This document shows, piece by piece, positions 1 to 40,641 of a stretch of DNA of 40,641 nucleotides (position 1 is its first letter; every line of letters begins with the position of its first letter). The position numbers were made by a program, and so were the translations under genes. Under the pieces are notes generated by a model. The model was not told the origin of the DNA and did no database searches. It worked only from the letters and a program-made list of their open reading frames with translations. Where the stretch lies: assembly GCA_003241215.1 (NCBI GenBank), contig QFOL01000007.1:1-40641 (forward strand), written 5' to 3'. Source of the stretch: Agrobacterium fabrum. Its GTDB lineage: Bacteria > Pseudomonadota > Alphaproteobacteria > Rhizobiales > Rhizobiaceae.

Positions 1-1077
1 GCGGAAATGCCGCCCGCCGCCGTCGGTGTCATCGACCTCAAGTCCCATGCCGTCCCCGTCGTGAGCGAGCTCCCGGGCCGCGTGGCGGCAACCCGTATCT
101 CCGAGGTCCGCGCCCGCGTGTCGGGCATCCTTCTTGAGCGGGTTTTCGAACAGGGCGCTCTCGTGAAGGCTGGCGATGTCCTGTACCGCATCGACCCGAA
201 GCTCTTCCGTGTCCGAGTGGCGAGCGCCGAGGCGTCGCTGCGCCGGGCCGAGGCGACCCGCCAGAACGCCCAGGTCCAGCTGGACAGGCAAAAGTCTCTG
301 CACCAGAAGAACGTCGCCAGCGCGGTGGATTACGATACGGCAGCCGTTAATCTAGCCCAGGCTGACGCCGACGTTGCCCTTGCGCAGGCCGCACTCGAGG
401 AAGCCAGGATCAATCTCGAGTATACCGACGTCCGCGCCCCGATTACGGGAGTGATCGGCGGCGCGCTCATCACCGAAGGCGCACTTGTGACTGCCGACGC
501 GACATCGAACCTCGCCCTCATCCAGCAGATCGATCCGGTCTACGCCGATTTCACCCAGTCGGCTCAGGAACTGCTCGGTCTCAAGCGGGCCGTGACTGAC
601 GGCACACTCGCCAGTCCAGCCCCCGGTCAGGCGAGTGTCGAACTCGTTTTCGACAGCGGCGAAGTGTACGGTCGGAAAGGCAGGCTGTTGTTCTCCAGTG
701 CCAACGTCGACGCGACGACAGGCCAAGTGACCTTACGGGCCGAGTTTCCCAATCCGACGGGCGATCTCCTCCCCGGCATGTACGTGCGTGTCCGCGTCGA
801 GCAGGCCATCCGGCAGAACACCATCACGGTCCCTCAGCGATCGATTCTGCGTACGCAGGACGGCAAGGCCAGGGTTTTCGTGGTGGAGGCCGGCGACATC
901 GCGAGGCTCCGCAATGTCGAGCTAGGCCAGTCACTCGGCCAGGAATGGGTCATCGAGCGTGGTCTGAAGGACGGCGAGAAGGTCGTCGTCGACGGAGTCC
1001 AGAAAGTCCAGTCCGACACCAAGGTCGCGCCGGAGCCGTGGACACCGAACTCACAGAATGCCTCGCAGGGCCAGTAA
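1..1077 (+). CDS. RND efflux periplasmic adaptor (AcrA/MexA type), 5' end cut off
   Basis: Membrane-fusion protein of a tripartite RND efflux pump; it links the inner-membrane pump to an outer-membrane channel in the periplasm. The frame is open from base 1, so the Met at base 7 is probably not the start. AcrA homologues are about 390 residues, and the roughly 35-40 missing residues would hold the lipoprotein signal. Visible in order: a barrel-sandwich/lipoyl half (VSGIL, GDVLYRIDP), a coiled-coil hairpin of Ala/Glu/Gln-rich heptads at about residues 75-135, the second lipoyl half (VRAPITGVIG), a beta-barrel region and a membrane-proximal domain ending near VVVDGVQKV. The pump gene follows after 9 bp, so the two are co-transcribed. 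Family assignment is firm; the drug substrates cannot be told from sequence. Confidence 0.93.
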   Translation, partial: AEMPPAAVGVIDLKSHAVPVVSELPGRVAATRISEVRARVSGILLERVFEQGALVKAGDVLYRIDPKLFRVRVASAEASLRRAEATRQNAQVQLDRQKSLHQKNVASAVDYDTAAVNLAQADADVALAQAALEEARINLEYTDVRAPITGVIGGALITEGALVTADATSNLALIQQIDPVYADFTQSAQELLGLKRAVTDGTLASPAPGQASVELVFDSGEVYGRKGRLLFSSANVDATTGQVTLRAEFPNPTGDLLPGMYVRVRVEQAIRQNTITVPQRSILRTQDGKARVFVVEAGDIARLRNVELGQSLGQEWVIERGLKDGEKVVVDGVQKVQSDTKVAPEPWTPNSQNASQGQ

Positions 1078-1086
1078 GGAAATATC

Positions 1087-4000
1087 ATGGCACAGTTCTT
1101 TATCAGCAGGCCGATCCTCGCCTGGGTCTTTGCGCTGTTCATCTCAATCGCAGGCATTATCGCCCTGCCCTTCCTGCCGATTGCGCAGTACCCCAAGGTC
1201 GCGCCTCCGCAGCTCACCATCTCGACGGCCTATCCGGGGGCATCGCCTCAGGAAATCTACCAGGGCGTGACGCGCCTGATAGAAGAGGAACTCAATGGTG
1301 TCAGCGGGATGATGTATTTCGAGTCGACCTCCGATACCTCGGGTTCCGTCAGTATCAACGCAACCTTCGAAGCGGGAACCAACATCGACCAGGCCTCGGT
1401 TGACGTCCAGAACGCCATCCGGCGCGTGGAATCGCGACTTCCGTCAGCCGTGACCTCGCAAGGGGTCACCGTCGAGGAAGCCGCATCTGGCTTCCTGATG
1501 ATGATCACGCTCACCTCGACCGACGGCAGCATGGACGAGGTCGCGCTCGGGGACTACTTGAACCGCAACGTGCTCGGGGAAATCCGCCGTCTTGACGGCG
1601 TCGGTCGCGCCCAGATGTTCGCCGCCCAGCGCGCTATGCGGGTATGGATCGATCCGGACAAGCTCGTTGGCCTCAACCTGACCGCAGGTGACGTCAACGC
1701 TGCCATCACCGCCCAGAACGCCCAAGTCGCCGCGGGACAAATCGGCGCGGCTCCAAACCCAGTCAGTCAGGACATGACGGCGACCGTGCTCGTGCAGGGC
1801 CAACTCTCCGATCCGAAGGCGTTTGGTAATATCATTCTGCGCGCCAATCCAGACGGAAGCGCGGTGCTCCTCAAGGATGTCGCGAAGATCGAACTCGGCG
1901 CGGAGAACTACAACTTCACAAGCCGCCTCAACGGGCAGCCGAGTGCCGCAGTCGGCATCCAGCTGTCTTCGGCGGGTAACGCCGTCGCGACCTCGACTGC
2001 CGTCAAGGCAAAGATGGACGAGTTATCACGCTTTTTTCCAAAGGGGGTAGAGTACGCCACGCCATATGATACCAGTCCCTTCGTTTCGGCATCGATCGAG
2101 AAAGTACTGCACACGTTGATCGAAGCCGTCGTCCTCGTCTTCATCGTGATGTTCGTCTTCCTGCAGAACTTCCGCTACACCGTGATCCCGACGCTCGTCG
2201 TTCCGGTGGCCCTGCTCGGGACCTGCGCGATCATGTACGCGACCGGCTTCTCAATCAACGTACTCACCATGTTCGCGATGGTTCTTGCCATCGGCATCCT
2301 GGTCGACGACGCGATCGTAGTGGTCGAGAACGTAGAGCGCATTATGGCCGAGGAAGGCCTCTCGCCCAAAGCGGCTACTCGCAAGGCGATGGGCCAGATC
2401 ACGGGCGCGATCCTCGGGATCACGCTGGTGCTCGCCTGCGTATTCATCCCGATGGCGTTCTTCCCCGGCTCGACAGGCATAATCTACCGCCAATTCTCAC
2501 TGACCATGGTCGTCTCGATCGCCTTCTCAGCCTTCCTGGCGCTGTCGCTGACGCCTGCCCTTTGCGCCACCTTCCTCAAGCCGATCCCCCAGGGACATCA
2601 CGAGAAGAAAGGGCTCGCTGGCTGGTTCAACCGCAATTTCAACAGTCTTACCAACGGCTACGTTAAGACCACCAGCGGCATGACCAAGCGCGCGGGTCGA
2701 ATGATGGTCATCTACTTCGCCCTGCTCGTGGGTCTCGGCTATCTATTCATCAGCCTGCCATCCGCCTTCGTACCCGCCGAAGACCAAGGCAACTTGCTCG
2801 TCGACATTCAGGGACCGCCGGAGGCCAGCGCCAACCGCACACAGGCATCAGTCGAGCAGATCGAGAAGATGTTCAGGGCCAAACCCGGCGTGAAGGACGT
2901 CATCGCTATTCAGGGCTTCAGCTTCTCGGGAAGCGGTGCAAACGCCGCTCTTATGTTCGTTACGCTCAAGGACTGGAGCGAACGTGGCGAAGGCAATTCC
3001 GCGCAGGAGATCGCGGACCGTGTGAACATGTCGCTGTTCGGCCTCAAGGACGCGACCAGCTATGCACTCTCGCCTCCTGCCATCGAAGGTTTTGGTGCCA
3101 CGGGCGGTTTCGCCTTCCGTCTCCAGGACCGCAACGGCGTCGGCCAGGCCGCGCTCTCGGCCGCCGCGGCAGAACTGATGGAGAGGGCCAGCCAGAGTCC
3201 TTTGCTCACAGGTATGCGAGTTGAAGGTCTCCCTGACGCCGCGCAGGTCCTCCTGGTCATAGACCGTGAGAAGGCGAACACGTTCGGCGTGACCTTCGCC
3301 GACATCAACAACACGATCACGGCAAACCTCGGGTCTTCGTATATCAACGATTTCCCCAACGCCGGACGCATGCAGCGCGTCATCGTGCAGGCGCAGGATC
3401 GCAGCCGCCTCCAAGTAGAGGACCTGCTCAAGCTCAACGTCCGCAACGCTGGCGGAGGCATGGTGCCACTGTCTTCCTTTGCCATAGCACAATGGCAGAA
3501 GGGCTCGCCGCAGATCGTCGGCTACAATGGCTATCCGACGATCCGCATCGCTGGCGAGCCCGCTCCAGGCAACTCCTCGGGCGCGGCCATCGCCGAAATG
3601 GAACGTCTCGCCGGAGAGATGCCCGAGGGCATCGGGTTTGAATGGACAGGCCAGTCGCTCGAGGAGATAAAGTCTGGTTCTCAAGCCCCGTTCCTGTTCG
3701 GCATCAGCCTTCTCTTCGTCTTCCTGTTGCTGGCAGGCCTTTACGAAAGCTGGTCGATACCGCTCTCGGTCATGCTCGTCGTGCCGCTCGGTGTCATCGG
3801 AAGCGTGCTTGCGGTCATGGCTGCGGGCATGCCGAACGACATCTACTTCAAGGTAGGCCTCATCGCCATCATCGGTCTGTCGGCGAAGAACGCGATCCTG
3901 ATCATCGAGTTTGCCAAGGATAACTACGCCGAGGGCAAACCGCTGCTGGAATCGGCGATAGAGGCTGCCCGACTGCGCTTCCGCCCAATCATCATGACCT

Positions 4001-4233
4001 CGCTGGCATTCACGCTCGGCGTGGTGCCGCTAGTCGTCGCGTCGGGTGCCAGCGCTGCCAGCCAAAATGCCATCGGCACGGCTGTTCTCGGCGGCATGAT
4101 ATCGGCGACCGTCCTCGCAATCTTCTTCGTCCCGGCCTTTTTCGTCTTCGTGCTCAAGCTAGTGAGAACGAAGCGGCCAGTCGGAGACGATTTGGAGGAC
4201 CGTCCTCAGGCCGCAACGACGGCCCATTCCTGA
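1087..4233 (+). CDS. RND multidrug efflux pump, AcrB/MexB (HAE1) family
   Basis: Inner-membrane proton-driven drug exporter of 1048 residues, the usual AcrB length. It starts MAQFFISRPILAW, the standard HAE1 N-terminal helix. The proton-relay Asp pair in TM4 falls at D407-D408 (ILVDDAIVVVENV), the same numbers as in E. coli AcrB, and the TM10 Lys is K934 (LSAKNAILIIEFAK). Two large periplasmic loops and twelve membrane segments can be followed, and the gene appears intact. The short gap after the adaptor gene and the lack of an outer-membrane factor gene downstream suggest that it uses a TolC-like channel encoded elsewhere. A fragment of a LysR regulator lies downstream on the opposite strand and may be the remains of a neighbouring regulator. 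A hairpin spans the stop codon. Confidence 0.96.
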   Translation: MAQFFISRPILAWVFALFISIAGIIALPFLPIAQYPKVAPPQLTISTAYPGASPQEIYQGVTRLIEEELNGVSGMMYFESTSDTSGSVSINATFEAGTNIDQASVDVQNAIRRVESRLPSAVTSQGVTVEEAASGFLMMITLTSTDGSMDEVALGDYLNRNVLGEIRRLDGVGRAQMFAAQRAMRVWIDPDKLVGLNLTAGDVNAAITAQNAQVAAGQIGAAPNPVSQDMTATVLVQGQLSDPKAFGNIILRANPDGSAVLLKDVAKIELGAENYNFTSRLNGQPSAAVGIQLSSAGNAVATSTAVKAKMDELSRFFPKGVEYATPYDTSPFVSASIEKVLHTLIEAVVLVFIVMFVFLQNFRYTVIPTLVVPVALLGTCAIMYATGFSINVLTMFAMVLAIGILVDDAIVVVENVERIMAEEGLSPKAATRKAMGQITGAILGITLVLACVFIPMAFFPGSTGIIYRQFSLTMVVSIAFSAFLALSLTPALCATFLKPIPQGHHEKKGLAGWFNRNFNSLTNGYVKTTSGMTKRAGRMMVIYFALLVGLGYLFISLPSAFVPAEDQGNLLVDIQGPPEASANRTQASVEQIEKMFRAKPGVKDVIAIQGFSFSGSGANAALMFVTLKDWSERGEGNSAQEIADRVNMSLFGLKDATSYALSPPAIEGFGATGGFAFRLQDRNGVGQAALSAAAAELMERASQSPLLTGMRVEGLPDAAQVLLVIDREKANTFGVTFADINNTITANLGSSYINDFPNAGRMQRVIVQAQDRSRLQVEDLLKLNVRNAGGGMVPLSSFAIAQWQKGSPQIVGYNGYPTIRIAGEPAPGNSSGAAIAEMERLAGEMPEGIGFEWTGQSLEEIKSGSQAPFLFGISLLFVFLLLAGLYESWSIPLSVMLVVPLGVIGSVLAVMAAGMPNDIYFKVGLIAIIGLSAKNAILIIEFAKDNYAEGKPLLESAIEAARLRFRPIIMTSLAFTLGVVPLVVASGASAASQNAIGTAVLGGMISATVLAIFFVPAFFVFVLKLVRTKRPVGDDLEDRPQAATTAHS

Positions 4234-4245
4234 TGGGATGGGCCG
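4220..4245 (+). terminator. Hairpin enclosing the RND pump stop codon
   Basis: An 11-bp stem (CGGCCCATTCC pairing with GGGATGGGCCG, one G-T pair) has a four-base TGAT loop that contains the pump's TGA stop. No T-run follows, so it may stabilise the mRNA 3' end or act as a weak terminator rather than a classical intrinsic one. Confidence 0.45.
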
Positions 4246-4439
4246 CAACCTGAGCTTCCGCTAGAGAAGTCATTGGCGGCACTTACACGGAAGATCTCAC
4301 TTCTCCAGAAATTTCATCGATCTGGTTCTGCGCAGTTGATGCAGGCCCATCATGCGTGACCTCAACCAGCTCGATAGGTGGGCCAGCAACGGCCGATCAC
4401 TAAACACGGGCGGAGAATGCCGCTGGCGTTGCTCGTGCG

Positions 4440-4622
4440 TTATGCCCGGAATCGCAGCGCATCGACGACAGCGGCGAATGCCGGAGAGGTATGCCTTCGG
4501 TTAGGGTAGTACAGGTGATAGCCCGCAAACGGCTCGCACCAGTCTTCCAGAACCCGAATTAAATCCCCCCTTCGGACCTCGTCCACCACCTGGTCCTCGG
4601 GCATATACGCCAAACTGAGCAA
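4440..4622 (-). pseudogene. LysR-family regulator, C-terminal fragment only
   Basis: About 60 residues matching the end of the LysR substrate-binding domain: [13 protein letters not shown], then a Leu/Val-Arg-rich strand, then [18 protein letters not shown] and a final helix. A full LysR protein is about 300 residues; the helix-turn-helix and most of the effector domain are missing. The apparent first codon is TTG and carries no ribosome-binding site, so it is only an in-frame Leu. The frame stops resembling LysR upstream of about 4613-4628, exactly where the truncated atpB begins on the other strand. I infer a deletion or recombination breakpoint, leaving a non-functional remnant. Its stop at 4440 is intact. 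Confidence 0.8.
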
Positions 4623-4626
4623 GCGT

Positions 4627-5223
4627 ATGGTCGTTCCGGGCCGCTGGCAGTCTAGTGCCGAGATGCTCTACGAGTTTGTCGCCAAGGCACTACGCGATAA
4701 TGCAGGTAAGGAGGGAATGCGGTTCTTCCCCTTCGTGTTTTCCCTCTTCATGTTCATCCTGGTGGCGAACATGATTGGCATGTTTCCTTACGCGTTTACG
4801 GTCACCGCCCAGATCATCGTAACCTTTGGGCTTGCGATGCTGGTCTTTCTGACCGTGACGCTGTATGGCTTCTTCAAGCATGGTTTCGGTTTCCTTCGGC
4901 TCTTCAAGCCCGACGGTGTTCCTGCCGTATTGGCTCCGATTATCATCCCGATCGAGATCATCTCCTTCCTGTCGCGCCCCATCAGCCACTCCGTGCGATT
5001 GTTCGCAGTCATGCTGGCGGGCCACATCACCCTCAAGGTATTTGCAGGCTTTGTCGCATCGCTGGGTGGAATGGGCGCATTGGGCATCTTGGGTGCAACC
5101 ATGCCTCTGTTGATGACCGTCGCCATCACAGCCCTGGAATTCCTGATGGCAACCATCCAGGCTTATGTATTCACGATGCTAACTTGCATGTACCTGAATG
5201 ATGCCCTGCATCCCGGTCACTGA
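4627..5223 (+). pseudogene. Extra atpB-like ATP synthase subunit a, N-terminus missing
   Basis: 198 residues clearly homologous to F0F1 ATP synthase subunit a from the VPGRWQS region to the C-terminal [11 protein letters not shown]. Alphaproteobacterial AtpB is about 250 residues, so roughly the first 45-50, including the first membrane helix, are gone. The essential Arg of the proton path is present (R124 in SHSVRLFA; E. coli aR210). The nearly invariant Asn four residues later (aN214) is Val here (V128). There is no convincing ribosome-binding site before the ATG, and no atpE, atpF or other ATP synthase gene is adjacent. I read this as a stranded fragment of a second atp operon brought in by rearrangement. 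It could still be translated, but a working subunit is unlikely. Confidence 0.8.
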
Positions 5224-5238
5224 CCTCGTCCAAGCCCG

Positions 5239-5272
5239 CAGACGTTCGCGAGGACACTTTCGCGGACGTCTG
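5239..5272 (+). terminator. Hairpin downstream of the atpB fragment
   Basis: A 13-bp stem with one G-T pair (CAGACGTTCGCGA against TCGCGGACGTCTG) and an 8-base loop starts 16 bp after the atpB stop. No T-run follows. Its position suggests it was the natural 3' end of the donor gene. Confidence 0.45.
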
Positions 5273-5352
5273 TTGCGGTCAGTCCGGCGTTGAGGCCAAT
5301 CTTGCACCCCACGTATCTTAGGGCGGAAGCAACCCAATATTGGACGCATCCA

Positions 5353-5414
5353 GATCCCGACGGAAACCTCCAGCGGGCTGACCCCGACCGGTATTCAACA
5401 GGTTTCCGTGGATC
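5353..5414. repeat. Imperfect inverted repeat in the gap between atpB fragment and permease operon
   Basis: Left arm GATCC-CG-ACGGAAACCT and right arm AGGTTTCCGTGGATC pair over 15 bp with a two-base bulge, around a 30-base centre. The surrounding 5273-5451 holds no gene that I recognise. It could be a remnant of a mobile element or a structured RNA end; the sequence does not decide. Confidence 0.4.
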
Positions 5415-5451
5415 TGATCGGGCCCCGATAACAATTCGAGGAGGGGGCTGG

Positions 5452-5481
5452 AAAAAGAGCCGGCGTGCAACACGCCGGCTC
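5452..5481 (-). terminator. Intrinsic terminator of the permease operon
   Basis: A perfect 11-bp stem (GAGCCGGCGTG against CACGCCGGCTC) with a CAA loop is followed on the minus strand by five T residues. It lies 14 bp beyond the permease stop and closes the minus-strand operon. Confidence 0.85.
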
Positions 5482-5495
5482 TCGATGGAGGACGG

Positions 5496-6995
5496 TCAGC
5501 GCAGCACTTCTGCGCCCTTGTCAGCGTCCAGGATAGCATCGACAGAGATCATGTCGGGCATCTTGAGTGCCTTGGGGCCGCCACGCGTGGCAAGAAGATA
5601 AACAAGGTAAACCACACCGATCGCGAACATGATCGCCACATACGACCACGGCTTGGAGAACGAGGCATCGCGGAAGATGGCCAGTTCGAAGGCCAGCCAT
5701 ACAATCGCAACCACAAGAACCGGGGTTTCCCATGCGCCGAGACGGAAGCCCTGGCTTGGGGGAAGATTGTTACGCTGGAAGGCGTAGATCAAAACCGTCA
5801 CCGCATAGATGATCGCCGGAAGCAGGGTCGCTGCGGAGAACAGGGCAAACAGCGCATCTGTCTGTTTTGCAAACAGCGCGAGAATGACCTGACCGACCAC
5901 CGCCATGAATACCGTCGCGTTGACCGGAGTTTTGAGCGTCGGGCTGATGCGATGCCAGAGCTGCCAGCCGGGGAAACGCTCGTCACGCGACATTGCCCAA
6001 ACAAGGCGGGTGCCGCTGAGCAGGATGACAAGACCGCATGAAAAAATTGAGATCACGACCAGAACCAGCAACAGGTTGCCGAGGATCGGACCAAGCACGC
6101 GGTTGATGACGTCGGCAATCGGCGTGGAGGAACCGCTGAGGGCGGTCGGATCGCCGAGCAGGGCGGTAACGGCAAGGAGGAAAAGCATCCCGATCACGCC
6201 AAGGCTGAGGACGGCCTGCCACATTGCCTTTGGAACGACACGCGCCGGGTCCCGTGTTTCTTCGGCGAGATTTGCAGCGGACTCGAAACCCACGATCGTG
6301 AAAGCACCGAGCAGGGTGCCCATGATCCAGGGGCCAACGCTCGTGAGCGTTCCGAAGGAATAATATCCTTCCTGGGCAATGGTCCCGCTGCTGAAGAGGT
6401 TCGAGAAATCGAGTTCGTTATTATACGCGCCGACACCGAACAGCAGCACGACAAGGCCGATCATTCCGATCAACTGGATCGTCACGGCGACGGCATTGAA
6501 TTTCTGCGTAAACTTCGTCGAGAACGCGATCATTATCGCCTGGGCGATGATTACCAGGCTGGTGATCCACCAGGCGTTTTCGGCCGTGCCCTCGTAACTC
6601 AACAGCACGGGTAGAACAGTCGATGCGATCGTATAATCCACGGCCACCAGCACGACGGCAAGGAAGGTGAAACCGATCCAGCCCATGATCCAGCCGAACA
6701 CGGGATTGGTGAGGCGGGATGCCCATTGATAGATGTAACCCGTGACGGGGATACGAGCGGCGAGCGAGCCGATGATCAGGGCGACCATCAACTGGCCGAT
6801 GACGACAACAGGCCAGGTCCAGATGCCCATGGGGCCGGATGTCGAGAGCATCGCGCCATAGGCGGTAAAAATACCCGTGGCGATCGATACGAAACCGAAG
6901 GCTACGGCGAACGACTGAAAAGGCGTCACATCCCGTTTCAGGTGATCGTGATCGGTCTGTCCCGGCACCGGTCCGGACTTGGTGGCGATTGTCAT
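5496..6995 (-). CDS. APC-family amino acid/amine permease
   Basis: Inner-membrane secondary transporter of 499 residues with about twelve hydrophobic segments and the APC consensus near the N-terminus (DVTPFQSFAVAFGFVS, then GPMGIWTWPVVVIGQ). TM6 carries GFESAANLAEETRDP, typical of the amino acid/choline-type APC branch, which imports amino acids, GABA, choline or related amines with protons. The start is taken at 6995 because AAGGGGA lies about 5 bases before this ATG; a longer reading frame adds 20 unlikely charged residues. It is the last gene of the operon, 26 bp after the DUF1937 gene, and is followed by a clear terminator. An amine-type permease next to a glycerol-type kinase and dehydrogenases is unexpected. 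The substrate is unknown. Confidence 0.9.
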   Translation of the reverse strand: MTIATKSGPVPGQTDHDHLKRDVTPFQSFAVAFGFVSIATGIFTAYGAMLSTSGPMGIWTWPVVVIGQLMVALIIGSLAARIPVTGYIYQWASRLTNPVFGWIMGWIGFTFLAVVLVAVDYTIASTVLPVLLSYEGTAENAWWITSLVIIAQAIMIAFSTKFTQKFNAVAVTIQLIGMIGLVVLLFGVGAYNNELDFSNLFSSGTIAQEGYYSFGTLTSVGPWIMGTLLGAFTIVGFESAANLAEETRDPARVVPKAMWQAVLSLGVIGMLFLLAVTALLGDPTALSGSSTPIADVINRVLGPILGNLLLVLVVISIFSCGLVILLSGTRLVWAMSRDERFPGWQLWHRISPTLKTPVNATVFMAVVGQVILALFAKQTDALFALFSAATLLPAIIYAVTVLIYAFQRNNLPPSQGFRLGAWETPVLVVAIVWLAFELAIFRDASFSKPWSYVAIMFAIGVVYLVYLLATRGGPKALKMPDMISVDAILDADKGAEVLR

Positions 6996-7021
6996 TTTAT
7001 TCCCCTTTTTTCTCTCAAACG

Positions 7022-7381
7022 TCAGTTCGCGAATTCGTGTTCGATCTCGCTCCAAAGGCTGACGCGTTGTCCCTTGGATTTGAAAAACTCCATTTCACGC
7101 TTCACGCCGGCGCTTTCCTGCCAGCCGGGACCATCGATCACGACGATCTCGTCCATGGCTTCCATGAAGACCTGATCGATTGGAGCCCACAGTCTGCCGA
7201 TACCGGCCTTGTCGAGATCTGGGAGATGGCCGTTGATCGGGTGAGACATCGAAATCTGGCTGAAGACGGCCGATCCGCTGCGGGCAATCCTGGCCGCCAC
7301 GGCATTGGCTTCGTGGTACCGTTTTTCCACGACTTCGCGGTCCGCGTGGCCGTAAGGGCCAGCGAGAAAAATCTTTCTCAT
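7022..7381 (-). CDS. DUF1937 family protein (nucleoside deoxyribosyltransferase-like fold)
   Basis: A small 119-residue protein beginning MRKIFLAGPYGH. The motif FLAGPYxH at the N-terminus and the acidic MDEIVVIDGPGWQESAGVKREMEF region match DUF1937, which by fold is related to nucleoside 2-deoxyribosyltransferases; the biochemical role of the family is not established. GGAGAAT lies just before the ATG. It sits 36 bp after the kinase gene and 26 bp before the permease gene, so it is part of the same transcript. That suggests a role in handling the operon's substrate, perhaps as a glycosidase/transferase-like enzyme, but this is inference. Confidence 0.8.
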   Translation of the reverse strand: MRKIFLAGPYGHADREVVEKRYHEANAVAARIARSGSAVFSQISMSHPINGHLPDLDKAGIGRLWAPIDQVFMEAMDEIVVIDGPGWQESAGVKREMEFFKSKGQRVSLWSEIEHEFAN

Positions 7382-7417
7382 TGTATTCTCCGAATATTCG
7401 AACGCTAGGTTAGGACG

Positions 7418-8812
7418 TCAGCTTCGCCAGCCTCGTGCCCTTTCAACAGCTCTGGCAAACAAAGCATGGTGTTCATCGGTAACTGATCCGTCAGGTTCGA
7501 AACGGGCATGTTTTGCCCGTGCCGCACTGACGTCCAGACCGCAGAATTCGGCAAGTCCCAATGCTGTCAGCTCATGCATCGACGGCACCGTAATCGAGCG
7601 CTTGCTCGCCGAAGCGAGGAACTGGCCAAAATAGGGGCTTTGCGACAGGCCGCCGTCAATCGAGATGCTCGGACCGAGATCGGTGACTTCCGACGCCGCC
7701 TTAATCAATCCTACGGTCAGCATCGCGATGCCCTCGAGAACCGCCCGGACAAGATCGCGGCGATCGGTCGCGTGGTCCATGCCGATGAACAGCGGAGCAG
7801 CCGTGCGGTCCCAGTAAGGTGCGGCGAGGCCCGAGAGCGCCGGGACAAAAACAATCCCCCGGCTGAGCGCGGACGGCCCTTCGAAGACACCGAGCTCTTC
7901 CAGTGCCGAATAGAGACCGATATTGCGGGCCCATTCCAAAGCCGAACCGGCGTCGTAAACGCCGCCCTCGATTGCATAGGTCGTGCCACCCTCCTGGAGC
8001 GCCCAGGCAACCGTTGGCAGAAGCTCCGACTGGGGTGGCCGTTCCGAACCACTCACCGCCAGAAGGAAGGCACCCGTTCCAAAGGTGATCTTGCAGTCGC
8101 CGGGGTTCCGGCATCCATGCCCGAACAGCGCGGCCTGCTGATCGACAATGGATGCCTTGACGGGAATACCGTTGATCTTGCCGAAGTCATCATTGACGTT
8201 GGCGATCCGGGGAAGGCACTCTTTTGGCACTCCGTGAAGCGCGCAGAGTTCGTCGCTCCACGCACCTGTCGCGAGATCGAGAAGGCCCGTGCGCGAAGCC
8301 GTTGCCAGATCGGTCGCAAAAACGCCGGCAAGCGAATCGAGGAAGAAGGCGTCCGTTGTACCGAGACGCAGACGGCCTGCTTTTTGCGCTTCCGCAATGT
8401 GGGGAACGTGACGGATAAGCCAGGCAAGCTTGCTTGCCGAAAAATACGGATCGAGCGGCAGACCGCAGATGCGCTTCGAGGTTTCCTCGGCTTCCGGCCC
8501 GAGATCGGCGAGATACCTTGCCGTCCGCGAATCCTGCCAGACGATAACGGGCGACAATGCTTCCCTGGTCTCCGCGTCCCAGGCGATGCAGCTTTCACCC
8601 TGGTTGGCGATAGCAACCGCATCGACCTTTCCCGCCGCGTCGAGGACCGTCAGAATATTCTTGAGAAGTTCGTGCGGATCATGCTCGACCCATCCAGCGA
8701 AGGGATGCTCCTGCCCGTGTTTGCGGCTGGCGACGATCTTCCAGTCTCCGCCGTCCTCTACAACGAGGCAACGTGTGGATGTCGTACCCTGGTCAATGGA
8801 TGCAATACGCAT
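7418..8812 (-). CDS. FGGY-family carbohydrate kinase, glycerol-kinase-like
   Basis: An ATP-dependent kinase of 464 residues. N-terminal DQGTTSTR (residues 7-14) is the FGGY phosphate-binding loop, with DQQAALFG (catalytic Asp224) and TFGTGAFLL further on. Compared from memory with E. coli GlpK, the glycerol contacts Glu84, Trp103, Tyr135, Asp245 and Phe270 correspond to E73, W92, Y123, D224 and F249. Arg83, however, is Gly72 (ANQGES instead of NQRET). This argues against plain glycerol and for a bulkier or differently charged polyol or amino-polyol. The start has GAGGAAGG upstream and directly follows the stop of the oxidoreductase gene (TGA then ATG), so translation is coupled. It should act in the cytoplasm, trapping the imported substrate as a phosphate. 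Confidence 0.92.
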   Translation of the reverse strand: MRIASIDQGTTSTRCLVVEDGGDWKIVASRKHGQEHPFAGWVEHDPHELLKNILTVLDAAGKVDAVAIANQGESCIAWDAETREALSPVIVWQDSRTARYLADLGPEAEETSKRICGLPLDPYFSASKLAWLIRHVPHIAEAQKAGRLRLGTTDAFFLDSLAGVFATDLATASRTGLLDLATGAWSDELCALHGVPKECLPRIANVNDDFGKINGIPVKASIVDQQAALFGHGCRNPGDCKITFGTGAFLLAVSGSERPPQSELLPTVAWALQEGGTTYAIEGGVYDAGSALEWARNIGLYSALEELGVFEGPSALSRGIVFVPALSGLAAPYWDRTAAPLFIGMDHATDRRDLVRAVLEGIAMLTVGLIKAASEVTDLGPSISIDGGLSQSPYFGQFLASASKRSITVPSMHELTALGLAEFCGLDVSAARAKHARFEPDGSVTDEHHALFARAVERARGWRS

Positions 8813-10033
8813 TCAACCTTCCTCTCTGAAGCTGAAATGAACGTGCTGTGCGTGGCGAACGGCGTCTGGACGCGGAACCATTGTCCGGCTCTCTGGCCGC
8901 CAAAGTCCTCTTTTTTGCCAGACCGGGCGTCCGTCGATGCATAGTGCAAGCGTGCCGGTTACACGCTCCTGAAACCGCAGCTGGAAATCCCTGAGCCCGC
9001 CCGGCAAGTCGGTACCGCTGCGGATGAGGTTGGGCACCACCAGTTTGATCGGCGCATCGAAAGTCACGTTTACCGGCGCTTCGGCAGAAACCGGTCGCAG
9101 CATATCCGCAGCCAGGGCCTCGCCGACGGCGCGGCCTTCCCGGAAGGCCCAGCCGCCCGTCTCCACCGCGCGAAGGACGTTGCCCGCAGCGAAATAGTGT
9201 GGATTTTCACAGCGGCCGTGCTGGTCCACGGCTGGACCCGTGCTGCCCCAATCCACCGTCAGGCCGGATGTCATGAACAGAGAGGATTCCGGGATGAAGC
9301 CGCCCGAAAAGAGGACGCCGTCACATTCAAGCGTCTCGACCGTCTCGCCACGTTTTACAAGCACGGCTTCAACGCGCCCGCGGCCCAGAATATCGACGAT
9401 CTCGGCACTGCGGTGGAACGGTATGCCCATCAAAGAGGGAAACCATGCCAGCGGTGCGCGAACGAGCGCCTGCTTCCTTGGCTCCAGTACCGCGACCGGG
9501 CGCGCGCCATGGCTGAGACAGGTCCAGACGGCGGAAAGCGTGACCAGCTCGGAGCCCACGATAACGGGCCGTTTGAATGGCATCATATTGTGGAACGCGA
9601 CATAGGACTGGAGCGTGCCCGTTGTCAGAACGCCCACAGGACGATCGCCCGACACAAGACGGGCCGCGCGCGTTGTCTCGCGAACACCCGTCGTGACCAG
9701 TACGCGCTTGGCCGCAATGGTCTGGAGCCCGTCGAAATTCGCGACAAGCAGTTCACCGTCTTCACCAAGGCGAGCCACCGAATGCCCATAGCGAACATCG
9801 ATCCCAAACTTCTGGACCTCCCGTTCGAGGCGTCGGCCATATGCCGCTCCGAGGTAAACCCGCCCGAATTCGAGCATGCCGAACGGCGAGTGGCTGCAAT
9901 GTCTGGTCGCGCCTCCGAGATGTTGCTCGCGTTCGAGAAGCGTGACTTTCTCGATCCCGGCCTTTCGCATGGAAATCGCCGCCGCGACGCCGGAAGGCCC
10001 ACCGCCAATGATGATAACGTCGGACTGGCTCAT
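8813..10033 (-). CDS. FAD/NAD-dependent oxidoreductase (GlpB/HcnB-like partner)
   Basis: Flavoprotein of about 406 residues. It opens MSQSDVIIIGGGPSG, an FAD-binding Rossmann motif, and has a second nucleotide-binding region at PVIVGSELVTLSAVW. TTGVRETTRAARLVSGDRP is typical of the disulphide-oxidoreductase-like proteins encoded beside GlpA-type dehydrogenases. The ATG at 10033 overlaps the stop of the upstream gene (ATGA), so I reject the 25-residue N-terminal extension of the longer reading frame. Together with the GlpA-like gene it probably forms a two-subunit dehydrogenase that passes electrons from the phosphorylated substrate to quinone or NAD. The DUF1667 protein often encoded with such pairs is absent here. 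Confidence 0.87.
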   Translation of the reverse strand: MSQSDVIIIGGGPSGVAAAISMRKAGIEKVTLLEREQHLGGATRHCSHSPFGMLEFGRVYLGAAYGRRLEREVQKFGIDVRYGHSVARLGEDGELLVANFDGLQTIAAKRVLVTTGVRETTRAARLVSGDRPVGVLTTGTLQSYVAFHNMMPFKRPVIVGSELVTLSAVWTCLSHGARPVAVLEPRKQALVRAPLAWFPSLMGIPFHRSAEIVDILGRGRVEAVLVKRGETVETLECDGVLFSGGFIPESSLFMTSGLTVDWGSTGPAVDQHGRCENPHYFAAGNVLRAVETGGWAFREGRAVGEALAADMLRPVSAEAPVNVTFDAPIKLVVPNLIRSGTDLPGGLRDFQLRFQERVTGTLALCIDGRPVWQKRGLWRPESRTMVPRPDAVRHAQHVHFSFREEG

Positions 10034-11439
10034 TTGCCGCCCTCCCGATCCACCGCCAGCGGGGTCGCCAGACAGCCTTTGCTGATTTCGGCGAGCCTGG
10101 CGTTGCAATAAAATCCCTGGCAGCGCCCCATCCCGGCACGCGTACGCCTGCGCAAGCCGCCGAAATCGCCCGGCGGCAACGCTGTTGTGAGCGTTGCCTC
10201 GATTTCACGACGCGTGACCATCTCGCAATGGCAAACGATCTCGCCATGGTTTTCGGTCTGCCAGTCACGCTGGCGGGATTCCGCCAGATTGGGCATGCGC
10301 ACATCGGGGATGGATTTTTGCTGAAACTCCCCGCGTGACAACCCGCCATGAAGCTTGAGGGCGTGCTGGGCAAGGCCGAGGGCGGAGCTCAAACCCGTGG
10401 AACGGATGCCCCCCAGGGTGATGGCATTGTGCTCAGGCCGATCGATGACCCGATATTCCTTCTTGTCCGAGGCGGGGCGAAGCCCGGCATAAACGGCAGT
10501 GACCGGGATGTGCGCCAGGCCGGGCACAAGTTTCGTTCCGTGAGCGACCAGGTCGTCGAGCGTGTTGTGTTCAACGGTCGCACGGATACGGTCGTCCTGT
10601 TCTTCGGCGGTCGGGCCTACCAGGATATTGCCGAATGCGGTCGGACAGACGACAATTCCCTTGGTGATCTCGTTGGGTACCGGAAGAATGATTGTCTTGA
10701 GCTGCCGGGCCGCCGCCTTATCGAGCACCACGAACTGCCCCTTGCGTGGCCTGATCTGGAACTCAGGCGTGAAGCCCAGACGGGCATCGACGTGATCTCC
10801 GAAAAGTCCGGCCGCGTTGATGACCCATTTCGTTCGCACATCGCCACGATTGGTCTCGAGTGTCCACTCGCCATCGAATTCACCGGAAAGCAGCTCGCAT
10901 TGCCGCATGACCGCCGTACCAAGAGCGATGGCCTGGTTGACATAGGCAAGCGGTGCGGACCAGGGGTCGATGACGTGCTCGTCGAACACATGAAGCGCGG
11001 CAACGAGATTTCCGGAGAGTCCCGGCTCCACCTTCCGCGCTTCGGCCGCCGTCAGAAGGCGCAACCGATCGACGCCATTCTGCCTGCCCTGCTCGGCGAT
11101 TTCCTCCAGCTTGATCGCTTCTTCCGGTGTCCAGGCGCACACGAGCGCGCCTGTCTCCACCAAAGGAAGGTTCATGCTTTCGTGAATGTCGAGGTATTCC
11201 TGACGACCGGCCTGAACCAGGGAGAGCTCCAGACTGTTCTTCGGTGCGTCAAAGCCCGTGTGAAGGATGGCGCTATTTGCCTTCGATGCCCCGGACAGGA
11301 TGTCCGAACCTTTTTCGATCAGAATGACTTTCGCACCGGCAAGCGCAAAGCGCCGGGCAACGGCGCAGCCGACAACGCCCGCACCAATGATCGCGACATC
11401 GAAAAGTTCACCCGGAGTTTGGGATTGCTGAACGCACAC
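10030..11439 (-). CDS. GlpA-like FAD-dependent dehydrogenase with BFD [2Fe-2S] domain
   Basis: A 469-residue protein of the DAO/glycerol-3-phosphate dehydrogenase family. FAD motif: GAGVVGCAVARRFALAG near residue 20. Homology continues through the DAO domain to GGIRSTGLSSALG. The C-terminus is a bacterioferritin-associated-ferredoxin-like domain with Cys403-x-Cys405 and Cys440-x4-Cys445, 34 residues apart, as expected for a [2Fe-2S] site and as found in anaerobic-type GlpA rather than aerobic GlpD. The start is a GTG at 11439, with AGGAAA 7 bases upstream. It is the first gene of the operon and lies just downstream of a double operator (11451-11483). It probably oxidises a polyol phosphate made by the neighbouring kinase. 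Confidence 0.9.
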   Translation of the reverse strand: MCVQQSQTPGELFDVAIIGAGVVGCAVARRFALAGAKVILIEKGSDILSGASKANSAILHTGFDAPKNSLELSLVQAGRQEYLDIHESMNLPLVETGALVCAWTPEEAIKLEEIAEQGRQNGVDRLRLLTAAEARKVEPGLSGNLVAALHVFDEHVIDPWSAPLAYVNQAIALGTAVMRQCELLSGEFDGEWTLETNRGDVRTKWVINAAGLFGDHVDARLGFTPEFQIRPRKGQFVVLDKAAARQLKTIILPVPNEITKGIVVCPTAFGNILVGPTAEEQDDRIRATVEHNTLDDLVAHGTKLVPGLAHIPVTAVYAGLRPASDKKEYRVIDRPEHNAITLGGIRSTGLSSALGLAQHALKLHGGLSRGEFQQKSIPDVRMPNLAESRQRDWQTENHGEIVCHCEMVTRREIEATLTTALPPGDFGGLRRRTRAGMGRCQGFYCNARLAEISKGCLATPLAVDREGGK

Positions 11440-11450
11440 GGTTCGATTTC

Positions 11451-11483
11451 CTACTGTTCAGTCATTTTATGACCGAACAGTAA
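11451..11483 (-). promoter_or_regulatory. Proximal DeoR operator: two inverted copies of TGACYGATCRGTCA
   Basis: A 31-bp inverted repeat (11452-11482) with 12 of 13 paired positions. Each half is itself a copy of a 14-bp palindrome: CTACTGTTCAGTCA (11 of 14) and TGACCGAACAGTAA (12 of 14). It lies 12 bp upstream of the GTG start, so bound repressor would block transcription or translation initiation. Assignment to the nearby DeoR protein is inference. Confidence 0.7.
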
Positions 11484-11615
11484 CAACCACATTTGCAAAA
11501 TGTAAAGCCTCGAGGCCACATTTCCGTTATATTTTGTTCAAAACTCGAGATATTCCATTCATATGTGATGGAGTTCGCTTCCGCCTCCAACCATGCGGGT
11601 CACCTCAACACATTA

Positions 11616-11653
11616 AAACACACAAAAATGACCGATCAGTCATTTTTGTGTGT
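11616..11653. promoter_or_regulatory. Distal 38-bp palindrome with perfect operator core
   Basis: Perfect 16-bp arms (AACACACAAAAATGAC and its complement) around CGATCA; only one central base pair breaks full symmetry. The core TGACCGATCAGTCA at 11628-11641 is the best match to the repeated motif. Its centre is about 167 bp from that of the proximal operator, close to 16 helical turns. It could instead form an mRNA hairpin in the deoR 3' region. Confidence 0.7.
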
Positions 11654-11814
11654 TCAGTTCGCAGGAGAAGGACCCAATATCCAAATTTGGCGTTTCAGCG
11701 TCGCGGTCTTTGCCGGAGCGAAGGCCGCAGACGCCGCAACTAAGCCAGTGGCAGCGCGTATCGAAATGTGCCTTCGAGCAAGTATCCGGAAGGGAACAAC
11801 TGTTGCAATGATGA

Positions 11815-12654
11815 CTAGGCGACGATCACTTCGATATTTGCAGCGCTCAACGACGCGGCAACCTGCGGCGTGGGCTGACGGTCCGTTACCAGATAGTCGA
11901 CAGCGGCCAGAGGCACGACTTCGAAGACCGCCCGGCGGTCGAACTTCGAATGATCGGCGAGCACGATCAGTTTGTCGGAGCGCTCGATCATCGTTTTTGC
12001 GATTTCCGCCTCCTGCAGGTCAAAGTCCATCAGGGAACTGGAATCGATAGCCCCAATCGTGATGATTGCATAACGCGCCCGGAACTTCATAATCTGTTCC
12101 AGGGCAAGCGGACCGAGGCTTTCGCCGGCGTCCGCGCCATAAGCGCCGCCGATCAGGAAGACTTTGTGCGACGTGTTGCCGGAGACCGATGCCGCGATGC
12201 GATGTGAATTGGTAATCACCACCAGGTTTTGAAGGCGAGCCAGTTCTTCCGCCATCACGACCGTGGTCGTGCCGGTATCGATGAACACGGAATCGTCAGC
12301 TCTAAGGAGACGCGCTGCCGCAATCGCAATCTTCTTCTTTGCCTCGTAATTCTCGGCCATGCGCGTTGCAAACGGACCTTCGTTTTCAGCAGTCTCGTTT
12401 GGCGCTCCGGCAGCCCGCGCTCCTCCATGGATTTTGCGGAGCTTTCCTTCGGCATCCATTTTGGTCAGGTCGCGCCGGATCGTCTCTCTGGACACGCCGA
12501 GGCGTTCTGCCAGTTCTTCAACGGACATTTCGCGTGTCTGGTTGAGGATCTCGAAGATTTCTTCTTGCCGCAGAGAAGGTCGCAAGGGTCGTCCCTTTAT
12601 TTCGCTGGTTGCGAGCGGTTTCATGACGACGAGAGAACGGCTTCCGAACGCCAT
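11815..12654 (-). CDS. DeoR-family transcriptional repressor
   Basis: A cytoplasmic DNA-binding repressor of up to 279 residues. The N-terminal winged helix reads RQEEIFEILNQTREMSVEEL, then SRETIRRDLTKMD, the DeoR signature. The C-terminal DeoRC sensor has FIDTGTTTVVMAEEL and VLADHSKFDR, which bind a phosphorylated sugar. The first ATG (12654) has no clear ribosome-binding site, and the Met ten codons later is a possible alternative start. It lies upstream of the GlpA-like operon on the same strand but is separated from it by a 375-bp operator-containing gap. Operator-like sites at 12705-12740 suggest autoregulation. The effector is probably the product of the operon's kinase. Confidence 0.93.
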   Translation of the reverse strand: MAFGSRSLVVMKPLATSEIKGRPLRPSLRQEEIFEILNQTREMSVEELAERLGVSRETIRRDLTKMDAEGKLRKIHGGARAAGAPNETAENEGPFATRMAENYEAKKKIAIAAARLLRADDSVFIDTGTTTVVMAEELARLQNLVVITNSHRIAASVSGNTSHKVFLIGGAYGADAGESLGPLALEQIMKFRARYAIITIGAIDSSSLMDFDLQEAEIAKTMIERSDKLIVLADHSKFDRRAVFEVVPLAAVDYLVTDRQPTPQVAASLSAANIEVIVA

Positions 12655-12704
12655 CGAAAGCAGGTCAAATCAAAACACATCACCTGACCACAGGTAGGGT
12701 AAAA

Positions 12705-12740
12705 TGGTCATTCGGTCAACTTTGATTGACCTATCGGCCA
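12705..12740 (-). promoter_or_regulatory. deoR promoter operators
   Basis: Two more copies of TGACYGATCRGTCA: TGGTCATTCGGTCA at 12705-12718 (10 of 14) and TGACCTATCGGCCA at 12727-12740 (12 of 14). Their centres are 22 bp apart, about two helical turns, and they start about 50 bp upstream of the deoR start. Autoregulation is inferred from position. Confidence 0.6.
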
Positions 12741-12984
12741 GCGCTAAAACCCTGCGATACCGCAAGGTATAAGCCAACATCCAAATTTTGTTGCAGTCTC
12801 CATCCTGGCAGGGCTGCAGACCAATAACCTCGTCGCCACAAAACTTGACGCATCACGCCCATCCGGGCGTTTCCAGCGCATCCGTTCCGCAAGGTTTCGG
12901 AATGGTCGGCTGTCGCGGCACATGTTTGCACAGGCCCGACATTCCATCGCCCCGGCGCGCGATCACCTTCCGGAAACCGAACGA

Positions 12985-13021
12985 CAAAAACCTCCCGGAC
13001 AGGCATGGTCTGTCCGGGAGG
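12985..13021 (-). terminator. Intrinsic terminator of the iolD-iolE operon
   Basis: A perfect 12-bp stem (CCTCCCGGACAG against CTGTCCGGGAGG), 7-base loop, followed on the minus strand by TTTTTG. It starts 28 bp beyond the last operon gene. Confidence 0.9.
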
Positions 13022-13048
13022 TCGATTTCCGGGCGCTGCGCTGAGCGT

Positions 13049-14212
13049 TTATACCGCCATCGGCGTGATCCAGCGCGGATCGGTACTTTCGGCGCTATCC
13101 ACCACCGCCTCCACGAAGGCCACACCCTTCAGACCGTCATAGGCGAGCGGGATGTTGCGACCGATAGCTCCCGGCTCGCGTCCCGCCCTGCGGGCGCGGA
13201 TCGCTTCCGCAAAGCCGGCGTAGAGATTGGCGAAGGCTTCCAGATATCCTTCCGGGTGGCCGGGCGGGGTGCGGGTGCGCGCCTTTGCGTCCTCGGAAAG
13301 ATCGTCCGCGCCCCGCTTGATGGTCTGCACACGCCCGTTAAGCGGTGTATAGACGAGTTCGTTCGGCTGTTCCTGAAACCATTGCAGCGAGCCGGTCGCG
13401 CCGAATACCCGCAGACGCACGCCGTTGGAGTTGCCCAGCGCCACCTGCGACGACCACAGGAGGCCGCGCGCCCCGCCTTCATAACGCATCATCACATGGG
13501 CATTGTCATCCAGCGCCCGCCCCGCCACGAAAGTGGCGAGATCGGCGGTGAGGGACTGCAGTTTCAGCCCGGTCACGAAACCGGCCAGATGATAGGCATG
13601 GGTGCCGATATCGCCGATGGAACCGCCGCGGCCGTTCTTCTTCGGGTCGGTGCGCCAGGCCGCCTGGGCATTGCCCTGCTGTTCGATGGCGGTCGCCATC
13701 CATTCCAGCGGATATTCCACCTGCACGGTGCGAACCTCGCCGATCTCACCAGCCGCCACGCGCGCACGGGCTTCATGAACCATCGGATAACCGGAATAGG
13801 TGTAGGTCACCCCGACGAAGCGGCCGCTTTCCCGCGACAGCTTTTCCAGCGAGATGGCATCTTCAAGCGTCGCGGTCAGCGGTTTTTCGCAGATCACGTC
13901 GAAACCGGCCTCGATCAGCGCTTTCGCTATCGGATAATGGGTGAAATTCGGCGTGCAGATCGCAACCGCATCGACGCGGTCCTCGCGGGCTGCCTCACCG
14001 GCGATCAGCTCCTGATAACTGCCGTAGCTGCGGGCCGGATCAAGCCCCTCATTGATGGCGAAGATGCGGCCCCTTTCGGGATCGACATCGAAGGCCCCGG
14101 CCACAAGCACCCATTTGCCGTCAAGGCGTGCGGCAAGACGATGGATATTGCCGATATAGGCGCCCTGGCCCCCGCCGATCATGCCCAGACGAAGCGGTCT
14201 TTCGATAGTCAT
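13049..14212 (-). CDS. Gfo/Idh/MocA-family dehydrogenase
   Basis: A cytoplasmic NAD(P)-dependent sugar or cyclitol dehydrogenase of 387 residues. The N-terminal Rossmann motif is GMIGGGQGAYIG; the EKP motif, with catalytic Lys110, lies in VICEKPLTA; and GGSIGDIGTHAYHLAG carries the Asp and His expected in the active site. Its ATG overlaps the stop of the upstream TIM-barrel gene (ATGA), so the two are translationally coupled. Gfo/Idh plus TIM-barrel pairs are common in rhizobial sugar loci, where they oxidise the C3 or C1 position and then isomerise or eliminate. It is the last gene of the operon, followed by a strong terminator. The exact substrate is unknown. Confidence 0.9.
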   Translation of the reverse strand: MTIERPLRLGMIGGGQGAYIGNIHRLAARLDGKWVLVAGAFDVDPERGRIFAINEGLDPARSYGSYQELIAGEAAREDRVDAVAICTPNFTHYPIAKALIEAGFDVICEKPLTATLEDAISLEKLSRESGRFVGVTYTYSGYPMVHEARARVAAGEIGEVRTVQVEYPLEWMATAIEQQGNAQAAWRTDPKKNGRGGSIGDIGTHAYHLAGFVTGLKLQSLTADLATFVAGRALDDNAHVMMRYEGGARGLLWSSQVALGNSNGVRLRVFGATGSLQWFQEQPNELVYTPLNGRVQTIKRGADDLSEDAKARTRTPPGHPEGYLEAFANLYAGFAEAIRARRAGREPGAIGRNIPLAYDGLKGVAFVEAVVDSAESTDPRWITPMAV

Positions 14213-15273
14213 TGTTCCCCCAGCCCCAGCATGGCGCGGTTGGCGTTGCGGTTCGCGCCGGATTTGACGAAATCGTCGAAGGCGCGGTCCGAGACGCGGA
14301 TGATGTGATCGGCGATGAAACGTGCGCCTTCAGACGCGCCGTCCTCCGGGTTTTTGACGAAACATTCCCACTCCAGCACCGCCCAGCCATCGAAGCCGTA
14401 GGTTGTGAGCTTCGTGAAGATCGCCCCGAAATCGATCTGCCCGTCGCCCGGGCTGCGGAAACGGCCGGCCCGTTTGGACCAGGGCTGATAGCCGCCATAG
14501 GCGCCGGACTTTCCGTCGGGGCGGAACTCGGCATCCTTGACGTGGAAGGTTTTAATCCGGTCGTGGTAATGGTCGATGAAAGCCAGATAATCCATTCCCT
14601 GCAGAACCAGATGCGAGGGATCATACATCAGGTTCGCCCGGGGATGCCCCTTGACCCTGTCGAGAAACATCTCCCAGCTATGGCCGTCATGCAGGTCTTC
14701 GCTCGGGTGGATTTCGTAGCAGACATCCACGCCATGGGCGTCGAAATCATCGAGGATCGGCGTCCAGCGGCGGGCAAGCTCGTCAAAACCTTCCTCCACC
14801 AGCCCTTCCGGCCATTGCGGATAGGGATAAAGATAGGGCCATAAAAGCGCACCGGGAAAGGTCACATGGCGGTCGATGCCGAGACGTTTCGAGGCGCGGG
14901 CGGCAAAGCGCAGCTGTTCCTCGGCCCACGCCCGACGCCTTGCGGGATTGCCGCGCACATGCTCGGGCGCAAAACTGTCCATGATCGCGTCATGGGCGGG
15001 ATGCACCGCCACAAGCTGCCCGGTGATGTGGGAGGCCAGCTCGGTGATCTCCAGCCCGTGCTCGCCGAGCATGCCTTTCAGATCGTCGCAATAGGCATCG
15101 CTTTCCGCCGCCTGTCTCATGTCGATCAGGCGCGTATCCCAGGTGGGAATCTGCACCCCTTTGAAGCCCTTGTCCGACGCCCACTTCGCCAGCGAGGCCA
15201 ACGAATTGTAGGGCGCCTCATCGGCGGCGAACTGCGCCAGGAAGACACCCGGCCCCTTGATGGTCCGCATCAT
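14209..15273 (-). CDS. Sugar phosphate isomerase/epimerase (xylose-isomerase-like TIM barrel)
   Basis: A 354-residue protein of the AP-endonuclease-2/IolE-IolI superfamily, metal-dependent isomerases, epimerases and dehydratases. Probable metal ligands sit in CYEIHPSED, NLMYDPSHL, FHVKDAEF and AVLEWECF. The start is placed at the first of two adjacent ATGs, with GGAGGAA six bases upstream; the longer reading frame would add 17 unlikely residues overlapping the upstream gene. It begins 1 bp after the SDR stop and overlaps the Gfo/Idh gene, so it belongs to the iolD-iolE operon. It is longer than typical IolI (about 280), and its YPYPQWPEGL insertion marks a distinct subfamily. It may act on the 3-keto product of the adjacent dehydrogenase. 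Confidence 0.88.
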   Translation of the reverse strand: MMRTIKGPGVFLAQFAADEAPYNSLASLAKWASDKGFKGVQIPTWDTRLIDMRQAAESDAYCDDLKGMLGEHGLEITELASHITGQLVAVHPAHDAIMDSFAPEHVRGNPARRRAWAEEQLRFAARASKRLGIDRHVTFPGALLWPYLYPYPQWPEGLVEEGFDELARRWTPILDDFDAHGVDVCYEIHPSEDLHDGHSWEMFLDRVKGHPRANLMYDPSHLVLQGMDYLAFIDHYHDRIKTFHVKDAEFRPDGKSGAYGGYQPWSKRAGRFRSPGDGQIDFGAIFTKLTTYGFDGWAVLEWECFVKNPEDGASEGARFIADHIIRVSDRAFDDFVKSGANRNANRAMLGLGEQ

Positions 15274-15274
15274 C

Positions 15275-16087
15275 TTATTCCTCCAGCTTTTTCGCCGGCA
15301 CCGGCGCGTCGTCATAACCGCCATAGACCGATTGATCGAAGGGGATCACGGCGCCCGTCATCATGCCGCTATCGTCGGATGCCATCCACAGGATGGCGCG
15401 GGCCACTTCGAGCGGATCGAGGATGCGCCCGAACGGCTTGGCCGCCGCCGCGCGGTCAATGAAATCGGGATCGCCGGTCTCGGAGAGGACGAGCTTGCGC
15501 TCGTGATCGGAGTTCATCCAGCCGATGTCGAGCTGGTTCACATGGATACGATGACGCATCAGTGAAAAGCCGGCATGGCGGGTGACGGTGGCAAGCGCGC
15601 CTTTTGACGCCGCATAAGGCGCAAGGAACGGCTGGCCTGTCAGACCCGACATCGACCCGACATTAACGACACGACCCTCTATCCCCTCGCGGATCATCAC
15701 CTTTGCCGCATCCTGAATGAGGAAGAATGGCGCACGCGTATTGACCGCGAACATGCGATCGAAAAGCTCGGGCGTCGTGTTGAGCATATTGCCGCGATCC
15801 GTCAGGCCCGCCGCATTAACGAGGATATCGACCCGCCCGAAGCGTTTGTCCGTCGCCGGAATGATGCTGCGGACGTCATCGATATCGCCGAGATCGGCCG
15901 CCACCATCTCGACCGGCACGCCTGTTTTCTGCGTGATGGCATCCGCGACCGCCTGGCCTTTTTCCACACCACGCCCGACGATGACGATTCCCGCCGCGCC
16001 CGCCTGCGCAAACACCTGCGCAACGGCTGCGCCCAGCCCCTGGGTTCCGCCGGTAATAACGGCGATCTTTCCTTCAATACGGTTCAT
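15275..16087 (-). CDS. Short-chain dehydrogenase/reductase (SDR)
   Basis: A 270-residue classical SDR. Cofactor motif TGGTQGLG (residues 12-19), NAAG (91-94), and catalytic Ser145, Tyr158 and Lys162 in the YAASK motif. The start overlaps the iolE stop (ATGA). The position between iolE and the TIM-barrel gene suggests oxidation or reduction of a ring hydroxyl of a cyclitol or its derivative. SDRs of this kind also act as inositol or gluconate dehydrogenases. The extended C-terminal tail (VPAKKLEE) carries no recognised motif. The substrate is not predictable from the sequence. Confidence 0.92.
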   Translation of the reverse strand: MNRIEGKIAVITGGTQGLGAAVAQVFAQAGAAGIVIVGRGVEKGQAVADAITQKTGVPVEMVAADLGDIDDVRSIIPATDKRFGRVDILVNAAGLTDRGNMLNTTPELFDRMFAVNTRAPFFLIQDAAKVMIREGIEGRVVNVGSMSGLTGQPFLAPYAASKGALATVTRHAGFSLMRHRIHVNQLDIGWMNSDHERKLVLSETGDPDFIDRAAAAKPFGRILDPLEVARAILWMASDDSGMMTGAVIPFDQSVYGGYDDAPVPAKKLEE

Positions 16088-16977
16088 TTCGCGACCTCAT
16101 ATCCAGCGGCGTCCATCACGCGCAGTAATTCCCTGTGCCCCTTCCGGGCCATGTCCAGCGGCGGGTTCCTGATCGGGTCCTGTTCCGCCTCGACCACGAA
16201 CCAGCCCTCGTAACCTTTCGACGCCAGCGCCTTGACGATCGCCTCGAAATCCAGGCTGCCGTCACCCGGCACGGTAAAGGCGCCCTTGATGACGGCATCA
16301 AGGAAACTCTCCCGGCTTCTGTCCAGCCCGTCGACAACCTCACGCCTGATATCCTTGGTGTGGACATGGGTAATGCGTGCATGGTGGTTTTCGATGACAC
16401 GCATGACATCGCCGCCCGCAAAGGCCATGTGCCCGGCATCAAACAGCAGCGGAACGGAGGAGTGCTTCATGAAGAGATCGAGTTCCGGCTCGGTCTCCAC
16501 CACGGCCGCCATATGGTGATGATAGGAAATCGGCATGCCCTTCGCCGCGCACCAGTCGGCAAAGTCGGACATCTTGCGGCCATAGGCCGCCATGCCGGCC
16601 TCGTCGAGCCGGGGCTTCGTGGCAAGCGGGGCCGAGCGCACGCCCTGAATGGAGCGCGCCGTTTCGCCATAAACAATGCAGGGCGCACCGGCGGCGATGA
16701 AGAATTCCATCTGCTGCGCGATACGGTCTTTCTCCACCTCTATATCGCCATCCAGCAGCAGCCCGGAGAACCAGCCGCCGCACACCGATATGCCGTAGCG
16801 GTCGAGGATCGGCCCAAGCTCCGCCATATCCATCGGGAAGCGGCGTCCGGTCTCCATTCCGGTAAAGCCGGCTTCGCTTGCCTGCCTCAGGCATTCCTGA
16901 AGGCTGACATCATCGGAAAGCTCGGCAAGATCGTCATTCCACCAGGCAATCGGCGCGATACCAAGTCTTGCTTTCAT
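16084..16977 (-). CDS. iolE: Myo-inosose-2 dehydratase
   Basis: Converts 2-keto-myo-inositol to trihydroxycyclohexane-dione, the second step of inositol breakdown. At 297 residues it is the normal IolE length. Starts MKARLGIAPIAWWNDDL and has GFTGMETGRRFP, GGWFSG and the metal-site strands ISYHHHMAAVVE, LLFDAGHMAF and HVHTKDIR, all typical of IolE. The start is at 16977, 1 bp after the iolD stop; the 44-residue longer frame reads antisense-like into iolD and is rejected. It is the second gene of the operon. No iolB or iolC follows, unlike most rhizobial iolCDEB clusters. A role on a substituted inosose is possible. Confidence 0.93.
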   Translation of the reverse strand: MKARLGIAPIAWWNDDLAELSDDVSLQECLRQASEAGFTGMETGRRFPMDMAELGPILDRYGISVCGGWFSGLLLDGDIEVEKDRIAQQMEFFIAAGAPCIVYGETARSIQGVRSAPLATKPRLDEAGMAAYGRKMSDFADWCAAKGMPISYHHHMAAVVETEPELDLFMKHSSVPLLFDAGHMAFAGGDVMRVIENHHARITHVHTKDIRREVVDGLDRSRESFLDAVIKGAFTVPGDGSLDFEAIVKALASKGYEGWFVVEAEQDPIRNPPLDMARKGHRELLRVMDAAGYEVAK

Positions 16978-16978
16978 C

Positions 16979-18850
16979 TCAGACCCCCACTCGCTGCGCC
17001 TTGCGGATGTTTTCCTGCGCGGCGCGGGCGGCACGCACAGTCTCGAAGCTGGAGACGGAGGGAACACCGACATCCCAGTCAGCATCGCCCGGCACCCATT
17101 TCCAGGCATCGGAAACGATGGAGATGACGGTCACGCCATCATTGCCCTGCGCCCAGATCATCGCATCTTCAAGATCGGCAAGGCTCTCCGCCCTGCGCGC
17201 ATGGGCGCCCATGGCTTGCGCATGCTTGACGAAATCGACATGCAGCGGATTTTCCCGGTCCGCCACACGGCAATCGGTCAGCAGGTTGTTGAAGCCGGGA
17301 ACACCCTTGGCCTGCTGCAGACGGTTGATGACAGCATAGCCGCCATTATCGCAGACCACCACGATCATCCTGTGCCCGGTAAGGGCGGCCGAATAAATAT
17401 CCGAGTTCATCATCATGTAGGTGCCGTCCCCCAGCATGACGATTGGAACGCCGCCGGTGCCGCCCGGCCCCTCCTGCGCCATGGAGCAACCCCAGCCGGC
17501 AGCGATTTCATAACCCATGCAGGAAAAACCGAATTCGCAATCGAACGTATTGGGGTTCTTCACCCGCCAGCCCTTGGTCACCTCCCCCGGCGTTCCGCCC
17601 GCCGCCGCAATCAGGGTGTCTTCGGGCCGGGCGACCCGGTTCAGAACCCCGACCACCTGCGCATAAGAGGGAACCGGCGCATTGGTGACCCGCTGGTGTT
17701 CGTCCAGCAGATTGTCCCATTCGGCGAACAGGGTTTTGGCCCGCTGCATATGCGCAGTATCGACCTTGTAGGCGCCAAGCGCGTGGTCCAGCTCGTCGAT
17801 CGTCTCGAACGCATCGCCGACCACGGAAAGCGCCCGGTGTTTCACCGCATCGAAGCGGGCGGCATTGACGGAAATGAACTGCGCATCACGGGAGAAAGCC
17901 GTCCAGGAACCCGTGGTGAAATCCTGAAGCCGGGTACCGATTGCCAGCACGACATCCGCCTCTTTCGCCAGCGCATTCGCGGAGGTCGATCCGACGATGC
18001 CGATAGGCCCGGCATGGACCGGATGGTGATGGGTGAGCGCGCCCTTGCCGGCGATGGTTTCGACCACGGGAATGCCGCGCTTCGCAGCGAATTCGGCAAG
18101 GCGTTCTTCCGCCAGCGAATAACGTACGCCGCCGCCGGAAATGATGAGCGGGCGTTTCGCCTGCGAGAGTAGCCGGGCGGCGGCCGCCACGGCGTCACGG
18201 TCCGGACGCGGGCGCGGGATTTTCCAGACCTTCGGTTCGAAGAAGACCGCCGGATAATCGAAAGCGATTTCCTGCGTATCCTGCGCAAGACCGATGAAAG
18301 CCGGGCCGCAATCGGCCGGATCGAGCATGGTGGCAACCGCCTGCGGCAGCGATTGCAGCAATTGTTCCGGCAGCACGATCCTGTCCCAGTAACGCACCAC
18401 GGATTTGAATGCATCATTGACGGTCAGCGTCGGATCGCCGAAATGCTCGACCTGCTGCAGAACCGGGTCCGGCAGGCGGCTTGCGAATGTATCGCCAGCG
18501 AGAAGCAGGACGGGAAGACGGTTGGCCATGGCAACGCCGGCGGCGGTCACCATGTTCAGCGCCCCCGGCCCGATCGATGTCGCGGCGACCATGATCTGCC
18601 TGCGCCTTTTTGCCTTGGCAAAACCGATTGCGGCAAGCGCCATGGATTGTTCGTTCTGCCCACGCCATGTCGGCAACTGGTCCTGCACCGTCTCCAGAGC
18701 TTCGGAAAGGCATGTGACATTGCCATGCCCGAAAATCGCGAAGACGCCCGCGAACAGCGGAACGCGCTCTCCGTCGATCTCGGTAAACTGGTTGCACAGG
18801 TAACGTACTAGCGCCTGAGCCATGGTCAGGCGTAAGGTCTTAGCGGTCAT
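16979..18850 (-). CDS. iolD: Trihydroxycyclohexane-1,2-dione hydrolase (ThDP enzyme)
   Basis: Thiamine-diphosphate-dependent C-C hydrolase that opens the cyclohexane ring to 5-deoxyglucuronate. 623 residues, as expected. Catalytic Glu67 lies in RGQNEQSMALA. The ThDP/Mg motif runs from GDG at 474-476 to Asn502 (CDNGGYAVI). IFGHGNVTCLSEAL and GWRVKNPNTFDCEFGFSCMGYEIAAGWG are IolD-specific. The ATG at 18850 has AGGAGG just upstream; the longer frame starting at 18913 overlaps the promoter and is rejected. It is the first gene of the minus-strand operon, divergent from the IolG-like gene, with an RpiR-type operator in the shared 105-bp promoter region. Product processing normally needs IolB, which is not in the window. 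Confidence 0.95.
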   Translation of the reverse strand: MTAKTLRLTMAQALVRYLCNQFTEIDGERVPLFAGVFAIFGHGNVTCLSEALETVQDQLPTWRGQNEQSMALAAIGFAKAKRRRQIMVAATSIGPGALNMVTAAGVAMANRLPVLLLAGDTFASRLPDPVLQQVEHFGDPTLTVNDAFKSVVRYWDRIVLPEQLLQSLPQAVATMLDPADCGPAFIGLAQDTQEIAFDYPAVFFEPKVWKIPRPRPDRDAVAAAARLLSQAKRPLIISGGGVRYSLAEERLAEFAAKRGIPVVETIAGKGALTHHHPVHAGPIGIVGSTSANALAKEADVVLAIGTRLQDFTTGSWTAFSRDAQFISVNAARFDAVKHRALSVVGDAFETIDELDHALGAYKVDTAHMQRAKTLFAEWDNLLDEHQRVTNAPVPSYAQVVGVLNRVARPEDTLIAAAGGTPGEVTKGWRVKNPNTFDCEFGFSCMGYEIAAGWGCSMAQEGPGGTGGVPIVMLGDGTYMMMNSDIYSAALTGHRMIVVVCDNGGYAVINRLQQAKGVPGFNNLLTDCRVADRENPLHVDFVKHAQAMGAHARRAESLADLEDAMIWAQGNDGVTVISIVSDAWKWVPGDADWDVGVPSVSSFETVRAARAAQENIRKAQRVGV

Positions 18851-18897
18851 CTCGCCTCCTCCTGCGGATGGTTGTTGATATGTTTTTGGAATGCATA

Positions 18898-18927
18898 TTG
18901 ACAAATTCAACACTTTGCAATGATTAT
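18898..18927 (+). promoter_or_regulatory. Candidate promoter of the plus-strand cyclitol operon
   Basis: TTGACA at 18898-18903 and GATTAT at 18922-18927, 18 bases apart, lie upstream of the IolG-like gene. The -10 overlaps the GCAA-N6-TTGC site, as expected for a repressed promoter. On the other strand TTGTCA-N17-ATATCA could serve iolD, but that is weaker. Confidence 0.5.
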
Positions 18928-18930
18928 TGC
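18917..18930. promoter_or_regulatory. RpiR-type operator in the iolD/iolG divergent promoter
   Basis: GCAATGATTATTGC, an inverted repeat with GCAA-N6-TTGC geometry. The same 14-bp pattern occurs upstream of the RpiR gene and of the ABC transporter operon, and no fourth copy was noticed in the window. Binding by the local RpiR protein is inferred. Confidence 0.7.
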
Positions 18931-18955
18931 CAAATACCTCGGGAGGAAAATTTCA

Positions 18956-19963
18956 ATGCTGAGAATTGCAGTGCTTGGCGTGGGCCGTATCGGCCGCATG
19001 CATGCGGAAAACATCGTCGCCCATCCACGGGCGACACTGGCTGGTGTCTTTGATGTATACGAGCCCTCGGCGAAAGAAATCGCCGAAAAGCTTGATGTAA
19101 CGAGGTTCGAGTCGGCGGAAGCGGTCTTCGCTTCGCCTGCGGTCGACGCCGTACTGATCGCCACCTCGACGCCCACCCATGCGGATCTGCTGGAGAAGGC
19201 GGTTGCGGCGGGAAAACCCGTCCTTTGCGAGAAGCCCATCGATCTCTCCCTCGACCGCGTCAATGCCTGCGCAACAAAAATTGCCGGCAGCAAGGTGCCG
19301 ATCATGCTCGGCTTCGTCAGACGTTTCGACAGCGGACATCGCGCCGTGCGCGAGGCGGTCGAGAACGGAACGATAGGCGAATTGCATCAGGCCGTCATCA
19401 CCTCGCGCGATCCGGGCATGGCGCCCGCCGCCTATATCGAAATGTCGGGCGGAATTTTCCGCGACATGACGATCCATGATTTCGACATGGCCCGCTTCAT
19501 TCTGGGTGAGGAGATCACTGAAGTCTCGGCCACCGGTTCGCGGCTGGTCGACCCGGCGCTGATGGAGAAGTGCGGTGACTACGACACCGTCACCGTGGTG
19601 CTGAAGACCGCTTCAGGCAAACAATGCACGATCAGCAATTCGCGGCGCGCGGTTTATGGCTATGACCAGCGGGTGGAGGCCTTCGGAAGTGCCGGCATGG
19701 CGATTTCTGAGAACCGGACGCTCAATCACCTGCGTCTCCACACGGAAAGCGGCACCGACCGGGCAGCACCGCTGATGAACTTCTTCATCGACCGTTATGC
19801 CGATGCCTTCGCAGCGGAAATCAGCGCCTTTGTCGATGCGGTGGAACAGGACAAGGCGCCGGAAGTGGGCTTTGAAGACGGCCGCCTGGCATTGCTTCTC
19901 GCCGAAGCGGCAATCCGTTCCGCCGCGGAAGGGCGCACCGTCAACACAAGCGAGATCGGGTAA
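18956..19963 (+). CDS. iolG: Inositol 2-dehydrogenase-like Gfo/Idh protein
   Basis: NAD-dependent dehydrogenase of 335 residues resembling IolG, which oxidises myo-inositol to 2-keto-myo-inositol. Rossmann motif VLGVGRIGRMHAENI (residues 7-21), catalytic Lys93 in CEKPIDL, and D170 and H174 in FRDMTIHDFDMARF, in line with B. subtilis IolG Lys97, Asp172 and His176 (from memory). The ATG at 18956 follows GGGAGGAA; the twelve extra residues of the longer frame would overlap the operator and are rejected. It heads the plus-strand operon and is divergent from iolD, so the two could carry out the first steps together with IolE. Rhizobia often have several IolG paralogues with different cyclitol preferences, so the symbol is provisional. 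Confidence 0.85.
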   Translation: MLRIAVLGVGRIGRMHAENIVAHPRATLAGVFDVYEPSAKEIAEKLDVTRFESAEAVFASPAVDAVLIATSTPTHADLLEKAVAAGKPVLCEKPIDLSLDRVNACATKIAGSKVPIMLGFVRRFDSGHRAVREAVENGTIGELHQAVITSRDPGMAPAAYIEMSGGIFRDMTIHDFDMARFILGEEITEVSATGSRLVDPALMEKCGDYDTVTVVLKTASGKQCTISNSRRAVYGYDQRVEAFGSAGMAISENRTLNHLRLHTESGTDRAAPLMNFFIDRYADAFAAEISAFVDAVEQDKAPEVGFEDGRLALLLAEAAIRSAAEGRTVNTSEIG

Positions 19964-19966
19964 GCC

Positions 19967-21397
19967 ATGTACGCGAATTTTGGACTTTTCATAAACGGTC
20001 GCTGGCTTGCCGGCGCCGCGACGGGCGAAGTCGTTTCTCCGGTCAGCGGCGCAGTTCTTGGCGAGGTGACGCTTGCCACCGCCCGCGAGACCCGCGATGC
20101 GATTGATGCGGCGGCGGCCGCCCTTCCAAAACTGCGCTCCATGGGCGGCTTCGCACGCGCCGAGGCGCTGCATCGGGCCGCCGACGAAATGTTGCGCCGC
20201 GCCGATGAGGGCGCGAGGATGATCTCGCTGGAGACCGGCAAACCGATTGCCCAGGCGGGCCGCGAATGGACACTTTCCTGCGACCAGTTCCGCTGGTTTG
20301 CCGAAGAAGCGCGCCGCATCTATGGCCGCATCGTCGACAGCCGGGTGCCCGGCGGCCGGTTTGAGGTGACCCGCGAGGCCGTCGGCATCGTCGGCGCTTT
20401 CACCGCCTGGAATTTCCCGGCCGCCCTTCCGGCGCGCAAGCTCGCCCCGGCGCTCGCCGCCGGCTGCCCCGTCGTGCTGCGCCCCTCATCCCAGACGCCG
20501 GGTGTCGCCATGGTCATGGTCGATTGCCTGAGAGCAGCCGGTCTTCCCGATGGCGCCGTCAATCTGGTTGTCGGTTCGACCGCCGATACCTATGGCCCGA
20601 TCATGGCGGACAAGCGCGTGCGCAAGGTCTCGCTGACCGGCTCCACCCGGGTCGGCCAGCAAATGATCCGTGACGCCGCTGAGACCGTGAAGAAGGTGTC
20701 GATGGAACTGGGCGGCAATGCGCCCCTCATCATTTATGACGATGCGGATCTCGACAACGCGCTCGATCTTGCCGTGCCCACCAAATTCGCCAATTGCGGC
20801 CAGGTCTGCGTGACGCCGGATCGCATCTTCGTTCACGATAGCCTGCACGACGCATTCGTCGACGGTTTCGTGGCCCGCGCGGCGAAAATCAGGCTCGGTG
20901 ACGGGCTTGATCCCGATACCGGCATGGGTCCGCTCATCAATGCCGGCCGCCTTGAAGAGATCGAGGCGGTGGTCGCGGACGCCGTGCGCGCCGGCGCGAA
21001 AATCGCCCATGGCGGCAAACGCCCGACGCACCTGAACCACGGCTTCTTTTTCGAGCCCACCGTGCTGACCGATGTGACGGATAAGATGAAGGTCTTTGCC
21101 GAAGAAAATTTCGGCCCGATTGCCGCAATCACCCGTTTCAGCACCGAGGACGAGGTTCTGGAGCGGGCCAACGCCTCCGATATGGGCCTTTCCGCCTATG
21201 CCTTCACCCGTTCTCCGGACAGGGCACGGCGGACCGTGGCGGCACTGAAATCCGGGATGGTCGGCATCAACAGTTTCGCGCTCGCCGCATCCGAAGCGCC
21301 TTTCGGCGGCACCAACCATTCCGGCATGGGGCGTGAGGGTGGTATCGAGGGGATAAGCGATTATCTCGAAACCAAACTCGCCCAGATCGTCTTTTGA
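19967..21397 (+). CDS. NAD(P)-dependent aldehyde dehydrogenase
   Basis: A 476-residue ALDH of the semialdehyde-dehydrogenase-like branch. Key residues: Asn149 in TAWNFP, Glu247 in MELGGNAP and catalytic Cys281 in FANCGQVC. The conserved cofactor-contact Lys (usually VxKPxxxTP) is Arg172 here (VVLRPSSQTP), a conservative but unusual change. It is not an IolA-type methylmalonate-semialdehyde dehydrogenase as far as the motifs show. The start is 3 bp after the iolG stop. It probably oxidises an aldehyde produced by the aldolase encoded next door, giving a carboxylic acid for central metabolism. Confidence 0.92.
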   Translation: MYANFGLFINGRWLAGAATGEVVSPVSGAVLGEVTLATARETRDAIDAAAAALPKLRSMGGFARAEALHRAADEMLRRADEGARMISLETGKPIAQAGREWTLSCDQFRWFAEEARRIYGRIVDSRVPGGRFEVTREAVGIVGAFTAWNFPAALPARKLAPALAAGCPVVLRPSSQTPGVAMVMVDCLRAAGLPDGAVNLVVGSTADTYGPIMADKRVRKVSLTGSTRVGQQMIRDAAETVKKVSMELGGNAPLIIYDDADLDNALDLAVPTKFANCGQVCVTPDRIFVHDSLHDAFVDGFVARAAKIRLGDGLDPDTGMGPLINAGRLEEIEAVVADAVRAGAKIAHGGKRPTHLNHGFFFEPTVLTDVTDKMKVFAEENFGPIAAITRFSTEDEVLERANASDMGLSAYAFTRSPDRARRTVAALKSGMVGINSFALAASEAPFGGTNHSGMGREGGIEGISDYLETKLAQIVF

Positions 21398-21424
21398 AGA
21401 CGGATATTCTTGCAGGAGAATCCC

Positions 21425-22237
21425 ATGCGGAAAAACAAATTGAAGGAAATCTGGGCCGAGGGACGTCCGGTGCTGCATGGCTGGCTGTCGATTGCCAGCC
21501 CGTTCAGCGCCGAAATCATGGCGGCGCAGGATTATGACGCCATCTCCATCGACATCCAGCACGGCGCGGTCGATTACAAGGATGTGCTTGGCATGTTCCA
21601 GGCGATGCGCGCCTCCGACAAGGTGCTGATGGCGCGGGTGCCCTGGCTCGATCCGGCGTGGATATCCAAGGTTCTGGATGCGGGCGCCTATGGCATCATC
21701 TGCCCGATGATCAACACCCGGGCGCAGGCCGAGCAATTCGTTCGTTACATGCGCTACCCACCGCTCGGGGAACGCAGCTTCGGCCCTACCCGCGCCGTTT
21801 ACGCCGCCGGTGGCAACTACGCCGCGGAAGCCAATGACGAGATCCTCGCCTTTGCGATGATCGAGACGGCGGAGGCCATGGACAATCTCGAGGAGATTGC
21901 CTCCACCCCCGGCCTCGACGGGATTTATGTCGGCCCCGCCGATCTCAGTTTCTCGCTTTCGAAAGGGCAATTGACACCCGCCTTCGACCGGGAAGAGCCT
22001 GAAGTCATCGACGCCATCAAGCGCATCCTCGACGCCTGCCACCGCAACGGCATCAAGGCGGCCCTCCATTGCGGCACGGCGGATTACGCAGCCCGTGCGG
22101 TGGAATGGGGCTTCGACATGACGACCGTATCAGGCGATTCACGGCTTCTCGCCGCCGCAGCGACGGAATCGACCGCGACCTGGCGCAGGCTGGTGGAAAA
22201 GACCGCCAAAAAAACCGATGGAAAAGGGGGGTATTGA
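21425..22237 (+). CDS. HpcH/HpaI-family aldolase (class II pyruvate aldolase)
   Basis: A 270-residue metal-dependent aldolase that cleaves 2-keto-3-deoxy (or 4-hydroxy-2-oxo) acids to pyruvate and an aldehyde. Family marks: ISIDIQHGAVDY with the catalytic His, MARVPWLDP with the phosphate/carboxylate-binding Arg, GICPMINT-like ICPMINTRAQAEQFV, AMIETAEAM with the metal Glu, and VGPADLSFSL. The ATG at 21425 has AGGAG six bases upstream. It sits between the aldehyde dehydrogenase and hydroxyacid dehydrogenase genes, so it is likely the carbon-carbon cleaving step of the pathway, taking the place of IolJ. The true acyl chain cannot be read from sequence. Confidence 0.92.
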   Translation: MRKNKLKEIWAEGRPVLHGWLSIASPFSAEIMAAQDYDAISIDIQHGAVDYKDVLGMFQAMRASDKVLMARVPWLDPAWISKVLDAGAYGIICPMINTRAQAEQFVRYMRYPPLGERSFGPTRAVYAAGGNYAAEANDEILAFAMIETAEAMDNLEEIASTPGLDGIYVGPADLSFSLSKGQLTPAFDREEPEVIDAIKRILDACHRNGIKAALHCGTADYAARAVEWGFDMTTVSGDSRLLAAAATESTATWRRLVEKTAKKTDGKGGY

Positions 22238-23206
22238 ATGCCGAACCTTCTCGTGGCCGGAAAACTTCATCCTTCCGGCGAAGCGATGCTGCGCGATCTG
22301 CCGTCCCTCGGCTTCTCCGTCCGCTATATCGAGGATGTTTCCGAAGCCTCCTATGCGCCCTTCATCGAGGAAGCGGATGCGATCGTCATCCGCACGCAAC
22401 CGCTCTCGGCGGCCACCATTGCAAAAGCCGGACGGTTGAAAGTGGTGTCCCGCCATGGGGTGGGTTACGACAGCGTCGATCTTGCCGAACTCAACCGCCG
22501 TAACATCGCGCTCACCATCGTCGGCGACGTCAATTCCGTCTCCGTCGCCGAACATGCAATGATGCTGCTGCTGGCGGCGGCAAAGCGGGCCATACTCGCC
22601 GACCGCGCGGTTCGCGAACCGGGAGAGTGGAGCTGGCGCAACAGGCTGGAGCAGCAGGAAATATCCGGCAAGAACCTCCTCATCCTCGGTTATGGCCGGA
22701 TCGGGCGGCATCTTGCCAGAATGGCGTCGGGTTTCGGCATGCATATCCGCGCCTACGACCCCTACCTGCTGCAATCGGGATGGCCCGAAGGGCCAACAAG
22801 ACCCGTATCGCTGGAAGAGGGCCTGCCCTGGGCCGACTATATTTCCGTGCATATTCCCAAGGGAGCAAGCCCGGCAATCGGGGCCGCCGAAATCGCCCTG
22901 ATGAAACCCGGCGTCGTTCTGTCCAATACGGCGCGCGGCGGCGTTGTCTGTGAGAAGGCGCTCAGCGAAGCGCTCGCCTCGGGTCATGTCGGCGCGGCCG
23001 GGCTGGATGTCTTCGATGACGAGCCGCCGGAAAGCTCCTCGCCGCTGCTGTCGCAGTTCAATACCGTCCTTTCGCCGCATATTGCCGGGCTTACGGCGGA
23101 ATGCGGGGAGAGGATGGCCATCGCGTCCATCCAGAACGCCGTCAATTACCTGAAAGGGACGATCGATCCCGGCCTCATCGTCAATCCGGAATTTGCCCAT
23201 GTCTGA
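22238..23206 (+). CDS. D-2-hydroxyacid dehydrogenase (phosphoglycerate-dehydrogenase-like)
   Basis: A 322-residue NAD-dependent dehydrogenase with the GYGRIGR nucleotide loop at about residue 150. The catalytic triad can be read as Arg in NTARGGVV, Glu in DVFDDEPPE and His in SPHIAGLTAE. Its ATG directly abuts the aldolase stop (TGA-ATG), with a G-rich Shine-Dalgarno in the aldolase end, so translation is coupled. It might reduce or oxidise a 2-keto/2-hydroxy acid intermediate in the lower pathway. Similar proteins include glyoxylate/hydroxypyruvate reductases; substrate choice needs biochemistry. Confidence 0.92.
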   Translation: MPNLLVAGKLHPSGEAMLRDLPSLGFSVRYIEDVSEASYAPFIEEADAIVIRTQPLSAATIAKAGRLKVVSRHGVGYDSVDLAELNRRNIALTIVGDVNSVSVAEHAMMLLLAAAKRAILADRAVREPGEWSWRNRLEQQEISGKNLLILGYGRIGRHLARMASGFGMHIRAYDPYLLQSGWPEGPTRPVSLEEGLPWADYISVHIPKGASPAIGAAEIALMKPGVVLSNTARGGVVCEKALSEALASGHVGAAGLDVFDDEPPESSSPLLSQFNTVLSPHIAGLTAECGERMAIASIQNAVNYLKGTIDPGLIVNPEFAHV

Positions 23207-24323
23207 AAAACCCGTTCTCCGCGTCGGCCTCATCGGCACCGGCTTCATGGGCAAAGCTCATGTCTTCGGTTTCGCCTCCGCCCAGAAGGTCTTCGACCTC
23301 CCCTACCGGATCGAATTGCACACCGTTGCCGACATCACCGAAGACACAGCCGCGCGCGCGGCGGCGGATTTCGGCTTCGCCCATTCCACGGCGGACTGGC
23401 GCAGCATCATCGCCGATCCGGATATCGACCTCGTCGACATCACCGCGCCGAACGCCCTGCACAAGGAAATGGCGCTTGCCGCCATTGCCGCCGGCAAACA
23501 TGTCTATTGCGAAAAGCCGCTGGCGCCGCTTGCTGCGGATGCCGGCGAGATGGCCGCAGCCGCGGCTGCGCGCGGCGTCAAAACGCAGGTGGGCTTCAAC
23601 TATCTCTGCAATCCCATGCTGCGGCTGGCGCGGGAAATGGTGGCCGCAGGCGAACTCGGCAAGATGCGCGGTTATCGTGGCCTGCATGCCGAGGACTACA
23701 TGGCCGACGCCGCAGGCGCCTTCACCTTCCGTCACGATCCGGCCGGCGGCGGCGCGCTTGCCGATATCGGCTCCCACGCACTTGCCACGGCCGAATTCCT
23801 GCTCGGCCCGATAACCCAGGTGATGGGCGATTGCGTGACGCTGATTGCCGAGCGGCCGGATGGCAGGGGCGGCGCACGCAAGGTGGAAGTGGACGATGTG
23901 GGGCGCGCCTTCCTGCGTTTCGCCAATGGCGCGCAGGGTTCGGCCGAAGGCAACTGGATCGCCACCGGCCGCAAGATGCAGCATGATTTCGAAATCTATG
24001 GCGACAAGGGTGCGCTTTATTTCACGCAGGAGCGCTTCAACGAGCTGCATTTCTATTCCGCCACCGACCCGGCCGGCCGCCGTGGCTTCCGCAAAATAGA
24101 GGCCTCTCCTGACCACGCACCCTATGGCCGCTTCTGCGTCGCACCCGGCCATCAGCTCGGCTTCAACGACCTGAAAGCCATCGAAATCGAGGGTTATCTC
24201 CGGGCAATCGCGGGACAGAGACCAGAGCCTTTCGGCTTCGCTGCCGGCCTGCGCATCCAGCGGCTGGTCGAGACGATCCAGCGCTCGTCATCCACACGGC
24301 AATGGCTGGATGTCGATGCCTGA
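23199..24323 (+). CDS. Gfo/Idh-family dehydrogenase resembling levoglucosan-type 3-dehydrogenases
   Basis: A 374-residue NAD-dependent dehydrogenase. Rossmann loop LIGTGFMGKAHVFGF, active-site Lys106 in CEKPLAP, Asp189 and His193 in GGGALADIGSHALATA. The DWRSIIADPDIDLVDI and ITAPNALHKE stretches resemble, as I recall them, LgdA-type enzymes that oxidise C3 of anhydro- or glycosyl-sugars. It overlaps the previous gene by 8 bp; the start at the ATG 23199 is preferred over an in-frame TTG six bases upstream. It is the third Gfo/Idh protein of the locus and the last enzyme gene before the regulator. It may prepare a glycosidic or ether bond for beta-elimination by a TIM-barrel partner. Confidence 0.9.
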   Translation: MSEKPVLRVGLIGTGFMGKAHVFGFASAQKVFDLPYRIELHTVADITEDTAARAAADFGFAHSTADWRSIIADPDIDLVDITAPNALHKEMALAAIAAGKHVYCEKPLAPLAADAGEMAAAAAARGVKTQVGFNYLCNPMLRLAREMVAAGELGKMRGYRGLHAEDYMADAAGAFTFRHDPAGGGALADIGSHALATAEFLLGPITQVMGDCVTLIAERPDGRGGARKVEVDDVGRAFLRFANGAQGSAEGNWIATGRKMQHDFEIYGDKGALYFTQERFNELHFYSATDPAGRRGFRKIEASPDHAPYGRFCVAPGHQLGFNDLKAIEIEGYLRAIAGQRPEPFGFAAGLRIQRLVETIQRSSSTRQWLDVDA

Positions 24324-24373
24324 AATCCCGGATTAAGCGGCGGGCTGCGGACCTTCATGCCACTTGGAAAACC

Positions 24374-24387
24374 GCAATAAATATTGC
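24374..24387. promoter_or_regulatory. RpiR-type operator in front of the regulator gene
   Basis: GCAATAAATATTGC, the best GCAA-N6-TTGC copy, ends 11 bp before the regulator ATG. Bound repressor would block its own expression, an autoregulation pattern. Confidence 0.7.
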
Positions 24388-24398
24388 AAGATCATGCC

Positions 24399-25283
24399 AT
24401 GAAGCAACAACCGCAGCCCGTCGACCCTCCGAAAGATTACGAAGAACTGATCCGCCTCATCCATGATCGTCATGATCAGATGAGCAAGACCTATCAGCGG
24501 ATCTCCGTCTATCTGACGCAGAATCCCAATGAAGTCGCAGTGCATTCGGTGAATACCATTGCCGAGCGGCACGACATCCACGCCTCCAGTTTCGTGCGGT
24601 TTGCGCAGTCGCTGGGCTACAAGGGTTTCAAGGAGCTGCAGGCGCTTTTCCAGAAACGATTGGCGACGGCGGCTCCGGGTTTCGAGGCGCGCGTGCGCGC
24701 GCTCGACGATGAATTGCAAAGCCGCGAGGACCGTTCGGAATATGGTTTCCTTCACGATCTTGTCGTCAGGGATATCGCCTCCCTTCAGGACCTGCTCGAA
24801 CGCATCAGCGCCGAACAGCTCGGCACCGCCGCCGATCTGATCGAGGCCGCCGGCACCGTCTATCTCGTCGGCCAGCTGCGCTCCGCACCGGTGGCGGAGC
24901 TGCTGCGTTACATCCTCACCATGCTCGGCAAGCAATGTATCCTTCTCGATCCCGGCGGCGGGCTCGCCACCCATATGGCGCGGACGATGAAGACCGGTGA
25001 CGTGCTGATCGCGGTGTCGTTCCGATTTTACGCGACGGAAGTGGTGAATATCGTCGAGGAGGCGGAAAAGATCGGCGTGCCGACCGTGGCGATTTCCGAC
25101 AGCACCCTGTCGCCGCTGGCAAAATCGGCAAAGGTCCTGTTTTCGGTCCCCGAGCACGATTACAGCTTTTCCCGGTCTCTGGCCGCGCCAATGTGCCTTG
25201 CGCAGGCTCTGGCCGTCGCCGTTGCCGCGCGTGTTCAGAAGAACGAAACGGCGCCGCGCATTCCGACGGTGACCGGCCTCTAG
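24399..25283 (+). CDS. RpiR-family transcriptional regulator (IolR-like)
   Basis: A 294-residue regulator with an N-terminal RpiR helix-turn-helix (YQRISVYLTQNP, then SVNTIAERHDI and ASSFVRFAQSLGYKGFKEL) and a C-terminal SIS domain (AAGTVYLVGQLRSAPVAELL, then GDVLIAVSFRFYATEV) that senses a sugar or cyclitol phosphate or similar ligand. Start at the ATG 24399; a TTG 15 bp upstream lies inside the operator and is rejected. No strong ribosome-binding site is visible. It follows the catabolic operon by 75 bp and faces the transporter operon tail to tail. The shared operator motif suggests it controls all three transcripts of the locus. Confidence 0.93.
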   Translation: MKQQPQPVDPPKDYEELIRLIHDRHDQMSKTYQRISVYLTQNPNEVAVHSVNTIAERHDIHASSFVRFAQSLGYKGFKELQALFQKRLATAAPGFEARVRALDDELQSREDRSEYGFLHDLVVRDIASLQDLLERISAEQLGTAADLIEAAGTVYLVGQLRSAPVAELLRYILTMLGKQCILLDPGGGLATHMARTMKTGDVLIAVSFRFYATEVVNIVEEAEKIGVPTVAISDSTLSPLAKSAKVLFSVPEHDYSFSRSLAAPMCLAQALAVAVAARVQKNETAPRIPTVTGL

Positions 25284-25293
25284 GCACCCACAC

Positions 25294-26049
25294 TCAAAGC
25301 CCTGTCACGCCGTCCCAGATCAGCTTCACCGCCACCAGCGCCACGGACACATAGGTCAGCGGATAAAAGATCGAGGCGCGCATGTGGCGCACCGTCCAGG
25401 CGCCAAGCCATGTGGAGACGATCGCCAGCGGCACCATCAGGGCGGCGCGGCCGAGATTTTGCGCGCCGAAACCGCCGAGAGCCGCGTAGGGCACGAGTTT
25501 CAGCACATTGGTGATGGCAAAGAACATCACATTGGTGCCGGTAAAGACCTTCGGGTCCATGCGAAGCGGCAGCAGGTAGACCTGCAGCGGCGGCGCGCCG
25601 GCATGGGCAACGAAGCTGGTGTAACCCGCAAGCAGGCTCCAGAACCGCCCGGCCATCGGCCGCTCCTTCGCGGCCATCACCCGAACGCCTCTCGAAAGAA
25701 CCACGCGCAGCACGAACACGGCAGAAACCAGGCCGACGATAAGGCGCACCACGGCATCCGAGGTGATCTCGGCGGTCATCCATCCGAGCCCGATGCCAAC
25801 GACGGCCGCCGGCAGAAGCTGTCGCATGATCCGCCAGTCGACCCAGTTGCGCCATGCCGCCACCCCGACCATGTCCATGACCACCAGAATGGGCAACAGG
25901 ATGGCCGCTGCCGTGACCGGCGACATCACCAACGCCATCAGCGGCACGCCGAGCAGGCTCATGCCGCCGAGCCCGCCCTTGGAAAGCCCGACCAGCACGA
26001 CGGCGAGCACGGTGACGCCCAGTTCCAGAGGAGAGTTGAAAAGGCTCAA
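25294..26049 (-). CDS. TSUP-family (TauE/SafE) permease
   Basis: A 251-residue membrane protein with about eight hydrophobic segments and two family repeats (VLVGLSKGGLGGMSLLGVP; TSFVAHAGAPPLQVY), diagnostic of TauE/SafE exporters of sulfite, sulfonates or organic acids. The start is a TTG at 26049 with AGGAG six bases upstream. It is 57 bp downstream of the ABC permease gene and so is probably the last gene of the transporter operon. It converges with the regulator gene with only a 10-bp gap, leaving no room for a terminator. Its presence in an inositol-type locus is unusual; it could export an acid by-product. Confidence 0.9.
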   Translation of the reverse strand: MSLFNSPLELGVTVLAVVLVGLSKGGLGGMSLLGVPLMALVMSPVTAAAILLPILVVMDMVGVAAWRNWVDWRIMRQLLPAAVVGIGLGWMTAEITSDAVVRLIVGLVSAVFVLRVVLSRGVRVMAAKERPMAGRFWSLLAGYTSFVAHAGAPPLQVYLLPLRMDPKVFTGTNVMFFAITNVLKLVPYAALGGFGAQNLGRAALMVPLAIVSTWLGAWTVRHMRASIFYPLTYVSVALVAVKLIWDGVTGL

Positions 26050-26106
26050 GTATATCTCCTCGGCATCGCCGCCGGCACCCCCTTCGGGGCACCGCGCGCA
26101 TGGATA

Positions 26107-27120
26107 TCAGCCCTTCCGGAGCCGGGCTTTTTGACGGTAGACATCAGCAACGACCGCGCTGACGATGATCAGTCCCTTGACGATCTCCTGATAATAAGCA
26201 TCCACGCGCAGGAATGTGAAGCCGGACATCATCAGGCCGAGGATCACCGTGCCGATGACGGTGCCGAAAATGCGGCCCCGGCCGCCCGAGAGCGAAGTAC
26301 CGCCGATGACCGCCGCGGCGATGGCGTCCAGTTCGTACATCATGCCCATGCCGGCCTGCGCCGTTTCCGCGCGGGCGGCGGTGACGATGCCGGCGAGGCC
26401 TGCGAGCAGGCCGGCAATGGCATAGACCTTGACCAGATGCAGCTGGACATTGATGCCGGACACCCGGGCCGCCTGCATGTTCGCGCCGATCGCATAGGTG
26501 AACTTGCCATAGCGTGTATAACGCAGGGCAATGTGGAAGGTGACGGCGACAAGCAGGAAAATGACGACCGGCCATGCGCCCGAGCCGATCGAGGCGAAGC
26601 TTTCGGTCGGAAAGGAGATCGGCTGGCCCTTCGTATACCACTTGGCGATGCCGCGTGCGGTGACCATCATGCCGAGCGTGGCGATGAAGGGCGGTATTCC
26701 CGTGACCGCGATGAGCGTGCCGTTGACGATGCCGGCGATCAGGCCGAGACCGAGGCCGACGGCCAGCGGCACCACCACGGGCATATCGGTCAGCGCCGGA
26801 TAGATCGCCCTGGCAAAATCGCTGCTCTGGGCAAAACTCATGGCGATCATGGCCGTCATCGCCACCACCGACCCCGAACTGAGATCGATGCCGCCGGTGA
26901 TGATGACCTGGGTGACACCGACGGCGATGATGCCGACGACGGAGACCTGCAGGATCATGATCGTCAGGCGCTGCGGGTTGGCGAGAAAACTCTGCCCCTG
27001 CACGAACCATCCGAGCAGTTCGAAGACCAGGGCGACGCCGATCAGCACGGTCAGAATGTTCAGCTCCTGCGGCAGCTTTCGTCTTTTCGTTTCGACCGGC
27101 TCGGTCTGTACGCTATCCAT
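26107..27120 (-). CDS. Sugar/inositol ABC transporter permease (RbsC family)
   Basis: A 337-residue membrane subunit with the BPD_transp_2 pattern: ITGGIDLSSGSVVAMTAMIA, GIPPFIATLGMMVTARGIAKWY, then GLLAGLAGIVTAAR and the coupling-loop stretch AIAAAVIGGTSLSGGRG. ATG at 27120 has GGGGAGGAAA upstream; the longer frame adds 27 basic residues antisense to the ATPase gene and is rejected. Two copies would form the channel with the ATPase encoded just upstream. Resembles the permease of the Caulobacter and rhizobial inositol importers. Confidence 0.93.
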   Translation of the reverse strand: MDSVQTEPVETKRRKLPQELNILTVLIGVALVFELLGWFVQGQSFLANPQRLTIMILQVSVVGIIAVGVTQVIITGGIDLSSGSVVAMTAMIAMSFAQSSDFARAIYPALTDMPVVVPLAVGLGLGLIAGIVNGTLIAVTGIPPFIATLGMMVTARGIAKWYTKGQPISFPTESFASIGSGAWPVVIFLLVAVTFHIALRYTRYGKFTYAIGANMQAARVSGINVQLHLVKVYAIAGLLAGLAGIVTAARAETAQAGMGMMYELDAIAAAVIGGTSLSGGRGRIFGTVIGTVILGLMMSGFTFLRVDAYYQEIVKGLIIVSAVVADVYRQKARLRKG

Positions 27121-27154
27121 AATTTTTCCTCCCCGGCGTTTCCGCCGTTGCGGC

Positions 27155-28690
27155 CTAGCGGGCCGCCAGTTCCATGATTTTGACTTGGTCCGCTTCGGCA
27201 CGGTCGAGAATCCCGGTCATGTGCCCCTCATGCATCACGAGGATCCGGTCCGACATGCCGAGGACCTCCGGCAGCTCCGAAGAGATCATGATGACGGCGA
27301 CGCCCTCCTTCGCCAGATTGGAAATCAGCCGGTGGATTTCCGCCTTGGCGCCCACATCGATGCCGCGTGTCGGCTCATCCAGAATAAGGATCGCAGGTTT
27401 CGTCAAAAGCCAGCGGGCGATCAGCACCTTCTGCTGGTTGCCGCCGGACAGGTTTTCGATACGCTCCTCGAGATCGGGCGTCTTGATGCGCAGCGCCTTC
27501 TTCATGTCATTGCACAGCACCGTCAGCCCGCGCTCATCGACACAACCCATCGTTACGTGGCCATTCCGGAGGGCTGCGATCTGCATGTTTTCGAGAATAG
27601 AAAGCGGCAGAAAACAGCCGGTTGCCTTGCGGTCTTCGGTCAGCAGCGCCATGCCCTCGCGCATCGCATCCGTCGGCGAACGGATCGTGACCGGAGCGCC
27701 GTTGATGCGAATTTCCCCCTCGCTTGCCGGCGCCACCCCGAAAATCGCCTCGGCGACGTTGGAACGGCCTGAGCCTACCAGCCCCGCAAGGCCGAGGATT
27801 TCGCCGCGATGCAGATCGAAGGAAATATCCCGGAAAACCCCTGGCAGACCGAGATCACGGACCTCGAGAACCACGTCGCCGATCGATGCCTCCTGCTTGG
27901 GAAACATGTTGGTGATCTCGCGGCCGACCATCATTCTGATGATGTCATCGCGCGTGACATCGCTGCTCGCATGGGTTCCGACATATCGCCCGTCGCGGAA
28001 CACCGAAAACTCGTCGGCGATCTCGAACAGCTCGTTCATCTTGTGGGTGATGTAGACGATGCCGATATTGCGGGACCGCAGGTCGCGGATGATATCGAAG
28101 AGATGCGCGACCTCTGATTCCGTCAGGGCCGATGTCGGCTCATCCATGATCAGCACACTGGACTGGTAACTGACGGCCTTGGCGATTTCGACCATCTGCC
28201 GCTGCGCCACCGTCAGCGTGCTGACCTCCGCCGCCGGATCGATATTGATCTTCAGCTGGTTAAACAGCGCCTGCGTATCGGCAAGCATTTTTGCATGGTC
28301 TATCAGGCCCAGACGGTTTTTCGGCTCGCGGCGGATCCAGATGTTCTCCGCCACGGTCATCCAGTCCATCAGCGCCAGTTCCTGATGGATCATGGCGATG
28401 CCGCGCTCCAGCGCATCGCGCGGACTTTTGAGGCGGACATCCTCTCCCCGCAGCCTGACGGTGCCGGCATCCGGGCTGTAGATACCGGCGATGATCTTCA
28501 TGAGCGTCGACTTGCCGGCGCCATTTTCGCCCATCAGCGCGTGCACGGAACCGGAGCGCAGGCGGAACTGCACATCATCCAGCGCAACGACTCCCGGAAA
28601 TTCCTTCCGCACCCCCTCGATTTCGAGAAGATAAGGTCCGATGGTCTGCTTGAAGCGCTCGATCGCCTCTAAGGTGGTCGTGGAAATCAT
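27155..28690 (-). CDS. Sugar/inositol ABC transporter ATPase, tandem domains
   Basis: A 511-residue protein with two fused nucleotide-binding domains (RbsA/MglA type). First domain: Walker [10 protein letters not shown], degenerate signature [13 protein letters not shown], Walker [12 protein letters not shown]. Second domain: GLVGSGRSN in place of a standard Walker A, signature [15 protein letters not shown], and [18 protein letters not shown]. This pattern is normal for sugar importers of this family, where the second site is partly degenerate. ATG at 28690 has AAGGA about ten bases upstream. Lies between the binding protein and permease genes and powers import. Confidence 0.95.
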
Positions 28691-28710
28691 ATCTCACCCG
28701 TCCTTTATCC

Positions 28711-28768
28711 GGCCGCCGGCCGGGCCATGATTTGCAGCGCCGGCGACCGGGACAAGGCCCCGGCCGCC
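28711..28768 (-). other. GC-rich imperfect stem-loop between binding-protein and ATPase genes
   Basis: GGCCGGGCC at 28718-28726 can pair with GGCCCCGGCC at 28756-28765 with one bulge. Such hairpins often stabilise the binding-protein part of ABC importer mRNAs. Weak evidence, shown by base pairing only. Confidence 0.35.
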
Positions 28769-28777
28769 AGCCGCAAA

Positions 28778-29707
28778 TCAGTTGCTGGACTTGTATTGAG
28801 CGACATTGGCGGGGGTAACGAGCTCGAAGGGCACATCCACCTTCTGCTCGAATTTTTCGCCACGCGCGATTTTGAGGACGGTCTCGAGAGAGCCTTCGCC
28901 CTGCCCCTTGGCGGACTGGTAGACCGTGACGTCGAGGTCGCCCGCTTCCATGGCCGCCAGCGCGTCCTGCGTTGCGTCAACACCCGCGACAATGACATCC
29001 TTCATGCCGACACCGGAGGATTTCAGCGCCTGGATCGCGCCGAGCGCCATCTCGTCATTGTTTCCAAGCACGATGGTCGGTTTCATTCCCGATGTGATCC
29101 AGTTGGTCATCAGGTCCATGGCCGGGGTGCGCATCCAGTTAGCGGTCTGCGCGTCCAGCAGCTTGATGTTTTTGCAGGCATCGCTTTTGAGGACACGTTC
29201 GGCTGCCGCCGTGCGGCCACGCTGACCGGTGGTGCCGAGCTGGCCCATGAGAATGACGGCATCGCCCTTGCCGGCGGCAAGCTTGCAGACCTCGGTCGCC
29301 TGCAATTCACCGGCCTGCTCCTCATTGGAGCCGACCCATGCCTGCTTTTCCGGGAATTTTTCCATATTGGCCGGCAGCATGTTCACGAAAACCAGCGGAA
29401 TGCCCGCCTGATCGGCGATCTTCGACATGGCCTTGCCGGAATCCGCATCCACCAGCATGGTGATGATGCCGTCGACACCGGCGGCAACGAAATTTTCGAT
29501 CTGCGACTGCTGCCGGGCAATATCGCCCTGCGCATCTTCCATCTGGACTTCGACGCCGAGGTCCTTGGCGTGGCGCTGGATATTGTGACGCAACACGGTC
29601 AGGTAGTTATCATCGAAGAGCGACATTGCCACGCCGATCTTCTCGGCATGGGCAGCGCTTGCCATCAGGGCGCAGAATGCGGTTGTGACTGCGATTTTCT
29701 TGATCAC
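28778..29707 (-). CDS. Periplasmic sugar/inositol-binding protein of the ABC importer
   Basis: A 309-residue type I periplasmic binding protein with a Sec signal peptide (about residues 1-21, ending AAHA before EKIGVAMSL). The start is a GTG at 29707 with GAGGAG upstream; the longer frame begins at 29818 but has no signal-like start. Family features are GVAMSLFDDNYLT, GDIARQQSQIENFVAAGVDGII, GNNDEMALGAIQAL and VIVAGVDATQDAL. Resembles IbpA/MocB/IntA-type inositol or rhizopine binders. First gene of the transporter operon, with a 250-base leader and an RpiR-type operator at the promoter. Binds the substrate imported for the two divergent catabolic operons. Confidence 0.92.
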   Translation of the reverse strand: MIKKIAVTTAFCALMASAAHAEKIGVAMSLFDDNYLTVLRHNIQRHAKDLGVEVQMEDAQGDIARQQSQIENFVAAGVDGIITMLVDADSGKAMSKIADQAGIPLVFVNMLPANMEKFPEKQAWVGSNEEQAGELQATEVCKLAAGKGDAVILMGQLGTTGQRGRTAAAERVLKSDACKNIKLLDAQTANWMRTPAMDLMTNWITSGMKPTIVLGNNDEMALGAIQALKSSGVGMKDVIVAGVDATQDALAAMEAGDLDVTVYQSAKGQGEGSLETVLKIARGEKFEQKVDVPFELVTPANVAQYKSSN

Positions 29708-29960
29708 GAGATTTTCTCCTCCTCTTTTCCCCGCACGTACGAATGTGTGCGACCACGCAAACCGGGCTCCCGGCCATCTCCAGGGCATGACTTCGCCTTG
29801 ACGGATGCAGCAGCACAATCCGCCTCAAGCGAGGTCATGTCCTTTCGATCAGCCGAAACGGCAGCACTGTTTGCGCGCAGCTTGAGTGCCGCGCTCGTCT
29901 CTCCCATGCGGCCGGCATTTTCCGGCTGCAGTTTCAACATAACGGGATGAAACAGGATTC

Positions 29961-29986
29961 GCAACAAAAATTGCAGAATTTTTATA
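29961..29986 (-). promoter_or_regulatory. Transporter promoter with RpiR-type operator
   Basis: GCAACAAAAATTGC at 29961-29974 fits GCAA-N6-TTGC. TATAAA at 29981-29986 on the minus strand looks like a -10 box seven bases upstream of it, so the operator would cover the transcription start. A matching -35 is not clear. Confidence 0.65.
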
Positions 29987-30102
29987 CAGCAATAAAATTT
30001 CCAAAATTCTATTCGCAGACCTGGGGCCATCATCCGCCCGGAAGATGGGCGAAGGGTTGCCAGGACCAGGATGCCTACGGCTTCGCGGGCCGCACCGTGC
30101 GA

Positions 30103-30163
30103 CTAGAGCGTTATCGCATTTCCGGACGGAAAACCGGGAGCCACTTCTTCTTGAAATGCTCCA
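30103..30163. repeat. Rhizobial intergenic palindromic repeat (RIME-like)
   Basis: About 60 bp starting CTAGAGCGTTATCGCATTTC and ending GAAATGCTCC, with an inner TTCCG-GA-CGGAA hairpin. It matches, from memory, the common repeat of Rhizobium and Agrobacterium genomes that ends in GAGCATTTC. It marks the border between the accessory-looking and housekeeping halves of the window. Confidence 0.65.
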
Positions 30164-30215
30164 TGTTCCTTTTGAGGAAGAACCGATGAAAGCGGCGCCG
30201 GCATGCCGCAAAAAC

Positions 30216-32297
30216 TCACTCGACGAAAACCCGCACGCTCGAAGCGCGGCCATCGGCATCGATCACCGTGAGGGTGGAAAACCCCTGCCCTTCCGGTCGC
30301 CACTCGCTGTTGCGGCGATGGGAAGCGTCCGGCAGAGGCCGGCCATTGGCGAGCCAGCGGAACGGCGCCCGTCCACCCTGCAGCTTCAGCACCAGCGGTG
30401 AAATGCCCGACTGGCCGCCGGAAAGCTCCACCCGCGCGCCCTCAGGTGGGTAAACGATGCGGGGAGCGCTTTCCCGTCTCGACGCCGAAAGCAGGCCGCT
30501 GGCCGTTGTGGCGAAACGCCGCTGGTTGGCGGGAAGGTCGCTCACCGCGATACGCGCAATACCGGAGGGCGCGGCCGGCATCGGCGTGATCGCCACGCCG
30601 GATTTTGCGAAAGCCTCAAACAGGATCGGGGCCGCTGTCGCATAACCGGCAATGCCCGGCACCGCGCCATTATCGGCCCGGCCGACCCAGACACCGATGA
30701 CGTGCCGCCCGTCATACCCAACCGACCAGGCATCGCGATAACCATAGCTGGTGCCGGTCTTGTAGGCGATGCCACGCTGCTTCATGCCGAGCGGCGGCAG
30801 CACGCCGGAGAGGATATCCGACACATTCCAGATCGCCGCATCGGAAAACAGCCGGTCGCCATCCAGCCGTTCCGGGGCCGAGCGGATGCCGTCTCCGAGC
30901 CGTACGGGATCGCCCCCACCGGCAAGCCCGGCATAAAGCTGCACCAGATCGACCAGAGAAATGCCTGCGCCTCCCAATGCGATGGCAAGCCCCGGCGCTT
31001 CGTTGGCGGGAAGCACGAGCCGGACGCCCGCCCGCCGGAACCGCACCATCAGCGCCGATGGGCTGACCGCATCGAGCAGCTTGACGGCGGGCACGTTGAG
31101 CGACAGTTGCAGCGCCTGCCTGATGCTGACATCACCCTGATAATGCATGTCGAAATTGCGTGGCCGGTAACCGGAAAAGTCGGCCGGGCGATCCTCGATG
31201 ATGGTTTCCTGCCCGACAAGACCGTCTTCGAAGGCAAGACCATAGATAAACGGCTTGAGGGTGGAACCCGGCGAGCGAACGGCCCGGCTCATCTCCACGA
31301 AACCACGCCTTGCCATATCGAGATAATCCGCCGAACCGACTTCAGCGAGAATATCCCCGGTCTGCGCATCGGCCATGACGATGGCGACGGAGACCTTCTC
31401 GCCCAACTTTTCCGCCGCGTGGCGGGCGACAGCTTCCATTTCCCGCTGGGTCGACAGCTTCAGCGTGGAGCGCACGTCGGTAACATTTGGAAACTTCGCG
31501 CGTGCGGCGACGGCCATGTGCGGCGCATAGGACGGAAGATCTCGCCGGTTGGAGGGCACATCCGCAAGCGCCGCCCGTTCCGCCTCCCCTTCACCCACCA
31601 CCCGCTCGACGGCAAGCCGTTGCAAGACGCGCTCCCGCGCCTGCTTCGCCGCCTCCGGAAAACGATCCGGACGACGTTTTTCCGGCAATTGCGGCAGCGC
31701 CACCAGAAGGGCCGCCTCCGCCGTGTCGAGCCGGCCCGGCTCCTTGCCGAACCAGGCGAGGCTTGCGGCTCTGACGCCTTCGAGATTGCCGCCATAGGGC
31801 GCGATATTCAGATAGAGATCGAGGATATCAGCCTTGCTTAGCCTTCTTTCGATCTGGAGCGCACGCACGGCCTGCAGTAGTTTTGCCGAAAACGACCGGT
31901 CGGCGCGCGGCTCGATCAGTCGCGCCACCTGCATGGACAACGTCGATGCGCCGGAAACGATCCGACCGTTGCTGGCCAATTGCCAGGCGGAGCGCAAAAG
32001 CGCCCAGGGATCGACCCCGCGATGATCGTAAAAGCGCTGGTCCTCATAAGCGACCAGCATGCGCAGGAACTGCGGATCGACCTCGGCCGCCTTGGTTTTC
32101 AGCCGCCAGCGGCCATCCGCTGTCGAAAAGGCGCGCAGCAGCCGGCCGTCGCGATCCAGCACCTCGAAGGATCGTTGCCGCGCAGCCTCAAGCGGCGGCG
32201 GATAGGCCTTGTCCAGCGCATCGAGACCGAAGGCCGCGCCGCCCAAAAGCAACGCGGCCGTCATGATGCCAGCGATGATTGCCTTTTTCCGGCTCAT
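30216..32297 (-). CDS. pbpC: Penicillin-binding protein 1C
   Basis: A 693-residue bifunctional peptidoglycan synthase anchored by an N-terminal membrane helix (about residues 7-25). The glycosyltransferase GT51 domain has Glu85 in AYEDQRFYDHRGVD and GASTLSMQVARL. The transpeptidase domain has S345-T-L-K348 in SPGSTLKP, SLN (399-401) and KTG (513-515). The C-terminal BiPBP_C domain starts at about residue 600. Length and order match PbpC. Its ATG overlaps the stop of the macroglobulin gene (ATGA), a typical pairing in which the macroglobulin is thought to guard the periplasm when PbpC repairs the wall. A weak hairpin follows its stop. Confidence 0.96.
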   Translation of the reverse strand: MSRKKAIIAGIMTAALLLGGAAFGLDALDKAYPPPLEAARQRSFEVLDRDGRLLRAFSTADGRWRLKTKAAEVDPQFLRMLVAYEDQRFYDHRGVDPWALLRSAWQLASNGRIVSGASTLSMQVARLIEPRADRSFSAKLLQAVRALQIERRLSKADILDLYLNIAPYGGNLEGVRAASLAWFGKEPGRLDTAEAALLVALPQLPEKRRPDRFPEAAKQARERVLQRLAVERVVGEGEAERAALADVPSNRRDLPSYAPHMAVAARAKFPNVTDVRSTLKLSTQREMEAVARHAAEKLGEKVSVAIVMADAQTGDILAEVGSADYLDMARRGFVEMSRAVRSPGSTLKPFIYGLAFEDGLVGQETIIEDRPADFSGYRPRNFDMHYQGDVSIRQALQLSLNVPAVKLLDAVSPSALMVRFRRAGVRLVLPANEAPGLAIALGGAGISLVDLVQLYAGLAGGGDPVRLGDGIRSAPERLDGDRLFSDAAIWNVSDILSGVLPPLGMKQRGIAYKTGTSYGYRDAWSVGYDGRHVIGVWVGRADNGAVPGIAGYATAAPILFEAFAKSGVAITPMPAAPSGIARIAVSDLPANQRRFATTASGLLSASRRESAPRIVYPPEGARVELSGGQSGISPLVLKLQGGRAPFRWLANGRPLPDASHRRNSEWRPEGQGFSTLTVIDADGRASSVRVFVE

Positions 32298-35200
32298 GGG
32301 GTTGCCGAGCGCACCTCCATGCGGCCGGTCGCCGTGCGGGCGGCAAATTGCGGCCGGTACATATCCTCGACCGAGGCTGCCGGATGATCATAGGTGCCGG
32401 GGGTAACTGCGCGGACGACATAGGCAAGCGCAATCTCCGAACTGTCGCCGGCCGAGCGGTCGAAGGCCGCCACAAAACGGTCGTAACGGAATTCCGTATG
32501 CGCGGCCTCGGTTTCCGGCAGCCAGTCGAAATTCGACAGTTCGGCCGAGTTGACGAGGCTCGGATTGTCGATTTCGAAACCGGAGGGCAGGAGATCCGTC
32601 ACCAGAATGCGCGACTGCCAGTTATTCTGCGGCGTGATGTTCAGCACCACCACATAACGCTCGTTTTGCGTAACCTCGCTCGGGTTCACCTCCTCGCCAT
32701 CCATGGAATAATAGGTGCGGGTGATGGTGAAGCCCTCGCCGCCGGCGGCAAGCGGCTGTGCCGGCGGCGCCACCGTGGTGACAACAGCCGTGACCGGATC
32801 AGCCGAAGCATTGGCGATCTTCAGCGGTGCGGCAAGCAGCTCATCGCCGCTCATCCGCTTGCCGAAACCACCGGTCTGCAAATCGCCGTTCACATCTAGA
32901 CGGATATCCTTGTCCTCGCCTTTCACGGCGCGGGCGGCCAGCAGCATCCATGCCTGTTCCTGGGTGCTGGTATAGGGCTTCTTTTCCCATTCCTTCGCCA
33001 CCGCACCGGCAAGCTGCGGCACGACGGCCGGAACCGGCCGGCTTTCCGCCGCAAGCGCCAGTGTCGCCGCACCGTCACGCAGCGCAGAGCCATAATCTGC
33101 CCGCGCAAGGCTGACATTGGTGGCGCGGCTTGCCATATCGAGCGAAGCGCCGAACACACTCTTCGAGCGGGCCTGATCGCCATAAAGCGAAAGGGCGGCG
33201 GCAACCTGCGCCTTGGCCAGCGGCGTCGGGAAATCGGCCAGCGCCGTGTCCGCGTAATATCTGAGATCGTTGATCGCCGCCTTGCGGTTGCGCGCCAGCA
33301 CATAAAGCGAATAGGCGATCTCGTTGCCGCGATCCTTGACATTGCTGTCATAGGAAAGACCGTTCTGCAGGTTGTTCAACGCCTGCACCATCGCTGCTTC
33401 GGGCACATCGTAATTCTGTTCGCGGGCGCGGGTCAGGAAGTCGCTGATATAGGCGTCCAGCCACAGATCGCCGTAACCCGGGGACCAGAGGCCGAAACTG
33501 CCCGAACTCGACTGGAAGGACAGCACGCGGTAGATCGCCTCCTGCACCCGCTTGCGGGTATCGGGGTCTTCGGCCATGCCGCTGTCCTTTGTCAGTTCCG
33601 AGACATAAAGCAGCGGCAAGGCACGGCTCGTCGTCTGTTCGGCGCAGCCGTAAGGATATTTGTCCAGCATCATCACCAGCGCCGGAATATCGAAAGCGGG
33701 CGAGCGCGTGACGTTGACCGCGACGGAGGAGCCGAGCAGCATGCTGTCGGCCAGAAGATCGCCATTGATCGTCAGGCTGCTGTTCGGCGCAATCTTGATT
33801 TCGCGTCGCGTCGTGACGGGCAGAACAGCCGGACGCACGGGAATATTCAAGACCTGCTCCAGCGAGACACCGGCGGCGTTGGACACCTTGATGGTGATTG
33901 CACCATTGCCGGGCTGTTCGCCCGTTAAAGGAACCGTCAGCGAAGATTTTCCGCCCTTTTGCAGCGCAAGGGTCTGCGACATCTCGCCCTGATCAACCGT
34001 CAAGGCCGTATTGCTGGTCACGTCCAGCCGGTAGTCGCCGGCCTCACCATCCGTATTGGCGATATCGAGCCGCAATTGCGAGACATCGCCGGGGGCGAGG
34101 AATTTCGGTGCGCTGGCCGTGACCACGACAGGATCGCGTATGACGGCATCGGAGACCGCATGGCCCACACCCGTTTTCGTCCAGGCCACCGCCATGATGC
34201 GCGCCGTGCCGTTGAACTGCGGAATATCGAAGCTCACCGTCGCCTTGCCGTTAGCGTCGAGTTCGACCGGACCGGCAAAGAAGGCCACCAGCTTTTCGGT
34301 GGGCGGGCTGCCCTGAAGGGCCGCCCCGCCGCCGTCACCGCCGGTGCGCAGCCGGCCAGTGGCGCCGAGCGAGCCGTCGATCAGTCGGCCATAGAGGTCG
34401 CGGATTTCCAGCCCCAGCCGACGCTGGCCGAAATACCATTCATCCGGTTTCGGCGGCTCATAGCGGGTGAGGTTCAGGATGCCGACATCCACGGCCGCAA
34501 CGATGGCATAGGCCTTTTCGCCGACACCAGCGCCGGCAACCGTGATCGGAATTTCAAGCGGCTGGCGCGGCAGCGTCTTCTGCGGTGCGCCGAGTGTGAT
34601 GGCAAGCTTGCGCTCGGCCGGATCGACGGCAAGCCATTTGATACCGATGGCGCGCATCGGCATGCGGCTTTCCTGCGCGTCGCCGGGTCGGAACAGCGTG
34701 GCGGTGACATAAGCGCCCGCACCCCATTCCTCGGTGACGGGAATGTCGATCTCGCCGCCATCCTCGCCGATCTCGGCATTCTGCACGGCAATCAGCTTTT
34801 CCGAGCCGGAAGTGACCATCAGTTCGCCGGCAAAACGTGAGGAAACCTTGAGTTTGGCCGTATCGCCGATCTTGTAGCTCTGTTTGTCGAGCGCGATTTC
34901 CAGCGCATCCGGCGTTTCCGTCGAGCTTGCCTCGACATAAAAACCGGCGTCGAATTCAACGCTGGAAACCGGCGCGCCGTTACCCGCGCCCTCCACTTCC
35001 AGCCGGTAGCGTCCCCAGGTGACGGGCACGGAAATCTCGCCGCCATTGGCATCGACCGAAAGCGTGCCCGCTTCCTGCTGTCTGGTATATTCCACCGGCT
35101 CATAACGCCAGGAATTGCCCTGACGATACCATTGATAGTTACGCTCGACCTTGATGAGCTTCCAGTTGAGGCCGCTCATCGCTTGTCTGGCGCCATCGGC

Positions 35201-37741
35201 GCTGACGCCGATGATGTGGAAACGACCGACGAAATTCTGAGCGAGATCGCCGGAAAACTGCGGCTTGATGCCTATGACAGAGGCTTCCGCCTTGATGGGC
35301 AGCGTCAACGAGCGTTCCACGGCGCGGCCGCCGGCCTCGCGCATGCGCACGGTGATGTTGGCGGAGAGAAGCTGCGTGCTAGAAGGCAGATCGGTGAGAT
35401 CGACATTAAAGCTCGCCTTGCCCTCTTCATCCAGCGCCGGCAGGTCGGAAAGCGTCGTGCGGTTTTCCTCTTCGCTTTCCTCATCGGCCAGACCGAAGAA
35501 ATAACCTTCAAAATCGGCGCTGGTGCGCGTCGGTTTGATGGCGACTTCGCCTTCCAGCGTCAGGCCGGCTGCAGGCGCGCCATAGAGATAGCGGCCATCG
35601 ACATCGATTGCCGTTTCCGCGTCAGGGTCGATCTGTTTTGCCTTGCTGGAAAGATCGAACTCGGTGCGGTCAGGCACGAAATCGTCGACGAGGAAGCTCT
35701 TTTCGCTGATCGCAGGCGTTTTCGGGTCGGTATGGATGCGCAATGTCCAGGTGCCGCGCATGGCATTTGCCTGCAACGGCAGATCGACCGCATGGCCGCC
35801 CAGCGCCTTGCCATCGCTGACGAAGCGGCGGTCCTCGACGCCATCAGGGCGCGAGAAGATGAAGGTGAGCGGCAGATCCTCGATTGCCTTGCCGTCGACA
35901 TCGCGGGCAAGCGCTGCAGCATGCACGGTCTCGCCGGCGCGGTAGATGCCGCGTTCGGTCCAGCTGAACACATCGATGGCGCCGGGGGCTGCACGTCCCG
36001 TCACGCCGCGGTCCGAGAGGTCGAAGCCGGCGCGTGTCATGTCGAGGAAAACATAATCCTTGTCGCCGTTTCGCGCCGTCAGGATTGCGGGCGCCTGCGC
36101 CGCGGTGCCGCGCATCAGGCCGGCGGAAAACACCGCTCGGCCGTCCGCATCGGTCTTCGCGGTGCCGAGCACCTCGTTGTTCTTGGCGAGCAGCTGCAAA
36201 TCCACGTCCGCAAGCGGCTTGGCGCTGCCAAGGGCCCGGACAAAGACATTGAGACCGTCGGTTCCGGCATAGGTGGTGATGCCGGTATCCGACACCAGGA
36301 ACCATTGCGTGGCGCGCGAATCCCAGGTTTCCGGCGTGGTGCCCGGCGGCACGGCGGTCAGCACATAGATACCGGGCTTGCGCTCCGGCAGCGCCTCATC
36401 CACCGGGAAGCTCGTCACCACATCCTTGTTGAGATCGGGCTGGATCTCGATCGAGCCCTGCCAGACGAGTTCGCCGATCTCGTTTTCGATACGATCGGCA
36501 TTGTAGCCGTCCATCTGCGTCAGAAACTGCGAGTTTGAAAGAAGCGAGGTGATGTTGCGGTCACCGACGCGATAGAGCTTCAGATCGGCCTTGTCGGCAT
36601 TGACAGAGACAATCGGAATGCCACGGCGCGCCGTGCCCGGCAGCACGAAATTTTCGCCGGTGAAGCGCACGCTGGCGGCGCGGTCACGCACGTAGATATC
36701 GAGATCGACCTGTTTTTCCAGCGGCTCGTCCACCGAAGACGGCAGGCCGGCGCGAAACGCGATCTTGTAACGCTGGCCATGGGTCAGGCCTTCGACGCAA
36801 ATCTCGCTGCCCTTCGCTTCGATGGCCTTGGGGGCTGCCCCATCCAGCGTGATGAAGGAGGAATAATCGACGCCATTCTTCACCAGAGGCTCGGAAAACT
36901 GCACGCAGGCGCGCGGGCTGACGCTGTCCGTATCCACCGTATTGTTGATGACGCGGAAACCCTGACGGGCGCGCAGGTCGGCATAGGTCGCCTTGGTCTG
37001 CGCATCATCGGTGAGCGCGAGGCTCTCCTTATAGGCATTGAGTGCTGCGCGATAATTCTGGGTTCGTTCGAAAGCCTTCGCCAGCCGGTTCAGGGCCTCG
37101 GTGCGGGCGCTGACCGTGCGGCTCAGCTGATATGCATTGATGGCGGCAGACGCGGCCTGCCCGGCAATCGAATAATTATCGGTGACCTGCGCCGCCTTTT
37201 CCGACAGTTCCGCCCAGAGCGCGCCGTCGTCAGGTGTAATCGCGAGCGCCTGTTTATAGGTGGTAACCGCATCGGGAATATTGCCTGCGGCTGCCTGCTG
37301 CCGCGCGGTCTGCACAAGCGTTTCCACGCCCTCGCCGTCATTGGCCGCAAGGCCGGATTTCAGCCGCCGCGCCTCCTGCTGCAGGCTGTCAGTGACGAAG
37401 GACAGGCGCTGCGGCGCGCCGATATCGGCTTCCGCGGCGACTTCCACGATCTTGCCGGCAACGGCGCCCGGGAAGGCGTTCAGCTGATTGAAATCCGATT
37501 TGAGGAAGCACCATTTCACCTTGGGATTGTAGGTAAAGGCCTTGCAGGCGGCATCGCCGACACAAATCTCACCGCATTGCTCCAGCGAGACATTCTGCTC
37601 CGTCCTGAGATCGAAGCCGAAATAGTCGCCGTTTTGGGTGGTAACGACCTTGCGGGAGGGCTCCGCCGCCATGGCTGGCGGAAAAATGAGGGCGGTTGAG
37701 ACCGCAACCAGCGAAATCCGGACGAACGCGCGCAACGACAT
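32294..37741 (-). CDS. Bacterial alpha-2-macroglobulin with PAN/apple domain
   Basis: A 1815-residue periplasmic protease trap. A signal peptide (about residues 1-26, MAA-EPS cleavage) is not followed by a lipobox Cys, so this form should be soluble rather than a lipoprotein like E. coli YfhM. A Cys-rich PAN/apple-like domain follows (CGEIC...CKAFTYNPKVKWC), then a TPR-like region at about residues 145-260 and the macroglobulin domains. The thioester CAEQ lies at residues 1366-1369 (YPYGCAEQTTSRAL); the PF00207-like IPQFNGTARIMAVAWT strand precedes it. Start at 37741 has GGGGAGAA upstream. A TTGACA at 37800-37805 (minus strand) may be part of its promoter. Overlaps pbpC by 4 bp. Confidence 0.95.
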   Translation of the reverse strand: MSLRAFVRISLVAVSTALIFPPAMAAEPSRKVVTTQNGDYFGFDLRTEQNVSLEQCGEICVGDAACKAFTYNPKVKWCFLKSDFNQLNAFPGAVAGKIVEVAAEADIGAPQRLSFVTDSLQQEARRLKSGLAANDGEGVETLVQTARQQAAAGNIPDAVTTYKQALAITPDDGALWAELSEKAAQVTDNYSIAGQAASAAINAYQLSRTVSARTEALNRLAKAFERTQNYRAALNAYKESLALTDDAQTKATYADLRARQGFRVINNTVDTDSVSPRACVQFSEPLVKNGVDYSSFITLDGAAPKAIEAKGSEICVEGLTHGQRYKIAFRAGLPSSVDEPLEKQVDLDIYVRDRAASVRFTGENFVLPGTARRGIPIVSVNADKADLKLYRVGDRNITSLLSNSQFLTQMDGYNADRIENEIGELVWQGSIEIQPDLNKDVVTSFPVDEALPERKPGIYVLTAVPPGTTPETWDSRATQWFLVSDTGITTYAGTDGLNVFVRALGSAKPLADVDLQLLAKNNEVLGTAKTDADGRAVFSAGLMRGTAAQAPAILTARNGDKDYVFLDMTRAGFDLSDRGVTGRAAPGAIDVFSWTERGIYRAGETVHAAALARDVDGKAIEDLPLTFIFSRPDGVEDRRFVSDGKALGGHAVDLPLQANAMRGTWTLRIHTDPKTPAISEKSFLVDDFVPDRTEFDLSSKAKQIDPDAETAIDVDGRYLYGAPAAGLTLEGEVAIKPTRTSADFEGYFFGLADEESEEENRTTLSDLPALDEEGKASFNVDLTDLPSSTQLLSANITVRMREAGGRAVERSLTLPIKAEASVIGIKPQFSGDLAQNFVGRFHIIGVSADGARQAMSGLNWKLIKVERNYQWYRQGNSWRYEPVEYTRQQEAGTLSVDANGGEISVPVTWGRYRLEVEGAGNGAPVSSVEFDAGFYVEASSTETPDALEIALDKQSYKIGDTAKLKVSSRFAGELMVTSGSEKLIAVQNAEIGEDGGEIDIPVTEEWGAGAYVTATLFRPGDAQESRMPMRAIGIKWLAVDPAERKLAITLGAPQKTLPRQPLEIPITVAGAGVGEKAYAIVAAVDVGILNLTRYEPPKPDEWYFGQRRLGLEIRDLYGRLIDGSLGATGRLRTGGDGGGAALQGSPPTEKLVAFFAGPVELDANGKATVSFDIPQFNGTARIMAVAWTKTGVGHAVSDAVIRDPVVVTASAPKFLAPGDVSQLRLDIANTDGEAGDYRLDVTSNTALTVDQGEMSQTLALQKGGKSSLTVPLTGEQPGNGAITIKVSNAAGVSLEQVLNIPVRPAVLPVTTRREIKIAPNSSLTINGDLLADSMLLGSSVAVNVTRSPAFDIPALVMMLDKYPYGCAEQTTSRALPLLYVSELTKDSGMAEDPDTRKRVQEAIYRVLSFQSSSGSFGLWSPGYGDLWLDAYISDFLTRAREQNYDVPEAAMVQALNNLQNGLSYDSNVKDRGNEIAYSLYVLARNRKAAINDLRYYADTALADFPTPLAKAQVAAALSLYGDQARSKSVFGASLDMASRATNVSLARADYGSALRDGAATLALAAESRPVPAVVPQLAGAVAKEWEKKPYTSTQEQAWMLLAARAVKGEDKDIRLDVNGDLQTGGFGKRMSGDELLAAPLKIANASADPVTAVVTTVAPPAQPLAAGGEGFTITRTYYSMDGEEVNPSEVTQNERYVVVLNITPQNNWQSRILVTDLLPSGFEIDNPSLVNSAELSNFDWLPETEAAHTEFRYDRFVAAFDRSAGDSSEIALAYVVRAVTPGTYDHPAASVEDMYRPQFAARTATGRMEVRSATP

Positions 37742-37859
37742 CAGTATTCTCCCCGCATCAGACGTGTCGGGCGGGACTCTGGTCAAATCCACGCATGGTT
37801 GTCAACGCATCTTCGTCAATTCGCGGCACGCAATGCGGGAAGGCGGGGAACCGGGAAGG

Positions 37860-38048
37860 CTAGTCTTCTATCTTGCGCGCTTCGGAAATCAGCATGATCG
37901 GCACCCCGTCACGGATCGGATAGGCAAGCCTCGCGCTTTCGGAAATGAGTTCATTGCGGGCCCGATCATAGGAAAGACGCCCCTTCGTCAGGGGGCAGAC
38001 CAAAAGCTCCAGGAGCTTCGGATCGACATTGCTCATCCTGTCGTCCAT
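37860..38048 (-). CDS. Trm112/YcaR-family small protein
   Basis: A 62-residue protein with [12 protein letters not shown], then [20 protein letters not shown], the pattern of bacterial Trm112-like proteins. Only one Cys remains, so it probably lacks the zinc site. The start at 38048 has AGGA nearby; a Met four codons later is possible. It follows the LON-domain gene by 10 bp. Trm112 proteins are thought to partner methyltransferases; no partner is next to it here. Confidence 0.85.
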
Positions 38049-38058
38049 GGCGGCGATC

Positions 38059-38730
38059 CTATTGCAGCACGGTCCCGCCCTCACCCGACCCCTGGGCGAG
38101 AAGGATCTCGGTGATGGCGATCAGTGTTTCGGCCCGCGTCTTCAGATCAGGCGCCTCCAGGAGCGCCTGTTTTTCGGCGGGGCCGAAGGGGGACATCATG
38201 GAAAGCGAGTTGACAAGCACGCGATTGCCCGCCCGTTCCACGCTCTCCCAATCCGCCTCCAGCTGGTTGGCATCGAGAAAGGAGCGGAAGACGCGCAGCA
38301 GGTTCTCGCGGTCCACCGCCTCCTCGTCATATTCGCCCGAGAGATCGGCGATGAAAGGCGCATGCCGGAAACTGCGATAGGGGTTATCGGCCTCCACCTC
38401 TTCCAGCAGGCGGAAGCGGCAGACCCCGGTGAGCGAGATGATGTAGCGGCCATCGCCCGTTTCGGAAAAGGAGGTGATGCGGCCGAGGCATCCGACCGCG
38501 CTCAAAGGTCCGCCTTCAAGCCCTGACTCGATGACGTGAAGAGCCGGCTGCACCATGCCGATAAGACGGTGGCCGGCCAGCGCCGTGTCGATCATGGCAA
38601 GATATCGCGGCTCGAAAATGTTGAGCGGAAGATGGCCTTCCGGCAGAAGCAGGGCGCCCGGCAATGGAAAGACCGGCACGGTTTCCGGCAGGTCGTCGTT
38701 CTTCACATATCTTGCATTTCCGACATGCAT
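38059..38730 (-). CDS. LON-domain substrate-binding protein (no protease)
   Basis: A 223-residue protein of the N-terminal LON family (PF02190) without the ATPase or protease domains. Opens [32 protein letters not shown], shown here in parts: [13 protein letters not shown] and [11 protein letters not shown], and has [14 protein letters not shown]. The ATG 38730 is preferred over an in-frame GTG at 38751 because AGGGGG lies upstream and homologues begin [11 protein letters not shown] as I recall. Between the CnoX-type gene and the Trm112 gene on the same strand, so probably co-transcribed. A role in protein quality control is suggested by the fold only. Confidence 0.9.
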
Positions 38731-38798
38731 GGGATCAAGCCCCCTGTTCACTGCTGCCCGGCCGGTGGCTCAGCCGCCACGGCCGGGATATGCCCGCA

Positions 38799-39767
38799 TT
38801 ACGAAAACAGTATCGACGAAAGCTTCCGGCGGCCGGCGACGGTCGCCGGGTCCTTGAAGCCCCAGGCCTCGAAAAATTCCAGAAGCTGGCGGCGCGCGCC
38901 GTCATCGTCGAAGGTGCGGTCCTTGCGCATGATGTAGAGCAGATGGTCCGCCGCCTCATCGCGCCGCCCCTGTGCGTTCAGCACCTTGGCGAGTTTCACC
39001 CGCGCCTCGTGATGGTCGGGATTTTGCGCGAGATCGTGCTCGAGTGCGACGGGATCGCCGATCTTGCGAGCTTCCTCATATTGCGCGATCTTTTTCGAAA
39101 CGAGCTGAATGCCCGCATCTTCGCCAAGCTCCGCAGGCAGGGACGCGAGCAATTCGCTTGCCCGCTCATATTGCCCGGCGGCGATCATGCATTCGGCAAT
39201 GCCGGCAACCGCGGCCGGGTTTTCCGGATCGGCCTGCATGACGGCGCCGAAAAGCTGCGCTGCGCCATTAAAATCGCCATCGGCCAGAAGCTGTTTCGCC
39301 TCCACCAGAACGGCTTCGATCTCGGCCTTGGGATCGCCCGCATCGGGGCCGGCGATCTTGTCGATGAACTGCCTGATCTGGCTTTCCGGCACAGCGCCCA
39401 TGAAGCCATCCACCGGTCGGCCATCGGCAAAGGCGACGATTGCCGGAATGGACTGGATGCCCAGCTGGCCGGGGATTGAGGGATGATCGTCAATATTCAG
39501 CTTCACGAGCTTCACACGGCCATTCGCCTCGTTGATGACCTTTTCGAGCACGGGCGTCAGCTGCTTGCACGGGCCGCACCACGGCGCCCAGAAATCTACC
39601 AGAACCGGCTGGCGGCGCGATTCCTCAAGCACATCCTTGGAAAATCCGGCCGTGGTGGTGTCCTTGATGTGGCCGGAGGCCGCACCGTTCAGCTCGCCAT
39701 TGTAATGCGCGCTCGCGGACATCTGCCCGCCATAGGAACCGCCGTAAGGATTATTGTCGCCGCTCAT
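38799..39767 (-). CDS. CnoX-type thioredoxin with TPR tail
   Basis: A 322-residue thioredoxin-TPR protein (YbbN/CnoX family), a redox-linked chaperone-holdase that passes clients to GroEL. Thioredoxin domain at about residues 35-145 with active site WCGPC (C64, C67); most E. coli-type CnoX lack this motif, so this version should be redox active, as in Caulobacter. TPR-like helices (AKQLLADGDFNGAAQLF, ECMIAAGQYERASELL) follow to residue 300. ATG 39767 has GGGAGA upstream. The N-terminus (about 30 residues, Gly/Asn/Ser-rich) is a flexible extension. Confidence 0.93.
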   Translation of the reverse strand: MSGDNNPYGGSYGGQMSASAHYNGELNGAASGHIKDTTTAGFSKDVLEESRRQPVLVDFWAPWCGPCKQLTPVLEKVINEANGRVKLVKLNIDDHPSIPGQLGIQSIPAIVAFADGRPVDGFMGAVPESQIRQFIDKIAGPDAGDPKAEIEAVLVEAKQLLADGDFNGAAQLFGAVMQADPENPAAVAGIAECMIAAGQYERASELLASLPAELGEDAGIQLVSKKIAQYEEARKIGDPVALEHDLAQNPDHHEARVKLAKVLNAQGRRDEAADHLLYIMRKDRTFDDDGARRQLLEFFEAWGFKDPATVAGRRKLSSILFS

Positions 39768-39820
39768 GCCGGTCTCCCGTAATCTCTGTCATGTGTCTCA
39801 GTTGAAGCAAAGATCGTATC

Positions 39821-40330
39821 TCACTCGCTGACTTTCAAGACAAGCGGCGCATGTCCGGTCGCCTCGAGAAAGCGAATGAGATCCCCAGATGCGATCGTCG
39901 TCGTCTGGTCGTTGGAAAGCGGGTGGGCGTTGACCAGCTCGTTTTTCAGGAGATCACTGTCGAGCACGAAGGTGACCTGCCTGTCCGTGTCGTTGATGGC
40001 CCCGAAGACTGTGACCGATCCCGGCACGACGCCCAGATATTCCAGCATTTTTTCCGGCCTGCCAAAGGAGACGCGGCTGGCCGCACCAATGGTCTTGTGC
40101 ACGCTTTTCAGATCGACGACCGCGCTTTCCTCAACAGTCAGAACGAAATACTGATCCTTCTTGTCCTTTACAAAGAGGTTCTTTGTATGGCCGCCGGGGA
40201 CGAGATCGCGCAGCCACAGGGACTCCGCGACGGTAAATACCGGCTCGTGCTGTTTCGTACTGTGAGAAATGCCGAGCCCGTCGAGAAATTCGAACAGCTC
40301 CGCTGCCGTCTTCTGAGAATTTTCCGCCAT
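39821..40330 (-). CDS. ProX/YbaK-type aminoacyl-tRNA deacylase
   Basis: A 169-residue YbaK-domain protein of the ProX group, which removes wrongly attached Ala from tRNA-Pro in trans. Motifs: LGISHSTKQHEPVFTVAES, in parts HSTKQHEPVFTV, and GGHTKNLFVKDKK with the catalytic Lys-containing loop, then GVVPGSVTVFGAIND. The start at 40330 gives the usual family length; an ATG at 40366 with a better AGGAAA site would add twelve residues and is a real alternative. Separated from the CnoX gene by 53 bp on the same strand. Confidence 0.88.
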   Translation of the reverse strand: MAENSQKTAAELFEFLDGLGISHSTKQHEPVFTVAESLWLRDLVPGGHTKNLFVKDKKDQYFVLTVEESAVVDLKSVHKTIGAASRVSFGRPEKMLEYLGVVPGSVTVFGAINDTDRQVTFVLDSDLLKNELVNAHPLSNDQTTTIASGDLIRFLEATGHAPLVLKVSE

Positions 40331-40495
40331 GGTCCTGCCGCCCGTCTCCGCCGATTCCATTGTCATTGTTTCCTGATTAAGCGGGCAACCGGCGCTTGGC
40401 AACGCAGGAAAAAACAGCAAAGTGAAAAATTCTCAATCATTTCCGCCGCTTGTCGCATTTCTCAAAGAAATCTTCGCGTTTTTGTCATTTCCCTG

Positions 40496-40524
40496 TTGCA
40501 TTCCAAAATCGATTGAGCGATATA
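40496..40524 (+). promoter_or_regulatory. Candidate promoter of tRNA-Gly
   Basis: TTGCAT at 40496-40501 and GATATA at 40519-40524 with 17-base spacing, giving a start about 55 bases before the tRNA. Position fits a stable-RNA promoter. Confidence 0.5.
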
Positions 40525-40585
40525 GCGCCCGTCGCTGCTTCAGCGGCCCACGGTTCAGCGAACTACCCCGGACCGGTGGATTTGA

Positions 40586-40641
40586 GCGGGTGTAGCTCAG
40601 GGGTAGAGCACAACCTTGCCAAGGTTGGGGTCGAGGGTTCA
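40586..40641 (+). tRNA. tRNA-Gly(GCC), 3' end beyond the window
   Basis: Starts GCGGGTGTAGCTCAGGGGTA. D-arm and anticodon stem (CAACC/GGTTG) are intact, and the anticodon loop TTGCCAA gives GCC, reading GGC/GGT glycine codons. Only the first 56 bases are present; the T-arm is cut at GGGTTCA. Confidence 0.95.

Follow-up and report, generated by a model that had tools for sequence, protein, structure and literature searches.

How the product of inositol ring opening might be used where IolB and IolC are lacking is the question raised by the window, i.e., the whole 40,641-nucleotide stretch of Agrobacterium fabrum DNA analysed here. In the canonical route, the ring-opened product is isomerised by IolB, phosphorylated by IolC and cleaved by IolJ. 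From its sequence, the region 13049-29707 looks like a single regulon for inositol-type ring sugars, comprising IolG, IolE, IolD, an SDR, two Gfo/Idh oxidoreductases, an AtHYD-like hydratase, an ALDH, an HpcH/HpaI aldolase, a D-2-hydroxyacid dehydrogenase (HADH), an RpiR regulator, a TauE protein and an ABC importer. All enzyme classes listed in an earlier sequence-only reading were recovered by profile matches and ORFs, and iolA, iolB and iolC, which it had reported absent, were not found among the window ORFs scanned, a part of the 74 mechanically derived ORFs. The second TIM barrel, which that reading had called an isomerase, proved closest among solved structures to a 2-hydroxy-3-keto-glucal hydratase, and a TauE/SafE membrane protein within the unit was absent from its list. 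The features are given below; the IolG, IolE and IolD profile scores come from ORFs slightly longer than the coordinates given and are set against NCBI curated cut-offs.

13049..14212, minus strand: gfo1, Gfo/Idh/MocA oxidoreductase, partner of the hydratase-like gene (PF01408/PF22725; best solved relative 3v5n, 391.8 bits)
14209..15273, minus strand: hyd, TIM barrel homologous to 2-hydroxy-3-keto-glucal hydratase, AtHYD (8ro4, 524.8 bits, 350 residues); on inspection, ATG start with a ribosome-binding site
15275..16087, minus strand: SDR oxidoreductase, PRK06198 subfamily (NF004847, 371.7 bits, cut-off 240)
16084..16977, minus strand: iolE, myo-inosose-2 dehydratase (TIGR04379, 384.6 bits, cut-off 290)
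16979..18850, minus strand: iolD, type 2 clade, ring-opening hydrolase (TIGR04377, 801.3 bits, cut-off 715; tree)
18917..18930, no strand: candidate operator palindrome GCAATGATTATTGC, between iolD and iolG (GCAA-N6-TTGC conservation)
18956..19963, plus strand: iolG, inositol 2-dehydrogenase (TIGR04380, 425.8 bits, cut-off 355)
19967..21397, plus strand: ALDH, succinate-semialdehyde dehydrogenase-like (TIGR01780, 487.6 bits, below cut-off 646.35; best solved relative 3jz4)
21425..22237, plus strand: HpcH/HpaI-type metal aldolase (PF03328; nearest solved relatives, the SwHKA group)
22238..23206, plus strand: HADH, PGDH-like (PF02826/PF00389; TIGR01327, 220.4 bits, below cut-off 454)
23199..24323, plus strand: gfo3, Gfo/Idh oxidoreductase related to scyllo-inositol/L-glucose dehydrogenase (5ya8, 275.4 bits, second to 4fb5, an unnamed oxidoreductase, 306.2 bits)
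24374..24387, no strand: candidate operator palindrome GCAATAAATATTGC, upstream of rpiR (GCAA-N6-TTGC search)
24399..25283, plus strand: RpiR-family regulator, HTH_6 and SIS (PF01418, PF01380)
25294..26049, minus strand: TauE/SafE family membrane protein (PF01925, 107.4 bits)
26107..27120, minus strand: sugar-type ABC permease (PF02653, 135.5 bits)
27155..28690, minus strand: sugar-type ABC ATPase (MglA/RbsA-like, 611.1 bits, under the equivalog cut-off)
28778..29707, minus strand: periplasmic sugar/cyclitol-binding protein (PF13407, 170 bits; best solved relative 4yo7, 178.3 bits)
29961..29974, no strand: candidate operator palindrome GCAACAAAAATTGC, upstream of the ABC operon (GCAA-N6-TTGC search)

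This gene content is probably that of an inositol regulon with a lower branch of its own, which would oxidise and then split the ring-opened acid and thereby bypass IolB, IolC and IolJ. After ABC import, oxidation by IolG, dehydration by IolE and ring opening by IolD would follow the known pathway as far as 5-deoxyglucuronate. The ALDH, as a putative 5-deoxyglucuronate dehydrogenase, would oxidise the C1 aldehyde to 5-deoxyglucarate, and the HADH, as a putative 5-deoxyglucarate 2-dehydrogenase, would oxidise the alpha-hydroxyl, for which a D/R configuration is expected in the D-gluco series, to 2-oxo-3,4-dihydroxyadipate. The aldolase, as a putative 2-oxo-3,4-dihydroxyadipate aldolase, would then split C3-C4 to release hydroxypyruvate and malonate semialdehyde; the former could pass through glycerate into glycolysis, and the latter to acetyl-CoA via MmsA/IolA encoded elsewhere. 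We infer all substrates, all products and the order of the two oxidations from the sequences. Inositol may reach the locus in glycosylated form.

The earlier reading had offered, as one possibility, a new lower route through these three enzymes. It is well supported by the adjacency of the trio, the IolD tree and genomes in which the set occurs but iolB gives no match and iolC none over the cut-off. Among the matches listed for the 80 aldolase loci examined of the 101 found, ALDH, aldolase and HADH are all present in 47, and in every one of these they are adjacent, on one strand and in the order ALDH-aldolase-HADH. Window-type IolD/IolE lie within the flanks examined in 41 of the 47 (core loci). 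Among the same matches, an SDR is present in 38 of the 41 core loci and gfo3 in 25, and iolB and iolC were found near one and three of them, respectively. Three loci in which the aldolase lies by iolD and the full trio is not present (L047, L087 and L088) count against the proposed branch.

The IolD tree falls into two sides with support of 100/100. One side (11 rows) holds the iolB/iolC-linked enzymes; the other (54 rows) includes the window IolD, which thus lies outside the clade of iolB/iolC-linked IolD, and 46 of its rows are aldolase/HADH-linked. Two observations count against the proposed branch: on two Paracoccus plasmids iolB and iolC stand beside the set, and in four genomes (G045-G048) less than 4 kb separates a type-2 iolD from iolC, while a different contig carries the trio. 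In L091 and L092, iolD and iolG occur in quite different surroundings.

In the genomes closest to the window (L006/G001 and L007/G002; tblastn identity of 95-100% per gene), iolB, iolC and a second iolD are encoded elsewhere. As iolB scored over the cut-off in 46 of the 50 host genomes searched, the IolD product could in most hosts also enter IolB/IolC, which likewise counts against the proposed branch. The retention of iolB, together with a second set under apparently separate control, suggests a different substrate, and the set might act on another cyclitol (a stereoisomer, a deoxy or an O-methyl inositol), from which IolG, IolE and IolD would make a 5-deoxyglucuronate diastereomer unusable by IolB, with the trio as the matching lower branch. 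The extra dehydrogenases around the set, namely the SDR and the relative of scyllo-inositol dehydrogenase, gfo3, are in line with this reading. We nevertheless regard it as unlikely: IolG, IolE and IolD all exceed the myo-inositol equivalog cut-offs, and the occurrence of the same IolD type with or near iolC, as on the Paracoccus plasmids and in G045-G048, suggests a common product.

The genomes without iolB bear on the proposed bypass. In Acuticoccus kalidii (G027), the single iolD over the cut-off lies in the type-2 locus; the genome gave no match to iolB, and none to iolC over the cut-off. On a single 1.2 Mb contig (G257), IolG, IolE and IolD over their cut-offs surround a diverged ALDH-aldolase-HADH set; here again iolB has no match, and the best iolC match reaches 87.5 bits vs the cut-off of 300. 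G134 resembles G257, but is split across two contigs. In a class sample of 385 genomes, 56 carry iolD and 25 of these have no real iolB (no match in 23; 49.6 bits in G283 and 33.8 bits in G398 only). With up to six aldolase candidates scored per genome, the aldolase lies within 10 kb of iolD in at least three of the 25 (G027, G257 and G399) and has a match anywhere in the genome in at least 17; in 22, it is not near iolD among the matches listed. Missing iolB alone therefore proves little, and was rejected as a marker of the lower route.

These genomes also bear on a reading in which the locus only cleaves a glycosyl-inositol, with the hydratase and the Gfo enzymes acting on the sugar, the trio on the oxidised sugar acid, and the inositol passing to the ordinary IolB/IolC elsewhere. 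G027 and G257 would then have no known outlet for 5-deoxyglucuronate, and 18 of the 41 core loci lack the hydratase at the threshold used, among the matches listed, while keeping the trio with IolD or IolE. Its appeal lies in the other 23, which have hyd (gfo1 is likewise present in 23), and in five loci without nearby iolD (L063, L068, L070, L071 and L075), in which hyd and gfo1 come immediately after the trio. With no eliminase gene identified in the window as well, we consider this reading quite improbable. The earlier proposal of a modified or glycosylated cyclitol, which may hold, has one genuine hint in its favour, the AtHYD homologue with its Gfo partner. As far as the accessible part of its description goes, the non-hydrolytic glycoside pathway of Agrobacterium (GlycDH, AtOGE, AtHYD and Gfo; PMC10628242) shares with the window one AtHYD homologue beside a Gfo oxidoreductase, and differs in that neither an AtOGE-like eliminase nor a flavin GlycDH was identified among the matches obtained at the window locus. 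The window Gfo enzymes might oxidise C3.

A further variant keeps the branch and swaps the roles, so that the ALDH would convert malonate semialdehyde to malonate, the HADH would reduce hydroxypyruvate to glycerate, and the SDR or a Gfo enzyme would make the 2-oxo acid. The ALDH is indeed nearest to succinate-semialdehyde dehydrogenases, and the HADH family includes hydroxypyruvate reductases; however, no SDR match was obtained at the G257 locus with the queries used, and MmsA scored over the cut-off in seven of the ten host genomes checked, so that in those hosts malonate semialdehyde needs no further outlet. This assignment appears very unlikely.

Separate control is suggested by the palindromes. 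GCAA-N6-TTGC precedes three promoters (iolD/iolG, rpiR and the ABC operon), matches the window seven times vs 1.21 expected, and occurs in 42 of 44 orthologous iolD intergenic regions; we infer that RpiR would act at the sites before these promoters. The rhizobial RpiR-type regulator IolR has the operator GGAA-N6-TTCC at iol promoters. This motif was rejected for the locus, as its one match in the window falls inside rpiR and is at chance level, and the 44 iolD gaps have none. The earlier reading had named iolABC genes clustered elsewhere in the genome and controlled by the same RpiR as evidence against its proposal: iolB and iolC are indeed present elsewhere in the nearest genomes, but none of the nine stretches examined, each of 5-10 kb around iolB/iolC/iolD, contains exact GCAA-N6-TTGC.

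Compared with canonical inositol catabolism, the locus shares the IolG, IolE and IolD families, over curated cut-offs, and malonate semialdehyde as a proposed common product; it differs in its separate IolD clade, in having ALDH-HADH-aldolase where no IolB, IolC or IolJ was found, and in a proposed route without a kinase step. The IolC-DUF2090 fusion, an alternative aldolase in inositol catabolism according to the available portion of PMC9007349, is a different solution from the window trio. Similar retro-aldol logic and the same aldolase and semialdehyde dehydrogenase superfamilies are seen in 4-hydroxyphenylacetate and aldarate lower pathways (HpaI with SSADH, GarL), whereas the window proteins fall below those equivalog or subfamily cut-offs. 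A Thermotoga-type route was rejected, the best score for the IolO epimerase being 29 bits vs the cut-off of 300.

Through plant phytate, inositol is widely available as a carbon source in soil. We found no publication on the proposed lower route among the titles listed by searches of the open-licence PMC literature, and it may be in print elsewhere; a second inositol gene set with a different lower route, predicted from conserved gene sets, would be new. On balance we lean towards a phosphate-free second lower pathway in Alphaproteobacteria, some Burkholderiales, Pseudomonas and Acidobacteria, which would have an IolD clade and an RpiR operator to itself and would be the sole outlet in some hosts. 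If so, many plant-associated bacteria would hold two separately placed inositol outlets, and functions would be gained for proteins now generically named succinate-semialdehyde dehydrogenase, aldolase/citrate lyase family protein and hydroxyacid dehydrogenase. A large genome survey, in the part of its text available, scored inositol use by iolB, iolC, iolD and iolE (PMC9430895); if the bypass is real, such scoring would miss users such as Acuticoccus.

The window aldolase is nearest, among solved structures, to the SwHKA group of entries (200-206 bits; HpaI, 123 bits), and SwHKA uses hydroxypyruvate, according to the accessible part of PMC10099721. The base His, the Arg, and the Glu and Asp metal ligands are kept in every one of the 61 aldolases that have an HADH-like gene no further than 3 kb away, a set that includes L081, whose HADH-like neighbour is 34% only. 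Unlike SwHKA, the 61 aldolases have an invariant His in place of Phe210, the residue contacting donor C3, and the window enzyme sits in an inositol regulon. Two points count against the proposed branch: most related aldolases that lie elsewhere than in inositol loci have this His as well, and the stereochemistry reported for SwHKA is (3S,4S) vs the (3S,4R) expected by our own assignment. If the proposal holds, it would give a possible natural role to hydroxypyruvate-releasing aldolases, for which the literature, as far as available, describes synthetic use. A glycerate-kinase neighbour, the single hydroxypyruvate-disposal gene sought, was rejected as support for hydroxypyruvate: the one query used matched in no type-2 locus but L004, its own source, where the neighbours look like serine-cycle genes, and its one other match was in L079. 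MmsA is the direct neighbour of a related aldolase in six loci; the two genes share a strand in five of these and lie on opposite strands in L057. Three type-2 loci contain MmsA.

The window carries a conserved inositol locus that includes a non-canonical trio of genes (19967-23206), which encode an aldehyde dehydrogenase (ALDH), an HpcH/HpaI aldolase and a D-2-hydroxyacid dehydrogenase (HADH), and we regard this description as firm. The genes are arranged as follows, where SDR, gfo1 and gfo3 encode oxidoreductases and hyd a TIM-barrel hydratase homologue.

Layout of the locus
Minus strand, in this order: iolD, iolE, SDR, hyd, gfo1
Plus strand, divergent from the iolD operon: iolG, ALDH, aldolase, HADH, gfo3, then rpiR
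Minus strand, beyond rpiR: tauE, permease, ATPase, binding protein

IolG, IolE and IolD exceed the NCBI equivalog cut-offs. ALDH, aldolase and HADH stay below every cut-off among the families compared (for ALDH, the best 25 of 42 families), and are therefore members of known superfamilies without a named function. The closest matches to the aldolase, at 99% identity, come from Rhizobium rhizogenes GBBC3284 and Agrobacterium tumefaciens UMA610; both loci agree with the window gene by gene in their order, and the host genome is Agrobacterium-type.

Relatives of the aldolase were sought in GTDB genomes, and 80 of the 101 found were analysed with flanks of at most 10 kb on each side. Their hosts include Rhizobiales, Rhodobacterales, Burkholderiales, Pseudomonas gingeri and an Acidobacteria MAG. 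The trio is complete in 47 of the 80 loci, and in all 47 its genes are adjacent, in the same order and on one strand; at the thresholds used, 27 of the other 33 loci lack both ALDH and HADH and six have one of them. In 41 of the 47, iolD or iolE of the window type (type 2) lies within the flanks. These core loci contain iolD (38), SDR (38), iolG (36), iolE (34) and rpiR (32), and more rarely gfo3 (25), gfo1 (23), hyd (23), iolC (3) and iolB (1). The remaining six trio loci are a 4.6 kb fragment (L029) and L063, L068, L070, L071 and L075, in which the trio is directly followed by hyd and gfo1; the genomes of the last four also have iolB, and a type-2 iolD near iolC on a different contig. Three of the 41 core loci, from Paracoccus and R. 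daejeonense, have a full-length gene for pyruvate carboxylase inserted before rpiR (L001, 17545-20991; L002, 17318-20752). The plasmid locus of Jiella pelagia (L005) adjoins rhizopine-type genes (MocE ferredoxin, FAD oxidoreductase and sterol-desaturase-like protein), with TraB/TraM conjugation genes in the vicinity.

Judged from sequence, the trio likely forms a lower branch in place of IolB, IolC and IolJ. In hosts that also possess iolB/iolC, such as the closest kin of the window, it would be a second outlet, and two Paracoccus plasmids hold both outlets in one cluster. The iolB search covered 50 of the 53 host genomes chosen: iolB exceeds the cut-off in 46, G031 has one further match below it, and none was found in Acuticoccus kalidii (G027), the Acidobacteria MAG (G036) or a Rubellimicrobium MAG (G042). 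G027 and G036 also lack iolC over the cut-off; G042 is not a clean case, because iolC exceeds the cut-off there, and the iolD of G036 is in two pieces below the cut-off. In a class sample of 385 genomes, iolD exceeds the cut-off in 56 and iolB in 22, with both in 20; among the 56, a further 11 match iolB more weakly, at 80-200 bits, and the other 25 do not reach that strength. The aldolase lies within 10 kb of iolD in three of these 25 (G027, G257 and G399); in G134, the trio and the iolEDG genes are split between two contigs; no iolC over the cut-off was found in G257, G399 or G134. The 1.2 Mb genome of G257 is one contig (1,199,990 bases), which makes missing stretches in the assembly unlikely. 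IolG, IolE and IolD of G257 exceed their cut-offs, although its ALDH, aldolase and HADH are only 40%, 44% and 36% identical to those of the window. The remaining iolD genomes without iolB show that further IolB-free arrangements exist.

A tree of 65 IolD proteins has a single strong branch (100/100), which separates 11 rows from 54. The smaller side comprises eight with iolB or iolC nearby, L016 (both systems in the locus), L091 and L092; the larger comprises 46 with an aldolase or HADH link, four near iolC (G045-G048) and four unlabelled. The G257 row has a long branch and is placed unsurely. In L091 (genome G106) and L092 (G250), IolD occurs with IolG, with no iolB/iolC match nearby and no iolB in either genome, which is another IolB-free arrangement; L092 adjoins an oligopeptide-type ABC importer.

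In 5-deoxyglucuronate, C1 is an aldehyde and C2 bears the alpha-hydroxyl, and HpcH/HpaI aldolases cleave 2-oxo acids with a hydroxyl at C4. Oxidation at C1 and then at C2 would give a 2-oxo acid with a C4 hydroxyl, and its C3-C4 split would yield hydroxypyruvate and malonate semialdehyde, where the canonical pathway yields dihydroxyacetone phosphate in place of hydroxypyruvate or glycerate. We infer these steps from family chemistry, and hold this exact route with moderate confidence. The solved structures nearest to the aldolase belong to the SwHKA group of hydroxyketoacid aldolases (200-206 bits vs 123 for HpaI), which bind hydroxypyruvate according to PMC10099721. An HADH-like gene lies no more than 3 kb from 61 of the aldolases (in L081, this neighbour reaches only 34%); every one of the 61 keeps the catalytic base, the Arg and the metal ligands, and has an invariant His at the SwHKA Phe210 position. 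Among 24 other relatives, which include one that is not a true aldolase, 22 have the same His, as do 6/6 aldolases linked to MmsA, the malonate semialdehyde outlet, so this residue marks a wider group beyond the inositol loci. MmsA directly follows a related aldolase on the same strand in L072, L074, L078, L084 (verified by TIGR01722, 692.4 bits) and L085, adjoins one on the opposite strand in L057, and lies within 10 kb of the trio in type-2 loci L011, L046 and L055. Of ten host genomes tested, seven have MmsA over the cut-off, and G036, G042 and G399 do not. Together, the SwHKA kinship, conserved residues and MmsA neighbours support hydroxypyruvate and malonate semialdehyde as products. The five same-strand aldolase-MmsA pairs are from acetic acid bacteria, and probably serve a different pathway ending in malonate semialdehyde; L084, the only one inspected, also has genes for an OprB porin, a LysR regulator and a galactonate-type transporter next to the pair. 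In Tabrizicola (L037), a related aldolase directly follows a molybdenum CO-dehydrogenase-type oxidase, a candidate further aldehyde-oxidising partner.

The palindrome GCAA-N6-TTGC is found at 18917 between iolD and iolG, at 24374 ahead of rpiR and at 29961 ahead of the ABC operon. Three more exact copies are intragenic (18618 in iolD, 19271 in iolG, 28281 in the ATPase gene), and a seventh, at 8424, lies outside the locus. These seven copies compare with 1.21 expected and a maximum of four in 100 shuffles. It is present in 42 of 44 related iolD-to-iolG/ALDH gaps (absent from L003 and L090); 500 base shuffles, which keep base content only, average 0.09 and never exceed 2, and the gaps, coming from related loci, are not independent of one another. 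No exact copy was found in nine stretches (5-10 kb each) around canonical iolB/iolC/iolD genes (L101-L109). Common control of the locus genes is thus likely, the window locus is probably one regulon, and we infer that RpiR binds these sites.

As to substrate, the nearest solved relative of the ABC binding protein is 4yo7 (178.3 bits; next best 118.3), which we take to bind myo-inositol, and gfo3 is nearest, among enzymes of named function, to a scyllo-inositol dehydrogenase. The hyd product is clearly homologous to a protein deposited as 2-hydroxy-3-keto-glucal hydratase (8ro4, presumably AtHYD itself, from its name). The locus thereby shares a hydratase homologue with the Agrobacterium AtHYD pathway, which PMC10628242 describes as acting on glucosides by oxidation, elimination, hydration and reduction; no eliminase was identified in the window locus. 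Because of this homology to a glucoside-pathway enzyme, glucosyl- or galactosyl-inositol would be a reasonable additional substrate in those loci that carry hyd (23 of 41).

Elsewhere in the window, a gene for F0F1 ATP synthase subunit A (4627-5223) stands alone behind an RND efflux pair: no other ATP synthase gene was seen next to it, and its product begins near position 56 of the family model. It is probably a fragment or duplicate. A separate polyol-type operon (7418-12654) encodes an FGGY (glycerol-kinase-like) kinase, a DeoR regulator and two FAD oxidoreductases, one of them glycerol-3-phosphate-oxidase-like with a BFD [2Fe-2S] domain.
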